Made by a program: the position numbers and the translations under genes
Assembly (NCBI RefSeq): GCF_023498005.1
Contig: NZ_CP097289.1
Location: forward strand, 7,068,001-7,132,000
DNA: 64,000 nucleotides
Source of the DNA: Streptomyces durmitorensis
GTDB taxonomy: Bacteria; Actinomycetota; Actinomycetes; Streptomycetales; Streptomycetaceae
Direction of reading: 5' to 3'
The notes under the pieces: generated by a model
Database searches by the model: none
Seen by the model: the letters and a program-made list of their open reading frames with translations, nothing else
Told to the model about the DNA's origin: nothing
Shown: one piece after another, positions 1 to 64,000 of the stretch
Layout: each line of letters starts with the position of its first letter
Numbering within the stretch: the stretch's first letter is position 1

Positions 1-973
1 CCCAGGCGGTGATCTTCCGCATGTCCTCGTTCTGCGCGACCGTCACCTGTGCGAGATGGGCCTGAAGGATGGAGTTCAGGAGCTCGTCGAAGGAGGCGAC
101 CTGCTCCGTGACGCGCTTGAGGTGGTCGTCGACGTCGCGGAAATAGGCCTGTATCTCCGGGGCGACCGCCTGCATCGGCTGGGTGGCGAGGATCTGCAGG
201 GGGCGGCCGAGCGGGACCACGGCCCGCTTCAGTTCGAGGAGTTCGCGCTTGAGCTGGTAGATGCGGCCCGGGTCGGCGCGCTCCCCGTCCTTGGAGAAGA
301 CGTCCATCTCCACCTGGTCGATGTCCGCCTGCACCGCGTCCGTCACGACGAGATAGTCGTCCACGACGTGGTCGGCGAGCGCGTGCAGGACCGCCGCCGG
401 GCCCTTGGCGAGCTGCTCGGGCGCCGACTCGAGCTCCTCGCGCAGCGGGCCGAGCGAGCCGTGCCGGCCGTGCCGCACGGTGATCACGAACTCCTTGCCG
501 ACGAAGACCATGATCTCGCCGGTGTCCACCACCTCGCTGGTCGCGGTGAGTTCGGCATGCTCCACGTAACAGACGGTCTTGAAGACGGCGAACAGCGTCT
601 CGTCGTACCGCTCCACCTTCGGCCGCTGGTGGGCGTGGACCGCGTCCTCCACGGCGAGCGGGTGCAGGTCGAAGAGGTCGGCGATGCCGGCGAACTCCTG
701 CTCCGTCGGTTCGTGCAGCCCGAGCCAGACGAATCCGTCACCGCTCTTGCGGACGCGCTCGACCTCCTCGACGAGATCGCGGCCGTCCTCCTGGCGCACG
801 CCGCCGCGGTACGTCACGCACTTCACCACCGCCGAGCCCAGCGGGGAGCGGGCGGGGTGGCTCAGGTCGACACGGCTGTGCTTGCGCACGAACTGGGCGA
901 CCCGCGCGACTCTCCGCAGGCCGCCCACCTTGCGGAGGTTCCCTACCTTTCGCAGGTTGCCTGCCATCGACAT
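1..973 (-). CDS. corA: CorA family Mg2+/Co2+ transporter (3' end beyond window)
   Basis: Divalent metal channel of the CorA family, acting in the cytoplasmic membrane. The visible 324 residues are the N-terminal cytoplasmic domain and the long helix leading to the pore; the last visible residues, NEDMRKITAW, are typical of the CorA stalk just before the first membrane segment. The two transmembrane helices and the GMN motif lie past the left edge and cannot be checked. ATG at 973 is chosen because GAGGAG lies 6 nt upstream; an ATG two codons later is possible. The N-terminus is odd: residues 5-22 are three near-perfect hexads (GNLRKV, GNLRKV, GGLRRV), giving a basic leader. It is divergent from the methyltransferase at 1121. 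Family call firm; substrate inferred. Confidence 0.85.
   Translation of the reverse strand, partial: MSMAGNLRKVGNLRKVGGLRRVARVAQFVRKHSRVDLSHPARSPLGSAVVKCVTYRGGVRQEDGRDLVEEVERVRKSGDGFVWLGLHEPTEQEFAGIADLFDLHPLAVEDAVHAHQRPKVERYDETLFAVFKTVCYVEHAELTATSEVVDTGEIMVFVGKEFVITVRHGRHGSLGPLREELESAPEQLAKGPAAVLHALADHVVDDYLVVTDAVQADIDQVEMDVFSKDGERADPGRIYQLKRELLELKRAVVPLGRPLQILATQPMQAVAPEIQAYFRDVDDHLKRVTEQVASFDELLNSILQAHLAQVTVAQNEDMRKITAW
908..961 (-). repeat. 3 x 18-bp in-frame repeat in corA 5' end
   Basis: Three consecutive 18-bp units encode GNLRKV, GNLRKV and GGLRRV at residues 5-22 of CorA. The unit is a multiple of three, so copy changes keep the frame. The encoded stretch is strongly basic. Confidence 0.8.
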
Positions 974-1108
974 GCGTGGCTCCTCGTTCTGGTGACTTGA
1001 CGTGCCAGTCTGCCAGTACGTTCCGACGGCGCGGCCGGAGCCTGTGGGAACGGAAGACTCCGCTCCAGACCTTCGGGGCCGCCTCCCCGGAGCAAGCGCC
1101 GCAATTGG

Positions 1109-1114
1109 GATAAT
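1109..1114 (+). promoter_or_regulatory. Candidate -10 element giving a leaderless mRNA
   Basis: GATAAT ends 6 nt before the ATG at 1121, and no Shine-Dalgarno sequence precedes that ATG. This is the spacing expected when transcription starts at the A of the start codon. No convincing -35 is visible. Confidence 0.35.
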
Positions 1115-1120
1115 CGCGGC

Positions 1121-1930
1121 ATGACCCTCATTGACGGCTATTTGACCGGCAATCGAAATCGGCACGCCGAGGGGGCGGGTGCGGGTGCGGGGCAGCGCTC
1201 CGAAGCCTTCTCCGCGCTCTTCGACCCCACGACCTTCCGGCACATCGAGCGGCTCGGCATCGGGCCGGGGTGGCGCTGCTGGGAGGTCGGCGCGGGCGGC
1301 ACATCCGTCGTCTCCTGGCTCGCGAAGCGGGTCGGCCCCACCGGGCGGATCCTCGCGACGGACACGGACATTTCCTGGCAGACGTCGGCGGCCCGTACGC
1401 CGGTCGAGGTGCGCAGGCACGACGTGGGGGTGGACGCGGCGCCCGCCCAGGGGGGCTTCGACCTCGTCCACGCGCGGCTCGTCCTCGCCGGGGCGCCGGA
1501 CCAGGAGCTGGCGCTGCGTTCGATGATCCGGGCGCTGCGCCCTGGGGGCCGCCTGTTGATCGAGGAGTCCGACCCGGCCCTGCAGCCGCTGGCCTGTCCT
1601 GACGAGTGCGGTCCTGCGGAGCAGTTGGCGAACCGTCTGCGGCACGCGCTGCTCACCCAGTACGGGACCGACCTCGCGTACGGGCGCGGCCTGCCCCGCC
1701 TGCTCCGTGCGGCGGGCCTGCGTCAGGTGGAGGCCGACGTGTACTTCCCCCTGGCCTCGCCCGCCTGCGCGGCCCTGGAGACGGCCACGATCCAGCAGTC
1801 CCGCGCGGCCCTGACCTCCGCGGACCTGGCCACGGACGACGACATCACCGCCCACCTCGCGAACATCGCCGCAGAGCCGATGGACCTGGCCGCGGCCCCC
1901 ATGATCTCCACCTGGGCCCGAAAGCCGTAA
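1121..1930 (+). CDS. Class I SAM-dependent methyltransferase
   Basis: A 269-residue Rossmann-fold methyltransferase of unknown substrate. Motif I is EVGAGG at residues 55-60, an acidic residue closing strand 2 lies near residue 81 (ATDTD), and the post-motif stretch ALRPGGRLLIEE is the usual motif III region of UbiE-like enzymes. The extreme N-terminus (IDGYLTGNRNRHAEGAG) is Gly/Ala-rich and likely flexible. No ribosome site precedes the ATG; a -10-like GATAAT sits where a leaderless start would need it. The gene is alone: corA is divergent and a repeat array follows. Substrate cannot be deduced from sequence. Confidence 0.8.
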   Translation: MTLIDGYLTGNRNRHAEGAGAGAGQRSEAFSALFDPTTFRHIERLGIGPGWRCWEVGAGGTSVVSWLAKRVGPTGRILATDTDISWQTSAARTPVEVRRHDVGVDAAPAQGGFDLVHARLVLAGAPDQELALRSMIRALRPGGRLLIEESDPALQPLACPDECGPAEQLANRLRHALLTQYGTDLAYGRGLPRLLRAAGLRQVEADVYFPLASPACAALETATIQQSRAALTSADLATDDDITAHLANIAAEPMDLAAAPMISTWARKP

Positions 1931-1988
1931 CACCCCCTGCGGGCCCCATCCCCCTCCCCGCATCCACCCCTGCCCGAACAAGCCTTTC

Positions 1989-2036
1989 CCGCCCACCCAC
2001 CCGATTGCCCCGCGGTGCCAAGGGATGGGTGGGCGG
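1989..2036 (+). terminator. Stem-loop after the methyltransferase gene
   Basis: The arm at 1989-2002 (CCGCCCACCCACCC) pairs with 2022-2036 (GGGATGGGTGGGCGG) with one mismatch, around a loop of about 19 nt. It lies 59 bp after the methyltransferase stop. There is no T-tract, as is common for actinobacterial terminators. Confidence 0.5.
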
Positions 2037-2225
2037 TTGGGTGGTCCGGGCTGTGGGGTGGGTGGGGGATGCGTCCGGCCGTGGGGATGCCTGAGCGGTG
2101 GTGATGGGCGGGGAGGCGGAGCGGGTGAGGGATACGTACGACAACGGGATGGTGGGTGGGGAGCGCGCAGAGACGGAGTGGGTGGGGGAGCGTGCAGCAC
2201 GGGGCACAGGTAGGGGGCAGGGGCG
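2022..2225 (+). other. G-run-rich intergenic stretch, possible G-quadruplex
   Basis: The plus strand here has closely spaced runs of three to five G, densest at 2022-2069 where at least seven GGG runs fall within 50 nt. No gene is supported in 1931-2280; open frames there are artefacts of high GC. The runs fit a G-quadruplex-forming sequence on the plus strand. Confidence 0.5.
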
Positions 2226-2280
2226 GGCAGCAACGTACGGCACGGAAGCGACGTACCCCAGCCGGGAGGGATCGCCCGCA

Positions 2281-3223
2281 CGCACCCGCAGTCGGCGTCG
2301 CACACGAGGGGACGTGGCGGTATGTCCGCCCGGAGCACGGTTCGCAGGACTCCAGCACCGAAGCAGCAATCGCGGTCACTGGACGATGGCGAGGACGGAC
2401 ATACCGGCGCGGCCCCGCCCCCACAGACGGACCAGCCCCGCAGCGCGCACGCGCCTGCAGTCGGCGGTGCTTGTGAGGGGACGTGCCGGTATGTCTGCCC
2501 GGAGCACGGTTCGCGGCGCTCCAGCACCGAAGTAGCTGCGCGGTCACTGGACGATGGCGAGGACGGACATACCGGCGCGGCCCCGCCCCGAAGGCTGAGT
2601 GGCGCCGCAGTACGAACGCGCCCGCAGTCGGCGGTGCACACGAGGGGACGTGGCGGTATGTCTGCCCGGAGCACGGTTCGCAGGACTCCCGTGCCGAAGC
2701 AGCAATCGCGGTCACTGGACGATGGCGAGGACGGACATACCGGCGCGGCCCCGCCCCGAGGCTGAGTGGCGCCGCAGTACGAACGCGCCCGCAGTCGGCG
2801 GTGCACACGAGGGGGCGTGGCGGTATGTCTGCCCGGAGCACGGTTCGCGGCGCTCCAGCACCGAAGTAGCTGCGCGGTCACTGGACGATGGCGAGGACGG
2901 ACATACCGGCGCGGCCCCGCCCCGAGGCCGAGTGGCGCCGCAGTACGAACGCGCCCGCAGTCGGCGGTGCACACGAGGGGACGTGGCGGTATGTCTGCCC
3001 GGAGCACGGTTCGCGGCGCTTCAGCAGCGAAGCAGCCCCGCGGCCACTGGACGTTGGCGCGGCCCCGCCCCCACAGACGGACCAGCCCCGCAGCGCGCAC
3101 GCACCCGCAGTCGGCAGCGTTCTTGTAGGGGCGTGCCCAGAGCGTGGTTCGGCGGACTTCGGTGCCGAAAAAGCCCTGCACCGGCGCGGCCCCGCCCCCC
3201 CCCAAACGGACCAGCCCCGCAAC
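2281..3223. repeat. Tandem array of six ~167-bp units with internal inverted repeats
   Basis: Units begin at 2281, 2450, 2617, 2784, 2950 and 3100, each starting near CGC(A/G)C(C/G)CGCAGTCGGC. Lengths are 169, 167, 167, 166, 150 and about 124 bp; the last two are shortened and the sixth is diverged. Units 1 and 3 share one internal version (TTCGCAGGACTCC, GAAGCAGCAATCGCGG) and units 2 and 4 another (TTCGCGGCGCTCC, GAAGTAGCTGCGCGG), so the array grew as A-B dimers. Full units carry CGGTATGTC about 70 bp upstream of its exact inverse GACATACCG (for example 2654-2662 and 2734-2742). Lengths are not multiples of three, so peptide repeats do not stay in frame and the array is very unlikely to be coding. 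It ends against the psuK stop codon. Confidence 0.9.
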
Positions 3224-4306
3224 CTAACCCGGCCTTCCGCCCACCAGTTCAACCGCCCGCGCCCCCGCCCGACACCCCTCCGCCGAAGCCTCGCAGAGCC
3301 CCGCGCCGCCGAGTCGCGAGGCAAGGAACGCCCCCGTGAACGCGTCGCCCGCCCCCGTCGAGTCCCGCGCAGCGGCAGGCAGCGCGGGAATCTCGGCCCG
3401 CACCTCACCGCCGCGTGCGACCACCGCACCCGCAGCGCCCCGCTTGACCACCACCACCGGGTACCGGCGGCTCAGCCCCGCCGAATCCGCCAGCCCCGCC
3501 GGATCCCCCAGCCTGGACGAGCCCTTCAGCCCTGCCGATTCCCCCAGCCCAGGCGAGCCCTTCAGCCCTGCCGATTCCCCCAGCCCCGCCCCATCCCCCA
3601 GCCCAGGCGAACCCCCCAGCCCCGCCGATTCCCCCAGCCCAGGCGCCCCCGCCAGCAACCGTGCCTCACCCTCACTGGGCAACAACACATCCACCCCCTC
3701 CGTCGCCGCCAGAAACCGCCCCACCCCCAGCCCCGCAAGGAACCCCGCCGACGCCGGATCCACGCTCACCGGCACCCCACGCGCGCGTGCCGCCGTCAAC
3801 GCCGTCTCGGCCATCGCCCGGCTCGGGCCCGCGAAGAACAAGTACCCCGACAGGTGCAGCCACCCCACGCCGTCCAGAAGTTCGGGCGACCAGTCGGCGC
3901 CCGACAGGCGCAGCGCCGCGCCGCTGTCCGTCAGGAACGTCCGCTCTGCCCCGCCCCCGGCACCCCCGTCGACCAGGCAGATCACGGTCCCCGTAGGCGC
4001 GTCGGAGTCCACGACGAGCTGCGAACGCACCCCCGCCCGCGTCAGCGCCTCCTCGTGCCACGCCGCCGAATCGACGCCGACCCGCCCCAGGAGACGTACG
4101 TCGCCGCACCCCCAAGAAGCCGCCCAGCACGCCACATTGGCGCCCGCGCCACCCGGCACCGTACGGATCGCCGCCGCCGTATCCGTGCCCACGGCGAGCG
4201 GCGCACCGTGCCGCGCGACTATGTCCGTGACGACGTCCCCGACGACCAGCAGTGCCCCGCTTCCGCCCCCACCCCCGGCCCTGACCTCGCCCCGCAGCGA
4301 CGTCAT
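3224..4306 (-). CDS. psuK: PfkB-family kinase, probable pseudouridine kinase, with repeat insertion
   Basis: A 360-residue ribokinase-fold kinase, probably phosphorylating pseudouridine to pseudouridine 5'-phosphate, since its ATG overlaps the stop of psuG (ATGA, 4303-4306). The N-terminal half has the substrate-side glycines PGGAGANVA (51-59); the C-terminal signature DSTGAGDAFTG is at 315-325 with catalytic Asp321. Between the acidic motif SEGEARLLAG (211-220) and VVVVKRGAAGAVV lies an unusual insertion, residues 223-278: about nine hexapeptides of the form GLGESA or GLKGSP. Without it the protein would be about 300 residues, the usual family length. The insertion falls where PfkB kinases have a surface loop, so activity may survive. 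The downstream side is the tandem repeat array. Confidence 0.82.
   Translation of the reverse strand: MTSLRGEVRAGGGGGSGALLVVGDVVTDIVARHGAPLAVGTDTAAAIRTVPGGAGANVACWAASWGCGDVRLLGRVGVDSAAWHEEALTRAGVRSQLVVDSDAPTGTVICLVDGGAGGGAERTFLTDSGAALRLSGADWSPELLDGVGWLHLSGYLFFAGPSRAMAETALTAARARGVPVSVDPASAGFLAGLGVGRFLAATEGVDVLLPSEGEARLLAGAPGLGESAGLGGSPGLGDGAGLGESAGLKGSPGLGESAGLKGSSRLGDPAGLADSAGLSRRYPVVVVKRGAAGAVVARGGEVRAEIPALPAAARDSTGAGDAFTGAFLASRLGGAGLCEASAEGCRAGARAVELVGGRPG
3473..3640 (-). repeat. 18-bp in-frame minisatellite inside psuK
   Basis: About 9.3 copies of an 18-bp unit (minus strand) encode hexapeptides GLGESA, GLGGSP, GLGDGA, GLKGSP, RLGDPA and GLADSA. A 36-bp higher-order period is visible as alternating ESA/KGSP units. 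The length, 168 bp, keeps the frame. Confidence 0.9.
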
Positions 4307-5223
4307 CGCTCCACCCACGCCGCTGCGATCCGCCCCGCGAGCCGCACATTGCCCCGCACCGCCGCGAGATTGGCGCTCAGTGACGCACCCTCGGTCCGCC
4401 GCACCAGCTGGTCCAGGAGGAACGGCGTGACCGCCTGCCCGGTGATGCCACCCTCGGCGCACGCCTCCAACGCCTCGGCCAGCACGCGCGCGTGCAGCGC
4501 GGGATCGAGCTGCTCGGCCTCCGGCACGGGATTCGCCACGAGCAGCGCGGACTCCGGGCCGCCGACCGCGTCCTGGGCCCGCATCACCGCCGCGACCTCC
4601 CCGGGCGTACGCAGCGTCCAGTCCACCGGGTGCCCGGAGTCGGTGAGGTAGAAGCCGGGGAAGCGGTCCGTCCCGTACCCCGCCACCGCGACACCCAACG
4701 TCTCCAGGCGTTGCAGCGTCGCCGCCACGTCCAGGATCGACTTCACGCCCGCGCAGACGACCGTGATGCGCGTCCGGGCGAGCAGCCCCAGGTCGGCGGA
4801 CTCGTCCTGGGTCACCGTCCACTCCCGGTGCACCCCGCCGAGCCCGCCCGTGGCGAACACCCGCACACCCGCGCGCGCGGCGAGCAGCGCCGTCGCGGAG
4901 ACCGTCGTCGCCCCGCTCGCACCCGCCGCGACCGCGAGCGCCAGGTCGCGGTGGCCCAGCTTGCGGATGCCGTCCTCGTTCGCGACCCGCTCCAACTGCT
5001 CCTTGTCCAGGCCGACATGGGGCCGCCCGTCCAGGACGGCGATCGTCGCAGGGACGGCGCCCTCCGCACGTACGGCCTCTTCGAGCTCACCAGCCACCTG
5101 GAGATTGCGCGGGCGCGGCAGCCCGTGCGCGATGATCGTGGACTCCAGGGCCACGACGGGCCGCCGGTCCGCCACAGCCGCCTGTACCTCGTCGGACACC
5201 ACCACGTCGGACACCACCAACAC
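4303..5223 (-). CDS. psuG: Pseudouridine-5'-phosphate glycosidase
   Basis: A 306-residue enzyme that reversibly splits pseudouridine 5'-phosphate into uracil and ribose 5-phosphate, the last step of pseudouridine breakdown. Family hallmarks read along the whole protein: VALESTIIAHGLP near the N-terminus, ATIAVLDGRPHVGL, KLGHRDLALAVA, GATTVSATALLAARAG, FATGGLGGVHR and CAGVKSILD. Length is typical. GTG at 5223 is preferred because GGAGG lies 7 nt upstream. It is first in a two-gene operon with psuK, and is divergent from the VOC gene at 5324. Confidence in the family is very high. Confidence 0.95.
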   Translation of the reverse strand: MLVVSDVVVSDEVQAAVADRRPVVALESTIIAHGLPRPRNLQVAGELEEAVRAEGAVPATIAVLDGRPHVGLDKEQLERVANEDGIRKLGHRDLALAVAAGASGATTVSATALLAARAGVRVFATGGLGGVHREWTVTQDESADLGLLARTRITVVCAGVKSILDVAATLQRLETLGVAVAGYGTDRFPGFYLTDSGHPVDWTLRTPGEVAAVMRAQDAVGGPESALLVANPVPEAEQLDPALHARVLAEALEACAEGGITGQAVTPFLLDQLVRRTEGASLSANLAAVRGNVRLAGRIAAAWVER

Positions 5224-5323
5224 GGGCCTGCCTCCTGCCTGTCGGGTCTCCCCTCATCCCTGGCGGTCGGCGCGCCCCGCCAAACACTTGCGGCGCCCGG
5301 GACGGGACAGCAGCCTGAGGGGC

Positions 5324-5761
5324 ATGACGGACAACACGACACGTCTCGACCACGTCGTCCTGTGGGTGCGCGACCCCGCGGCGGCAGTCGGCTTCTACGA
5401 GGAGGTGCTGGGCCTGGAACCTCTGCGCGTCGCCGAGTTCACGGCGGGCAAGGCCGCGTTCCCCTCCGTGCGGCTCAACGAGGAGACCATCTTCGACCTC
5501 GCCCCGCTCACACTCGCCGAGCGCATGAACGTCGTGCCGGGCGCGGACAAGAGCGCGGGCCACCCGGTGAACCACGTCTGCCTCGCCCTGGCGGAGACCG
5601 ACTTCGAAGCGCTGCGCGCCCGCCTGGAGGAGCGCGGGACACCGGTGTCGGACATCTCGCACGATGCGTTCGGCGCCCGCGGCACGGCCCGCCGCAGCTT
5701 CTACTTCCGCGACCCGGACGGGAACATCTTCGAAGCGCGCCACTACGGAGAGGACGGGTAG
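5324..5761 (+). CDS. VOC-superfamily (glyoxalase/bleomycin-resistance fold) protein
   Basis: A 145-residue vicinal-oxygen-chelate fold protein. The first beta-alpha-beta module starts RLDHVVLWVRD with a candidate metal His at residue 9 and the FYEEVLGLEPL motif. The second has NHVCLAL (candidate metal His) and ends FYFRDPDGNIFEARHYG with a candidate metal Glu. The retained His/His/Glu set argues for a metal-dependent enzyme rather than a binding-only relative, but the substrate cannot be told. The ATG has a GAGGGG ribosome site. It is divergent from psuG, sharing 100 bp of promoter region, and a short 8-bp repeat tract follows it. Confidence 0.85.
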   Translation: MTDNTTRLDHVVLWVRDPAAAVGFYEEVLGLEPLRVAEFTAGKAAFPSVRLNEETIFDLAPLTLAERMNVVPGADKSAGHPVNHVCLALAETDFEALRARLEERGTPVSDISHDAFGARGTARRSFYFRDPDGNIFEARHYGEDG

Positions 5762-5770
5762 GACCGACGA

Positions 5771-5807
5771 GGGCGAGAGGGCGAGAGGGCGAGAGGGCGA
5801 GAGGGCG
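5771..5807 (+). repeat. Octanucleotide tandem repeat (GGGCGAGA, 4.6 copies)
   Basis: Four perfect GGGCGAGA copies followed by GGGCG lie in the 118 bp between the VOC gene and the cupin gene. Such a tract can slip during replication and change the spacing upstream of the cupin promoter. Confidence 0.9.
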
Positions 5808-5879
5808 CGAAGGAGCGCGAGGCGGGGAAAGCTGACCCCTTCCATGGAGCCGCGCGGCGCCCGGCTAGGGTGACCGGCC

Positions 5880-6248
5880 ATGACCACGAATGATCAAGCC
5901 CTCGCGCCGTCCTTTGCCGTGCACATTCCGGATGCCGAACTGGAGGCCGAGCCGCTCGACCCCGAGCAGATCGTCTCCGGCACCCCTGAGGTCACCGGCA
6001 AGGTCCTGTGGGAGTCGGCCGACGGCAAGCAGCTGCGCGGCATCTGGCAGATCACGCCCGGCGTGGTCACCGACACCGAGGCCAACGAACTCTTCGTGGT
6101 CGTCAGCGGCCGCGCCACGATCGAGGTCGAGGGCGGGGACGTGATCGAGATCGGCCCCGGCGACGCGGCCGTCCTGCGCGAGGGCGACCGTACGACGTGG
6201 ACCGTGCACGAGACGCTGCGCAAGGCGTACCACATCACGCTCCCGTGA
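5880..6248 (+). CDS. Small single-domain cupin (ureidoglycine-aminohydrolase-like)
   Basis: A 122-residue single cupin barrel. It reads like the Cupin_3/DUF861 group: VTGKVLWESADGKQLRGIWQ, then ANELFVVVSGRATIEVEGG and GPGDAAVLREGDRTTWTVHE. The classical motif-1 histidines are largely absent (ELFVVVSG replaces the usual HxH), so metal binding is uncertain. TAGGGT lies 8 nt before the ATG and no ribosome site is visible, which fits a leaderless transcript. Neighbours give no pathway. Fold is confident, function unknown. Confidence 0.82.
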   Translation: MTTNDQALAPSFAVHIPDAELEAEPLDPEQIVSGTPEVTGKVLWESADGKQLRGIWQITPGVVTDTEANELFVVVSGRATIEVEGGDVIEIGPGDAAVLREGDRTTWTVHETLRKAYHITLP

Positions 6249-6288
6249 CCGTGGCCGCCGAGGTCACGAGCCTTCGGCCCTCCCCGTC

Positions 6289-7551
6289 TCAGGCCTTCTT
6301 GACCGCCCGGCGCATCGCGAGCGCCGCCATCGGCAGCAGCACGCAGACGCCGATGAGGTTGAGCCAGCCGTAGCCGGCCTGCGCGACGATCAGGCCGGCC
6401 GCCGCGCCGCCGATGCCCGCCGCCGTGTTCATGGTCAGGTCCGAGAGGCCCTGCACGGCGGCCCTGGCGGGCTGCGGCACCGAGTCGGTGAGCAGCGCGG
6501 AGCCGGAGACCAGGCCCGCGGACCAGCCGAGGCCGAGCACGAAGAGACCGGCGGCGGTCCGGCCGTGGCTGGGGCCCGCCGTGCCGGCCAGGAGTGCGGC
6601 GCAGCACAGCAGCCCGACCGCGAGGCCGATCACGGAGAGCCGCCCGAACCGGTCGGAGAGCCAGCCCATGAGCGGCGACAGCGCGTACATGCCCGCGATG
6701 TGACCGCTGATGACCAGGCCGACCAGTTGCAGGCTCGCCCCGTGGTGCCCCAGGTCGACCGGGGTCATGACCATGATCGAGACCATCACGGTGTGCGAGG
6801 CGGCCACCGTCACCAGCGCGAGCCGGGCCATCGGCGACGCGGCCACCGCGGCGACCCCGGCCCGCAGCGAACGGCTCTGCGCGGACTGGTTCTCCTGCGG
6901 GGCGAGCGCGCGGGCGGTGAGCAGCGGGTCGGGACGCAGCAGTACCGCCACCACGAGACCGGCGACGGCGAAGATCCCGGCGGCGAAGAGGAAGGGGCCC
7001 GCCGCCTCGGGTATGGAGGTGCCGGCGAAGGCGCGGCTGGTGGGCGCGGCGATGTTCGGGCCGAGGACCGAGCCGATGGTGGTGGCCCAGATGACCAGGG
7101 AGATGGCGCGGCCGCGCCGGTCGGGCTCGGCGAGGTCGGCCGCGGCGAACCGGGCCTGCAGATTGGCGGACGAGCCCGCTCCGAAGCCCGCCATGCCGAG
7201 CAGCAGCAGGGGGAAGTTCTCGACGACGGCGGCAAGGACCACGAGCCCGGCGCCCAGCGCGCCGATCAGATACGCGAGGACGAGGCCGGGCCGCCGTCCG
7301 CGCGACGTCATCAGAGCGGCGAGCGGCAGCGAGAGCAGGGCCGTGCCGGCCACGGACGCGGTGGGCGCGAGGCCGGACAGCGCCTCCGTCCCGCTCACCT
7401 CGGTGGCGAGCATCGGGGCCAGCGCGATGCCGATCGGTACTCCGAGCCCGCCCAGGATCTGGCTGGCCACCAGCACCGCGGTGGTGCGGCGGCGCAGGGC
7501 GGGCAGCGCCTCTGGCGTGGGTATGTCAGGAGCGTCGAGGGTCGAAGTCAC
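6289..7551 (-). CDS. MFS transporter, probable drug-type exporter
   Basis: A 420-residue major facilitator with about twelve hydrophobic segments. The loop 2-3 signature appears as ALMTSRGRRPGLVLAYLIGALG, and its second-half counterpart as LMGWLSDRFGRLSVIGLAVG. A short acidic N-terminus (MTSTLDAPDIPTPEALPALRRR) precedes the first helix. It resembles small-molecule effluxers more than sugar importers, but the substrate is unknown. It lies 95 bp downstream of ogt on the same strand and could be read through from the damage-type promoter of ogt. The 3' end faces the cupin gene. Confidence 0.85.
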   Translation of the reverse strand: MTSTLDAPDIPTPEALPALRRRTTAVLVASQILGGLGVPIGIALAPMLATEVSGTEALSGLAPTASVAGTALLSLPLAALMTSRGRRPGLVLAYLIGALGAGLVVLAAVVENFPLLLLGMAGFGAGSSANLQARFAAADLAEPDRRGRAISLVIWATTIGSVLGPNIAAPTSRAFAGTSIPEAAGPFLFAAGIFAVAGLVVAVLLRPDPLLTARALAPQENQSAQSRSLRAGVAAVAASPMARLALVTVAASHTVMVSIMVMTPVDLGHHGASLQLVGLVISGHIAGMYALSPLMGWLSDRFGRLSVIGLAVGLLCCAALLAGTAGPSHGRTAAGLFVLGLGWSAGLVSGSALLTDSVPQPARAAVQGLSDLTMNTAAGIGGAAAGLIVAQAGYGWLNLIGVCVLLPMAALAMRRAVKKA

Positions 7552-7646
7552 TGGCGCAGTGTGCCAGGACGTTCATACGCGCGAAACAGAGTTGGCCCGG
7601 CCGGCTGCGAGCCGCCGGCCGCCTGGTGCCTGATACCCCGGGAGCG

Positions 7647-8225
7647 TCAGAAGAGCGGCTGCGGCAGCACCCCTTCCAGGGCGAGGAGCTGCCGCTTGGT
7701 CTCGACGCCGCCGCCGAAGCCGCCGATGCCGCCGTCGCTCTCGACCACCCGGTGGCAGGGCACCACGATCGGCAGCGGGTTGGCGCCCATCGCCATGCCG
7801 ACCGCCTGGGCCGCGCCGGGCTGGCCGACGCGGCGGGCCAGGTCGCCGTACCCCACGACGGCGCCGTACGGAACGGTGGTCAGCTCGCGCAGGACCTGGC
7901 GGTTGAACCCGGAGATCAGGGACCAGTCGAGCGGCAGCTCGAAGTCGTGCCGCTCGCCCGCGAAGTATGCCGTGAGCTGGCGTATGGACTCGGCGAGAAG
8001 GGGAGAGCCGGGTGCCTCGACCGGCTCGGCCCCCAGTCGGGAGCCGAGCCGCTCGAGTGCCTTGTCGCGCACTTCGTCCGTGGCGTGGAAGACGACGCTG
8101 ACCAGACCGTCGTCGGTCGCGGCGAGCATCAGCGGGCCGATGTCGCTCGCGACGACGGCCCACACCACCTGCCGCAGACCGTCCGGACCCGGCCCGCCCT
8201 GCTCGTGCTGCCCGTTGGCGTTCAT
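7647..8225 (-). CDS. ogt: Methylated-DNA-protein cysteine methyltransferase
   Basis: A 192-residue suicide enzyme that moves alkyl groups from O6-alkylguanine in DNA to its own cysteine. The acceptor is Cys157 in VVPCHRV; the DNA-binding helix region AVGMAMGANPLP and the PYGAVVGYGDLARRVG wing precede it. An acidic, Gly-rich 20-residue N-terminus is dispensable-looking. ATG at 8225 is chosen because a -10-like TACGGT ends 7 nt upstream, inside a full TTGTCAGTG-N8-TACGGT damage-promoter motif, so the mRNA is probably leaderless. A GTG two codons upstream is the alternative. The MFS gene follows on the same strand. Confidence 0.93.
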   Translation of the reverse strand: MNANGQHEQGGPGPDGLRQVVWAVVASDIGPLMLAATDDGLVSVVFHATDEVRDKALERLGSRLGAEPVEAPGSPLLAESIRQLTAYFAGERHDFELPLDWSLISGFNRQVLRELTTVPYGAVVGYGDLARRVGQPGAAQAVGMAMGANPLPIVVPCHRVVESDGGIGGFGGGVETKRQLLALEGVLPQPLF

Positions 8226-8232
8226 GTGGACC

Positions 8233-8255
8233 ACCGTACGACCGGGCACTGACAA
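8233..8255 (-). promoter_or_regulatory. RecA-independent (PafBC-type) damage promoter of ogt
   Basis: Read on the minus strand: TTGTCAGTG (8255-8247), CCCGGTCG, TACGGT (8238-8233), then 7 nt to the ATG. This is an exact fit to TTGTCAGTG-N8-TAnnnT. Confidence 0.8.
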
Positions 8256-8281
8256 CGCCGCCCCGCGCCCGTCCCCGGGCC

Positions 8282-9199
8282 CTAGGAGATGGCCTTGCGC
8301 ACGACGTCCGGCGTGTTCGTGATGATGCCGTTCACCCCGAAGCCCGCCACCCGCTGGGCGGCGGCAGCGTCGTTCACGGTCCAGGTGAAGATCTCCAGGC
8401 GCTTGCGGTGCGGCCCCTTGAGCGAGTGGATCGCGGCGACGTACTCGCGGGAGATGGAGGTGTGGGTCGAGTTGATCTGGTCGGAGAACTTGGCGTACGC
8501 GGGCAGGTCGGCGACCGCGGGCGTGCCGAGGAAGCCGGTCTTGATGTCGGGCCGCAGCTTGTGCACCGTCTTGACGCTGTCGGCGCTGAAGCTCTGGATG
8601 ACGAGCTTGCTCTTGACGTGGTGCCGGTCGAGCCAGCCCGTCTTGCGCAGGACGGCGAGGCCCTGCTTCTCGATGCCCGGGTACAGCTCGGGCTTCTTGA
8701 ACTCGAAGACCAGGCTCTGGTGGTTGCGCGAGACCCGGTTCATGTACTGCTTCAGCGTCGGCACCCGCTGCCCCGCGTACTTGGGAGCGAACCAGCTGCC
8801 CGCGTCCAGCCTGGCGATCTCCGCCGCGGTGAAGTCCGCGACCTTCCACGGCGCGCGGTCGGGGAAGAGCTGCTCGACGTTCGTCGTCCGCTTCAGGGTG
8901 TCGTCGTGCATGATCACGAGTTCGCCGTCCTTGGTGCGCTGGACGTCGTTCTCGACCCAGCGGAACCCCATGTCAGCCGCCTTGTCGATGGCTGCGAAAG
9001 TGTTCTCGGGGGCGTACGCGGAAGCGCCACGGTGCGCGACGACCAGCGGTCTGTCGTGCGAGGCGGATGTCTGGGCGGACGCCCGCGTGGACGTCGGCGC
9101 CGACGTCTGGTCGGCGGCGTGAGCGGTGGCGGATGGGAGAGCGAGTGCACCGGCTCCAAGAAGAGCGGCGGTGGTGGCAGCGGCAACGCGTGCGGACAA
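8282..9199 (-). CDS. Secreted glycerophosphodiester phosphodiesterase
   Basis: A 305-residue exported enzyme hydrolysing glycerophosphodiesters to glycerol 3-phosphate and an alcohol. A signal peptide (SARVAAATTAALLGAGALA, cleavage near TAHA-AD) is followed by the GDPD barrel: VVAHRGASAYAPENT with the catalytic His/Arg/Glu, then WVENDVQRTKDGELVIMHD with the metal acids and second His. The C-terminal FTWTVND and GVNGIITNTPD motifs are present. TTG at 9199 is preferred: GAGGAG lies 6 nt upstream and the signal peptide then starts cleanly; upstream in-frame codons add an implausible leader. Role is probably phosphate or glycerol scavenging outside the cell. Confidence 0.93.
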   Translation of the reverse strand: MSARVAAATTAALLGAGALALPSATAHAADQTSAPTSTRASAQTSASHDRPLVVAHRGASAYAPENTFAAIDKAADMGFRWVENDVQRTKDGELVIMHDDTLKRTTNVEQLFPDRAPWKVADFTAAEIARLDAGSWFAPKYAGQRVPTLKQYMNRVSRNHQSLVFEFKKPELYPGIEKQGLAVLRKTGWLDRHHVKSKLVIQSFSADSVKTVHKLRPDIKTGFLGTPAVADLPAYAKFSDQINSTHTSISREYVAAIHSLKGPHRKRLEIFTWTVNDAAAAQRVAGFGVNGIITNTPDVVRKAIS

Positions 9200-9448
9200 C
9201 GGTGACTCCTCGCGATGTGCGGGCACGGACCGGATGAGAGTGACAGTCCACGGCCAACGCGAGACAGGTGCAGGATGGCCACAGGTTGAACGGAGACAGC
9301 CGGGTTTCTTTCCCGGAAAATCGTTCGCAAGTTCCGGAGTGAGCTTTACTCTCTGCGTCAGCCCATGGCCTGTCAGTGGACGGTCGGCTGGGGCCACTTG
9401 GGGGCAATCCCGGGCATTTGGACACAACAGGCGGAAGGGCTACCGCGC

Positions 9449-10318
9449 ATGCAGGGGACAGTCGACGGTTTCAGCTATGGACTGGTCACACCGGTGGCGG
9501 CGTACCTCATGGCCTGCCTCGGGGGAGCGCTCGGTCTGCGCTGCACCACGAGGTCGCTCCTCGTCGCGCACTCCTGGCGGCCCGGCTGGCTCGCACTGGG
9601 GTCGGCGGCCATCGGTTCCGGCATCTGGACCATGCACTTCATCGCGATGATGGGCTTCACCGTCGAGGAAGCCCCGATCCACTACGACAAGGCGCTGACC
9701 TTCGCGAGTCTCGCCGTCGCCATCGTCATGGTCGGCATAGGGATCTTCATCGTGGGCTACCGCGGCGCGACCGGGGCCGCACTGTTCACCGGGGGAACGA
9801 TCACCGGCCTCGGCGTCGCGTCGATGCACTATCTGGGAATGGCCGGTATGCGTCTGCGCGGGACGCTGGAGTACAACACCTTCACCGTCTCGGCGTCCGT
9901 GGTGATCGCCGTGGTCGCCGCCAGCGCGGCCCTGTGGGCAGCCGCACAGGTCAGAGGCTTCCTCTGGAGTCTGGGCGCGAGCCTCGTCATGGGGCTCGCC
10001 GTCAGCGGCATGCACTACGTGGGGATGGCCGCCCTCAGCGTCCATCTGCACGGCTCGTCGTCCGCGGCGCCGACCGCGGGGGACTCGCCCGCCGAGCTGC
10101 TCGCGCCCATGATGATCGGCCCGCTCGCCTTCCTGCTCCTGGCGGGCGTGATCGTGATGTTCGACCCGCTGATGGTGATGGGCAAGGCCGACCTCCAGAG
10201 CGCCGCGCAGGGGCAGCACGCGCCCTATCCCGTCCCGCGCTCGGGCGACCGGCACGACCCGCGGGCGGGCCGCAGGCCCCCGCCGCGCGCCGGCCCCAAG
10301 GCGCCGCAGAGCTGGTGA
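9449..10318 (+). CDS. MHYT-domain integral membrane protein
   Basis: A 289-residue protein with about seven hydrophobic segments and three MHYT-type motifs: [21 protein letters not shown] and [10 protein letters not shown]. In the MHYT family these conserved Met/His residues are proposed to bind a metal (copper) and sense oxygen, CO or NO. Relatives often carry GGDEF, EAL or LytTR output domains. Here only a basic, Pro-rich cytoplasmic tail of about 45 residues follows the last helix, so no output domain is encoded. ATG at 9449 has CGGAAGGG upstream. It is divergent from the GDPD gene, and uvrB follows after 40 bp but with its own promoter. Confidence 0.85.
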
Positions 10319-10328
10319 TCCGACCCCG

Positions 10329-10351
10329 TTGTCAGTGCGGGGTCGTACGGT
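10329..10351 (+). promoter_or_regulatory. RecA-independent (PafBC-type) damage promoter of uvrB
   Basis: TTGTCAGTG at 10329-10337, an 8-nt spacer, and TACGGT at 10346-10351, then 7 nt to the uvrB ATG. The layout is identical to ogt, down to GTCG before the TACGGT, and implies a leaderless mRNA. Confidence 0.82.
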
Positions 10352-10358
10352 GGGTTCC

Positions 10359-12488
10359 ATGCGGCCCGTATCCAAGATCGAACGCACGGTGGCACCTTTC
10401 GAGGTCGTCAGCAACTACACGCCAAGCGGCGACCAGCCGGCGGCCATCGCCGACCTGGAGCGGCGCGTCAACGCAGGTGAGAAGGACGTCGTCCTGCTCG
10501 GCGCGACCGGCACCGGCAAGTCGGCCACCACCGCGTGGATGATCGAGAAGCTTCAGCGCCCCACCCTCGTGATGGCGCCGAACAAGACGCTGGCCGCCCA
10601 GCTGGCCAACGAGTTCCGAGAGCTCCTGCCGAACAACGCGGTGGAGTACTTCGTCTCGTACTACGACTACTACCAGCCCGAGGCGTACGTCCCGCAGTCG
10701 GACACGTACATCGAGAAGGACTCCTCGATCAACGAGGAAGTCGAGCGCCTGCGCCACTCCGCGACGAACTCGCTGCTCACCCGGCGTGACGTGATCGTGG
10801 TCGCCTCCGTCTCCTGCATCTACGGCCTCGGCACCCCGCAGGAGTACGTCGACCGGATGGTCTCGCTCAAGGTCGGCGACGAGATCGACCGCGACCAGCT
10901 CCTGCGCCGCTTCGTCGACATCCAGTACACGCGCAACGACGTGGCGTTCGCCCGCGGCACCTTCCGGGTCCGCGGCGACACCATCGAGATCTTCCCGGTC
11001 TATGAAGAGCTGGCCGTCCGCATCGAGATGTTCGGCGACGAGATCGAGGCGCTCTCCACGCTGCACCCCCTCACCGGCGAGGTCATCAGCGACGACGACC
11101 ACCTGTACGTCTTCCCGGCCTCGCACTACGTGGCGGGTCCTGAGCGACTGGAGAAGGCGGTCACCGGCATCGAGAAGGAGCTCGCCGAGCGCCTCGCCGA
11201 GCTGGAGAAGCAGGGCAAGATGCTGGAGGCCCAGCGCCTTCGCATGCGCACGACGTACGACCTGGAGATGCTCCGCCAGATCGGCTCCTGCTCCGGCGTC
11301 GAGAACTACTCGATGCACTTCGACGACCGCGAGCCCGGCTCCGCACCCAACACCCTCATCGACTACTTCCCCGAGGACTTCCTCCTCGTCATCGACGAGT
11401 CGCACGTCACGGTCCCGCAGATCGGCGCGATGTACGAAGGGGACGCCTCCCGCAAGCGCACCCTGGTGGACCACGGCTTCCGGCTGCCGTCCGCGCTGGA
11501 CAACCGCCCGCTGAAGTGGGAGGAGTTCCTCGGCCGCATCGGCCAGACCGTCTACCTCTCGGCGACCCCGGGGAAGTACGAACTCTCGCGCGGCGACGGC
11601 TTCGTCGAGCAGATCATCCGCCCCACCGGCCTCATCGACCCGGAGGTCGTGGTCAAGCCCACCGAGGGCCAGATCGACGACCTGGTGCACGAGATCCGCA
11701 CGCGCACCGAGAAGGACGAGCGCGTCCTGGTCACCACGCTCACGAAGAAGATGGCCGAGGACCTCACCGACTACTTCCTCGAACTGGGCATCCAGGTCCG
11801 CTATCTGCACAGCGACGTCGACACCCTGCGCCGCGTCGAGCTCCTGCGCGAGCTGCGTGCCGGTGAGTACGACGTGCTGGTCGGCATCAACCTCCTGCGT
11901 GAGGGACTCGACCTGCCCGAGGTCTCCCTGGTCGCCATCCTCGACGCCGACAAGCAGGGCTTCCTGCGCTCCGGCACCTCGCTGATCCAGACGATCGGCC
12001 GCGCGGCTCGTAACGTCTCCGGTCAGGTCCATATGTACGCGGACAAGGTCACCCCGGCGATGGAGCAGGCCATCGACGAGACCAATCGCCGCCGCGAGAA
12101 GCAGATCGCGTACAACAAGGAGAAGGGGCTCGACCCGCAGCCGCTGCGCAAGAAGATCAACGACATCGTGTCGGCGATCGCGCGCGAGGAGGTCGACACC
12201 GAGCAGCTGCTCGGCACGGACTACCGCAAGGGGAAGGGCGCCGACGCGAAAACAGCGGCCAAGGCGCCCGTGCCCGCGCTCGGCGGGAAGGCGGGCAAGG
12301 GCAAGGCCGCCGAGAAGGTGCCCACCGACCGACCCGCTGCCGAACTGGCCGAGCAGATCGAGGAGATGACCGCGCGGATGCGCGCGGCAGCCGCCGACCT
12401 GCAGTTCGAGATCGCGGCACGGCTGCGTGACGAGGTGTCAGAGATGAAGAAGGAGCTCAGGCAGATGAGGGAGGCGGGGCAGGCATAG
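10359..12488 (+). CDS. uvrB: Excinuclease ABC subunit B
   Basis: A 709-residue damage-verifying helicase of nucleotide excision repair, loaded by UvrA and partnering UvrC. Walker A GATGTGKS is at 48-55, the damage-probing beta-hairpin region [12 protein letters not shown] follows, and Walker B reads VIDESHV. The helicase C-terminal motifs [13 protein letters not shown] and QTIGRAARN are intact. A Lys/Ala-rich linker (around [16 protein letters not shown]) separates the helicase core from the C-terminal UVR coiled coil ([20 protein letters not shown]) that binds UvrC. ATG at 10359 is placed 7 nt after the -10 of a damage-type promoter. Full length and intact. Confidence 0.97.
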
Positions 12489-12544
12489 GCGTACTGCCTG
12501 GTGTGTTGCAAGACCGACACAAAGTGCCGCCCGCACTGCGGCAC

Positions 12545-12567
12545 TGTCAGTGCCTCTGCGTAGGGTG
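12545..12567 (+). promoter_or_regulatory. RecA-independent (PafBC-type) damage promoter of the terD gene
   Basis: CTGTCAGTG at 12545-12553, an 8-nt spacer, TAGGGT at 12562-12567. Eight of nine bases of the upstream element match. The predicted start near 12574 gives a leader of about 48 nt with GAGAGGGG before the GTG. A small hairpin (12524-12531 with 12539-12546) abuts it. Confidence 0.72.
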
Positions 12568-12621
12568 CTGGGCAACCGCACAGACCGGCGGTTGCCGAGG
12601 CAGTTCGAGAGGGGACAGCGC

Positions 12622-13200
12622 GTGACGGTCAACATGACCAAGGGTCAGGCCATCAGCCTGCAGAAGGACGACGGGGGCGCCCTGACCGCGGTGCGCATGG
12701 GGCTCGGCTGGCAAGCGGCCCCGAGGCGCGGCCTGTTCGGCACCCGCACGCGTGAGGTCGACCTGGACGCGTCGGCGGTCCTGTTCGCCGACAAGCAGCC
12801 GGTGGACGTCGTGTTCTTCCGTCACCTCGTCAGTGACGACGGTTCCGTGCGGCACACCGGCGACAACCTCGTCGGCGGTGTCGGCCAGGGCGGGGACGAC
12901 GAGGCGATCCTCGTCGACCTCGCGCGGATCCCGGTCCACATCGACCAGATCGTCTTCACGGTGAACTCCTTCACGGGTCAGACGTTCCAGGAGGTGCAGA
13001 ACGCGTTCTGCCGCCTGGTCGACGAGACCAACGGCCAGGAGCTCGCTCGGTACACGCTCGACGGCGGCGGTCAGTACACCGCGCAGATCATGGCGAAGGT
13101 CCACCGCGCGGGCACGGGCTGGCAGATGACGGCCATCGGCAATCCCGCCAACGGCCGCACGTTCCAGGACCTGATGCCGTCGATCCTGCCGCACCTGTAG
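12622..13200 (+). CDS. terD: TerD-family stress protein
   Basis: A 192-residue TerD-fold protein, the calcium-binding domain of the tellurite/stress Ter systems. The hallmarks are EVDLDASAVLFA, HTGDNLVGGVGQGGDDEAI and VDLARIPVHIDQIVF, which supply the acidic Ca2+ sites, and the C-terminal RYTLDGGGQYTAQIMAKV. GTG at 12622 is preferred (GAGAGGGG 7 nt upstream); an ATG four codons in is the alternative. It is followed 46 bp later by a larger TerD-related gene and then terC, forming a small ter locus. A damage-type promoter precedes it. In other bacteria these proteins act in metal, oxidative and DNA-damage stress; biochemical activity is not established. Confidence 0.92.
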   Translation: MTVNMTKGQAISLQKDDGGALTAVRMGLGWQAAPRRGLFGTRTREVDLDASAVLFADKQPVDVVFFRHLVSDDGSVRHTGDNLVGGVGQGGDDEAILVDLARIPVHIDQIVFTVNSFTGQTFQEVQNAFCRLVDETNGQELARYTLDGGGQYTAQIMAKVHRAGTGWQMTAIGNPANGRTFQDLMPSILPHL

Positions 13201-13246
13201 ACACGCGGCACCAGTAGGTACAGAGGGCACGAGGGGGACGAAGGCG

Positions 13247-15205
13247 ATGACGGCCGAGCTGGTCCGGGGGCAGAACCACCCGCTTCCCGAGACCCGACTG
13301 GAGATCCGGGTCTCGGTCGGCAAGCCGATCGTGGCGGGGGTCACGCTCAGCGACGACCAGGGCAAGGTGCGCGGCATTGAGTGGGTGGCCCATCCCGGCT
13401 CGCCCACGCTGCCGGGGCTCGAAGTGCCCAAGCAGGCGGCCGCCGACCACCGCCTCGCGGTGGACCTCGGCGCCGTGCCGGAAGCGGTGCACCGGGTCAA
13501 CGTCCTCCTCGCGCTGCCGGTCGGCGTCGGGGGACCGGTCAGCTTCGGCTCGCTCGCCGCCCCCTTCGTCGCCGTCACCGGCCTTGACGGCTCCGAGGTC
13601 GCCAGCTACACCATCACCGACCTGGACGCCGAGTCCGCCGTCGTCGCCCTTGAGCTCTACCGCAGGCAGGACGCGTGGAAGGTGCGCGCCGTCGGCCAGG
13701 GGTATGCGGGCGGCCTCGCTGACATGCTCACCGACCAGGGCCTGCCGCAGGCCCACGAACTGGCGGGCACGATCAACGAAGCGGTGGCCCAGGGCCTCGC
13801 CCGCTCGGTGGCCGCGCCACCGCCCCGCCCCTCGGACGAGGCCCGGGTGCGGACGACGGGACAGACCGCCGCCCCCGGCCCGGGAACGCAGGGCCCGGAC
13901 AGCACGGCCGCCGCCCAGCCGGCCCAGCCCCCTCAGCCCGCCCCGGCGACGCATCAGCCGGGCGACGCGAGCCCCTCGTCCGGCGGCCCCGTCAACTACA
14001 CCCATCCGGGCCGTCAGGCCACCGCACCGCCGCCGCCCCCGCCGACCGCGGCCCCGGCCGAGCCGGGCAGGCCGGCCCAGCCCGTGGCGGGCGACGCGAC
14101 CGGCTGGTCCCTGGAGGAGCGCCTCTACAACCAGGTGTGGGGCATGTTCGAGGACCTGGCCCGCACGACAGCCGCGTACCGAAGCGCCGTCGACTTCGCC
14201 GAGTCGCGCATGGACCAGGAGCTGGACAAGGTCCTCTCCGACCCGCGCAGCCGCATCGGCAACACCGGAGACGTCGCGCGCGAGGCCGCCCGCACCAAGC
14301 ACGGCCTGCTCGTCGACCGGGCGAGGGCCGCCCTCGACCGCGACCTGGGCCAGCTCGCCGCCGAGTCCGAGGTCGTCGAGCCCGCGCTGCCCATGGCGTA
14401 CGCAGGCTGGGACAGCCCCGTCTGGCACGCCTACCGCACCCCCATGGAGATCCCCATGGCGCTGCGCCTCGGAGACCTCCACCTGCCCGAGCGCCCCGAC
14501 CTGCACATCCCGATGCTGGTCCGGCTGCCCCTTGAGCGCGGCCTGTGGATCGACAGCGGCCGCTCGTCCGGCACGGACTCCGTGGCCGACACGGACCAGC
14601 TGCGCCGCCTCGCCATGGACAGCGCGGTCGCGCACGCCGCGCGGCTGCTCGCCGTCTATCCGGCGGGCGAGTTCACGGTGCACGTCATCGACGCCGCGGG
14701 CTCCGCGGCCGGCGCGCTCTCCCCGCTGGTGACCGCGGGCGTGCTCGACGAGCCCCCGGCCGCCGGCGCGGCAGGCGTCTCCGGCGTGCTCGCCAAGCTC
14801 ACCCAGCGCGTGGACCTGGTGCAGATGGCGATCCGCGCGGGCGCCGCCGACGCGCTGCCGCCGGACCTGGACACCGCCGAGCAGCTCCTGATCGTCAACG
14901 ACTTCCCGCACGGCTTCGACGACCGCGCCGTGACCCAGCTCCGCTACCTCGCGGACGAGGGCCCGGCGGTCGGCGTGCACCTGATGCTGGTCGCCGACCG
15001 CGAGGACGCCGCCGAGTACGGCCCGCTGCTCGACCCGCTCTGGCGCGCCCTCCTGCGCCTGACCCCGGTGGCCGACGACCACCTCGCCGACCCCTGGGTC
15101 GGTCATGCGTGGACGTACGAACCGCCGATGACGCCGCCCGGCAGCCGGGTGCTCCAGCAGGTCCTGAACCAGGTCGCGCACGCCCGGCGCACGGGCGGCC
15201 GCTGA
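13247..15205 (+). CDS. TerD-like domain fused to a degenerate ATPase-like domain
   Basis: A 652-residue multidomain protein. Residues 1-185 form a divergent TerD-like beta-sandwich (ETRLEIRVSVGKPIVAG, VHRVNVLLALP, VALELYRRQDAWKVRAVGQG). Residues 195-285 are a Pro/Ala-rich linker. Residues 290-652 have a helical section (LYNQVWGMFEDLARTTAAY) and then an alpha/beta domain with strands HVIDAAG, EQLLIVNDFPHGFDD and GVHLMLVADR. Those last two resemble the Walker B and sensor strands of FtsK/HerA-type P-loop proteins. No P-loop is present: the expected position reads RLPLERGLWIDSG. It is therefore probably a non-hydrolysing scaffold, which is inference. GAGGGGGACGAAGG precedes the ATG; likely co-transcribed with terD. 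Confidence 0.75.
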   Translation: MTAELVRGQNHPLPETRLEIRVSVGKPIVAGVTLSDDQGKVRGIEWVAHPGSPTLPGLEVPKQAAADHRLAVDLGAVPEAVHRVNVLLALPVGVGGPVSFGSLAAPFVAVTGLDGSEVASYTITDLDAESAVVALELYRRQDAWKVRAVGQGYAGGLADMLTDQGLPQAHELAGTINEAVAQGLARSVAAPPPRPSDEARVRTTGQTAAPGPGTQGPDSTAAAQPAQPPQPAPATHQPGDASPSSGGPVNYTHPGRQATAPPPPPPTAAPAEPGRPAQPVAGDATGWSLEERLYNQVWGMFEDLARTTAAYRSAVDFAESRMDQELDKVLSDPRSRIGNTGDVAREAARTKHGLLVDRARAALDRDLGQLAAESEVVEPALPMAYAGWDSPVWHAYRTPMEIPMALRLGDLHLPERPDLHIPMLVRLPLERGLWIDSGRSSGTDSVADTDQLRRLAMDSAVAHAARLLAVYPAGEFTVHVIDAAGSAAGALSPLVTAGVLDEPPAAGAAGVSGVLAKLTQRVDLVQMAIRAGAADALPPDLDTAEQLLIVNDFPHGFDDRAVTQLRYLADEGPAVGVHLMLVADREDAAEYGPLLDPLWRALLRLTPVADDHLADPWVGHAWTYEPPMTPPGSRVLQQVLNQVAHARRTGGR

Positions 15206-15338
15206 CGCGTTTCCGGGCCCGATGAGCCGTCGGGGCCGCTGACGGTAAAGCGACTTTTGCTCTGCCTGACCTGGCCTTTTGGCTCTTGTTTGGATTCTCC
15301 TTTACCAACCCTTGGTGTTTCGCGTACTCTTCTTGCAG

Positions 15339-15446
15339 CGGAGGGGAGTACTCCCGAACGCGACGTACCCGTCAATACGGACCGCCATCGGTCCCGGGGC
15401 GTCGGCCCGCGGGGCGGTGAGCCGCCTCGGGTGGAAGAGACCTCCG
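15339..15446 (+). ncRNA. yybP-ykoY family (Mn2+) riboswitch
   Basis: The 285-bp gap before terC holds all recognisable parts of this aptamer. P1 is CGGAGG (15339-15344) with CCTCCG (15441-15446). GGGGAGTA (15343-15350) follows the 5' strand. CGTCAAT appears in the second leg, and AGAGACC closes the 3' side immediately before the P1 return strand. Two GC-rich hairpins fill the centre. The family is known to bind Mn2+ and to sit upstream of TerC/Alx/MntP-type genes. The terC ribosome site GGAGG (15482-15486) can pair in a small CGCC/GGCG hairpin, suggesting translational control. Confidence 0.85.
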
Positions 15447-15490
15447 GCAGCGACGACGCTGATCAGTAGCCGTACGACGCCGGAGGCGCA

Positions 15491-16492
15491 GTGGACGTTT
15501 CAATGACCCTTTGGGTGCTGACCATTCTTGGTCTGTGTGCCCTGATCGCGGTTGACTTCTTCATCGGCCGCAAGCCGCACGACGTATCGATCAAGGAAGC
15601 CGGAATCTGGACGATCGTCTGGATCGTGCTGGCCGCGCTCTTCGGAGTGGGCCTGCTGATCTGGGGCGGCGGACAGGCGGGCGGCGAGTTCTTCGCGGGC
15701 TTCATCACCGAGAAGTCGCTCAGCGTCGACAACCTCTTCGTCTTCATCCTGATCATGGCGAAGTTCTCGGTGCCCACCCATCTCCAGCAGCGGGTGCTGC
15801 TGTTCGGTGTGCTGATCGCGCTCGTACTGCGAGCGATCTTCATCGCCGCGGGCGCAGCGGTCATCGCCAACTTCTCCTGGGTCTTCTACATCTTCGGCGC
15901 GTTCCTGATCTACACCGCCTGGAAGCTCATCCAGGAGGCGCGCTCCGGTGATGAGGAAGAGGAGTGGGAGGAGAACCGCCTCCTGAAGGCCGCCGAGAAG
16001 AAGTTCGGCGTCGCCGACCAGTACCACGGCACCAAGCTGTTCATCCAGAAGAACGGCAAGAAGATCATGACGCCCCTCATGATCGTCATGCTTGCCATCG
16101 GCACCACCGACGTGCTCTTCGCGATGGACTCGATCCCCGCGATCTTCGGCCTCACCCAGGACCCGTACATCGTGTTCACGGCGAACGCCTTCGCCCTGAT
16201 GGGTCTGCGCCAGCTGTACTTCCTCATCGGCGGACTGCTCAAGAAGCTGGTCCACCTCAGCTACGGCCTCTCGGTCATCCTGGGCTTCATCGGCGTGAAG
16301 CTGGTCCTGCACGCACTGCACGAGAACGGGGTGCACGTCCCCGAGATCTCCATCCCGGTCTCGCTCGGCGTCATCTGCGGTGTCCTGGTCATCACGACGA
16401 TCACCAGCCTCATGGCCACCAGCAGGCAGGCGAAGAAGGAGGCCGCGGAGAAGGCGGCCGACGAGTCTCCGAAGGACAGCATCGAGGCCTGA
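15491..16492 (+). CDS. terC: TerC-family integral membrane protein, probable Mn2+ exporter
   Basis: A 333-residue membrane protein with about eight or nine hydrophobic segments. Family hallmarks are the acidic membrane motifs ALIAVDFFIG, FFAGFITEKSLSVDNLFVF and GTTDVLFAMDSIPAIFG, whose Asp/Glu residues probably form the cation path. An acidic-basic cytoplasmic loop lies around EEEEWEENRLLKAAEKKF, and a basic/acidic tail ends the protein. Relatives (Alx, MntP-like) export Mn2+, which agrees with the Mn2+ riboswitch upstream. GTG at 15491 is used, with GGAGG close upstream. It follows two TerD-type genes but has its own leader, and a perfect 22-bp hairpin ends the unit. Confidence 0.92.
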   Translation: MDVSMTLWVLTILGLCALIAVDFFIGRKPHDVSIKEAGIWTIVWIVLAALFGVGLLIWGGGQAGGEFFAGFITEKSLSVDNLFVFILIMAKFSVPTHLQQRVLLFGVLIALVLRAIFIAAGAAVIANFSWVFYIFGAFLIYTAWKLIQEARSGDEEEEWEENRLLKAAEKKFGVADQYHGTKLFIQKNGKKIMTPLMIVMLAIGTTDVLFAMDSIPAIFGLTQDPYIVFTANAFALMGLRQLYFLIGGLLKKLVHLSYGLSVILGFIGVKLVLHALHENGVHVPEISIPVSLGVICGVLVITTITSLMATSRQAKKEAAEKAADESPKDSIEA

Positions 16493-16515
16493 CGGCATCG
16501 GACGTAGGAGTTACC

Positions 16516-16564
16516 AGCACGGGGTGTGGCCCGCGGCGGATTGCCGCGGGCCACACCCCGTGCT
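16516..16564 (+). terminator. Strong hairpin terminator of terC
   Basis: Perfect 22-bp stem (16516-16537 with 16543-16564) around a 5-nt loop GGATT, 24 bp after the terC stop. The sequence after the stem is mildly T-rich. Confidence 0.9.
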
Positions 16565-16575
16565 TGCTTGGATCC

Positions 16576-16890
16576 ATGAAGTTCGTTCAGATCATCGAGT
16601 TCGAGACCGACCGCATCGACGACATGCGGGCCCTGGTCGAGCAGGCGGACCAGCAGGCCGACCAGCAGGCGCCGGGCCGCGAGGGCGGCCCCACGCACCG
16701 CCTCGTCCTTCAGGACCGGGGCAACCCCCGCCGCTTCCACGTCCTCATCGAGTTCGCATCGGCCGAGGACGCGCAGCGCAACAGTGACTCTCCCGAGACG
16801 GCGAGGATGGCCGAACAGCTCGCCGCGCTGTGCACCAGCGGTCCGTCCTTCACGGACTGCGACGTACGGGAGATGACAGAGCTGAAGTAG
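16576..16890 (+). CDS. Conserved small protein, possible dimeric alpha-beta barrel
   Basis: A 104-residue cytoplasmic protein of unknown function. The pattern KFVQIIEFETDRIDDMRALV, then RFHVLIEFASAEDAQRNSDS and a C-terminal VREMTEL resembles ABM/EthD-like dimeric ferredoxin-fold proteins (strand, helix, strand, strand, helix), but I do not recognise a named family. A short internal duplication ADQQADQQA sits in the first helix. The ATG at 16576 comes only 12 nt after the terC terminator stem, so the promoter must overlap that hairpin or transcription reads through. Likely real because of its codon bias and compact fit between neighbours. Confidence 0.7.
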   Translation: MKFVQIIEFETDRIDDMRALVEQADQQADQQAPGREGGPTHRLVLQDRGNPRRFHVLIEFASAEDAQRNSDSPETARMAEQLAALCTSGPSFTDCDVREMTELK

Positions 16891-16923
16891 CGGAGCCCAG
16901 GCGTCCGGTGCAGCATCGGAGGC

Positions 16924-18021
16924 ATGATCACTCGGCTCCGGGCGCTCGCCACACAGTGGACCGCGGCCGTGCCGGTCCTCGCCGTCGTGCTGCTCGCCTT
17001 CACCTGGGGACGCGATGTGCCGGGCGCGGTCGTGGCCGTGGTCACGCTCGTGCTCGCCGGGGCCGTGCTCGCCGCCGTGCACCACGCCGAGGTGATCGCG
17101 CACCGCGTCGGTGAACCCTTCGGCTCGCTCGTCCTCGCGGTCGCCGTGACGATCATCGAGGTCGCGCTGATCGTCACCCTCATGGCCGACGGCGGCGACA
17201 AGAGCGCCACACTGGCCCGCGACACCGTCTTCGCCGCCGTGATGATCACCTGCAACGGCATCATCGGGCTGTGCCTCCTGGTGGGCGCCCTGCGCCACCG
17301 CGTCGTCATCTTCCAGTCCGAGGGCACCGGCGCCGCCCTCGCGACCGTCGCCACGCTCGCCACCCTCAGTCTCGTCCTGCCGACCTTCACCACGACCAAG
17401 CAGGGCCCGGAGTTCTCCACGGCGCAGCTCACCTTCGCGGCTCTCGCCTCGCTCGTCCTGTACGGCCTCTTCGTGACGACCCAGACCGTGCGGCACCGCG
17501 AGTACTTCCTGCCGATCACCCGCAAGGGCGAGGTGATCGACTCCGAGGACGCCTCAGGGCCCTCCAGCCGCACCGCCCTGATCAGCGTGGGCCTGCTCGC
17601 CCTTGCCCTGATCGGCGTGGTCGGCCTCGCCAAGGGGGTCTCGCCGACCATCGAGTCCGGCGTGGAGAGCGCCGGGATGCCGCACTCCGTGGTCGGCGTG
17701 ATCATCGCGCTGCTCGTGCTGCTCCCGGAGACCATCGCCGCCGTGCGTGCCACCCGCCGCGACCGCGTGCAGACCAGCCTCAACCTCGCCCTCGGGTCCG
17801 CGATGGCCAGCATCGGCCTGACCATCCCGGCCGTCGCGGTCGCCTCGGTGTGGCTCTCCGGGCCGCTGGTGCTCGGGCTCGGCCCGACCCACATGGTGCT
17901 GCTCGCGCTCACCGTGATCGTCGGCACGCTCACCGTCGTGCCGGGGCGCGCCACGCTGTTGCAGGGCGGGGTCCATCTGGTGCTGTTCGCGGCGTACTTG
18001 GAGCTCGCGGTCACGCCGTGA
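16924..18021 (+). CDS. chaA: Ca2+/H+ (Na+/H+) antiporter, ChaA type
   Basis: A 365-residue CaCA-superfamily exchanger with about eleven membrane helices. The two alpha-repeat signatures are clear: GEPFGSLVLAVAVTIIEVAL in the first half and LLVLLPETIAAVRATRRDRV followed by SLNLALGSAMASIGLTIP in the second, with the essential membrane glutamates. It moves Ca2+ (and possibly Na+ or K+) out in exchange for protons, at the cytoplasmic membrane. CGGAGG directly precedes the ATG. It lies 33 bp behind the small protein at 16576 and ends convergently with the MFS gene. A link to the Ca2+-binding TerD proteins nearby is speculative. Confidence 0.92.
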   Translation: MITRLRALATQWTAAVPVLAVVLLAFTWGRDVPGAVVAVVTLVLAGAVLAAVHHAEVIAHRVGEPFGSLVLAVAVTIIEVALIVTLMADGGDKSATLARDTVFAAVMITCNGIIGLCLLVGALRHRVVIFQSEGTGAALATVATLATLSLVLPTFTTTKQGPEFSTAQLTFAALASLVLYGLFVTTQTVRHREYFLPITRKGEVIDSEDASGPSSRTALISVGLLALALIGVVGLAKGVSPTIESGVESAGMPHSVVGVIIALLVLLPETIAAVRATRRDRVQTSLNLALGSAMASIGLTIPAVAVASVWLSGPLVLGLGPTHMVLLALTVIVGTLTVVPGRATLLQGGVHLVLFAAYLELAVTP

Positions 18022-18048
18022 GCCGGTGGCCAGCCCTGTGGGTCTCCG

Positions 18049-19359
18049 TCACGCGGTGACGGGCGCCGGTTCCGGAACCGGCCGCGTCTCGGGCAGCAGC
18101 GCGAAGCAGCCCAGGCTCAGCAGGGCCACGGCCGTCAGATAGGCCGCCACACCCCAAGGCGTGCCTTCGCCCTGTGCCACCGCCGTCGCCACGATCGGGG
18201 TGAGCGCCCCACCGAGCACCCCGCCCAGGTTGTAGCCCACCGCGGCGCCCGTGCAGCGCACCCGCGGCTCGTAGAGCTCGGGCAGGTACGCGGCGATCAC
18301 GGCGAACATCGTGATGAACGCGAGCATCGCCACCAGGAACCCGAGGAACATCAGGAGTGGCTCACCGGTCGCGAGCAGCGCGATCATCGGGAACATCCAC
18401 AGTGCCGAGAGCGCGCATCCCAGCAGGCACAGGGGCCGCCGTCCGTACCGGTCGCCGAGCACCGCGGCCACGGGTGTCAGCGCGCCCTTCACCACGACCG
18501 CCGCCATGATGCAGGCGAGCATGACCGTACGGCTCACGTCGAGCCGCTCCACCGCGTAGGCGAGGGACCACGTCGTCACGGCGTAGAACACGGCGTACCC
18601 GACGGCCAGCGCGCCCGCCGTGAGCAGCACGAGCCGCCAGTGGTCGCGCACCACTTCGGCGAGCGGCACGCGCGCGTGCTCCCGCAGTTCCAGGAAGCTC
18701 GGACTCTCCGCGAGGGACGTGCGCAGCGCGAGCCCGGCCGCCGCGAGCACGCCCGCGGCCCAGAACGGCACCCGCCATCCCCAGGAGGCGAACTGCGCGT
18801 CGGTGAGGGTCGCCGAGAGCACCAGCATGATCCCGTTGGCAAGGAGAAACCCGAGCGAGGGCCCCATCTGCGGAAAGCTCGCCCACAGCCCGCGCCGCTC
18901 GGCCGGCGCGTGCTCGGCGGTCAGCAGCACGGCCCCGCCCCACTCCCCACCGAGCCCGAGCCCCTGAAGGAACCGCAGCACGAGGAGCAGCACCGGAGCG
19001 GCCGTCCCGATCGAGTCGTACGTGGGCACACAGCCGACGGCGACCGTGGCGAGGCCCGTCAGGAGCAGCGAGCCGACGAGCACGGGCCGCCGCCCGCGCC
19101 GGTCACCGATGTGCCCGAAGAGGACGGACCCCAGGGGCCGCGCCACGAAGCCCACTCCGAATGTCGCGAAGGCGGCGAGAGTTCCCGCCAGCGGTGAGAA
19201 CGTCGGAAAGAACAGCGGGCCGAGGACAAGGGCCGCGGCCGTCCCGTAGATGAAGAAGTCGTAGAACTCGATGGCGGTCCCGGCGAGCGAGGCGGCCGCG
19301 AGCCGTGGCAGGGAAGGAGCCTCGGGAGGAGCCCCGGCAGGGGAGTGGGTCTTGCGCAT
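18049..19359 (-). CDS. MFS transporter of the metabolite:H+ symporter type
   Basis: A 436-residue permease. [19 protein letters not shown] in helix 1, [20 protein letters not shown] between helices 2 and 3, and [17 protein letters not shown] are hallmark sequences of the MHS branch (proline/betaine, shikimate and alpha-ketoglutarate importers such as ProP, ShiA and KgtP). Twelve membrane segments fit. The substrate is unknown; its head-to-head placement with aroQ (type II dehydroquinase, shikimate pathway) makes a shikimate- or quinate-like substrate a reasonable guess, but that is inference only. It is convergent with chaA across 27 bp. Confidence 0.88.
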
Positions 19360-19438
19360 GCCGCGTCAACTACCCGCTGTGACGGCCGGTTACGGGGGCG
19401 TGCGGAGGCGCGGAGAGGTTCGTCAGTACGCTGACGGC

Positions 19439-19900
19439 ATGACGCGCACTCTTGCCAACGCTCCGATCATGATCCTGAACGGCCCCAACCTGAACCTGCT
19501 CGGCCAGCGCCAGCCGGAGATCTACGGCTCGGACACCCTCGCCGATGTCGAGGCGCTGTGCGCCAAGGCCGCGGCGGCGCACGGTGGCACCGTGGACCTG
19601 CGGCAGAGCAACCACGAGGGTCAGTTGGTGGACTGGATCCACGAGGCACGCGAGCACCACGCGGGGATCGTCATCAACCCTGCCGCCTACTCGCACACGT
19701 CAGTCGCGATCCTGGACGCGCTCAACACCTGTGACGGACTGCCGGTGTTGGAGGTCCACATCTCCAACATCCATCAGCGGGAGGCGTTCCGGCACCACTC
19801 GTACGTCTCCCAGCGCGCCGACGGCGTCATCGCCGGGTGCGGTGTGCAGGGGTACGCGTTCGCCGTGGAGCGGGTGGCCGCGCTGCTCGGCGCGGCCTGA
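19439..19900 (+). CDS. aroQ: 3-dehydroquinate dehydratase, type II
   Basis: A 153-residue dodecameric dehydratase converting 3-dehydroquinate to 3-dehydroshikimate, either in aromatic amino-acid synthesis or quinate use. Motifs: [19 protein letters not shown] with catalytic Arg24 and Tyr29, [33 protein letters not shown] and EVHISN with the catalytic His. ATG at 19439 follows a -10-like TACGCT by 6 nt and has no ribosome site, so a leaderless start is likely; longer in-frame extensions overlap the divergent MFS gene. Because type II enzymes serve both directions, the physiological role depends on whether another dehydroquinase exists in the genome. Confidence 0.95.
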
Positions 19901-19919
19901 TCCCGTCGGTGGACGCGGC

Positions 19920-20576
19920 TCACCAGCCGCGCCGGCGCCACTCCGAGAGGTGCGGGCGCTCGGTGCCCAGCGTCGTGTCGTTCCCGTGGCCGGGATAGAC
20001 CCAGGTCTCGTCGGGCAGCGTGCCGAAGATCTTGGTCTCGACGTCGTTCAGGAGGCTCGCGAAGGCCTGGGGGTCCTTGTGCGTGTTGCCGATGCCGCCG
20101 GGGAAGAGGCAGTCGCCGGTGAAGACGTGCGGGTGGCCGTGGGGGTCGTCGTACACGAGGGCGATCGAGCCCGGCGTGTGGCCCACCAGGTGGCGCGCGG
20201 TGAGCGGGACCCGGCCGACCTGGACGGTGTCGCCGTCCACGAGCGGGACGTCCGTGGGCACCGGGATGCCCACCGCGTCCTCGCGGCCCGCGAAGGTCCG
20301 GGCGCCGGTCGCGGCGACGACCGCGGCCAGGGCCTGCCAGTGATCGCCGTGCTGGTGCGTGGTGACGACGGACGCGATGCCGTCGTCACCGATCAGCGTG
20401 AGCAGCGTCGCGGAGTCGTTCGCCGCGTCGATCAGGAGCTGCTCGCCGGTGTCCCGGCAGCGCAGCAGATAGGCGTTGTTGTCCATCGGACCGACCGCGA
20501 CCTTCGAGATCATCAGGTCCTGCAGCTCGTGCACGTCCGCGCCGCCGCCGACCTTCACTGCTCCGCTGTACGTCAT
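19920..20576 (-). CDS. Metallo-beta-lactamase-fold hydrolase, glyoxalase II-like
   Basis: A 218-residue MBL-fold protein. The metal motif THQHGDHW gives His74, His76, Asp78 and His79; further ligands are in HLVGHTPGS, FTGDCLFPGG and YPGHGNDT. Short length and the GHTPGS/PGHGN spacing match the small glyoxalase II-type thioester hydrolases. In actinobacteria such enzymes may act on mycothiol conjugates; the neighbouring mycothiol-type protein at 20587 makes that attractive but unproven. TAGGCT ends 7 nt before the ATG, so it may be leaderless. It is 10 bp downstream of its neighbour on the same strand. Confidence 0.88.
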   Translation of the reverse strand: MTYSGAVKVGGGADVHELQDLMISKVAVGPMDNNAYLLRCRDTGEQLLIDAANDSATLLTLIGDDGIASVVTTHQHGDHWQALAAVVAATGARTFAGREDAVGIPVPTDVPLVDGDTVQVGRVPLTARHLVGHTPGSIALVYDDPHGHPHVFTGDCLFPGGIGNTHKDPQAFASLLNDVETKIFGTLPDETWVYPGHGNDTTLGTERPHLSEWRRRGW

Positions 20577-20586
20577 GTTCCTCAGC

Positions 20587-21270
20587 CTATAGCGGGGGCA
20601 GCGGGGGCAGGAGGCCGCCTTCGGCCGTCAGCGCGGAGCCGTCGCGACGGCCGGAGAGCCAGCCCACCACGTCGGACGCGGGGCCGGAGACGGTGACCTC
20701 GGGCTCGCCGTCCCGGCCGGTGCGCCACGCGTGCGTGCCGTCCGTGATCCGGGTGGGCGGCACATCGGGGTTCCCCGAGAAGCGCGCCGCGAGGAACGCG
20801 ATCTCCCGCTGCACGAACTCCTGCGGCAGGTCCTCCAGCTCGTACCCGATCCCCAGGTCGACGTGGTGCAGTTCGACCTCGACCCACCGCCGGAACGGCA
20901 CCCGCGACGCGGAGTCGGTGACTCCGTTGCGCATCTCGATGGTGCGGGACCAGTCGGCGGGGACCGCGGCCTGCGCCTCGAAGCGGGCCGCGCTCTCGCG
21001 GACGTCGTCGAGCTGCTCGGCCTGCGGCCGGGGCGCGTCCCGCTCGATGTCGGCGTCCCGCGCGTCGCCGCTGACGTACATGGGCCGCCCGGCGAGGACA
21101 TTGACGAGCGCGTCCGCGTTCCGGGCGAGATGGGCGAGGACGTGGCCGCGGGTCCAGCCCGGAAGGCGTGACGGCTCGGCGGTCGAATCGTTGTTCAGTT
21201 TCGCGGCTGCGGTGAGCAGCCGGTCGGTCGCGTCACGTACAGACGCCAGGTCGCGCACATGATCAATCAT
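20587..21270 (-). CDS. Maleylpyruvate-isomerase-family (DinB-like, mycothiol-dependent) protein
   Basis: A 227-residue protein of the actinobacterial family with an N-terminal DinB-like four-helix bundle. [20 protein letters not shown] supplies candidate metal ligands His43 and His47, and [15 protein letters not shown] the Glu/His set. A C-terminal beta domain ends [11 protein letters not shown]. Family members include mycothiol-dependent maleylpyruvate isomerase, but most homologues have unknown substrates. ATG at 21270 starts the conserved fold; TATCGT 7 nt upstream again fits a leaderless start. Divergent from uvrA, co-directional with the MBL-fold gene. Confidence 0.82.
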
Positions 21271-21415
21271 GCGCCCGACGATAGCCGCGCCACACGTTCG
21301 GGTGAAGGTGTCGGAGCGGCACCGCAAATCGAATGCACGTGCTATATGGTCGGGTGCGGCATCGGGCATTCTTGGCAGTCCGGGTTTGTTATCACCCAGG
21401 GCATCCGTCCCGGCG

Positions 21416-21438
21416 TTGTCAGTGGCTCGCCCTAGTCT
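21416..21438 (+). promoter_or_regulatory. RecA-independent (PafBC-type) damage promoter of uvrA
   Basis: TTGTCAGTG at 21416-21424, 8-nt spacer, TAGTCT at 21433-21438. The expected start near 21445 falls inside the in-frame ATG at 21443, which argues that translation begins at the GTG at 21494 instead. Confidence 0.82.
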
Positions 21439-21493
21439 GTGAATGACGGGGGTCCCGCCCCTGTCACTTCTCTCAAGAAAGGTGCGGACCGGC

Positions 21494-24508
<3,015 letters not shown>

Positions 24509-24541
24509 CGGAGCTGCCTGCGTCCGCAGGTCTGTCGTGGC

Positions 24542-24579
24542 TGGTCGCGCAGTTCCTCGCGCCCCTTTGGGGGCGCCCT
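24542..24579 (+). repeat. Streptomyces-type dispersed intergenic palindrome
   Basis: TCGCGCAGTTCCTCGCGCCCC followed by a GGGGGCGC return arm forms a short hairpin. From memory, near-identical CGCGCAGTTCCCCGCGCCCC elements occur many times between genes in Streptomyces genomes. It sits just before the uvrA terminator. Confidence 0.6.
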
Positions 24580-24580
24580 G

Positions 24581-24625
24581 AAGGGCTGCCGGACAAGGGT
24601 TTCCCCCCCTTGTCCGGCAGCCCTT
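24581..24625 (+). terminator. Terminator of uvrA
   Basis: Perfect 19-bp stem (24581-24599 with 24607-24625), 7-nt loop TTTCCCC, ending in TTT. It lies 72 bp after the uvrA stop. Confidence 0.9.
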
Positions 24626-24646
24626 TGCCGTGGTCGCCTGGGTCGC

Positions 24647-25432
24647 ATGACCGTACGTACTGAACGCGCAGGCGCAGTGACGACCATCGTGCTGTCCCGG
24701 CCCGACGTGCGGAACGCCGTCGACGGGCCCACCGCCCGTGCCCTCGCCGACGCGTTCCGTGCCTTCGACGCCGACCCCGACGCGTCCGTCGCCGTGCTGT
24801 GGGGCGAGGGCGGCACCTTCTGTGCCGGTGCGGACCTCAAGGCCATCGGAACGCCCGCCGGGAACGAGGTCGCAGAGAAGGGCGACGGGCCCATGGGGCC
24901 CACCCGCATGCGTCTCTCCAAGCCCGTCATCGCCGCGATCTCCGGACACGCGGTCGCCGGAGGCCTGGAGCTGGCGCTCTGGTGCGATCTGCGGGTCGCC
25001 GACGAGGACGCCGTACTCGGAGTCTTCTGCCGCCGCTGGGGCGTCCCGCTCATCGACGGCGGCACGGTGCGGCTGCCCCGGCTCATCGGGGAGAGCCGCG
25101 CCATGGACCTCGTGCTCACCGGCCGCCCCGTCCCCGCCACCGAGGCCCTCGCGATGGGCCTGGTCAACCGGACCGTGCCGCCGGGCACGTCCCGCGCCGC
25201 GGCCGAACGCCTCGCCGCGGAGATCGCGGCGTTCCCCCAGGCCTGCCTCCGCAACGACCGGCTGTCCGTGCGGGAACAGGGCGGCCTGACCGAGGAGGAC
25301 GCGATGGCGGGCGAGCTGCGCCACGGTCTGCGATCTCTCGTCGAAGCGGGAGACGGCGCGGCCAGGTTCGCCGCGGGGGAGGGGCGGCACGGGGCCTTCA
25401 CGGACAGCGCGGGGGACGCGACCGCCCGCTGA
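24647..25432 (+). CDS. Crotonase-family (enoyl-CoA hydratase/isomerase) protein
   Basis: A 261-residue crotonase fold acting on an acyl-CoA thioester. The oxyanion-hole motifs are TFCAGADLKAIG and ISGHAVAGGLELALWCD. At the two catalytic glutamate positions of hydratases, this protein has GVFCRRWGVPLIDGGTV, with Asp in one and no clear Glu in the other, so classic hydratase activity is doubtful. It may be an isomerase or a ring- or carboxyl-acting relative. The start ATG closely follows the uvrA terminator. It ends exactly next to the stop of the convergent yceI-like gene, with no bases between. Confidence 0.85.
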   Translation: MTVRTERAGAVTTIVLSRPDVRNAVDGPTARALADAFRAFDADPDASVAVLWGEGGTFCAGADLKAIGTPAGNEVAEKGDGPMGPTRMRLSKPVIAAISGHAVAGGLELALWCDLRVADEDAVLGVFCRRWGVPLIDGGTVRLPRLIGESRAMDLVLTGRPVPATEALAMGLVNRTVPPGTSRAAAERLAAEIAAFPQACLRNDRLSVREQGGLTEEDAMAGELRHGLRSLVEAGDGAARFAAGEGRHGAFTDSAGDATAR

Positions 25433-26008
25433 CTAGCCCTCGGCGGGCGCGGTCTCCGGCTCCAGGAACTGCATGTCCAGCTGGATCTTCACCACGTCAC
25501 CGAGCAGCCCGGCGCCGAAGTCGAGCCCGTAGTCACTGCGCCTGATCTCCCCGGTCGCCTCGAACCCCGCATGCCGTCGCGGTGAGCCCGGGAAGGCCTG
25601 GACCCCGCCGAACTCGACGGCGAGCGTGATCGGCCTCGTCACCTCGCCGATGGTCAGTTCGCCCTCCAGCGTCCACTCCTCGTCCTTGCCGATGACCTGA
25701 GTCGAGCGGAACGTCATCGTGGGGCGGCGCTCCACGTCCAGCAGATCCGGCGCGCGGACGTGCGCGTCACGGTCCTTGTTGCCGGTGTCGATCGACGCCA
25801 GGTCGATGGTCGCCGTCACCGATGAGGTCTCGGCGCTCTCGCCCACGACCAGAGCGGCCGTCACCTCGGCGAACCGCCCCCGCACCTTCGAGATCCCGAG
25901 GTGGCGGATGGTGAAGTTGACGGCGGAGTGGAACGGGTCGATCTCCCAGTCCCCCGCGGGCAGGGGAAGTGCGGTCGTCGAAGCGGCGGTGCTCGTGTCA
26001 GAAGTCAT
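25433..26008 (-). CDS. YceI-family lipocalin-like protein
   Basis: A 191-residue beta-barrel of the YceI family, which binds isoprenoid-type lipids such as polyprenols. Motifs: GDWEIDPFHSAVNFTIRHLG, VRGRFAEVTAAL, DRDAHVRAPDLLDVERRPTM and GELTIGEVTRPITL, with RSDYGLDFG near the end. Unlike E. coli YceI, no signal peptide is visible, so the protein is predicted cytoplasmic, as is common in actinobacteria. ATG at 26008 opens the only sensible start. It is divergent from the HTH regulator at 26111, sharing 102 bp, which suggests that regulator may control it. Confidence 0.9.
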   Translation of the reverse strand: MTSDTSTAASTTALPLPAGDWEIDPFHSAVNFTIRHLGISKVRGRFAEVTAALVVGESAETSSVTATIDLASIDTGNKDRDAHVRAPDLLDVERRPTMTFRSTQVIGKDEEWTLEGELTIGEVTRPITLAVEFGGVQAFPGSPRRHAGFEATGEIRRSDYGLDFGAGLLGDVVKIQLDMQFLEPETAPAEG

Positions 26009-26110
26009 GCCGTCCACGATGCGAGGCCGCCCGCACCCGAGGAAGGCCGAGCCGAGACTGGTAGTGACAGGGCCACGATCCGGGCCGGTGACGGCTGGTA
26101 CGTTCGGCCG

Positions 26111-26965
26111 GTGAGCGACAACGAGCTGGGCACCTTCCTGCGCACCTGCCGTGAAGCGGTCACGCCCGCCGAAGTCGGGCTCCCGACCGGCCCCCGGCGC
26201 CGCACGCCGGGCCTGCGCCGCTCCGAGGTCGCCACGCTCGCCGGTGTCAGCGTCGAGTACCTCGCCCGCCTGGAACAGGGCCGGGACCGCCACCCGTCCC
26301 CGCAGGTGATGGGCGCGCTGGCGGATGCCCTGCGGCTGTCGGTGGAGGAGCGCTTCCACCTGCGCCGCCTGGAGAAGGAGACGAGCGGCGATCCGTGCTG
26401 CCCGACGGCGAGCGCGCCCTCCCACTCGGTGCGCCCCACCGTGCGGGCGCTCATCGACCGCATGGAGCCCACCCCCGCCGTCCTGTTCAACCGGCTCAGC
26501 GACGTCCTCGCGTACACCGCGGGCTATGAGCGGATCATGGGGCCCGTCGGCCTCCTCGACGACGAGCGGCCCAACCTCATCCGGTTCCTCTTCACCGACG
26601 AGCGGGCCCGCGCCGCCTACCCCGAGTGGGACGGCGTCGCCGACGAGCAGGTCGCCTCGTTCCGGGCCGAGTCCATGCTGACCGACCCCCACGCCGAGGG
26701 ATTCGCCGACGAGTTGACCCTCATAGCCGGCGCCCCGTTCGCCGACCGCATGGCGGCCGTGCCGCGGCTGCCCCGGCGCAGTGGAGTCGAACGCATGGCG
26801 CACCCGGAGGTCGGTGCGGTGCGCCTTTCGTACGAGACGCTGACGCTGCCCGACGCCGACGGCCAGCGCCTGGTCGTCCAACTGCCCGCCGACGAGGCCT
26901 CGTCGGCCGCGCTCGACCGCCTCGACGGCCGCCGGCCCGGCGGTCTTCGCGCGGTGACGGGCTGA
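26111..26965 (+). CDS. XRE-family regulator with MmyB-like ligand domain
   Basis: A 284-residue DNA-binding protein. The N-terminal helix-turn-helix reads LRRSEVATLAGVSVEYLARLEQGRDRHPS (given in part), preceded by PRRRTPGLRR, a pattern typical of the large actinobacterial MmyB/XRE family. The C-terminal half (PTPAVLFNRLSDVLAYTAGY, LIRFLFTDERARAAYPEWD) is the PAS-like ligand-binding domain thought to bind a fatty acid or other small ligand. GTG at 26111 is used. It is divergent from the YceI gene, a probable target, and converges on the sugar kinase. Such regulators are often linked to dehydrogenases or YceI-like stress genes. Confidence 0.88.
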   Translation: MSDNELGTFLRTCREAVTPAEVGLPTGPRRRTPGLRRSEVATLAGVSVEYLARLEQGRDRHPSPQVMGALADALRLSVEERFHLRRLEKETSGDPCCPTASAPSHSVRPTVRALIDRMEPTPAVLFNRLSDVLAYTAGYERIMGPVGLLDDERPNLIRFLFTDERARAAYPEWDGVADEQVASFRAESMLTDPHAEGFADELTLIAGAPFADRMAAVPRLPRRSGVERMAHPEVGAVRLSYETLTLPDADGQRLVVQLPADEASSAALDRLDGRRPGGLRAVTG

Positions 26966-26970
26966 GCGCC

Positions 26971-27900
26971 CTACCCCAGCTCCGCCGCGTACGGCGGCTC
27001 CGCCCCCGCGCGGGACACGGTGACGGCAGCCGCGCGTGCGGCGAAGCGCAGGACCTCGCCCCAGCTGTCCGCGCCGAGCCCGGAGAGGGCCTCGGCCGAG
27101 AGCGCGTCCCGCGCGCGAAGCCCGTGCAGCAGAGCCGCGTTGACGGTGTCGCCCGCCCCGATGGTGTCCACCACGTCGACCGGCTCGCCCGGCACCGACC
27201 ACTCACCGCCGTCCCGCGTGAAGACGGTGAGACCCTTGCCGCCCCGCGTGATCACCACAGCGCCGGGACCGGACGCGAGCCACTCGCGCGGCGTGCCGCC
27301 GAGCCAACTCGCGTCTTCCTCCGACAACTTGAGCAGCGAGACTGACGGCAGCCAGCTCTTGAACCGGGCCCGGTAGGCGTCCGCGTCCGGGATCAGTCCC
27401 GCACGGATGTTGGGGTCGAGGGCCGTGAAGACGCCCCGCGCCGCCTCTCCGCGCATCAGCTTCTCGTAGGCGCTCGCGCCCGGTTCGAGGACGAGCGAGC
27501 ACGTGCCGAACGACACCGCGCGTACGCCGTCGGGCAGCCGCTCCGGGGCCGTGAACAGCCGGTCCGCCGTGCCCTCGACGTAGAAGGAGTAACCGGCGGA
27601 GCCGTCCGCGCCGATCGAGGCCACCGCGAGCGTCGTCGGCTCGGCGCCCCGCTGGACGTACGACACGTCGACCCCCGCGGTCCGCAGCCCGTCGACCAGC
27701 GCGTCGCCGAACGCGTCCGCCGAGATCCGCGAGCAGAAGGCGACGGGGGAGCCGAGACGGCCGAGGGCCACCGCGGTGTTGTACGGACCGCCGCCGAGCC
27801 GCGGGGCGAGTGCGGGCAGCCCTGCGTCACCACGCCCCGGGGCACCTGCGGACTCCTGCGGGACGAGGTCGATCAGGGCCTCTCCGGCGACGACGATCAC
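26971..27900 (-). CDS. PfkB-family carbohydrate kinase, probable fructokinase
   Basis: A 309-residue ribokinase-fold sugar kinase. MIVVAGEALIDLVPQ, RLGGGPYNTAVALGRLG, SADAFGDALVDGL, FDPN-like ALDPNIRAGL, LKLSEEDASWL and the catalytic signature VVDTIGAGDTVNAALLHGL are all as in fructokinases. Asp of GAGD is the catalytic base. Specificity for fructose is a family-based guess; other ketoses or nucleosides are possible. ATG at 27900 is the obvious start. No sugar transporter or sugar regulator lies next to it, and the gene appears monocistronic. Confidence 0.87.
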   Translation of the reverse strand: MIVVAGEALIDLVPQESAGAPGRGDAGLPALAPRLGGGPYNTAVALGRLGSPVAFCSRISADAFGDALVDGLRTAGVDVSYVQRGAEPTTLAVASIGADGSAGYSFYVEGTADRLFTAPERLPDGVRAVSFGTCSLVLEPGASAYEKLMRGEAARGVFTALDPNIRAGLIPDADAYRARFKSWLPSVSLLKLSEEDASWLGGTPREWLASGPGAVVITRGGKGLTVFTRDGGEWSVPGEPVDVVDTIGAGDTVNAALLHGLRARDALSAEALSGLGADSWGEVLRFAARAAAVTVSRAGAEPPYAAELG

Positions 27901-28103
27901 GGGTGGTTCCTCTCGGCTCTGCGGTGGCTCAGGGGGCGTGGCTCAGCGTTCGTGCTCCCCGGCTTCCGCCACAGGCTAGGGCTTCCCCGGGCGCTCGGCC
28001 CGACACGGGCGGCACTCGGGCACGGCCGCGCCCAACGCGGGCAAAGGGCACCCCACCGGTAGGGTCTGATCCGTCACCGAAGCGCCTGACCTGTGGAGAT
28101 TCC

Positions 28104-28535
28104 ATGCCCGGTACGCCGCCCCCCGCCCGCCGCACGGTGCTGCGCGCCGCCGCTCTCGCCCCGGCCGCCGGCCTGGGGATCACGGCCTGCTCGTCCGGCG
28201 GCGACGGCGGTGGCTCCAACCGTTCGGCGCCGACCGCGCCGGTGGACCTCGGTGGCTCCGACGAGGTGAAGGTGGGCGCATCGAAGCTCTACACCGACGA
28301 GAACGTGGTCGTGAGCCGCATCGCGGACGACGAGTACAAGGCGTTCAGCACGATCTGCACGCACGCCAAGTGCCCCATCAACAAGCTGGAGGGGCACAAG
28401 CTCATCTGCCCCTGCCACGGAAGCCAGTTCGACGCCACGAACGGCAAGGTGCTGCACGACCCCGCCGTCAGGCCGCTGCAGGAACTGCCGGTGAAGGTGG
28501 AGGACGGCAAGATCGTCGCGGGCCCCGGGGCCTAG
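28104..28535 (+). CDS. Rieske [2Fe-2S] lipoprotein, probable Tat substrate
   Basis: A 143-residue exported iron-sulfur protein. The N-terminus PPPARRTVLRAAALAPAAG has a twin-arginine pair, and the lipobox GITAC puts a lipid-modified Cys at about residue 31; a Gly/Ser linker follows. The Rieske domain has CTHAKCPI and CPCHGSQFD, giving two Cys and two His cluster ligands plus the extra Cys. Folded cofactor proteins use Tat, so all parts agree. It is smaller than the cytochrome bc1 Rieske subunit and has no partner oxygenase beside it, so its electron partner is unknown. A TGGAGA ribosome site precedes the ATG. Confidence 0.9.
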   Translation: MPGTPPPARRTVLRAAALAPAAGLGITACSSGGDGGGSNRSAPTAPVDLGGSDEVKVGASKLYTDENVVVSRIADDEYKAFSTICTHAKCPINKLEGHKLICPCHGSQFDATNGKVLHDPAVRPLQELPVKVEDGKIVAGPGA

Positions 28536-28557
28536 CCCGGGACCGGCGGGCGGCGGC

Positions 28558-29505
28558 TCACTCCCAGTCCCACGCGATCCCCAGGATCCCGGCCCGCACC
28601 TGCGTCTCCACCAGGTGCACCGACCGATGGCTGCCGCTCAGCGTCAGCTCCTGGCGCCCGCCGCGCGGCGCGGCGGCCGAATGCTGGGTGAAGCGGTGGC
28701 AGCGTACGGGCAGCGCGGCCTCGTCGAAGCGCACCTGGAGCGCGTACTGCCCGCCCGCGAAGCTGAAGCCACGGAAGTACTCGGTGGCCGCCCCCGCCGT
28801 GCCGTCCTCGAAGCCGTAGCGGAACAGATGCGTGTCGCCCGCGCGCAGGCGCGCGTCGAACAGCAGCTCGGCGACGAGCACCCCCGTCTCGTGGTGCAGG
28901 CGCACGCGCCCCGTGCGGCAGTTCTCCAGGGCGTGCACGCCGATGCGCTCCGGTACGCAGCCGGGGTCGCCGCGGTAGATCGCGAGGTAGCGGTCCACGC
29001 CGTCCCGGTGGGCGCGCACGGCGTGCTGCGAGTCGCGGCCGAGCATCTCGCGGCGCCCGCCGATCCGCACCCGCTCGTGGTGGCCGACGGTGTGCAGGCC
29101 GCCGTCGAGCGGCGAACCGAGGTCGGTGATCAGCTCCTGGAGGACGTCGGACGCCTCCAGGAGGGAGCGGTAGGAGCGGGCGGCGGGGCGTTCGCAGTCG
29201 GGGTGGCCGGAGGGCTTGGCGAGGAGCCGGATCAGTGACTCCTCGGGGAGCTGGAGGATCTCCTCCAGGGCGCGCACGGCACGCAGCGACTCGGTGCGCT
29301 GGGGGCGCCGGGCACCCTGCTGCCAGTAACTCAGGCTCGTCACCCCGACGTTGACGCCCTGGCGCGCGAGATGATGCCGTACGCGTTGCAGGGGAAGGCG
29401 CCGTGCGGCGATCGCGGCCCGCAGCGCCACGTGGAAGGGACCGGTGCGCAGCGCGGCCTCCAGGTCCGCAGGCGCGCCGTCCGCGAGCTGTGTGCCGTGC
29501 CGCAT
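28558..29505 (-). CDS. XRE-like HTH regulator with large unknown C-terminal domain
   Basis: A 315-residue probable transcription factor. Residues around 25-90 contain a helix-turn-helix of XRE type (LPLQRVRHHLARQGVNVGVT, SLSYWQQGARRP) followed by a helical ALEEILQLPEESLIRLL. The remaining 220 residues, rich in beta-strand pattern and in His/Arg, match no family I can name. ATG at 29505 is chosen because AGAAGGG lies about 8 nt upstream; a longer start would run through the operator-like repeats. It is divergent from the secreted protease gene, and one copy of a repeated TTCACATC motif sits just upstream of its start, suggesting autoregulation. Confidence 0.72.
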   Translation of the reverse strand: MRHGTQLADGAPADLEAALRTGPFHVALRAAIAARRLPLQRVRHHLARQGVNVGVTSLSYWQQGARRPQRTESLRAVRALEEILQLPEESLIRLLAKPSGHPDCERPAARSYRSLLEASDVLQELITDLGSPLDGGLHTVGHHERVRIGGRREMLGRDSQHAVRAHRDGVDRYLAIYRGDPGCVPERIGVHALENCRTGRVRLHHETGVLVAELLFDARLRAGDTHLFRYGFEDGTAGAATEYFRGFSFAGGQYALQVRFDEAALPVRCHRFTQHSAAAPRGGRQELTLSGSHRSVHLVETQVRAGILGIAWDWE

Positions 29506-29526
29506 CGCAAGGCCCTTCTGTGAACA

Positions 29527-29603
29527 TTCACATCGGTCGTCCGGGCGTGCGCGCCGGTCGGGGCGGGCCACCAGGTGGGCGTACGAGGGGTGTTCACATC
29601 CGT
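29527..29603. promoter_or_regulatory. Repeated TTCACATC operator-like sites between regulator and protease
   Basis: TTCACATCGGT at 29527-29537 and TTCACATCCGT at 29593-29603 are direct repeats 66 bp apart. The first is part of a palindrome TGTGAACATTCACA (29519-29532). A third partial copy (GTTCACGG) follows near 29612. Their position between divergent genes suggests the regulator's own operators. Confidence 0.45.
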
Positions 29604-29732
29604 ACGCCGCCGTTCACGGCCCAAGTAATCCCGCATTGAACCTTGTTGACCCGTACCCGACAACACTCGATGCTCAATCGCAGCGTCCGGACGCGCTCCT
29701 CCACCCCTCACCCCCCGCTTGGGAGGAACGCG

Positions 29733-30377
29733 ATGCGCCAACGAATCAGCAGATACAGCGGACGCAGACGTCTGTCCGCGCTCGCCGTGGTGGCAGCGGC
29801 CCTGGTGGCCGCACCGGCGGCCACGGCCACGGCCGCCCCCGACAGCCCTCCGTCCGCCTCCGCGCCGGGCACCGGCACCGACGCCCCTTCTCTCCTGGCC
29901 GCCAAGCGGCTGAACATCACGATGCAGGCCCAGCAGAAGACCAACTGGTGCTGGGCCGCGGCCGGGAACACGATCGCCACCTTCTACGGCAAGAACTACA
30001 GCCAGAACCAGTTCTGCAACGCGGCCTTCGGGCGGGGCCAGAACACCGAGTGCCCCAACTCGCAGGCCACGCTCGGCGACGTCCAGAACGGCCTGGACTG
30101 GGCGGGCATCAGCGCCGGTTCGTACGTCAGCGGCTGGCTGCGCTACCCGACCGTGCAGGCCGAGATCAATGCGGGCCGCCCGGTCGAGACCCGCATCCAG
30201 TGGTCGAACGGCGGCGGTCACATGCACGTCCTCTACGGGTACGACGATGCGAGCAGCTGGGTCTACTGGGGCGATCCGTGGCCGTCGAACGACCGCTACA
30301 ACTGGGCCTCGCACAGCTGGTACGTCAACAACAACACCTTCTCCTGGACCCACTCGCTGTACCGGATCGGGGCGTGA
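29733..30377 (+). CDS. Secreted papain-like (C39_2-type) cysteine protease
   Basis: A 214-residue exported protease. Signal peptide: RRRLSALAVVAAALVAAPAA with cleavage near ATATAA-PD. The mature part has the papain-like signature QQKTNWCWAAAGNTIATFYG with nucleophile Cys73; the catalytic His is in GGGHMHVLYGY (His163 or His165) and Asp181 in GDPWPSND completes the triad. Extra cysteines (FCNAA, ECPNS) may form a disulfide. The family includes secreted bacterial enzymes that may be self-activating; targets are unknown. GGGAGGA precedes the ATG. The next gene starts 5 bp after its stop, so the two form an operon. Confidence 0.88.
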   Translation: MRQRISRYSGRRRLSALAVVAAALVAAPAATATAAPDSPPSASAPGTGTDAPSLLAAKRLNITMQAQQKTNWCWAAAGNTIATFYGKNYSQNQFCNAAFGRGQNTECPNSQATLGDVQNGLDWAGISAGSYVSGWLRYPTVQAEINAGRPVETRIQWSNGGGHMHVLYGYDDASSWVYWGDPWPSNDRYNWASHSWYVNNNTFSWTHSLYRIGA

Positions 30378-30382
30378 GCGCG

Positions 30383-31183
30383 ATGAACCGTCACCTTCCC
30401 CGCCCTCTGCTGAGGGCGGCGCTCGCCGGCTCCGCCGCCACCCTGCTGCTCGGCCTCGCCGCGCCGCACGCGGGCGCGGACTCCGGGCCCTCGGACGCCT
30501 CGCTCGAAGCGGCTCACGATGCCGCGGCCGCCCCCAGGACCCTCGACACGCTCTCCCGCTTCTTCGCACGGGAGGGGGCGGTCAGCAGGGCCGCGGCGGA
30601 CCCGCGCGTGCAGGGCGCCGACGCCGTTCCCGTGCGCTACCTCTCCCCGGAGTTCGTCGCCGGAAAGAAGGGCGCGCCGATCGCCCGCGTCGAGTTCCTG
30701 GCCAGCAAGGCGGTCTCCTCCGACGGACAGGAGGCCTCCTTGTGGACGGTGAAGCAGGGCGGCTCCTGGCAGGTCGTGAACATCGCCACCGGGGACGACG
30801 AGACGCACTACGCGCGCGTGGGCGCCGACAAGCTCCCCGGGGGCACCGTTTTCCACGAGCCGCAGATCAACGCCTGGTACGTGCAGGGGCGGGGGCGGGT
30901 GCTGCCGCTCGACGCCGACGCGGTGCGTGCCGTCGGCTCGGGCGGGGCCTCGGTCGCCGCCTATCAGAAGCGGGTGCACGCCGCGTACGCCGACAAGCTG
31001 CCCGGCTCGGCGTACGCGAAGTCCGGCAAGGCGGGGGGCTTCGCCCCGAAGGAGCGGGCCTCTGAACCGTCCCCCGAAGGCCCCGTCACGGTCGCCTCCT
31101 CCGTGGCCGGAGCGGGGGCCCTGCTCGCCCTCGGCCTCTCCGGGGTGGCCGTCCGGCGACGTCGCGCCCGGCAGCACGGCTGA
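30383..31183 (+). CDS. Secreted, C-terminally membrane-anchored protein of unknown function
   Basis: A 266-residue protein with an N-terminal signal peptide (LLRAALAGSAATLLLGLAA, cleavage near HAGA-DS), an extracytoplasmic domain of about 190 residues, and a C-terminal helix SVAGAGALLALGLSGVAV followed by RRRRAR, a type I anchor. There is no LPXTG-type sorting motif. The domain (VEFLASKAVSSDGQEASLWT, GGSWQVVNIATGDDE, GTVFHEPQINAWYVQGRGRV) looks beta-rich and matches no family I know. It is 5 bp behind the C39-like protease gene, so it may be that enzyme's membrane partner, substrate or inhibitor. ATG at 30383 used; an overlapping GTG at 30374 is possible. Confidence 0.75.
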   Translation: MNRHLPRPLLRAALAGSAATLLLGLAAPHAGADSGPSDASLEAAHDAAAAPRTLDTLSRFFAREGAVSRAAADPRVQGADAVPVRYLSPEFVAGKKGAPIARVEFLASKAVSSDGQEASLWTVKQGGSWQVVNIATGDDETHYARVGADKLPGGTVFHEPQINAWYVQGRGRVLPLDADAVRAVGSGGASVAAYQKRVHAAYADKLPGSAYAKSGKAGGFAPKERASEPSPEGPVTVASSVAGAGALLALGLSGVAVRRRRARQHG

Positions 31184-31186
31184 CCT

Positions 31187-31242
31187 GCCCCGGCCTCCGG
31201 CCGGGGCTTCCCCACCCACCCGCCCTTCAGGGCGGGTGGGCT
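31187..31242 (+). terminator. Double hairpin terminator after the protease pair
   Basis: Two adjacent stems: 31187-31195 with 31201-31209 (9 bp), and 31217-31228 with 31231-31242 (11-12 bp, tight loop). They begin just after the stop at 31183. Confidence 0.75.
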
Positions 31243-31318
31243 CAAGGGCGGGGGAGGGAGAGCGGGTGCCCCAGGCGCTGGGTCTGGAGGGAGAGCGGCG
31301 GCCCCCTCCGAGCCCTGA

Positions 31319-31341
31319 CTGTCAGCCCCCGCCAGTAGGGT
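31319..31341 (+). promoter_or_regulatory. Probable damage-type promoter of the uvrC operon
   Basis: CTGTCAGCC at 31319-31327, an 8-nt spacer, TAGGGT at 31336-31341, then 7 nt to the ATG. Six of nine bases match TTGTCAGTG; spacer, -10 and distance to ATG match ogt and uvrB exactly. Confidence 0.65.
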
Positions 31342-31348
31342 GTGGAGC

Positions 31349-33397
31349 ATGGCAGACCCCTCCAGCTACCGCCCCAAGCCGGGACAGATCCCCGACTCGC
31401 CGGGGGTCTATCGGTTCCGCGACGAACACCGCCGGGTGATCTACGTCGGCAAGGCGAAAAGCCTCCGCCAGCGCCTGGCCAGCTACTTCCAGGACCTGTC
31501 GAACCTGCACCCGCGCACCGCCACGATGGTGACGACGGCCGCCTCCGTCGAGTGGACCGTGGTCTCCACCGAGGTCGAGGCGCTGCAGCTCGAATACTCC
31601 TGGATCAAGGAGTACGACCCCCGGTTCAACGTCAAGTACCGCGACGACAAGAGCTATCCGTACCTCGCGGTGACGATGAACGAGGAGTTCCCGCGCGTGC
31701 AGGTGATGCGCGGCCACAAGAAGAAGGGCGTCCGCTACTTCGGCCCGTACGGCCACGCGTGGGCGATCCGCGACACCGTGGACCTCCTCCTGCGGGTCTT
31801 CCCCGTCCGCACCTGCTCGGCCGGCGTCTTCAAGAACGCCGAGCGCACCGGCCGTCCCTGCCTCCTCGGCTACATCGGCAAGTGCGCGGCGCCCTGCGTG
31901 GAGCGGGTCTCCCCACAGGAGCACCGCGAACTGGCCGAGGACTTCTGCGAGTTCATGACGGGGCGCACGGGTGCGTACATCCGCCGCATCGAGCGGCAGA
32001 TGGCGGACGCCGCGGAGGACATGGAGTACGAGAAGGCGGCCCGTCTGCGGGACGACATCGGCGCCCTCAAGAAGGCCATGGAGAAGAGCGCCGTCGTCCT
32101 CGCCGACGCCACGGACGCCGACCTGATCGCGCTGGCCGAGGACGAGCTGGAGGCGGCCGTCCAGATCTTCCACGTCCGCGGCGGCCGCGTGCGCGGTCAG
32201 CGCGGCTGGGTCACCGACAAGGTCGAGGCGGTCACCAGCGGCGACCTCGTCGAGCACGCGCTCCAGCAGCTCTACGGAGAGGAGAGCGGGGACTCCGTAC
32301 CGAAGGAAGTCCTCGTTCCCGCGCTGCCCGAGCCCATAGAGCCCGTCCAGGAGTGGCTCACCGAGCGCCGCGGTTCGAACGTCTCGCTGCGCATCCCGCA
32401 GCGCGGCGACAAGAAGGCGCTCATGGAGACCGTGGCGCGCAACGCCCAGCAGTCGCTCGTCCTGCACAAGACCAAGCGCGCATCCGACCTGACGACCCGC
32501 TCCCGCGCCCTGGAGGAGATCGCCGAGGCGCTCGAACTGGACAGCGCCCCGCTGCGCATCGAGTGCTACGACATCTCGCATCTCCAGGGTGACGACGTCG
32601 TGGCCTCGATGGTCGTGTTCGAGGACGGCCTCGCACGCAAGAGCGAGTACAGGCGCTTCCAGATCAAGGGCTTCGAGGGCCAGGACGACGTCCGCTCCAT
32701 GCACGAGGTGCTCACGCGCCGCTTCAAGCGCTACCTCTCCGACAAGGAGAAGACGGGGGAGTGGGACCCCGACGGCGCGGAGGAGAGCCTCACCGAGGAG
32801 GACGGCCGCCCCAAGCGCTTCGCCTACCCGCCCCAGCTCGTCGTGGTGGACGGCGGCCAGCCGCAGGTCGCGGCCGCCCAGCGGGCGCTTGACGAGCTCG
32901 GCATCGACGACATCGCGGTGTGCGGCCTGGCCAAGCGCCTCGAAGAGGTCTGGGTGCCGGGCGACGACGACCCGGTGATCCTGCCGCGCACCAGCGAAGG
33001 CCTGTACCTTCTCCAGCGGGTGCGCGACGAGGCGCACCGCTTCGCGATCACGTACCAGCGGGCCAAGCGGGCCAAGCGCTTCAAGGCCGGACCGCTGGAC
33101 GCCGTGCCCGGCCTGGGCGACGCGCGCAAGCAGACGCTGATCAAGCACTTCGGTTCGGTGAAGAAGCTGCGATCCGCGACAATCGACCAGATCTGCGAGG
33201 TTCCGGGCATAGGCCGCAAGACGGCCGAGGCGATCGTCGTGGCCCTGGCCGCCGCGGCACCCGTGGCGCCCGCCGTGAACACGGCGACCGGAGAGATCAT
33301 TGAAGACGAGGAGCCCGCACGCGCGGGATCCTCCAGCGATGGCGAGGAGCCCGTGTCCGCGGGCACCTCAGAGGAACGACGGGGGCAGGAGACATGA
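31349..33397 (+). CDS. uvrC: Excinuclease ABC subunit C
   Basis: A 682-residue nuclease making both incisions in nucleotide excision repair. The N-terminal GIY-YIG domain reads [20 protein letters not shown]. The UVR motif that binds UvrB is at [20 protein letters not shown]. The RNase H-like 3' half contains [20 protein letters not shown] and [16 protein letters not shown], and a helix-hairpin-helix pair closes the core ([34 protein letters not shown]). A repeat-like acidic tail [19 protein letters not shown] is unusual. ATG at 31349 fits a leaderless start. The stop overlaps rapZ (ATGA), so uvrC leads the rapZ-yvcK-whiA operon. Confidence 0.97.
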
Positions 33398-34326
33398 CCG
33401 AGCACGACGAAGGCGGCGAGCAAGTGAGTACGGGCACGACCATCACGCCAGGTGAGACCGGAGAAGTGGTCCCCGAGCTGGTGATCATCTCCGGCATGTC
33501 GGGAGCCGGACGCAGCACCGCGGCGAAGTGTCTTGAGGACCTCGGCTGGTTCGTCGTCGACAACCTGCCGCCCGCGCTGATCCCCACCATGGTGGAGCTC
33601 GGCGCCCGCTCGCAGGGGAACGTCGCCCGCATCGCGGTCGTCGTCGACGTGCGAGGCCGCCGCTTCTTCGACAATCTGCGCCAGTCCCTCGCGGACCTGG
33701 AGGCCAAGCACGTCACCCGGCGGATCGTCTTCCTGGAGTCCTCGGACGACGCCCTGGTGCGCCGCTTCGAGTCCGTCCGCCGCCCGCACCCGCTGCAGGG
33801 CGACGGCCGCATCGTCGACGGCATCGCGGCCGAGCGCGAGCTCCTGCGCGAGCTGCGCGGCGACGCCGACCTGGTGATCGACACGTCCAGCCTGAACGTG
33901 CACGAGCTGCGCGCCAAGATGGACGCCTCCTTCGCGGGCGAGGAGGAGCCGGAGCTGCGGGCCACCGTCATGTCCTTCGGCTTCAAGTACGGCCTGCCGG
34001 TCGACGCGGACCTCGTCGTGGACATGCGCTTTTTGCCCAACCCCCACTGGGTCCCGGAGCTGCGCCAGTACACCGGGCTCAACGAAGAGGTGTCGGCGTA
34101 CGTCTTCAACCAGCCGGGGGCCAAGGAGTTCCTCGACCGGTACGCCGAACTGCTCCAGCTCATCGCCGCGGGCTACCGCCGCGAGGGCAAGCGTTACGTG
34201 ACGATCGCGGTCGGCTGCACGGGCGGCAAGCACCGCTCCGTCGCCATGTCGGAGAAGCTCGCGGCGCGCCTCGTGTCCGAGGGTGTCGAGACCGTCCTCG
34301 TCCATCGGGACATGGGGCGAGAGTGA
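33394..34326 (+). CDS. rapZ: RNase adapter / nucleotide-binding protein RapZ (YvcJ)
   Basis: A 310-residue P-loop protein. Walker A is GMSGAGRST, the N-terminal kinase-like half includes [14 protein letters not shown] and [20 protein letters not shown], and the conserved C-terminal domain has [33 protein letters not shown] and [10 protein letters not shown]. In enteric bacteria RapZ guides RNase E to the small RNA GlmZ; in Gram-positives YvcJ binds GTP and its RNA role is less clear. It has a 40-residue extension at the N-terminus. It overlaps uvrC by 4 bp and yvcK by 4 bp, the conserved uvrC-rapZ-yvcK-whiA order of actinobacteria. Confidence 0.95.
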
Positions 34327-35330
34327 AATCCTCCCTGCGGCTGAACCGCCTGGGCCGCAAGCGGGGCGCACAGCCCAAGGTCGTGGCGCTCGGCGGCGGG
34401 ATGGGCCTGTCCGCGTCACTGGCCGGGCTGCGCCGCATCACCGGTGACCTCACCGCCGTGGTCACCGTCGCCGACGACGGCGGCTCCAGCGGGCGGCTCC
34501 GTGACGAACTGGGCGTCCTTCCGCCCGGCGACCTGCGCAAGGCGCTCGCCGCCCTGTGCGGGGACGACGACTGGGGCCAGACCTGGGCCCGCGTCATCCA
34601 GCACCGCTTCCAGTCCAAGGGCGACCTGCACGAGCACGCGGTCGGCAATCTGCTGATCGTCGCCCTGTGGGAGCAGCTCGGCGACCACGTCCAGGCCCTC
34701 GACCTGGTCGGCAAGCTGCTCGGCGCGCACGGCCGCGTGCTGCCCATGTCCGCGGTCCCGCTGGAGCTCCAGGCCCTGGTCAAGGGGCACGACCCGCAGC
34801 GCCCTGAGGACGTGGACACGGTGCGCGGGCAGGCCACGGTGGCGCTCACCCCGGGTGAGGTGCAGTCCGTGCACCTGGTTCCGCACGACCCGCCGGCCGT
34901 CCCCGAAGCGGTCGCCGCCGTGCTCGACGCGGACTGGGTGGTGCTCGGCCCCGGCTCCTGGTTCTCCTCGGTGATCCCCCATCTGCTGGTCCCCGAACTG
35001 CTCGACGCGCTCATCCAGACGAAGGCCCGCAGGGTCCTCTCGCTCAACCTCGCGCCACAACCCGGTGAAACCGATGGGTTCTCTCCGCAGCGTCATTTGG
35101 AGGTTTTGGCCCGACACGCCCCTAAACTCGCCCTGGACGTGGTGCTGGCCGACGACGCCGCCGTGCCCGACCGTGAGTCACTCACCGATGCCGCCAAGCG
35201 GCTCGGCGCCACGGTCGAGCTGGCGCCGGTGGCCAGGCACGATGGCACTCCGAGGCACGATCCGGAGCTCCTGGCCACCGCGTACGACCGTATTTTTCGG
35301 ATGCATGGAAGGATCGGCCCATGGCGATGA
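34323..35330 (+). CDS. yvcK: Gluconeogenesis factor family protein (YvcK/CuvA)
   Basis: A 335-residue cytoplasmic protein of the CofD/YvcK superfamily, which binds UDP-sugars in Gram-positive bacteria and influences carbon balance and cell-wall synthesis. Signature: [62 protein letters not shown] and [19 protein letters not shown] at 34323 overlaps the rapZ stop (GTGA) and the end overlaps whiA by 10 bp, so translation is coupled through the operon. A basic N-terminus ([16 protein letters not shown]) precedes the fold. The enzymatic reaction, if any, is unknown. Confidence 0.95.
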
Positions 35331-36310
35331 CGGCAGCGGTGAAGGACGAAATCTCCCGGCTTCCCGTCACCCGGACCTGCTGCAGGAAGGCAGAGGTCTC
35401 GGCCATCCTGCGGTTCGCGGGCGGCCTTCACCTGGTGAGCGGCCGCATCGTGATCGAGGCGGAGCTGGACACGGCGATGGCCGCGCGGCGGCTGAAGCGG
35501 GACATTCTTGAGATTTTCGGGCACAGCTCGGAGCTGATCGTGATGGCTCCCGGCGGCCTGCGGCGCGGCTCGCGCTACGTCGTACGGGTGGTGGCGGGCG
35601 GCGACCAGCTGGCCCGGCAGACGGGCCTGGTGGACGGCCGTGGCCGCCCGATCAGAGGACTGCCGCCCCAGGTGGTCTCGGGGGCCACCTGTGACGCCGA
35701 GGCGGCGTGGCGCGGGGCCTTCCTCGCGCACGGCTCGCTGACCGAGCCGGGGCGCTCCTCCTCTCTTGAGGTGACCTGCCCGGGCCCGGAGGCGGCGCTC
35801 GCCCTGGTCGGCGCCGCGCGCAGGCTGCAGATCGCGGCCAAGGCCCGTGAGGTGCGCGGCGTGGACCGCGTCGTCGTCCGGGACGGCGACGCGATCGGCG
35901 CCCTGCTCACGCGGCTCGGCGCCCACGAGTCCGTGCTCGCCTGGGAAGAGCGGCGGATGCGCCGCGAGGTGCGCGCCACCGCCAACCGCCTGGCCAACTT
36001 CGACGACGCGAACCTGCGCCGCTCGGCCCGCGCGGCCGTCGCCGCGGGCGCCCGTGTGCAGCGCGCCCTGGAGATCCTCGGCGACGAGGTCCCCGAGCAC
36101 CTCGCGGCGGCCGGACGGCTGCGCATGGAGCACAAGCAGGCCTCCCTGGAGGAGCTGGGCGCGCTCGCCGAGCCGGTCCTGACGAAGGACGCGGTCGCGG
36201 GCCGTATCCGCCGGCTGCTCGCCATGGCGGACAAGCGGGCGCAGGACATGGGGATTCCGGGCACGGAGTCCAACCTGAGCGAGGAGCTCGCCGACAACAT
36301 GGCGGTCTGA
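35321..36310 (+). CDS. whiA: Sporulation transcription regulator WhiA
   Basis: A 329-residue developmental regulator which, with WhiB, turns on division and sporulation genes in Streptomyces aerial hyphae. The N-terminal half is the degenerate LAGLIDADG homing-endonuclease-like fold ([53 protein letters not shown]); the C-terminal HTH contains [20 protein letters not shown] followed by the tip [11 protein letters not shown]. It starts 10 bp inside yvcK with GGAAGGA upstream. Its transcription probably depends partly on the uvrC promoter; an internal promoter is known for whiA in related species and cannot be excluded. Confidence 0.97.
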
Positions 36311-36330
36311 CCGCCGTCGTACGTCACGCA

Positions 36331-36366
36331 AGCCGTCGGGGCCGCTGAGGCCCCGACGGCTTCTTT
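36331..36366 (+). terminator. Terminator of the uvrC-whiA operon
   Basis: Perfect 13-bp stem (36331-36343 with 36349-36361), loop GCTGA, then TCTTT. It begins 21 bp after the whiA stop. Confidence 0.92.
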
Positions 36367-36470
36367 GCGTCCCTTTCCGCCTCGGCCTTCACGCCATATT
36401 GACATGATCATGAAGTGTCACGAGCCTGGCGTTCGCGCACAAATGTGCCGGACAACCGCAAGGGGGGCTC

Positions 36471-39452
36471 ATGAGACGAAGAGCGAGATCCAAGAGATCC
36501 AGGGCCGGTTTCAGATCGGTCGTCGCCGCGGGCGCACTGCTCGTCGGCGGCCTCGTCGCCGTGCCGCACGCCCAGGCCGACAGCGGGGCGAAGGCCCCGG
36601 CCACCGATGACCCGGCGGCCGTGAAGGTCTACGAGGCCGAGGTCACCAAGAAGCAGATCCCGATCCTCATCGAGGCGGGCCAGGACGCCCACGAGCTAGC
36701 GGGGCAGGCTCCCGAGCGCGGCACCGCCCGCGTCGAGGTCTATCTGACCCAGGCGCAGGCCAAGGGCGTCGAGCGTGAGGGCGTCGAGCTCACCGAGCAG
36801 AAGGTGTCCGCAAGTACGGCGCAGAAGCTCAAGGCCGCGGGGGACGGCGTGTTCCGGCCGTACAGCGGCAAGGGCGGCCTCAAGGAGGAGATCGTCAAGA
36901 CCGGTCAGGCCAACCCCGGCCTCACCAAGGTCGTGTCCATCGGCAAGACCATCAAGGGCCAGGACATCCTCGCGCTCAAGCTCTCCAAGGGCGCCAAGAA
37001 GTCCAAGGACGGCTCCAAGCCGTCCACGCTCTACATGTCCAACCAGCACGCGCGCGAGTGGATCACCCCCGAGATGACCCGCCGCCTGCTGCACCACTAC
37101 CTCGACAACTACGGCAAGGACCAGCGCATCACCAAGCTCGTGGACTCCACCGAGCTGTGGTTCGTGCTCTCCGCCAACCCCGACGGCTACGACTTCACGC
37201 ACGCGGCCGACGGCGAGCGCCAGTGGCGCAAGAACCTCCGCGACATCGACGGCGACGGCAGGATCGCGGCGGGCGACGGCGTCGACCTCAACCGCAACTT
37301 CGCCTACAAGTGGGGCTACGACAACGAGGGTTCGTCCCCGGCGCCCTCCTCGGAGACCTACCGCGGCACGGGCCCCATCTCCGAGCCCGAGACCAAGGCG
37401 CTCGACCGCTTCCAGAAGCGCATCGGCTTCACGTACGGGATCAACTACCACTCCGCGGCCGAACTGCTCCTCTACGGAGTGGGCTGGCAGGTCGCCACGC
37501 CGACCCCGGACGACGTCCTGTACAAGGCGCTCAACGGCACCCCGGAGAAGCCCGCAGTCCCCGGCTACCACCCGCAGGTCGCCTCGGAGCTCTACACCAC
37601 CAACGGCGAGGCCGACGGCCACGCGGGCAACATCAACGGCATCTCGATGTTCACGCCGGAGATGTCCACCTGCCAGACCGTCTCCAACCTCGACCCGAAC
37701 GACCCCTGGAAGCCCGAGGACTGCGCCTCCATCTTCACCTTCCCGGACGACGAGAAGCTGATCCAGCAGGAGTTCGCGAAGAACGTCCCGTTCGCACTCG
37801 CCGTCGCCGAGACCGCACTCCACCCCGACCAGCCGGTCTCCGTCTCCGGCATCGAGGCCCCGGACTTCACCCCTGATGCCTTCACCACGTCGTACGCTCG
37901 CGGCGGTGACCAGGAGGTCGCCGTCACCGCCCGCAAGTCGGTGCGGGACAAGGAGCTCAACTACCGCGTCAACGGCGGCCGTACGCACACCGAGGACCTC
38001 AAGGCCTGGAAGGGCGGCGAGACCTACGGCGGTGAGGACAACCTCCACTTCGACCAGTACCGCGCCGAGGTCGAGGACGCGCGCGTGGGTGCCAAGGTCG
38101 AGGTGTGGTTCACCGGCCGCACCAAGAAGGGCCGCACACAGAGCCCCCACTTCACGTACACCGTCACCGAGCGGGCCAAGGCGAACACCCTCGTCGTCGC
38201 CGAAGAGGGAGCCCCCGCGACACAGGCCCAGAAGTACGTCGACGCCCTGAGGGCCAACGGCCGGTCGGCCGTGGTCTGGGACGTCGCCAAGCAGGGCACC
38301 CCGCACCCGCTCGGCGTCCTGTCGCACTTCTCCGCGGTCGTGCACTACACCGGCGACCCGGTGCCGTCGGCGGCGACCCAACTCGCCCTGCGCGCCTACC
38401 TCAACGAGGGCGGCAAGCTGATCGAGTCCGGTGAGCGCACCGGCTCGAACGTGGACCTCGGGGACGCGCTCTCCGACGACTTCGCGCAGTACTACCTGGG
38501 GGCGTACGAACGCCTCTCCGCACCCGGCGCCAGCAGCTTCGCCGGCAGCGGCGCGCTCGACGGCGTGAACACGCCGCTCGCCGCGGCCGACGCCAACCCC
38601 CTGGACAAGGCGGGCCGCTACACCGTCACGTCCGACAGTCTGCCCGCCGACGAGTTCCCGCAGTTCAAGAGCGCGGCGGCAGGCAGCTACCCCGGCCTCA
38701 CCAACCCGTACGCGCCCTTCGAGGGCCAGGGCATGGCGTCGGCGAGCCACGCCGACCAGGACTGGAAGCGGCTGACCCGCACCATCGACCTGACCGGGGT
38801 CTCGGCCGCGGACAAGCCGGAGCTGCGGTTCGCGCTCAACTGGAACCTGGAGACCGGCTACGACCACGGGGTCCTGGAAGCGCACACCACCGGCGCCGAC
38901 GACTGGACCACGCTCCCGGACACGAACGGCAACTCGTCCGCGGCCGTGCCCGCCGAGTGCGGGGCCGGGTTCTTCATCAACGGCCACCCGTTCCTGCGCC
39001 ACTACCTGACGCAGTCGGCGACCGGCTGCACGGCGTCGGGCACCAGTGGGGCCTGGAACAGCTTCACCGGGTCCTCCAGCGGCTGGAAGCCCGTCTCCTT
39101 CGACCTGAGCGCCTACGCGGGCAAGACGGTCGAGGTGTCGCTCAGCTCCATCACCGACCCCTCCAGCGGGGGCCGCGGACTGTTTGCCGACAACGCCCAG
39201 CTCGTGATAGGGGGCAACGCCACGCAGACCGAGAGATTCGAGGCCTCGCTGGGCACCTGGAGCGTCGCTCCGGCACCCCCCGGGAGCCCCAACATCACGG
39301 GTGACTGGGCCCGCACAGGGGAGCTCTACAAGCCCTACGCGGCCGTCACAGCGCGTGACAGCGTGCTGCTCGGCTTCGGGTTCGAGCATGTACCCGGAAA
39401 CGCCGAACGGGCCGCTCTTATGGGCGCCTCCCTTGCACATCTGCGCCGCTGA
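36471..39452 (+). CDS. Secreted M14 zinc carboxypeptidase with C-terminal accessory domains
   Basis: A 993-residue exported metallopeptidase. The signal peptide is RAGFRSVVAAGALLVGGLVA (cleavage near HAQA-DS). After a propeptide-like segment (about 45-130) comes the M14 domain: SNQHAREW gives zinc ligands His193 and Glu196, DLNRNF (272-277) the substrate Arg, INYHSAAELLLYG the third ligand His327, and MFTPEMST the catalytic Glu397. Residues about 430-650 form beta-rich and DJ-1/ThuA-like alpha/beta modules, and 700-950 a MAM-like domain similar to that of immune inhibitor A (ASHADQDWKRLTRTIDL, ELRFALNWNLETGYDHG). Nutrient proteolysis is the probable role. AAGGGGGG precedes the ATG. Confidence 0.92.
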   Translation: MRRRARSKRSRAGFRSVVAAGALLVGGLVAVPHAQADSGAKAPATDDPAAVKVYEAEVTKKQIPILIEAGQDAHELAGQAPERGTARVEVYLTQAQAKGVEREGVELTEQKVSASTAQKLKAAGDGVFRPYSGKGGLKEEIVKTGQANPGLTKVVSIGKTIKGQDILALKLSKGAKKSKDGSKPSTLYMSNQHAREWITPEMTRRLLHHYLDNYGKDQRITKLVDSTELWFVLSANPDGYDFTHAADGERQWRKNLRDIDGDGRIAAGDGVDLNRNFAYKWGYDNEGSSPAPSSETYRGTGPISEPETKALDRFQKRIGFTYGINYHSAAELLLYGVGWQVATPTPDDVLYKALNGTPEKPAVPGYHPQVASELYTTNGEADGHAGNINGISMFTPEMSTCQTVSNLDPNDPWKPEDCASIFTFPDDEKLIQQEFAKNVPFALAVAETALHPDQPVSVSGIEAPDFTPDAFTTSYARGGDQEVAVTARKSVRDKELNYRVNGGRTHTEDLKAWKGGETYGGEDNLHFDQYRAEVEDARVGAKVEVWFTGRTKKGRTQSPHFTYTVTERAKANTLVVAEEGAPATQAQKYVDALRANGRSAVVWDVAKQGTPHPLGVLSHFSAVVHYTGDPVPSAATQLALRAYLNEGGKLIESGERTGSNVDLGDALSDDFAQYYLGAYERLSAPGASSFAGSGALDGVNTPLAAADANPLDKAGRYTVTSDSLPADEFPQFKSAAAGSYPGLTNPYAPFEGQGMASASHADQDWKRLTRTIDLTGVSAADKPELRFALNWNLETGYDHGVLEAHTTGADDWTTLPDTNGNSSAAVPAECGAGFFINGHPFLRHYLTQSATGCTASGTSGAWNSFTGSSSGWKPVSFDLSAYAGKTVEVSLSSITDPSSGGRGLFADNAQLVIGGNATQTERFEASLGTWSVAPAPPGSPNITGDWARTGELYKPYAAVTARDSVLLGFGFEHVPGNAERAALMGASLAHLRR

Positions 39453-39477
39453 CGCTGCGTAATCAGGGCCAAGGTTC

Positions 39478-39516
39478 CGGTGGCTCGTGCCCCCTACTCG
39501 GGGGTACGAGCCACCG
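39478..39516 (+). terminator. Terminator of the carboxypeptidase gene
   Basis: Stem of 11 bp (39478-39488 with 39506-39516) extended inward by CCCC/GGGG, with a small loop TACTC. It starts 26 bp after the stop codon. Confidence 0.85.
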
Positions 39517-39538
39517 TGCCGCTCGGGCCCCCTGTCGA

Positions 39539-40652
<1,114 letters not shown>

Positions 40653-40687
40653 TCACCAGAGCAGGCACCTCGATGTGAGCACAGGGT

Positions 40688-40715
40688 CCGGACCGCGCAA
40701 TACTGCGTGGTCCGG
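40688..40715 (+). terminator. Intercistronic hairpin between gap and pgk
   Basis: A 12-bp stem (40688-40699 with 40704-40715, one G-U pair), loop ATAC, followed by a weakly T-rich GGCCTTGTT. It could terminate part of the gap transcripts or stabilise a processed gap mRNA. Confidence 0.7.
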
Positions 40716-40760
40716 GCCTTGTTGCACGTCAGCCCTCTTAAGGAGTCCTGGAGTCCAGCC

Positions 40761-41972
40761 ATGAAGACGATTGACGAACTTCTCGCCGAAGGGGTCGAAG
40801 GCAAGCGGGTCTTCGTCCGCGCCGACCTCAATGTGCCGCTCGCCGACGGCACCATCACCGACGACGGCCGCATCCGCGCCGTCCTGCCGACCGTCACCAA
40901 GCTCGCCGACGCGGGCGCCAAGGTGATCGTCGCCTCGCACCTCGGCCGCCCCAAGGGTGCCCCGGACCCGCAGTTCTCGCTGCTGCCCGCCGCCGAGCGC
41001 CTCGGTGAGCTCCTCGGCAAGCCCGTGGCGTTCGCCCAGGACACCGTCGGCCCCGCCGCGCACGACGCGGTCGACGGCCTGGAGGCCGGCCAGGTCGCCG
41101 TCATCGAGAACCTCCGCTTCAACGCGGGCGAGACGTCCAAGGACGACACCGAGCGCGGCGAGTTCGCCGACCAGCTCGCCGCCCTCGCGGACGTCTACGT
41201 AGGCGACGGCTTCGGCGCGGTGCACCGCAAGCACGCCTCCGTGTTCGACCTGCCGGCGCGCCTTCCGCACTACGCGGGCTTCCTCATCGCCACCGAGGTC
41301 GGCGTCCTGAAGAAGCTCACCGAGGACGTCAAGCGCCCGTACGTCGTCGCGCTCGGCGGCGCCAAGGTCTCCGACAAGCTGGCCGTCATCGACCAGCTGC
41401 TCGGCAAGGCCGACCGCCTCCTGATCGGCGGCGGCATGGCGTACACCTTCCTCAAGGCCCAGGGCCACGAGGTCGGCATCTCCCTCCTCCAGGAGGACCA
41501 GGTCCCGAAGGTCAAGGAGTACATCAAGCGCGCCGAGGAGAGCGGCGTCGAGCTGGTCCTGCCCGTCGACGTGCTGGTCTCCACCGAGTTCCCGGACCTC
41601 AAGACCAAGGCCCCGGCCAACCCCACCACGGTCGCCGCGGACGCCATCCCGGCCGACCAGGAGGGTCTCGACATCGGTCCCGAGACCCGTAAGCTCTACG
41701 CCTCGAAGCTCGCCGACGCGGGCACCGTCTTCTGGAACGGCCCGATGGGCGTCTTCGAGCACCCCGACTACGCCGAGGGCACCAAGGCAATCGCCCAGGC
41801 ACTCCTCGACTCCCCGGCCTTCACGGTCGTCGGCGGTGGCGACTCCGCCGCGGCCGTCCGGACCCTGGGCTTCGACGAGAACGCATTCGGCCACATTTCC
41901 ACCGGCGGCGGCGCCTCCCTCGAATACCTCGAGGGCAAGACGCTCCCCGGCCTCGCCGCACTGGAGAACTGA
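40761..41972 (+). CDS. pgk: Phosphoglycerate kinase
   Basis: A 403-residue two-lobed kinase transferring phosphate from 1,3-bisphosphoglycerate to ADP. Motifs: RVFVRADLNVPL with the substrate Asp/Asn, SHLGRPKG, ENLRFNAGE, the hinge-side GGAKVSDKLAVI, NGPMGVFE and the nucleotide-phosphate loop GGGDSAAAVRTLGF. Length and order are standard for bacteria. ATG at 40761 follows an AGGAGTCCTGGAG stretch. It lies 108 bp after gap and 6 bp before tpiA, so pgk and tpiA are certainly in one unit. Confidence 0.98.
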   Translation: MKTIDELLAEGVEGKRVFVRADLNVPLADGTITDDGRIRAVLPTVTKLADAGAKVIVASHLGRPKGAPDPQFSLLPAAERLGELLGKPVAFAQDTVGPAAHDAVDGLEAGQVAVIENLRFNAGETSKDDTERGEFADQLAALADVYVGDGFGAVHRKHASVFDLPARLPHYAGFLIATEVGVLKKLTEDVKRPYVVALGGAKVSDKLAVIDQLLGKADRLLIGGGMAYTFLKAQGHEVGISLLQEDQVPKVKEYIKRAEESGVELVLPVDVLVSTEFPDLKTKAPANPTTVAADAIPADQEGLDIGPETRKLYASKLADAGTVFWNGPMGVFEHPDYAEGTKAIAQALLDSPAFTVVGGGDSAAAVRTLGFDENAFGHISTGGGASLEYLEGKTLPGLAALEN

Positions 41973-41978
41973 CACCTG

Positions 41979-42755
41979 ATGACTACGCGTACCCCGCTGA
42001 TGGCGGGCAACTGGAAGATGAACCTCAACCACCTCGAGGCCATCGCCCACGTCCAGAAGCTCGCCTTCGCCCTGGCCGACAAGGACTACGAGGCCGTCGA
42101 GGTCGCCGTCCTGCCCCCCTTCACCGACCTGCGCTCGGTGCAGACCCTGGTCGACGGCGACAAGCTCAAGATCAAGTACGGCGCCCAGGACATCTCGGCC
42201 CACGACACCGGTGCCTACACCGGTGAGATCTCGGGCCCGATGCTCTCGAAGCTGAAGTGCACGTTCGTGGCCGTGGGCCACTCCGAGCGCCGTCAGTACC
42301 ACGACGAGACCGACGAGATCTGCAACGCCAAGGTGAAGGCCGCCTACCGGCACGGCCTGACCCCGATCCTCTGCATCGGCGAGGGCCTGGACATCCGTGA
42401 GGCCGGCCAGCAGATCGAGTACACCCTGGCCCAGCTCGACGGCGGTCTGAAGGACCTCCCCGCCGAGCAGGCCGAGTCCATCGTGATCGCGTACGAGCCG
42501 GTGTGGGCCATCGGCACCGGCAAGGTCGCGACCCCCGAGGACGCCCAGGAGGTGTGCGGCGCGATCCGCGGCCGCCTCGCCGAGCTGTACTCGCAGGAGC
42601 TCGCCGACAAGGTGCGCATCCAGTACGGCGGCTCCGTGAAGTCCGGCAACGTGGCCGCGATCATGGCGCAGCCCGACGTCGACGGCGCCCTGGTGGGCGG
42701 CGCGGCGCTCGACACGGACGAGTTCGTCAAGATCGTCCGCTTCCGCGACCAGTGA
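41979..42755 (+). CDS. tpiA: Triosephosphate isomerase
   Basis: A 258-residue TIM barrel interconverting dihydroxyacetone phosphate and glyceraldehyde 3-phosphate. Catalytic Lys13 is in AGNWKMN, the catalytic His in VAVGHSERR, and the catalytic Glu in [11 protein letters not shown], whose AIGTGKVAT is the flexible phosphate-gripping loop. Phosphate-binding glycines appear in [10 protein letters not shown] and VGGAAL near the C-terminus. It starts 6 bp after pgk, with secG next on the same strand after a hairpin. Confidence 0.98.
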
Positions 42756-42787
42756 GTATGCGGTAGCGCCGATACGTCGTACCCTTG

Positions 42788-42839
42788 CGGGGGCCGGGCG
42801 GCTTCTCCTTCAGAGGCATCCGGCCCCCGTCGTCGATAC
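42788..42839 (+). terminator. Hairpin between tpiA and secG
   Basis: A 10-bp GC stem (42788-42797 with 42830-42839) with a 32-nt loop that can fold further. No T-tract follows. It may attenuate read-through into secG. Confidence 0.55.
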
Positions 42840-42874
42840 AGAGTCGATTCAGATCCGAGGAAGTTGGTCCAGCC

Positions 42875-43111
42875 GTGGTTATGGGGTTCTCGATCGCCCT
42901 GATCGTCTTCAGCCTGCTGATGATGCTTCTTGTCCTGATGCACAAGGGCAAGGGCGGCGGTCTTTCCGACATGTTCGGTGGCGGCATGCAGTCCTCCGTC
43001 GGCGGATCGTCGGTCGCCGAGCGCAACCTCGACCGCATCACTGTCGTGGTCGGTCTTCTCTGGTTCGCGTGCATTGTCGTGCTCGGCCTGTTGATGAAGG
43101 TGAACAACTGA
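42875..43111 (+). CDS. secG: Preprotein translocase subunit SecG
   Basis: A 78-residue membrane subunit of the SecYEG channel. Two hydrophobic helices (GFSIALIVFSLLMMLLVLM and ITVVVGLLWFACIVVLGLLM) flank the conserved cytoplasmic loop HKGKGGGLSDMFGGGMQSSV. GTG at 42875 is preferred: CGAGGAAG ends 10 nt upstream, whereas the ATG two codons later would be 16 nt away. Its place after gap-pgk-tpiA is a conserved actinobacterial arrangement. A structured palindrome follows it. Confidence 0.95.
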   Translation: MVMGFSIALIVFSLLMMLLVLMHKGKGGGLSDMFGGGMQSSVGGSSVAERNLDRITVVVGLLWFACIVVLGLLMKVNN

Positions 43112-43154
43112 CCGCGAAAGCGGCTTGATTGCCACCTTGCGAAAGCTTCGCTTA

Positions 43155-43203
43155 AAGCCCCATGTACGGTGCGCGCTCACGAGCGCGGATTATCATGGGG
43201 CTT
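43155..43203 (+). terminator. Branched palindrome after secG
   Basis: Arms AAGCCCCATG (43155-43164) and CATGGGGCTT (43194-43203) enclose an inner hairpin GCGCTC/GAGCGC. It lies 43 bp past the secG stop and just before the rbpA promoter region, so it likely terminates the glycolytic transcript. Confidence 0.65.
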
Positions 43204-43221
43204 GCGTGTCGGGGTGAGGGT

Positions 43222-43247
43222 GTAACTCCGAACACTGGACGCGCGTT
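43222..43247 (+). promoter_or_regulatory. Possible sigma-R-type promoter of the rbpA paralogue
   Basis: GTAAC (43222-43226), 18 bp, GTT (43245-43247). The known sigma-R consensus is GGAAT (or GGAAC), 18-19 bp, GTT, so one -35 base differs. It lies 57 bp upstream of the GTG. Confidence 0.35.
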
Positions 43248-43304
43248 GGGCCTTACGTAGACTGAGGCGCCCGCAGCAGCACCATCACGCAGGGAGTTAC
43301 GACC

Positions 43305-43640
43305 GTGGCAAGTGGCAACGCGATCCGAGGAAGTCGGGTCGGGGCGGGGCCGATGGGCGAGGCCGAGCGCGGTGAGTCCGCGCCGCGACTGCGCATCTCC
43401 TTCTGGTGCTCCAACGGACACGAGACGGTGCCCAGCTTCGCCAGCGACGCGCAGGTCCCCGATACTTGGGACTGCCCCCGCTGCGGCTTCCCGGCTGGTC
43501 AGGACCGGGACAACCCGCCGGACCCGCCCCGCACCGAGCCGTACAAGACGCACCTGGCGTATGTACGTGAGCGGCGCAGCGATGCGGACGGCGAGGCGAT
43601 TCTCGCGGAGGCGCTCGCCAAACTGCGGGGCGAGATCTAG
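43305..43640 (+). CDS. RbpA-family RNA polymerase-binding protein (paralogue)
   Basis: A 111-residue protein of the actinobacterial RbpA family, which binds RNA polymerase with the housekeeping sigma factor and stabilises open promoter complexes. The zinc-binding pattern is Cys35-x3-His39-x17-Cys57-x2-Cys60 (WCSNGHE to WDCPRCG), the spacing I recall for RbpA. Then come a basic linker (PPRTEPYKTHLAYVRERRS) and a helical sigma-interacting end (ADGEAILAEALAKLRGEI). It differs clearly from the main Streptomyces RbpA (recalled start MSERALRG), so it is probably a second family member. GTG at 43305 has AGGGAG upstream. Confidence 0.85.
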   Translation: MASGNAIRGSRVGAGPMGEAERGESAPRLRISFWCSNGHETVPSFASDAQVPDTWDCPRCGFPAGQDRDNPPDPPRTEPYKTHLAYVRERRSDADGEAILAEALAKLRGEI

Positions 43641-43652
43641 GACTTGCGACGG

Positions 43653-43678
43653 GGCCGGACATCTTCGGATGTCCGGCC
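43653..43678 (+). terminator. Terminator of the rbpA paralogue
   Basis: 11-bp stem (43653-43663 with 43668-43678) capped by a TTCG tetraloop; TTTT follows 8 nt later. Confidence 0.85.
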
Positions 43679-43847
43679 GCTGTGCTTTTCACGGAGTCGT
43701 CCGGCTTTCACGCTTTCACGTGAGGTTTACCGGCACGTGTCCGGACAGACAGCTCCAGACATCTCATACCGGGCCCTGATCAATTAGGTTGGAACGTGCA
43801 GCGGGGCAAGGTACGTACACAGGTACGAGAGAAGGCTGAAGTCCGAG

Positions 43848-45500
43848 ATGAACGCAGAAAGCCGCGCCAGGCTCAACCAGACGCCCGAGTGGGCGGCGAT
43901 CGGCAAGCACCGGGAGCAGCTGGGGGAGGTGCAGCTGCGTGAGCTGTTCGCCAAGGATCCGGCGCGCGGCACGGCGTACACGCTCCAGGTCGGCGACCTG
44001 CACGTCGACTACTCCAAGCACCTCGTCACGGACGAGACGCTGACCCTCCTGCGCGAGCTTGCCGCGGCCACCGATGTCTTCGGCCTGCGGGACGCCATGT
44101 TCCGTGGCGAGAAGATCAACACCACCGAGGACCGCGCGGTCCTGCACACCGCGCTGCGCGCCCCGCGGGACGCGGCCGTCGAGGTCGACGGCGAGAACGT
44201 CGTGCCTGCCGTGCACGCCGTGCTCGACAAGATGGCCGTCTTCGCGGACAAGGTCCGCTCCGGCGAGTGGACCGGGCACACCGGCAAGCGCATCAAGAAC
44301 ATCGTGAACGTCGGCATCGGCGGCTCGGACCTCGGCCCCGCCATGGCGTACGAGGCGCTGCGGTCCTTCACCGACCGTGATCTCACCGTGCGCTTCGTGT
44401 CGAACGTCGACGGCGCCGACCTGCACGAGGCCGTGCGGGACCTGGACCCGGCCGAGACGCTGTTCATCATCGCCTCGAAGACGTTCACCACGATCGAGAC
44501 GATCACGAACGCGACCTCCGCGCGCGACTGGCTCCTGACCGGCCTGCGCGCCGACCAGAGCGCGGTCGCCAAGCACTTCGTGGCCCTGTCGACGAACGGC
44601 GGGAAGGTCTCCGACTTCGGCATCGACACGGCCAACATGTTCGAGTTCTGGGACTGGGTCGGCGGCCGCTACTCTTTCGACTCCGCGATCGGCCTCTCGC
44701 TGATGATCGCGATCGGCCCGGACGCCTTCCGCGAGATGCTCGACGGCTTCCACCTCGTCGACGAGCACTTCCGCACCGCCCCCGCCGAGTCCAACGTGCC
44801 GCTGCTCCTTGGGCTGTTGGGCATCTGGTACGGCAACTTCCACGACGCCCAGTCACACGCGGTCCTGCCGTACTCGCACTACCTCTCCAAGTTCACCGCC
44901 TATCTCCAGCAGCTGGACATGGAGTCCAACGGCAAGTCCGTCGGCCGTGACGGCGAGCCGGTCGACTGGCAGACCGGACCGGTCGTCTGGGGCACGCCGG
45001 GCACCAACGGCCAGCACGCGTACTACCAACTCATCCACCAGGGCACGAAGTTGATCCCGGCCGACTTCATCGGCTTCGCCGAGCCCGTCGCCGATCTGCT
45101 GCCGGGTCTGGTCGCCCAGCACGACCTCCTGATGGCCAACTTCTTCGCGCAGACGCAGGCGTTGGCCTTCGGCAAGACGCCCGACGAGGTACGCGCCGAG
45201 GGTGTGCCGGACGAACTCGTCCCGCACAAGACGTTCAAGGGCAACCACCCGACGACGACGATCCTCGCCAAGGACCTGACGCCGTCGGTTCTCGGCCAAC
45301 TCATCGCGCTCTACGAACACAAGGTGTTCGTGCAGGGCGCCGTGTGGAACATCGACTCCTTCGACCAGTGGGGCGTCGAGCTCGGCAAGGTTCTCGCCAA
45401 GCGCATCGAGCCCGCCCTGACCGAGGGCGCGGACGTGCCGGACCTCGACGGTTCGACGACGGCGCTTGTCGCCAAGTACCGGACGCTGCGCGGGCGTTGA
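43848..45500 (+). CDS. pgi: Glucose-6-phosphate isomerase
   Basis: A 550-residue dimeric isomerase linking glucose 6-phosphate and fructose 6-phosphate, the branch point between glycolysis and the pentose phosphate pathway. Signatures: [68 protein letters not shown] with the catalytic His, and the C-terminal [10 protein letters not shown] with the catalytic Lys. Length is typical of the long bacterial/eukaryotic form. It is a single gene with its own promoter region, converging on the pgl end of the pentose phosphate operon across a shared hairpin. Confidence 0.98.
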
Positions 45501-45515
45501 GCCGCTGAAACAGTA

Positions 45516-45548
45516 CGGCCCGGTCCGCCAGGGAGGTGGACCGGGCCG
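45516..45548. terminator. Bidirectional terminator between pgi and pgl
   Basis: Perfect 11-bp stem (45516-45526 with 45538-45548) with an 11-nt loop, midway between the two convergent stop codons. Confidence 0.85.
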
Positions 45549-45566
45549 CAGTGCTGTGTGCGCCGT

Positions 45567-46370
45567 TCAGGGAGAAGCCGGCGGATACAGATCGCGCGGC
45601 AGCTGCGCGGCCGCGGCGGCGTCGAGCAGCCACAGCGTCCGCGACCTGCCGTACGCGCCCGCGGCGGGCGCCTGTACCTCGCCCGCGCCCGACAGGGCGA
45701 TCGCCGCGGCGTTCGCCTTGTCCTCGCCGGCCGCGAGCAGCCACACCTCACGGGCCGCCCGGATCGCCGGGAGTGTGAGCGTGATGCGAGTGGGCGGCGG
45801 CTTGGGCGCGCCGTGCACGCCGACCACCGTCCGCTCCGTCTCGCGGACCGCGGGCAACTCCGGGAAGAGCGAGGCGACATGGGTGTCCGGGCCGACGCCA
45901 AGCATCAGCACGTCGAACGTCGGCACCGGGACACCCGTGGCGGCAGCCACTGATTGATAATGCTCGGGCCCCGCAGCCGCGGTGAGCTCGGCCGCGTACA
46001 TCCCGGCCGCCGCGTCCACCTCGTAGGCACCGTCCGAGGCGGGCATCGGATGCACCCGGGCCGGGTTCAGGGGCACCGAGTCGAGCAGTGCCTCCTTGGC
46101 CTGGGTGTAGTTGCGCTCCGGGTCGCCGTCCGGCAGGAAGCGCTCGTCGCCCCACCACAGGTCCAGGCGCGACCAGTCGATCGCGTCCTTCGCCGGGGAG
46201 GAACTCAGCGCCGCAAGGAGGCCGTTGCCGTTGCGGCCGCCGGTGAGGACCACCGACGCGTAGCCGCGGGCGGCCTGCGCGTCGACGATCTTCGTGATGA
46301 GGCGGGCCGCCGCGGCCTGCGCCATCAGTTCCTTGTCGCGGTGCACGACCAGCTGCGGGGCCGCGCTCAC
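45567..46370 (-). CDS. pgl: 6-phosphogluconolactonase
   Basis: A 267-residue hydrolase opening 6-phosphogluconolactone, the second oxidative step of the pentose phosphate pathway. NagB/RpiA-like motifs: VVLTGGRNGNGLLAAL, LWWGDERFLPDGDPERNY and VLMLGVGPDTHVASLFPE, as in DevB-type lactonases, with the catalytic His in DTHVASLF. GTG at 46370 overlaps the opcA stop (GTGA), so translation is coupled. It is the last gene of tkt-tal-zwf-opcA-pgl and ends at the bidirectional hairpin. Confidence 0.95.
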   Translation of the reverse strand: MSAAPQLVVHRDKELMAQAAAARLITKIVDAQAARGYASVVLTGGRNGNGLLAALSSSPAKDAIDWSRLDLWWGDERFLPDGDPERNYTQAKEALLDSVPLNPARVHPMPASDGAYEVDAAAGMYAAELTAAAGPEHYQSVAAATGVPVPTFDVLMLGVGPDTHVASLFPELPAVRETERTVVGVHGAPKPPPTRITLTLPAIRAAREVWLLAAGEDKANAAAIALSGAGEVQAPAAGAYGRSRTLWLLDAAAAAQLPRDLYPPASP

Positions 46371-47395
46371 TTCGCCGCCGCCTTCTTGGCCGCGGTCTTC
46401 TTCGCCGGGGCCGCCTTCTTGGCCGCCTCGGCGGGCTCCTCCACCGCGGGAACCGACGTCTGCTCGGCCGGCTCGCCCAGGCGGTCCACGCCGAACTTCA
46501 GCGCGGACGCGTAGGTGTCGTCCGGGTCGAGACGGCGCAGCTCCTCGGCGATCAGCTCGGCCGTCTCGCGGCGCTTGAGCGCCACCGCACGGTCGGGCTG
46601 CCCCTGCATGGAGAGCGTGGCCAGCGAGCCGTCGGCGCGGCCGAGCACGATGGGACCGCAGTCGGTGTCCATGCGTACGCCGGTCAGGCCGGGGCCCGAG
46701 GAGAGCGAGCGCTTGACGGGGACGCCGAGCCGGTCGGCGAGCCACATGGCGAGCAGCTCGCAGCTCGGGTTGAACTCCTCGCCCTCCACCTCGACCGAGG
46801 TCACCTTGCAGGTGATCTGGTCGAGCGCCGCCGCGAGCATCGAGCGCCACGGGGTGATCCGGGTCCAGGACAGGTCCGTGTCGCCGGGGCTGTAGGCGTC
46901 GGCGCGCGCGGTCAGCTCGTGGATCGGCTGCTCGGCGGCGTACGTGTCCGTGACGCGGCGCTGGGCGAGTGCGCCCAGCGGGTCCTTGGCCGGGTTGAGC
47001 GGCGCGTTGACCGGCCACCACACGACCACGGGGGCGTCGGGGAGCAGCAGCGGCAGGACGACCGACTGGGCGTGGTTGATGACCTCGCCGTACAGCCGCA
47101 GGATCACCGTCTCGCCGGTGCCCGCGTCCGCGCCGACCCGCACCTCGGCGTCGAGGCGCGACGTCGTGCGGTCGCGGGGCGAGCGCGCGGCGCGCTTGAT
47201 GACGACCAGCGTGCGCGAAGGGTGCTCGCGGGACGCTTCGTTGGCGGCCTTCAGGGCGTCGTAGGCGTTCTCCTCGTCGGTGACGATGACGAGAGTGAGC
47301 ACCATGCCGACGGCCGGGGTGCCAATCGCCCGGCGGCCCTTCACGAGCGCCTTGTTGATCTTGCTGGACGTGATGTCCGTCAGGTCGATCCTCAT
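46367..47395 (-). CDS. opcA: Glucose-6-phosphate dehydrogenase assembly protein OpcA
   Basis: A 342-residue cofactor protein needed for active glucose-6-phosphate dehydrogenase in actinobacteria and cyanobacteria; it controls Zwf oligomer state or redox response. Hallmarks: RIDLTDITSSKINKALVKGR, MVLTLVIVTDEENAYDAL, LPDAPVVVWWPVNAP and ITPWRSMLAAALDQI. After the folded part comes an Ala/Lys/Glu-rich tail (EEPAEAAKKAAPAKKTAAKK), about 25 residues, like the tail on UvrA in this window. It overlaps zwf by 4 bp and pgl by 4 bp. Confidence 0.96.
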   Translation of the reverse strand: MRIDLTDITSSKINKALVKGRRAIGTPAVGMVLTLVIVTDEENAYDALKAANEASREHPSRTLVVIKRAARSPRDRTTSRLDAEVRVGADAGTGETVILRLYGEVINHAQSVVLPLLLPDAPVVVWWPVNAPLNPAKDPLGALAQRRVTDTYAAEQPIHELTARADAYSPGDTDLSWTRITPWRSMLAAALDQITCKVTSVEVEGEEFNPSCELLAMWLADRLGVPVKRSLSSGPGLTGVRMDTDCGPIVLGRADGSLATLSMQGQPDRAVALKRRETAELIAEELRRLDPDDTYASALKFGVDRLGEPAEQTSVPAVEEPAEAAKKAAPAKKTAAKKAAAK

Positions 47396-48915
47396 GGGCG
47401 ACGCCAGCTCCGTCCGTCTCGTGCGAGCATTTCGTCCGCCTCGGTCGGGCCCCAGGTCCCGGACGAATACTGCGCGGGCTTGCCGTGCTTGTCCCAGTAC
47501 TCCTCGATCGGGTCGAGGATGTTCCAGGAGAGCTCGACCTCCTCCGTGCGCGGGAAGAGGTTGGCGTCGCCGAGCAGGACGTCCAGGATCAGGCGCTCGT
47601 ACGCCTCCGGGCTGGACTCGGTGAAGGACTCGCCGTACGCGAAGTCCATCGACACGTCGCGGATCTCCATCGAGGTGCCGGGTACCTTGGAGCCGAACCG
47701 GACCGTGATGCCCTCGTCGGGCTGGACGCGGATGACGATCGCGTTCTGGCCCAGTTCCTCCGTCGCCGTGTGGTCGAAGGGGGAGTGGGGCGCGCGCTGG
47801 AAGACGACCGCGATCTCCGTGACGCGGCGGCCCAGACGCTTGCCGGTGCGCAGGTAGAACGGGACGCCCGCCCAGCGGCGGTTGTCCACCTCCAGCTTGA
47901 TGGCCGCGTAGGTGTCGGTCTTCGACTTGGGGTCGATGCCGTCTTCCTGGAGGTAGCCGACGGCCTTCTCGCCGCCCTGCCACCCCGCGGCGTACTGCCC
48001 GCGGACCGTGCTCTCGCCGAGGTCCTTGGGCAGCTTCACGGCGCCGAGGACCTTCGCCTTCTCGGCGACCAGGGCGTCCGCGTCGAAGGAGGCGGGCTCC
48101 TCCATCGCGGTCAGCGCCATCAGCTGGAGCAGGTGGTTCTGGATGACGTCACGGGCGGCGCCGATGCCGTCGTAGTAGCCGGCGCGGCCGCCGATGCCGA
48201 TGTCCTCGGCCATCGTGATCTGGATGTGGTCCACGTACGACCGGTTCCAGATCGGCTCGAACATCTGGTTGGCGAAGCGGAGCGCCAGGATGTTCTGGAC
48301 GGTCTCCTTGCCGAGGTAGTGGTCGATCCGGAACACCTGGTCCGGGTCGAACACCTCGTGCACGATCGCGTTGAGTTCCTTGGCGGACGCCAGGTCGTGC
48401 CCGAAGGGCTTCTCGATGACCCCGCGGCGCCAGGAGCCCTCGGGAGCGTCCGCGAGCCCGTGCTTCTTGAGCTGCTGGACGACCTGGGGGAAGAACTTCG
48501 GCGGCACGGAGAGGTAGAAGGCGAAGTTGCCGCCCGTGCCCTGCGCCTTGTCGAGGTCCTGGATGGTGGCCTTGAGCTGCTCGAAGGCGTCGTCGTCGTC
48601 GAAGTTGCCCTGGACGAAGCGCATGCCCTGGATGAGCTGCTGCCAGACCTCCTCGCGGAAGGGCGTGCGCGCGTGCTCCTTGACCGCGTCGTGCACCTCC
48701 TGCGCGAAGTCCTCGTCCTGCCACTCGCGGCGGGCGAAACCAATGAGGGAGAAGCCCGGCGGAAGAAGGCCTCGGTTGGCGAGGTCGTAGACAGCGGGCA
48801 TCAGCTTTTTACGGGACAAATCGCCCGTGACGCCAAAGATGACCAGGCCCGACGGCCCCGCGATACGCGGGAGCCGTCGGTCTGCGGCGTCACGCAGCGG
48901 ATTGCTGCTTGACAA
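47392..48915 (-). CDS. zwf: Glucose-6-phosphate 1-dehydrogenase
   Basis: A 507-residue enzyme oxidising glucose 6-phosphate to the lactone, the main NADPH entry of the pentose phosphate pathway. The nucleotide motif is VIFGVTGDLSRKKLMPA; the active site RIDHYLGKETVQNILALRF contains the catalytic His/Asp and the substrate Lys. EKPFGHDLASA and MAEDIGIGGRAGYYD are also conserved. TTG at 48915 is proposed: GGAGGG lies 9 nt upstream, it falls 6 bp after tal, and it gives MSSSNPLRDAADRRLP, which agrees with my memory of Streptomyces Zwf. No ATG or GTG fits better. Confidence 0.97.
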   Translation of the reverse strand: MSSSNPLRDAADRRLPRIAGPSGLVIFGVTGDLSRKKLMPAVYDLANRGLLPPGFSLIGFARREWQDEDFAQEVHDAVKEHARTPFREEVWQQLIQGMRFVQGNFDDDDAFEQLKATIQDLDKAQGTGGNFAFYLSVPPKFFPQVVQQLKKHGLADAPEGSWRRGVIEKPFGHDLASAKELNAIVHEVFDPDQVFRIDHYLGKETVQNILALRFANQMFEPIWNRSYVDHIQITMAEDIGIGGRAGYYDGIGAARDVIQNHLLQLMALTAMEEPASFDADALVAEKAKVLGAVKLPKDLGESTVRGQYAAGWQGGEKAVGYLQEDGIDPKSKTDTYAAIKLEVDNRRWAGVPFYLRTGKRLGRRVTEIAVVFQRAPHSPFDHTATEELGQNAIVIRVQPDEGITVRFGSKVPGTSMEIRDVSMDFAYGESFTESSPEAYERLILDVLLGDANLFPRTEEVELSWNILDPIEEYWDKHGKPAQYSSGTWGPTEADEMLARDGRSWRRP

Positions 48916-48920
48916 GATGG

Positions 48921-50036
48921 TCAGCCCTCCGAAGGGGTGAGGCGCTTGAGCTCCGCCTCGGTGGACTTGAGCAGGTCGTTCCAGGACGCCGCGAACTTCT
49001 CGACGCCCTCGTCCTCGAGCAGCTGCACCACGTCGTCGTAGCTGATGCCGAGCTTCTCGACGGCCTCGATCTCGCCGCGCGAGGCGTCGTACGTCCCGGC
49101 CACGGTGTTGCCCGTGATCTGGCCGTGGTCGGCGGTGGCCTCCAGGGTCGCCTCCGGCATCGTGTTCACCGTGTTCGGCGCGACCAGGTCGTCGACGTAC
49201 AGGGTGTCCTTGTACGCCGGGTCCTTGACGCCGGTCGAGGCCCACAGCGGACGCTGCTTGTTGCCCTGCGCCTTGTCGAGCGCGGCCCAGCGGTCGGACG
49301 AGAAGACCTCTTCGTACGCCTCGTACGCGAGACGGGCGTTGGCGAGCGCGGCCTTGCCCTTGGCGGACTTGGCCTCGTCGGTGCCGAGCGCGTCCAGGCG
49401 CTTGTCGATCTCGGTGTCCACGCGGGACACGAAGAAGGACGCCACCGAGTGGATCTTGGAGAGGTCCAGGCCCGCGGCCTTCGCCTTCTCCAGGCCCGCC
49501 AGGTACGCGTCCATGACCTCGCGGTAGCGCTCGAGGGAGAAGATCAGCGTCACGTTCACGCTGATGCCCTTGCCGATGACCTCGGTGATCGCGGGCAGGC
49601 CCGCCTTCGTCGCCGGGATCTTGATGAGCGTGTTCGGGCGGTCCACCAGCCAGGCGAGCTGCTTGGCCTCGGCGACGGTCGCCTCGGTGTTGTGCGCCAG
49701 GCGCGGGTCGACCTCGATCGACACGCGGCCGTCCTGGCCCGTCGCGTCGAAGACCGGGCGCAGGATGTCGGCGGCGTCACGGACGTCCGCCGTCGTGATC
49801 ATGCGGATGGCCTCTTCGACGGTGACCTTGCGGGCGGCGAGGTCGGTGAGCTGCTGCTCGTAGCCGTCGCCGCTGCTGATCGCCTTCTGGAAGATCGACG
49901 GGTTCGTCGTGACACCCACGACGTGGCTCTGGTCGATCAGCTCGGCGAGGTTGCCGGACGTGATCCGCTTGCGCGACAGGTCGTCCAGCCAGATCGCGAC
50001 GCCTTCGTCGGAGAGGCGCTTGAGTGCGTCTGTCAT
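48921..50036 (-). CDS. tal: Transaldolase
   Basis: A 371-residue aldolase-fold enzyme moving a dihydroxyacetone unit between sedoheptulose 7-phosphate and glyceraldehyde 3-phosphate. [13 protein letters not shown] gives the substrate Asn region, and the Schiff-base Lys139 is in [28 protein letters not shown] and [14 protein letters not shown] complete the signature. The length is that of the long actinobacterial/cyanobacterial type, not the 220-residue microbial form. It lies 35 bp downstream of tkt and 5 bp before zwf. Confidence 0.97.
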
Positions 50037-50071
50037 GAGGATTACATCTCCTACTTGGTCGTATGTCGGCG

Positions 50072-52165
50072 TCAGCGCTGAGCGGCGTCGATCGATTCCC
50101 GGGCGGAGGCCACCACGTGATCGGCGGTGAACCCGAACTCGCGGAAGAGCACCTTGCCGTCGGCCGACGCACCGAAGTGCTCCAGCGAGACGATGCGCCC
50201 GGCGTCACCCACGAAGCGGTGCCAGGTCAGGCCGATGCCCGCCTCGACCGCCACGCGCGCCTTGACGGACGGCGGAAGCACGCTGTCGCGGTACTCCTTG
50301 TCCTGCGCCTCGAACCACTCGACGCACGGCATCGAGACGACGCGCGTGGGAACGCCCGCGGCCTGGAGCTGCTCGCGCGCCTCGACGGCGAGCTGCACCT
50401 CGGAGCCGGTGCCGATGAGGACGACCTCGGGAGTGCCGCCGTCGGCCTCGAACAGGACGTAACCGCCCTTGACGGCGCCCTCGGTGACCTCGCGGTCGTA
50501 CGTCGGCACGCCCTGACGGGTCAGCGCGAGGCCGTGCGGGGCGCCCTTGCCGAACTCCTTGGTGTAGCGCTTGAGGATCTCGCGCCACACGATGGCGGTC
50601 TCGTTCGCGTCCGCCGGGCGGACCACGTTCAGGCCCGGGATGGCGCGCAGCGAGGCCAGGTGCTCGACCGGCTGGTGCGTCGGGCCGTCCTCGCCGAGAC
50701 CGATGGAGTCGTGCGTCCACACGTACGTCACCGGAAGGTGCATCAGCGCGGACAACCGGACGGCGTTGCGCATGTAGTCGGAGAACACCAGGAAGGTGCC
50801 GCCGAAGATGCGGGTGTTGCCGTGCAGCGCGATGCCGTTCATCTCCGCGGCCATGGAGTGCTCGCGGATGCCGAAGTGGATCGTGCGGCCGTACGGGTCG
50901 GCCTCCGGCAGCGGGTTGCCCGCGGGGAGGAACGACGACGTCTTGTCGATCGTGGTGTTGTTCGAGCCCGCGAGGTCGGCGGAGCCGCCCCACAGCTCGG
51001 GGATCACCGCGCCGAGCGCCTGAAGGACCTTGCCGGACGCGGCACGCGTCGCGACGCCCTTGCCCGCCTCGAAGACCGGGAGCTTCTCCTCCCAGCCCTG
51101 CGGGAGCTCGCCCGCGGCGATGCGGTCGAAGTCGGCGGCGCGCTCGGGGGAAGCGGTGCGCCAGGCGGCGAAGCCCTTCTCCCACTCGGCCTTGGCGTCA
51201 CGGCCGCGGTCGAGCGCGGCACGGGTGTGCGCCAGGACCTCGTCGGCGACCTCGAAGTTCTGCTCCGGGTCGAAGCCGAGGACGCGCTTGGTGGCCGCGA
51301 CCTCTTCGTCGCCGAGCGCCGAGCCGTGCGCGGCCTCGGTGTTCTGCGCGTTCGGCGCGGGCCAGGCGATGATCGAGCGCATGGCGATGAAGGAGGGGCG
51401 CTCCGTCTCGGCCTTCGCGGCCAGGATCGCCTTGTAGAGGGCGGCCGGGTCGAGGTCGCCGTTCTCCTTGGGCTCCACGCGCTGGACGTGCCAGCCGTAG
51501 GCCTCGTACCGCTTCATGGTGTCTTCGGAGACCGCGGTCTCCGTGTCGCCCTCGATGGAGATGTGGTTGTCGTCCCACAGCAGTACGAGGTTGCCGAGCT
51601 TCTGGTGCCCGGCCAGCGAGGACGCCTCTCCGGAGATGCCCTCCTGGAGACAGCCGTCACCGGCGATCGCGAAGATGTGGTGGTCGAACGGCGACTCGCC
51701 CGAGGCGGTCTCCGGGTCGAACAGGCCACGCTCGTAACGGGAGGCCATCGCCATGCCCACGGCGTTCGCGACACCCTGGCCGAGCGGGCCCGTCGTCGTC
51801 TCCACGCCCGTGGTGTGCCCGTACTCCGGGTGGCCGGGGGTCTTGGAACCCCAGGTGCGGAAGGCCTTCAGGTCATCGAGCTCCAGGCCGAAGCCGGCCA
51901 GGTAGAGCTGGATGTAGAGGGTCAGGGACGAGTGGCCCGCGGAGAGAACGAACCGGTCGCGGCCGGTCCACTCGGCGTCCGCGGGGTCGTGCCGCATCAC
52001 CTTCTGGAAGAGGGTGTACGCGGCGGGCGCGAGGCTCATGGCCGTACCAGGATGGCCGTTGCCGACCTTCTGTACTGCGTCCATGGCCAGGACGCGGGCG
52101 GTGTCAACAGCCCGCTGGTCCAGTTCGGTCCACTCGAGGTCTGTGGTGGTCGGCTTGGTGCTCAC
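50072..52165 (-). CDS. tkt: Transketolase
   Basis: A 697-residue thiamine-diphosphate enzyme transferring two-carbon units in the non-oxidative pentose phosphate pathway. [18 protein letters not shown] holds the early substrate His, [19 protein letters not shown] starts the ThDP/Mg2+ motif that ends at [10 protein letters not shown], and the pyrimidine-domain Glu is in [14 protein letters not shown]. The C-terminal domain is intact through [21 protein letters not shown] at 52165 is the first codon of the conserved start [19 protein letters not shown] lies about 15 nt upstream. It is first in its operon and divergent from ctaB, with a 394-bp gap. Confidence 0.97.
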
Positions 52166-52559
52166 CCTGAGTCAGGGCTCCTCTCCACATGTCGAATGCC
52201 GGCGATGTAGATCCCACCGGCCGATGTCGAGCCTACCGCTGTAAAGACGTGCATTTTTTCGAGTCATTCCAGAGTGCCGGGGTGTGCCGGTATCCGCCTC
52301 CCGAAAGGGATCCACGGTGTTCACCATGTGATCTCGGAGCCGCTCATCTGGACTTTCAGAACGAGTGCCGGACCGCTCATCTGAACGGGTGTCGGGCCGT
52401 GTTTCGGGCCGCTCAACACGCCGCTCAACACGACCCCACCCCCGCGAAGGGCGAGGTATGGGCAACGTCTACAGTGGCGTGGTACGCGCGAGCCTTTACC
52501 GGAACTTCATGTCTGAACGTCCGACGCGGCTTGCTGGGAAGTCTCTGTCAGGGGTGTGC
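52166..52559. other. Long divergent intergenic region tkt/ctaB with short repeats
   Basis: No gene is supported in these 394 bp. CCGCTCATCTG occurs at 52340-52350 and again at 52373-52383 (33-bp period), then CCGCTCAACACG occurs twice back to back (52409-52432). A run of six T lies near 52254, unusual for this GC-rich DNA. The region must hold the promoters of both operons; I cannot assign -10 or -35 boxes with confidence. Confidence 0.55.
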
Positions 52560-53507
52560 GTGACGGCCGTTGAATCCCGTCCAGCGGGAGCAATTGGGAC
52601 GAGCTCTAGCCCAAGCCACCGGCCGCTCGGGGCCCGTGTCATGGCGTTCGTGGCGCTGACCAAGCCGCGAATCATCGAGCTCCTCCTGATCACCACCGTT
52701 CCGGTGATGTTCCTCGCCGAACAGGGGGTACCCGACCTCTGGCTGGTCTTCGTGACCTGCCTGGGCGGCTACCTGTCGGCGGGCGGCGCCAACGCGCTCA
52801 ACATGTACATCGACCGGGACATCGACGCGCTGATGGACCGTACGTCCCAGCGGCCTCTGGTCACGGGAATGGTCAGCCCGCGCGAGTGCCTCGTGTTCGG
52901 CGTCGGCCTCGCGGTCGCCTCGACGCTGCTGTTCGGCCTCGTCGTCAACTGGCTGTCCGCCTGGCTCGCCCTGGGCGCACTGCTCTTCTACGTGGTCGTC
53001 TACACGATGATCCTGAAGCGCCGTACGTCGCAGAACATCGTCTGGGGCGGCATCGCGGGCTGCATGCCGGTCCTCATCGGCTGGTCCTCGGTCACGAACT
53101 CGCTGTCGTGGGCGCCGGTCATCCTCTTCCTCGTCATGTTCTTCTGGACGCCGCCGCACTACTGGCCGCTGTCCATGAAGGTCAAGGACGACTACGCGCG
53201 CGTGGGCGTTCCGATGCTCCCGGTCGTCGCGTCGAACAAAGTGGTCGCCCGTCAGATCGTCCTCTACAGCTGGGTGATGGTCGCCGTCTCGCTGCTGCTT
53301 CAGCCCCTCGGCTACACCGGCTGGTTCTACACGGTGGTGGCCTTCGTGACCGGCGGCTGGTGGCTGTGGGAGGCGCACGGCCTGCAGAACCGCGCCAAGG
53401 CCGAGGTCACGGGCGGCAAGCTCAAGGAGATGCGGCTCTTCCACTGGTCGATCACCTATGTCTCGCTGCTGTTCGTGGCGGTCGCGGTGGACCCCTTCCT
53501 GCGCTGA
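52560..53507 (+). CDS. ctaB: Protoheme IX farnesyltransferase (heme O synthase)
   Basis: A 315-residue membrane prenyltransferase adding a farnesyl group to heme B, giving heme O for cytochrome oxidase. The substrate motif [20 protein letters not shown] holds the Asp-rich Mg2+-diphosphate site; nine hydrophobic segments fit. [19 protein letters not shown] opens the first helix. Start is uncertain: GTG at 52560 has AGGGG 6 nt upstream and gives [10 protein letters not shown]; a GTG two codons earlier is possible. Its partner ctaA lies 1.6 kb downstream on the opposite strand. A strong hairpin follows. Confidence 0.95.
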
Positions 53508-53523
53508 GCGTTTCGGGCTTCGC

Positions 53524-53570
53524 CGACGGGCGGGGCACGTGGTGTTGAACGCCACGTGCCCCGCCCGTCG
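53524..53570 (+). terminator. Terminator of ctaB
   Basis: Perfect 19-bp stem (53524-53542 with 53552-53570), 9-nt loop, 16 bp past the ctaB stop. Confidence 0.9.
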
Positions 53571-53603
53571 CCAGTTGATCTACCCGTCGGTAGCATCCTG
53601 CTC

Positions 53604-53951
53604 ATGGCAGAGACGCAGCAGGTTGAGGACAGCAAGCAGGCCGCGCGCGCCGAGCGGAAGGCCGCCAAGCTGGCCAAGCAGATCGGCACCTTCACGCGGG
53701 CGCACGGCGGTGCCGAGGCGCAGGTCGCGTACATCGGGCACGAGGGCACCCGCATCGTCCTGGTCGGCGAGGACGGCGGCTGGGGCGACCTGGTGGCGCC
53801 CACCTACGCGATCGCGCAGAGCGCCGTCGAGAAGGCCGGGATCACGGTCCACGAGGACTTCGACGGCGACTTCGCGGCCAAGGTGAAGACCGGCCCCTAC
53901 GAGTGGTCGCGCATGGCGGGCATTCAGCTCGGTGGTCCGAGCAACGGCTGA
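53604..53951 (+). CDS. Conserved small hypothetical protein
   Basis: A 115-residue cytoplasmic protein. A basic helical N-terminus (SKQAARAERKAAKLAKQIG) is followed by an alpha/beta part, AYIGHEGTRIVLVGEDGGWG, DLVAPTYAIAQSAVEKAGIT and a C-terminal EWSRMAGIQLGG. I know it only as an actinobacterial conserved protein without an assigned function. TAGCAT lies 7 nt before the ATG and there is no ribosome site, so a leaderless start is possible. It is the only gene between ctaB and the amidohydrolase. Confidence 0.75.
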   Translation: MAETQQVEDSKQAARAERKAAKLAKQIGTFTRAHGGAEAQVAYIGHEGTRIVLVGEDGGWGDLVAPTYAIAQSAVEKAGITVHEDFDGDFAAKVKTGPYEWSRMAGIQLGGPSNG

Positions 53952-54055
53952 GCGTCCCGCACGTCCCGCCGCGGACAGACTGGCCAAAAGCAACACCTGA
54001 CGCCCGGGTCACCCGTTAGGACCGTAGGAGCACGGTCCGCCTACAGGGAGCCCGG

Positions 54056-55144
54056 ATGATCGAAACGCCGTCCCTGGTGGACCAGTACTGCCATGGTGTG
54101 CTGCGTACGGAGCTGGGCCTCGGCACCTTCGAGGCCCACCTCGGCCGCGGCGAGGGGCCTCCCGCGCCCGGCACCACCTTCTTCGACACCCAGACGGGCT
54201 TCGCCGTACGCCGCTGGTGCCCCCCGCTGCTCGGTCTCGAACCGCACTGCACGCCCGCGCGCTACCTCGCCCGCCGTCGCGAGCTGGGTGTACTGGAGTC
54301 GGGGCGGCGGCTGCTGCGGGGGAGCGGCATCACGACGTATCTCGTGGACACGGGGCTGCCCGGCGATCTGACGGGTCCGGGCGAGATGGCGTCCACCGGC
54401 GACGCGGAGGCCCACGAGATCGTCCGCCTGGAATTACTGGCCGAACAGGTGGCCGACACCTCCGGCACGGTCGACTCGTTCCTGGCCAATCTCGCCGAGT
54501 CCGTGCACGCGGCCGCCGCGAACGCCGTCGCCTTCACCTCCGTCGCGGGCGTGCGGCGCTCTCTCGCGCTGGCCCCCGAACCGCCGGGACCCGGCGAGGT
54601 GCGGGGCGCGGCGGGCCGCTGGCTCGCCGGGCGGCAGGTGGGCGGCGCGCTCCAGGACCCCGTACTGCTCAGGCATCTGCTGTGGATCGCCGTCGCGTCG
54701 GGGCGTCCGCTGCAACTGCACGCGGGGGCGGGCGACCCGCAGGGGTACTTCGGGGGCTTCGCGCGGGCGACCGCGGGTCTTGGCACCGACCTGGTCCTGC
54801 TGCACGGCTATCCGTACCACCGCAATGCCGCGGACCTCGCGGGTGTCTTCCCGCACGTGTACGCCGATCTGGGGCCCGCCCTGGTGCGCACAGGCGCCCG
54901 CGCCGCCGCCGTGCTCGCGGAGATCCTGGAGCTGGCGCCCTTCGGCAAGCTGCTGTTCTCCAGCGGCGCGCACGGGCTTCCCGAGCTGCACGTGGTGGGC
55001 GCGCGGCTCTTCGGGGAGGCGCTGGGGCGCGTGCTCGGCGGGTGGGTCGCGGAGGGGGCGTGGTCGCTGCCGGACGCGCAGCGGGTGGCGGGGCTCGTCG
55101 CGGCGGGCAACGCCGGGCGCGTGTACGGCCTTTCGGAGAGCTGA
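54056..55144 (+). CDS. Amidohydrolase-family TIM-barrel protein
   Basis: A 362-residue protein related to the amidohydrolase-2 group, including the N-terminal domain of FluG-type proteins. SLVDQYCHGVL carries the strand-1 position (His in QYCHG), GRPLQLHAGAGDPQGYF and DLVLLHGYPYHRNAADLAG supply strand-end His residues, and KLLFSSGAHGLPELHVVGAR sits where the terminal metal Asp is expected but reads SSGA. The usual metal-binding set is thus incomplete, and catalysis by the standard mechanism is uncertain. Substrate unknown. The 3' end converges on ctaA across 12 bp. Confidence 0.8.
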   Translation: MIETPSLVDQYCHGVLRTELGLGTFEAHLGRGEGPPAPGTTFFDTQTGFAVRRWCPPLLGLEPHCTPARYLARRRELGVLESGRRLLRGSGITTYLVDTGLPGDLTGPGEMASTGDAEAHEIVRLELLAEQVADTSGTVDSFLANLAESVHAAAANAVAFTSVAGVRRSLALAPEPPGPGEVRGAAGRWLAGRQVGGALQDPVLLRHLLWIAVASGRPLQLHAGAGDPQGYFGGFARATAGLGTDLVLLHGYPYHRNAADLAGVFPHVYADLGPALVRTGARAAAVLAEILELAPFGKLLFSSGAHGLPELHVVGARLFGEALGRVLGGWVAEGAWSLPDAQRVAGLVAAGNAGRVYGLSES

Positions 55145-55156
55145 CGCGGCGGTGCT

Positions 55157-56164
55157 TCAGACCGCCGACAGCTGGGAGTCGCCGGTCTGGGACGGGACCT
55201 CCGCCGTCGTGTACGGGCGTTCGCGCAGCGAGAGCAGGACGCGCATCACGCCGATCCAGACCACGCACGAGCCGAACATGTGCAGGCCGACCAGGACCTC
55301 GGGCAGGTCCGTGAAGTACTGGACGTAGCCGATCGCGCCCTGCGCGAGCAGGATCAGGAACAGGTCGCGGGTGCGGTGCAGGGGGCCCTTGGGGGCGTCG
55401 ACCGCCTTGAGGACGAACCACAGCGCGAACGTCAGCGTCACCACGATCCAGGCGAGCACGGCGTGCAGCTTGCTGACCGTCTCCCAGTCGAAGCCCATCC
55501 GCGGCACCTCGCTGGAGTCACCTGCGTGCGGCCCGGAGCCCGTCACGACCGTGCCGACCGCGATGAGCAGCACGGACGCCGCGATCAGGAACCACACCAG
55601 CTGCGCGACGGCCTTGCCGACCAGCGGGCGTGCGTCGCCGTCGCCCTCGCGGGTGCGCTGCCACATCGTGACGGCGACCGCGATCAGGGCGGTGGAGAGC
55701 AGGAAGTGCGCCGCGACCGTGTACGGGTTCAGGCCGACGAGCACGACGATGCCGCCGAGCACGGCGTTGCCCATGACCAGCCAGAACTGGATCCAGCCGA
55801 GCCGCGTCAGGCTGCGCCGCATCGGCTTCTGCGAGCGGGCCGTGATGATCGCCCAGCCGACGGCCGCGCACAGCACGTACGTCAGCATGCGGTTGCCGAA
55901 CTCGATGAATCCGTGGAAGCCCATCTCGCTGGTGGCGGTGAGGGATTCGTCGGTGCACTTGGGCCAGGTCGGGCAGCCGAGGCCCGAGCCGGTGAGGCGG
56001 ACGGCGCCGCCGGTGACCACGATGCACACCGTCATCGCGAGCGAGATGAGGGCGGCGTGCCGGACGGTCCGCTGCTGCGGGGTCCAGCGTTCGGCGATGA
56101 AGGCGAGCGGGTTACGCACGGCGGAGACGGCGTCGGCTCGGGTCACGTTTGGCACGGGGACCAT
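55157..56164 (-). CDS. ctaA: Heme A synthase
   Basis: A 335-residue membrane enzyme oxidising heme O to heme A for cytochrome aa3 oxidase. Eight hydrophobic helices; heme-ligand histidines occur in GFHGFIEFGNRM, VAAHFLLS, SKLHAVLAW and LVGLHMFGS. The extracellular Cys pair of Gram-positive CtaA is present in GSGLGCPTWPKC. GGAVRLTGSGL is the family signature. ATG at 56164 is preferred over one seven codons upstream. It is downstream of, and co-directional with, an ABC exporter pair; ctaB is nearby on the other strand. Confidence 0.94.
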   Translation of the reverse strand: MVPVPNVTRADAVSAVRNPLAFIAERWTPQQRTVRHAALISLAMTVCIVVTGGAVRLTGSGLGCPTWPKCTDESLTATSEMGFHGFIEFGNRMLTYVLCAAVGWAIITARSQKPMRRSLTRLGWIQFWLVMGNAVLGGIVVLVGLNPYTVAAHFLLSTALIAVAVTMWQRTREGDGDARPLVGKAVAQLVWFLIAASVLLIAVGTVVTGSGPHAGDSSEVPRMGFDWETVSKLHAVLAWIVVTLTFALWFVLKAVDAPKGPLHRTRDLFLILLAQGAIGYVQYFTDLPEVLVGLHMFGSCVVWIGVMRVLLSLRERPYTTAEVPSQTGDSQLSAV

Positions 56165-56239
56165 CGTAGGGGGCCGCTTGTGCACGGCTTCACGAGGGGG
56201 ACGTATCCGGTGCTTCTGTGACGCGGCTTACGCCGGTTC

Positions 56240-57010
56240 CTACTCCCAGCGGAAGAACTTCCCGGCCGCGCCGAGCCCGAGCACCGCCCAGACCGCAAGG
56301 ATCGCGAGGTTCCCCCACGGCATCCCCGCACCGTCCTGCAGCACGTCGCGCAGGCCGTCCGAGAGGGCCGAGATCGGCAGCAGGCCGAGCACCGACTGGG
56401 CCGCGTCCGGGAACTTGTCCAGGGGCACGATGACCCCGCCGCCCACAAGGAGCAGCAGGAAGACCAGGTTCGCGGCGGCGAGCGTCGCCTCCGCCTTCAG
56501 GGTGCCCGCCATCAGCAGGCCGAGCCCGGAGAAGGCCGCGGTGCCCAGGATCAGGAGGAGCAGTACGGCGAAGGGGTTGCCCTGCGGCGACCAGCCGAGC
56601 GCGAAGGCGATCAGCGTCAGGAGCACGATCTGCAGGACCTCGGTGACCAGCACCGACAGGGTTTTCGCGGCCATCAGCGCCCAGCGGGGCAGGGGCGAGG
56701 CGCCGAGCCGCTTGAGCACGCCGTAGCGGCGCTCGAAGCCCGTGGCGATGGCCTGCCCGGTGAACGCCGTCGACATCACGGCGAGCGCGAGGATGCCGGG
56801 CGCGAGGAAGTCCACGGCTTCACCCTTGCCCGTGTCGACGATGTCGACCGCGCTGAACAGCACGAGCAGCAGAGTCGGGATCACGACGGTGAGCAGCAGC
56901 TGTTCGCCGTTGCGCAGCAGCATCTTCGTCTCGAGCGCCGCCTGTGCGGCGATCATGCGGGGGAGCGGGGCTGCGCCCGGCTTCGGTGTGTACGTACCGG
57001 CGGCGCTCAT
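56240..57010 (-). CDS. ABC-2 type transporter permease
   Basis: A 256-residue membrane subunit with about six helices. The stretch TGFERRYGVLKRLGASPLPR is the cytoplasmic coupling region of ABC-2 permeases of the DrrB/NodJ type. The helices include LLLTVVIPTLLLVLFSAV, LVTEVLQIVLLTLIAFALG and AAANLVFLLLLVGGGVIVPL. ATG at 57010 overlaps the stop of the ATPase gene (ATGA), so the two are coupled. Substrate unknown; export of a lipophilic compound or lipid is the usual role. A position next to ctaA is, from memory, conserved in Streptomyces, hinting at a link to heme or membrane maintenance. Confidence 0.9.
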   Translation of the reverse strand: MSAAGTYTPKPGAAPLPRMIAAQAALETKMLLRNGEQLLLTVVIPTLLLVLFSAVDIVDTGKGEAVDFLAPGILALAVMSTAFTGQAIATGFERRYGVLKRLGASPLPRWALMAAKTLSVLVTEVLQIVLLTLIAFALGWSPQGNPFAVLLLLILGTAAFSGLGLLMAGTLKAEATLAAANLVFLLLLVGGGVIVPLDKFPDAAQSVLGLLPISALSDGLRDVLQDGAGMPWGNLAILAVWAVLGLGAAGKFFRWE

Positions 57011-57933
57011 CCGCGCAGCTCCTTGCCTGTGAGCTCCAGGAAGACGTCTTCCAGGGTGTGGCGTTCGACGGCGATCTTCTCCGGCATCACGCCGTGCTGC
57101 GCGCACCAGGAGGTGACCGTGGCGAGCAGCTGCGGGTCGACCGTGCCGCTCACGCGGTAGGCGCCCGGGGTGAGTTCGGCCGCGGCGGAGTCCGGCGGGA
57201 GCGCCTTGAGGAGGGAGCCGACGTCGAGTCCGGGGCGCCCCGAGAAGCGCAGGGTGTTCTCTGCGCCGCCGCGGCACAACTCCTCCGGTGTGCCCTCGGC
57301 GATGACCTGGCCCGCGTCGATGATCGCGACCTCGTCGGCGAGCTGTTCGGCCTCGTCCATGTGGTGCGTGGTGAGGATGACGCTGACGCCGTCGGCGCGC
57401 AGATCGCGTACGAGATCCCAGGTGGCCCGGCGTGCCTGCGGGTCCAGGCCCGCGGTCGGCTCGTCCAGGAAGACCAGTTCGGGCCGTCCGACCACGGCCA
57501 TCGCGAGCGCGAGGCGCTGCTGCTGGCCGCCGGACAGGCGCCGATAGGTGGTGCGTCCGCAGCTCTCCAGGCCGAGGCGCTCGATCAGCGTGCCCACGTG
57601 CAGCGGGTGCGCGTGCAGCTTCGCCATGTGGCGCAGCATCTCGTCGGCGCGTGCGCCGGAGTAGACGCCGCCGGACTGGAGCATCACGCCGATGCGGGGG
57701 CGCAGCGCGCCGGCCTCGCGGACCGGGTCGAGGCCGAGGACGCGGACGGTGCCCGCGTCCGGCCTGCGATAGCCCTCGCAGGTCTCGATCGTGGTGGTCT
57801 TGCCGGCGCCGTTCGGGCCGAGGACCGCGGTGACGGTGCCCGCGCGGACCCGGAGGTCGAGGCCGTCCACCGCGGTCTTCTTGCCGTACCGCTTGACCAG
57901 TCCCGTGACCTGGACGACGGACTCATTTCCCAT
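57007..57933 (-). CDS. ABC transporter ATP-binding protein (DrrA type)
   Basis: A 308-residue ATPase. Walker A GPNGAGKTTTIET, Q-loop VMLQSGGVYSG, signature RLSGGQQQRLALAMA, Walker B LVFLDEPTAGLDPQ and the switch His in LTTHHMDEAEQLAD are all intact. The C-terminal 90 residues (RFSGRPGLDVGSLLKALP onward) form the regulatory extension seen in DrrA-like exporters. It is first in the exporter pair, 46 bp downstream of the AAC(3)-family gene on the same strand. Confidence 0.94.
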   Translation of the reverse strand: MGNESVVQVTGLVKRYGKKTAVDGLDLRVRAGTVTAVLGPNGAGKTTTIETCEGYRRPDAGTVRVLGLDPVREAGALRPRIGVMLQSGGVYSGARADEMLRHMAKLHAHPLHVGTLIERLGLESCGRTTYRRLSGGQQQRLALAMAVVGRPELVFLDEPTAGLDPQARRATWDLVRDLRADGVSVILTTHHMDEAEQLADEVAIIDAGQVIAEGTPEELCRGGAENTLRFSGRPGLDVGSLLKALPPDSAAAELTPGAYRVSGTVDPQLLATVTSWCAQHGVMPEKIAVERHTLEDVFLELTGKELRG

Positions 57934-57979
57934 GGCGGGAAGTCTAGAGAGGCCGATGAGGGCCGCGGGCAGGGGGCTG

Positions 57980-58792
57980 TCAGCCCGCCCACTCGGCCCG
58001 TGAGCGGTGGGTGTCCAGCCACCGCTGTGCGTACGCGACCGCGTCGGTCACCGGGAAGAGCCGGGCCGTCGCCGCGCCCACCGTGCCCCGCAGCACGGGG
58101 CGGTCGCGCTCGAAGTCCGAGCCGAGTTCGTCGAAGCGCTCCTCGGAGATGGAGGTCTCGCGCACGGTCGTCCAGCGGCGGCCCTGCGGGGTCATCACCG
58201 CGAAGGAGTTCTCGGCCTCGGGGGCGGGGAGGCGGTACTCGGCCAGGTGGAAGGCGGTGCAGGAGTCGAATCCCGCGCCGAGGAGCAGCACCCGGGCGCC
58301 CGATTCCTCCAGGCGGGCCAGCGGGCTGCGCTCGCCGAGGCGGCAGTCCAGTGCGTGCCCGTCCAGGAGGGCCTCGGCGCGAGGGCCGACGGCGGCGAAG
58401 GAGGTCTGCGGGTGGGCGCTGCGCAGGGCGCCCGGCCAGCTCCGTACGGTCTCGGGGATCACGCCGACGCCTCGGGTGGGGGTGGTGCGCGGGTCGTAGG
58501 CGGGCATCGAGGCGCGGACCTGGGGCCACCAGGACTCGGGAACGGGCGGGTTCTCCCACTCGGCGGGGTCGGAGTTGTCGCCGGACTGCGTGGGGACCAC
58601 CAGGGTGCCCTTTTGGCCCAGTGCGTCCAGCAGTGCCTGGACGACCGCGACAGGGCCGCCGCAGACCCAGCCGAGCGCGCTCAGCGAGGAGTGCACGAGG
58701 AGGGTCTCACCGGGGCTCACACCGAGCTCGCGGAGGTCGGCCGCGAGGGTCGCTCGCGTGCACAAAGGGCCGGTGGGAGGGGGTGTCGGCAT
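57980..58792 (-). CDS. AAC(3)-family N-acetyltransferase
   Basis: A 270-residue protein of the antibiotic N3-acetyltransferase family. The conserved [40 protein letters not shown] and [20 protein letters not shown] are diagnostic, with the His/Glu set of the active site. Clinical relatives acetylate the 3-amino group of aminoglycosides using acetyl-CoA, but many Streptomyces copies are chromosomal and their natural substrate is unknown. No aminoglycoside biosynthesis gene is in the window. It is divergent from sufR across a short region with an iron-box-like palindrome, and precedes the ABC exporter. Confidence 0.9.
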
Positions 58793-58866
58793 GGTCAGGG
58801 AGTCTGGTCGCCCCGGCCCGCGAGCGCCACCGATTTGATCGATCAGTGATCATTTCCGCAGGTCAG

Positions 58867-58882
58867 CTTAGGTATGCCTAAG
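58867..58882. promoter_or_regulatory. Iron-box-like palindrome between aac(3) and sufR
   Basis: CTTAGG-TATG-CCTAAG is a 6-bp inverted repeat. Its arms match the ends of the DmdR/IdeR consensus (TTAGGTTAGGCTAACCTAA), but the spacing is 5 bp shorter. It could instead be a SufR or other repressor site. A second palindrome, TGATCGATCA, lies close by near 58838-58847. Confidence 0.4.
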
Positions 58883-58917
58883 TGATGCAGCGCACCGGAC
58901 CGTGATCCGGACGCGGG

Positions 58918-58947
58918 TTGTCAGGCTCTGAGGAATTACGCAACAAT
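58918..58947 (+). promoter_or_regulatory. Candidate sufR promoter, leaderless
   Basis: TTGTCA (58918-58923), 18-bp spacer, AACAAT (58942-58947). The start point predicted 7 nt downstream is the first base of the GTG at 58954; no ribosome site precedes that GTG. Confidence 0.45.
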
Positions 58948-58953
58948 GGCGTT

Positions 58954-59685
58954 GTGAAAAACGTTGGCGAGGCTCCGCAGGAGGAACTCGCGACCGGGGA
59001 GCGATCGACACGCAACCGGGTCGCGCGCTCCATCCTGGACCACGGCCCCTCCACGGTGGCCGACCTCGCAGGGCGCCTCGGCCTGACCCAGGCCGCGGTC
59101 CGCCGCCACCTCGACACGCTGGCCCACGAGAACGTCGTCGAGCCCCGTGAGCAGCGGGTCTACGGCGCCCGGACACGTGGCCGCCCCGCCAAGGTCTTCG
59201 CGCTCACCGACTGCGGCCGGGACGCCTTCGACCAGTCGTACGACAAGCTCGCCGCCGACGCCCTGCGCTGGATCAGCGAGCGGCACGGCGAGGAAGCGGT
59301 CGTCGAATTCGCCCGCGAGCGGATGGCCTCCCAGGCCGTGGCCTACCGCAAGGCGATCGACGCGGCACCTGCCGAGCAGCGCACGGAGGCTCTCGCGAAG
59401 GCGTTGACCGCCGACGGGTACGCTGCTACGGCCCGCACGGCGCCGGTAGGCGAGCAGCTGTGCCAGCACCACTGCCCGGTCGCTCACGTCGCCGAGCAGT
59501 ACCCACAACTTTGCGAGGCGGAGACGGAGATCTTCTCCGCCCTCCTCGGGACGCACGTCCAGCGGCTCGCCACCATCGCCCACGGCGACGGCGTCTGCAC
59601 GACGTTCATTCCCCGCAACGCCTCGCAGCCCCCAGAGTCCACAGACAACGCATCCGCAAGCACGGCCGGGAGGAACCCCGCATGA
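58954..59685 (+). CDS. sufR: SufR-type Fe-S regulator of the suf operon
   Basis: A 243-residue winged-helix regulator. The HTH is [20 protein letters not shown] with wing [17 protein letters not shown]. The C-terminal part has a cysteine set for a Fe-S cluster: Cys170, Cys174, Cys187 and Cys215 ([20 protein letters not shown] and DGVCTTF). In cyanobacteria and mycobacteria SufR is a Fe-S-sensing repressor of its own suf operon, and gene position here agrees. GTG at 58954 is used; an ATG 8 nt upstream leads to an immediate stop. Its stop overlaps the sufB start (ATGA). Confidence 0.93.
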
Positions 59686-61103
59686 CGCTCCCCACGGAGA
59701 CTGCCCACCCCGAACTCGAGGGTCTGGGCACGTACGAATACGGCTGGGCCGACTCCGACGTGGCCGGGGCCTCCGCCAAGCGCGGCATCAACGAAGACGT
59801 CGTCAAGGACATCTCGCAGAAGAAGTCCGAGCCCGAGTGGATGACGAAGCTGCGCCTCAAGGGCCTGCGGCTCTTCGACAAGAAGCCGATGCCCAACTGG
59901 GGCTCGGACCTGTCGGGCATCGACTTCGACAACATCAAGTACTTCGTGCGGTCCACGGAGAAGCAGGCGGCGTCCTGGGAGGACCTGCCCGAGGACATCA
60001 AGAACACGTACGACAAGCTCGGCATCCCCGAGGCGGAGAAGCAGCGCCTCGTCGCCGGTGTCGCGGCCCAGTACGAGTCCGAGGTCGTCTACCACCAGAT
60101 CCGCGAGGACCTGGAGGAGCAGGGCGTCATCTTCATGGACACCGACACGGCGCTGAAGGAGCACCCCGAGCTCTTCAAGGAGTACTTCGGGACCGTCATC
60201 CCGGTCGGCGACAACAAGTTCGCGTCGCTGAACACCGCCGTGTGGTCCGGTGGCTCGTTCATCTACGTCCCCAAGGGCGTACAGGTCGAGATCCCGCTCC
60301 AGGCCTACTTCCGCATCAACACGGAGAACATGGGCCAGTTCGAGCGGACCCTGATCATCGTGGACGAGGACGCCTACGTTCACTACGTCGAGGGCTGCAC
60401 AGCGCCGATCTACAAGTCGGACTCCCTGCACTCCGCCGTCGTCGAGATCATCGTCAAGAAGGGCGGCCGCTGCCGCTACACGACGATCCAGAACTGGTCG
60501 AACAACGTCTACAACCTGGTCACCAAGCGCGCCGTGGCGTACGAGGGCGCGACCATGGAGTGGATCGACGGCAACATCGGCTCCAAGGTGACGATGAAGT
60601 ACCCCGCCGTCTACCTCATGGGCGAGCACGCCAAGGGCGAGACGCTGTCCATCGCCTTCGCGGGCGAGGGCCAGCACCAGGACGCCGGTTCCAAGATGGT
60701 CCACATGGCGCCCAACACGTCCTCCAACATCGTCTCGAAGTCCGTGGCGCGTGGCGGTGGCCGCACCTCCTACCGCGGTCTCGTCGAGATCGGCGAGGGC
60801 GCCGCCGGATCGAAGTCGAACGTGCTCTGCGACGCACTGCTCGTCGACACGATCTCCCGCTCGGACACCTACCCCTACGTGGACGTCCGCGAGGACGACG
60901 TGTCCATGGGCCACGAGGCGACCGTCTCCAAGGTCTCCGACGACCAGCTCTTCTACCTGATGAGCCGCGGTCTGACGGAGTTCGAGGCCATGGCGATGAT
61001 CGTGCGCGGCTTCGTCGAGCCGATCGCCAAGGAGCTGCCCATGGAGTACGCCCTGGAGCTGAACCGGCTGATCGAGCTGCAGATGGAGGGTTCGGTCGGT
61101 TAA
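59682..61103 (+). CDS. sufB: Fe-S cluster assembly protein SufB
   Basis: A 473-residue core scaffold subunit of SufBCD, where Fe-S clusters are assembled. [19 protein letters not shown] opens the conserved part; [20 protein letters not shown] and [20 protein letters not shown] belong to the right-handed beta-helix; [19 protein letters not shown] carries the cysteine implicated in cluster building. The C-terminal helix [18 protein letters not shown] binds SufC. ATG at 59682 overlaps the sufR stop, with GGGAGGA upstream. No intein is present, unlike the mycobacterial SufB. Confidence 0.98.
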
Positions 61104-61173
61104 GACCGGCCGCCGTCCCCCGCAGCGACTGACTTCTTACGCAGTGACGCAGAGAGAGAGCACGACGACAGCC

Positions 61174-62355
61174 ATGGCTGAGGCTCAGAATATTCCGGTG
61201 GGGTCCACCACCGCCGGGTCCATCGCGGTGGCCGCCGAGTCCACCGTCGCCACCCGCATGAGCGCGCCCCCGTCCTTCGACGTGGCGGACTTCCCGGTCC
61301 CCCACGGCCGTGAGGAGGAGTGGCGGTTCACGCCGCTGGAGCGCCTGCGCGGGCTGCACGACGGCACGGCGGTCGCCACCGGCGGCATCCGCGTCGAGGT
61401 GAGCGCCCCGGCCGGCGTGACCCAGGAGACCGTCGGCCGTGACGACGCCCGCGTGGGCAAGGCGGGCAAGCCCGTCGACCGCGTGGCCGCGCAGGCCTAC
61501 AGCTCCTTCGAGAAGGCCTCGGTGGTGACCGTCCCCAAGGAGACGGTCCTGACCGAGCCGATCCGGATCGCCGTGCACGGCGAGGGCGGCACCGCCTTCG
61601 CGCACCAGGTCATCGAGGTGGGCGCGTTCGCCGAGGCCCTCGTCGTCATCGACCACACCGGTGACGCCGTGCTCGCGGCCAACGTCGACTACCTCCTGGG
61701 CGACGGCGCCAAGCTCACCGTCGTCTCCGTCCAGGACTGGGACGACAAGGCCGTGCACATCGCGCAGCACAACGCGCTGATCGGCCGGGACGCCACCTTC
61801 AAGTCGGTCGTCGTGACCTTCGGCGGCGACGTCGTGCGCCTGCACCCCCGCGTCGAGTACGCGGGCCCGGGCGGCGAGGCCGAGCTCATCGGTCTGTACG
61901 TCACCGACGCCGGCCAGCACCAGGAGCACCGCCTCCTGGTCGACCACAACCAGCCGCACTGCAAGTCGAACGTCGTCTACAAGGGCGCGCTCCAGGGCGA
62001 CGACGCCCACGCGGTGTGGATCGGCGACGTCCTCATCGAGGCCGCCGCCGAGGGCACGGACACGTACGAGATGAACCGCAACCTGGTTCTGACCGACGGC
62101 GCCCGCGTGGACTCGGTCCCCAACCTGGAGATCGAGACCGGCGAGATCGTCGGCGCGGGTCACGCATCGGCGACCGGCCGCTTCGACGACGAGCAGCTCT
62201 TCTACCTGCAGTCGCGTGGTATCCCGGAGGGCGAGGCGCGCCGCCTGGTCGTCCGCGGGTTCTTCGCCGAGCTGATCCAGCAGATCGGCCTGCCCGACGT
62301 CGAAGAGCGCCTCCTCACCAAGATCGAAGAGGAGCTGGAGGCGTCCGCCGCATGA
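61174..62355 (+). CDS. sufD: Fe-S cluster assembly protein SufD
   Basis: A 393-residue beta-helix partner of SufB in the SufBC2D scaffold. PHGREEEWRFTPLERL near the N-terminus, DNHQ-like VDHNQPHCKSNVVYKGAL with the conserved His, and HASATGRFDDEQLFYLQSRG with RRLVVRGFFAELIQQI at the SufC-binding end are typical. ATG at 61174 matches my memory of Streptomyces SufD (MAEAQNIPVG); a GTG at 61144 would add ten residues but has no ribosome site. It follows sufB by 70 bp and overlaps the ferredoxin gene by 4 bp. Confidence 0.96.
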   Translation: MAEAQNIPVGSTTAGSIAVAAESTVATRMSAPPSFDVADFPVPHGREEEWRFTPLERLRGLHDGTAVATGGIRVEVSAPAGVTQETVGRDDARVGKAGKPVDRVAAQAYSSFEKASVVTVPKETVLTEPIRIAVHGEGGTAFAHQVIEVGAFAEALVVIDHTGDAVLAANVDYLLGDGAKLTVVSVQDWDDKAVHIAQHNALIGRDATFKSVVVTFGGDVVRLHPRVEYAGPGGEAELIGLYVTDAGQHQEHRLLVDHNQPHCKSNVVYKGALQGDDAHAVWIGDVLIEAAAEGTDTYEMNRNLVLTDGARVDSVPNLEIETGEIVGAGHASATGRFDDEQLFYLQSRGIPEGEARRLVVRGFFAELIQQIGLPDVEERLLTKIEEELEASAA

Positions 62356-62669
62356 CCTTTGTACGCGCCTGTGGCCTGAGCGAGCTGTCGGAGGACACCC
62401 CGAAGCGGGTGGAACTCGACGGCACGCCGGTCTCGGTCGTCCACACCGAGGGCGAGGTGTTCGCGATCAACGACATCTGCTCGCACGCGAACGTCTCCCT
62501 CTCCGAGGGCGAGGTGGAGGACTGTCAGATCGAATGCTGGCTGCACGGCTCCGCCTTCGACCTCCGCACCGGCAAGCCGTCCGGCCTCCCCGCGACGCGC
62601 CCCGTCCCCGTATACCCCGTAAAGATCGAAGGGGACGATGTGCTCGTCTCCCTCACCCAGGAGTCCTGA
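62352..62669 (+). CDS. Rieske-type ferredoxin of the suf operon
   Basis: A 105-residue soluble [2Fe-2S] protein of the non-heme-oxygenase ferredoxin type. The ligand set should be C-x-H and C-x2-H: here CSHANVSL and CWLHGSAFDLRTGK provide Cys-Ser-His and Cys-Trp-Leu-His. It probably passes electrons during cluster assembly; a Rieske ferredoxin between sufD and sufC is a conserved actinobacterial feature. The start overlaps sufD (ATGA) and sufC begins 5 bp after the stop, so expression is tightly tied to the operon. Confidence 0.93.
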   Translation: MTFVRACGLSELSEDTPKRVELDGTPVSVVHTEGEVFAINDICSHANVSLSEGEVEDCQIECWLHGSAFDLRTGKPSGLPATRPVPVYPVKIEGDDVLVSLTQES

Positions 62670-62674
62670 GGCAC

Positions 62675-63439
62675 ATGGCAACGCTTGAAATCCACGACCT
62701 GCACGTCACCGTCGAGGCCGACAACGCCACGAAGGAGATCCTCAAGGGCGTCGACCTCACCGTGAAGCAGGGCGAGACGCACGCCATCATGGGCCCGAAC
62801 GGCTCCGGCAAGTCGACGCTCGCCTACTCCATCGCGGGTCACCCCAAGTACACGATCACGCAGGGCACCGTCACCCTCGACGGCGAGGACGTCCTGGAGA
62901 TGTCCGTCGACGAGCGCGCCCGCGCCGGCATGTTCCTCGCCATGCAGTACCCGGTCGAGGTCCCCGGCGTCTCGGTCTCCAACTTCCTGCGTACGTCGGC
63001 GACGGCGATCCGCGGCGAGGCCCCCAAGCTGCGCACCTGGGTGAAGGAGGTCAGGACCGCGATGGAGACGCTCCAGATGGACCCGGCCTTCGCCGAGCGC
63101 AACGTGAACGAGGGCTTCTCCGGCGGTGAGAAGAAGCGCCACGAGATCCTTCAGATGGAGCTCCTCAAGCCGAAGATCGCGATCCTCGACGAGACCGACT
63201 CCGGCCTGGACGTCGACGCCCTGCGCCAGGTCTCGGACGGCGTCAACCGCGTCCGCGAGACCGGTGAGGTCGGCACTCTGCTGATCACGCACTACACGCG
63301 CATCCTGCGCTACATCAAGCCCGACTTCGTGCACGTCTTCGCGAACGGCCGCATCGCCGAGTCCGGCGGCGCCGAGCTCGCCGACAAGCTCGAGGCCGAG
63401 GGCTACGAGGCCTACACGAAGGGTGGCGTATCCGCGTGA
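62675..63439 (+). CDS. sufC: Fe-S cluster assembly ATPase SufC
   Basis: A 254-residue ABC-type ATPase driving conformational change of the SufB-SufD scaffold. Walker A MGPNGSGKSTLAYSIAG, the SufC-specific AMQYPVEVPGVSVSNFLR, signature GFSGGEKKRHEILQME, Walker B IAILDETDSGLDVDAL and switch His in LITHYTRILRYI are intact. EKKRHE after the signature is characteristic of SufC rather than transporters. ATG at 62675 follows CAGGAG. Its stop overlaps sufS (GTGA). Confidence 0.98.
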   Translation: MATLEIHDLHVTVEADNATKEILKGVDLTVKQGETHAIMGPNGSGKSTLAYSIAGHPKYTITQGTVTLDGEDVLEMSVDERARAGMFLAMQYPVEVPGVSVSNFLRTSATAIRGEAPKLRTWVKEVRTAMETLQMDPAFAERNVNEGFSGGEKKRHEILQMELLKPKIAILDETDSGLDVDALRQVSDGVNRVRETGEVGTLLITHYTRILRYIKPDFVHVFANGRIAESGGAELADKLEAEGYEAYTKGGVSA

Positions 63440-64000
63440 CACAGCTGCCGGGCCTCCTCGACACCGAGGCGATCCGCAAGGACTTCCCGATCCTGGATCG
63501 CACGATCCACGACGGCAAGAAGCTGGTCTACCTGGACAACGCGGCCACGTCGCAGACGCCGCGCCAGGTGCTCGACGTACTCAACGAGTACTACGAGAAG
63601 CACAACGCCAACGTCCACCGCGGAGTGCACGTCCTCGCGGAGGAGGCCACGGAGCTCTACGAGGGCGCCCGTGACAAGGTCGCCGCGTTCATCAACGCGC
63701 CGAGCCGCGACGAGGTGATCTTCACGAAGAACGCCTCGGAGTCGCTCAACCTCGTGGCCAACATGCTCGGTTGGGCCGACGAGCCCTACCGCGTGGACCA
63801 CGAGACCGAGATCGTCATCACGGAGATGGAGCACCACTCCAACATCGTGCCGTGGCAGCTGCTCTCGCAGCGCACGGGCGCGAAGCTGAAGTGGTTCGGT
63901 CTCACGGACGACGGCCGGCTCGACCTGTCCAACATCAACGAGATCATCACGGAGAAGACGAAGATCGTCTCCTTCGTCCTGGTCTCGAACATCCTGGGCA
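63436..64000 (+). CDS. sufS: Cysteine desulfurase SufS (3' end beyond window)
   Basis: The first 188 residues of a pyridoxal-phosphate enzyme that takes sulfur from cysteine for Fe-S cluster assembly. IRKDFPILDRTIHDGKKLVY, YLDNAATSQTPRQVLD, NANVHRGVHVLAEEATELYE, FTKNASESLNLVAN and TEMEHHSNIVPWQLLSQRTG are SufS-type landmarks, with the PLP-stacking His in MEHHSN. The Schiff-base Lys and active-site Cys lie past the right edge. GTG at 63436 overlaps the sufC stop. The sulfur-transfer partner SufU probably follows outside the window. Confidence 0.96.
   Translation, partial: MTQLPGLLDTEAIRKDFPILDRTIHDGKKLVYLDNAATSQTPRQVLDVLNEYYEKHNANVHRGVHVLAEEATELYEGARDKVAAFINAPSRDEVIFTKNASESLNLVANMLGWADEPYRVDHETEIVITEMEHHSNIVPWQLLSQRTGAKLKWFGLTDDGRLDLSNINEIITEKTKIVSFVLVSNILG

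Follow-up and report, generated by a model that had tools for sequence, protein, structure and literature searches.

The window, that is, the whole 64-kb stretch of the Streptomyces durmitorensis chromosome that was analysed, carries ogt, uvrB, a terD-like gene, uvrA and uvrC, and a bipartite element made up of a box, an 8-nt gap and a −10-like hexamer lies in front of each. The features are as follows.

8233..8255, minus strand: putative PafBC-type (RecA-NDp) promoter of ogt, TTGTCAGTG-N8-TACGGT
7647..8225, minus strand: ogt, O6-methylguanine-DNA methyltransferase, 192 aa (Pfam PF01035, PF02870)
10329..10351, plus strand: putative PafBC-type promoter of uvrB, TTGTCAGTG-N8-TACGGT
10359..12488, plus strand: uvrB, 709 aa (NCBIfam TIGR00631)
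12503..12523, plus strand: box GTGTTGCAAGACCGACACAAA, 5′ of the terD promoter, putatively regulatory (found by eye, uncounted)
12544..12566, plus strand: putative PafBC-type promoter of terD, CTGTCAGTG-N8-TAGGGT
12622..13200, plus strand: terD-like gene, 192 aa (Pfam PF02342, scanned as a frame 10 residues longer)
21329..21346, plus strand: LexA-like box of uvrA, TCGAATGCACGTGCTATA, possibly an older uvrA promoter (pattern found in relatives)
21416..21438, plus strand: putative PafBC-type promoter of uvrA, TTGTCAGTG-N8-TAGTCT
21494..24508, plus strand: uvrA, 1004 aa, GTG start with leader (NCBIfam TIGR00630)
31319..31341, plus strand: putative degenerate PafBC-type promoter of uvrC, CTGTCAGCC-N8-TAGGGT
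31349..33397, plus strand: uvrC, 682 aa (NCBIfam NF001824)

The earlier note had described one shared motif with an 8-nt gap at all five genes. The match to TTGTCAGTG-N8-TANNNT is exact at ogt (8255-8233, minus strand), uvrB and uvrA; the terD element, which lies one base to the left of where it had been placed, has one mismatch (C replaces the first T, before TGTC), and the uvrC element has three and is reduced to the TGTC core, which lies at the correct distance from the −10. The −10 does end 7 nt before the ATG of ogt (8225), uvrB (10359) and uvrC (31349), which bears out the proposed leaderless arrangement of these three genes as far as geometry goes, and leaders are present at terD (GTG 12622) and uvrA (GTG 21494), each 55 nt from the −10; the uvrA start was chosen from the conserved leader and a ribosome-site-like GAAAGG. 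Slightly varied copies of GTGTTGCAAGACCGACACAAA were seen by eye, uncounted, in many of the printed relatives. A scan of the window with up to three mismatches found 11 matches against a shuffle mean of 8.7, and 24 of 100 shuffles reached 11, which is not above chance. Thus, only the ogt, uvrB, terD and uvrA elements stand on sequence alone, and the uvrC element is accepted because of its conservation across Streptomyces.

Conservation was counted in 40 Streptomyces genomes at ≥60% identity with the match starting by residue 60, which left 35 usable genomes for ogt, 40 for uvrB, 38 for terD, 34 for uvrA and 33 for uvrC. The strict element is found at uvrB in 37/40 (39/40 for the loose form, TGTC-N12-TANNNT) and at ogt in 27/35 (31/35 loose). 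At uvrC the strict form occurs in 11/33 relatives and the loose form in 31/33, and in all 20 loose-only relatives the −10 ends 7 nt before the ATG. Strict and loose counts are 13/38 and 16/38 at terD and 9/34 and 11/34 at uvrA. Membership of the regulon that had been proposed for the five genes is thus mostly kept by ogt, uvrB and uvrC and is unstable for terD and uvrA. In stretches of ~31 kb from the 40 Streptomyces, 104 of 110 strict sites precede the five window genes, a tally made at a looser 55% limit that gives 13 uvrA and 30 ogt sites. At 13 of the 47 loci L031-L077 a strict site is located 28-29 nt upstream of the first uvrB codon in the match, and no strict site was found at the S. 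oceani uvrB locus (L032).

Genome-wide, TGTCRGTG-N8-TANNNT has 47 sites in the 9.86-Mb S. durmitorensis sequence and its reversed pattern none; with one mismatch allowed the counts are 125 and 9. (Coverage of the one-mismatch places is 62 of 87, made up of 55 places and the 7 TGTCGGTG ones.) When the −10 was sought at spacers of 2-15 nt from TGTCAGTG, 38 of 39 matches had exactly 8, against 3 for the reversed control. An ATG or GTG stands at offset 7 after the −10 fourteen times, against four or fewer at every other offset from 0 to 39, and 20 of these 38 sites (A-type) have one at offset 6-8. In 20 of 20 sampled Streptomyces there are 24-72 strict sites per genome against 0-3 reversed. Only 4 of the 47 strict sites fall in the window, along with the degenerate uvrC site, and since the sites are spread along the chromosome the idea of a local regulon is not supported.

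The association with repair genes for which the earlier note had suggested a genome scan is present: by our own reading of the annotations, 20 of the 38 A-type sites lie in front of genes with a role in replication or repair, namely recA, ogt, uvrA, uvrB, radA, dnaX, dnaE, thyX, two UvrD genes, RarA/MgsA, UDG, AlkZ-like, HhH-GPD, exonuclease III type, RecD2-like and PD-(D/E)XK genes, two DEAD helicases and rpsF-ssb. The other 18 genes have no recognisable replication or repair role, and at one A-type locus (L005) no convincing downstream gene was found. Pfam scans covered 35 of the 38 A-type loci and five of nine G-type genes; uvrB and uvrA gave L027 and L029 their names.

The mycobacterial RecA-NDp consensus consists of a TTGTCRGTG box, an 8-nt spacer and TANNNT, and the earlier assignment to this promoter type agrees in architecture and spacing. 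The mycobacterial RecA-NDp/PafBC regulon and the S. durmitorensis set have in common the box, the spacer, the −10 and repair targets, with a predicted position near −26 for the S. durmitorensis box, and in both PafB-PafC lie near pupylation genes. In the mycobacterial regulon recA, uvrA and uvrC are described as jointly PafBC- and SOS-regulated (PMC8223512). The S. durmitorensis pafB and pafC genes are adjacent, and pafB begins 1.7 kb downstream of pafA (coordinates within locus L126).

3850-5211: pafA (NCBIfam TIGR03686)
5285-6343: open frame between pafA and pafB
6915-7868: pafB (match to solved PafB/PafC chains)
7883-8890: pafC (match to solved PafB/PafC chains)

An NCBIfam scan matched neither PafB nor PafC; the best matches of both are the solved chains 7p5x, 9fnd and 6sj9. 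The residue comparison covers PafB, in which R46, R50, R181, Y196, R204 and R208 are all identical (6/6) to the 7p5x PafB chain, whose numbering is used. The last four are named ssDNA-binding residues in the available part of PMC11804915, and we equate R46 and R50 with R44 and R48 of the available part of PMC6789036, which would make them recognition-helix residues. The link to PafBC drawn in the earlier note is therefore favored by the adjacent genes and the conserved PafB residues, and from homology and co-occurrence we infer control by PafBC.

Co-occurrence of the motif with PafB across 396 genomes of the phylum was rejected as a measure, as it is undiscriminating: PafB is present in all 60 sampled members of the class, and PafB-like proteins occur outside it as well, mostly without the motif. 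Those outside proteins (~35-40% identical) can come with hardly any sites (0-1 per genome in family f18), so that the motif cannot be predicted from PafB by itself; another outside family, f17, combines PafB with as many as 11 sites. PafC and the spacer were used instead. Spacer 8 accounts for 2 of 38 matches in five PafC-negative actinomycetes, a small, hand-picked and phylogenetically non-independent set, vs 117 of 174 in fifteen PafC-positive ones. Outside this comparison stand Arthrobacter G461 (spacer 8 in 7 of 17 among the matches listed), G476 (one match, spacer not 8), G477, G619 and G580 (no matches), and named PafC-positive genomes without listed positions; S. tendae, counted apart, has spacer 8 in 51 of 56. 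Some PafC-positive members of the class give a weak signal (family f101 has 3/11, 0/3 and none in G580; G556 has 2/10).

We think it likely that these are promoters of the RecA-NDp kind, belonging to a damage regulon that spans the chromosome, does not depend on LexA and works by the PafBC-type mechanism of mycobacteria. Very probably it is the host PafBC, and not SOS alone, to which they respond. By analogy, we infer PafBC binding, damage induction and transcription starts at these sites. Carried over from mycobacteria, the mechanism would begin when single-stranded DNA from lesions binds PafB through its WYL domain; PafB and PafC, as a heterodimer, would then join RNA polymerase carrying the housekeeping sigma factor, and PafB would read TGTCRGTG near −26, a contact that substitutes for a −35 element. 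Transcription would start 7-8 nt after TANNNT, often right where the start codon begins, giving a leaderless mRNA. The start-codon peak at offset 7, a measure taken from codons, fits a predicted box position near −26.

Another WYL activator of the SiwR kind, or several of them, could read the box instead of PafBC, as there are 12 WYL matches in the genome and SiwR, a mycobacterial WYL activator, responds to genotoxic stress (PMC10693628, available part). We consider this improbable: the box, its spacing and the start distance fit the published RecA-NDp/−26 motif, the PafB recognition helix is conserved, and the five PafC-negative relatives have no spacing signal.

Slightly less probable still is that the genes are mainly under LexA/SOS control, with the box adding an accessory or constitutive part to their promoters. 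A LexA-like box (by a looser TCGAAC-like palindrome pattern) precedes uvrA in 33/34 relatives, and in S. venezuelae LexA binds a uvrA box and uvrA may be one of its targets, according to the available text of PMC9380542. The region upstream of terD also scores high on a crude LexA measure (33/38 with three or fewer mismatches). Against this, by the same measure uvrB (12/40) and ogt (4/35) are near or below random windows (465/2000), and the element has the build of a bipartite promoter, not of an operator. That a LexA box replaces the PafBC element at uvrA was considered and rejected, since the LexA-like box is there with or without the element.

ECF-type alternative sigma factor promoters are very unlikely; two ECF-like sigma genes do sit behind sites (L014 and L137), but only 8 nt separate the box from the −10, too near for a −35, and TANNNT is a housekeeping-type −10. 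The published PafBC motif moreover lies at −26 (PMC11804915, available part). Chance matches in a GC-rich genome would account for the window count with up to three mismatches, and individual sites may be chance, but chance is refuted for the strict sites taken together by the 47 to 0 ratio, the fixed spacer and start-codon register and the cross-genome conservation.

RecA-NDp promoters as such were already known in Streptomyces. The available part of PMC5087735 cites one for S. rimosus recA (Ahel 2002) and describes another at the macrodomain gene SCO6735, whose expression rose 5-fold after UV; these reports concern the same promoter type and genus, but single genes, whereas the present analysis adds a genome-wide set, a spacing control and conservation across genomes. 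In its available part, PMC9380542 (2022) states that recA induction in S. venezuelae requires prolonged damage and that, in an initial search, the M. smegmatis PafBC motif was seemingly not conserved there, and leaves a RecA/LexA-independent (PafBC-type) response in Streptomyces open; the 20/20 sampled Streptomyces argue otherwise about conservation of the motif. The LexA/SOS regulon of S. venezuelae and the present set have recA, ruvC and uvrA in common as targets or candidates, but the TCGAAC-type repressor box there follows a different logic.

What is possibly new is a second promoter class, which would set S. durmitorensis apart from the mycobacterial system. TGn stands before the −10 at none of the 47 canonical sites and at 15 of 30 sites with [C/G]ANNNT, and 12 of the 15 distinct sites (16 rows, one repeating the same place, L229/L252) have an ATG or GTG 6-8 nt after the −10. 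The sequence TGTCAGTGGYGnGTGnCA was considered as an unrelated repeat, an idea rejected because in five of its seven matches an open frame begins 6-7 nt past the would-be −10; these frames led us to propose the class. A residual chance is left to its being read by some other regulator that recognises an inverted half-site. Other Streptomyces stretches contain only two TGn-[C/G]A sites, both with spacing 8 and an ATG 6-7 nt downstream, and all [C/G]ANNNT matches there show no clear peak at 8 (8/33 over spacers 0-15). On balance we somewhat favor a single PafBC-type regulon in Streptomyces with two promoter classes, the canonical one and one with the same box and spacing, in which a TGn extension would assist a weak [C/G]ANNNT −10, and with a mostly leaderless geometry.

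If so, the second class, which escapes strict motif searches, would bring in genes for a DNA_pol_A protein, the delta subunit of DNA polymerase III, an exonuclease and a NADAR protein. Through other −10 variants recG, dnaN, ligase and topoisomerase genes would join as well, which would tie replication to repair and perhaps also to the reversal of DNA ADP-ribosylation. With the genome-wide set, the abundance of sites in 20/20 Streptomyces and the intact pafB-pafC pair, the question left in the available part of PMC9380542 becomes directly testable. Leaderless mRNAs are predicted for many repair genes, and replication genes and one phage-defence operon are predicted to receive a signal from DNA damage.

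The five damage-type promoters that the earlier note had placed before ogt, uvrB, terD, uvrA and uvrC are all present on reading the sequence, with small corrections of position and letters. The form TTGTCAGTG-N8-TANNNT is exact in ogt, uvrB and uvrA, the uvrC promoter is CTGTCAGCC-N8-TAGGGT, and the terD box is CTGTCAGTG and lies one base to the left of where it had been put. An ATG does follow the end of the -10 by 7 nt in ogt, uvrB and uvrC, as was claimed; in terD and uvrA 55 nt separate the -10 from the start codon. In the window alone, with up to three mismatches allowed, motif matches are not above chance.

The proposed genome scan confirms the motif. TGTCRGTG-N8-TANNNT (the strict site) has 47 matches in the window's own 9.86-Mb genome, 38 with A (A-type) and 9 with G (G-type) at R, and its reversal, our control for chance, has none; a "local" regulon is thus the wrong description. 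When the spacer is left free (2-15 nt), TGTCAGTG has 39 matches (3 for the reversed control), with spacer 8 in 38 and 5 in the remaining one. Counting from the -10, ATG or GTG is found 14 times at offset 7, and no other offset up to 39 has more than 4 (offset 6-8 in 20/38 sites). Strict sites, spacer and start-codon register together support the proposed RecA-NDp-like promoter type, an example of which Ahel reportedly described in 2002 at Streptomyces recA. Taking the best downstream frame per site, and scanning 35 of the 38 A-type genes with Pfam, we read 20 of the 38 A-type sites as preceding replication, recombination or repair genes.

Genes behind strict sites (A-type, one site each, unless stated)
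recA
thyX
UvrD helicases (two sites)
radA (named from its domain set)
HhH-GPD glycosylase
AlkZ-like glycosylase
rpsF then ssb (ssb recognised by eye)
dnaX
dnaE
ogt
uvrB
uvrA
RecD2-like protein (below NCBIfam cut-off)
PD-(D/E)XK nuclease
DEAD helicases (two sites)
RarA/MgsA
uracil-DNA glycosylase
exonuclease III type protein
ruvC (G-type; recognised by eye)

The other 18 A-type sites precede mixed or unknown genes, including TerD, YjbR, glyoxalase, SUKH, ankyrin and sigma factor genes, and one of them has no convincing gene.

Features beside the sites (L-numbers are fetched loci)
L014 448-1452, minus strand: ECF-like sigma factor gene behind a site
L137 794-1498, minus strand: ECF-like sigma factor gene behind a site
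L283 5001-5022 (genome C1:4799000-4799021): strict site inside an MZA-type anti-phage operon, after mzaB and before mzaC
Window 21329-21346: TCGAATGCACGTGCTATA, a LexA-like box before uvrA
Window 12503-12523: GTGTTGCAAGACCGACACAAA, a box before terD

The two sigma factor genes are a possible second tier of the damage response. PADLOC calls MzaB, MzaC, MzaD and MzaE at L283; the place of the strict site suggests that mzaC, mzaD and mzaE, the last three, have a promoter responsive to damage. The LexA-like pattern is kept in 33/34 Streptomyces, both in those with the PafBC-type element and in those lacking it, and by eye the GTGTTGCAAGACCGACACAAA box recurs, slightly altered, in many relatives, even those without the TGTCAGTG box.

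Conservation was followed in about 31 kb around uvrB from each of 40 Streptomyces (genome G440 contributes a short first stretch and no second one). Strict and loose (TGTC-N12-TANNNT) sites occur upstream of uvrB in 37/40 and 39/40, ogt in 27/35 and 31/35, uvrC in 11/33 and 31/33, terD in 13/38 and 16/38, and uvrA in 9/34 and 11/34. From these counts, the uvrC element, weak in the window, is by sequence a real but degenerate member, and the predicted terD and uvrA elements are lineage-specific. By looser limits, 104 of the 110 strict sites in these stretches sit before the five genes; three of the other six (L152, L180 and L182, in other Streptomyces) have a downstream frame with TYLELSQ near its start, presumably a WGR-domain protein. 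The natural uvrB promoter of genome G399 (L166) has a 7-nt spacer rather than 8. Among 47 loci from a protein search for UvrB (L031-L077), 13 have a strict site 28-29 nt before the first matched uvrB codon, including Phycicoccus, Nostocoides, Cellulomonas, Microlunatus and Nocardioides; the S. oceani uvrB locus (L032) has no strict site.

The genome has 12 WYL matches, two of them adjacent genes 1.7 kb downstream of pafA (TIGR03686) whose best matches are the solved PafB and PafC chains (among them 7p5x and 9fnd, which we take to be from M. smegmatis). Compared at 241 residue pairs, PafB is 42% identical to its solved chain (7p5x); it retains two recognition-helix arginines as well as R181, Y196, R204 and R208, which are reported to be required for ssDNA binding (PMC11804915). 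PafC was detected in 233/236 genomes of the class. In PafC-negative genomes (two Bifidobacterium, Mobiluncus and two of family f99) the spacer is 8 in 2/38 spacer-variable matches versus 117/174 in fifteen PafC-positive ones (Fisher p 4e-13, for related genomes in a sample we picked among those listed); Streptomyces tendae has 51/56 with the 8-nt spacer. Against PafBC as reader, genomes outside the class that have PafB-like proteins mostly lack the motif, and there is little spacer signal in a few small PafC-positive families. The adjacent genes, the conserved PafB residues and the co-occurrence of PafC with the spacer nonetheless support PafBC, as first proposed, as the likely regulator.

Among the 62 one-mismatch matches listed, 30 differ at the first -10 base (23 CA, 7 GA). 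TGn lies directly before the -10 in 15/30 of these and in 0/47 strict sites (Fisher p 4e-8, among the matches listed). Again among those listed, ATG or GTG falls 6-8 nt after the -10 in 12/15 distinct TGn sites and in 4/16 rows for CA/GA sites without TGn; in 8 of the 12 it opens the best frame of 60 codons or more. The TGn looks like an extended -10 offsetting a weak hexamer. Behind sites of this class lie, among others, genes for a DNA_pol_A protein, NADAR, NUDIX, an exonuclease and DNA polymerase III delta, and behind sites with other -10 variants lie recG, dnaN, a DNA ligase gene and a gene for a topoisomerase IV A subunit. The NADAR-domain gene (L237 130-678) is a candidate deADP-ribosylation gene. 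It is somewhat more likely than not that Streptomyces has two promoter classes in one PafBC-type regulon, the second being TGn plus [C/G]ANNNT, on the evidence of one genome and two sites in others.

Streptomyces PafBC homologues were already known, SCO6735 has a RecA-NDp promoter in Streptomyces (PMC5087735), and an initial search in S. venezuelae is reported to have suggested that the PafBC motif was not conserved (PMC9380542). The listings searched, mostly of non-subscription papers, showed no genome-wide PafBC-type regulon for Streptomyces, which is not proof of absence. With SCO6735, the NADAR gene would make two candidate deADP-ribosylation genes under RecA-NDp-type promoters. The promoter set is ordinary in kind, and its consequence is useful.
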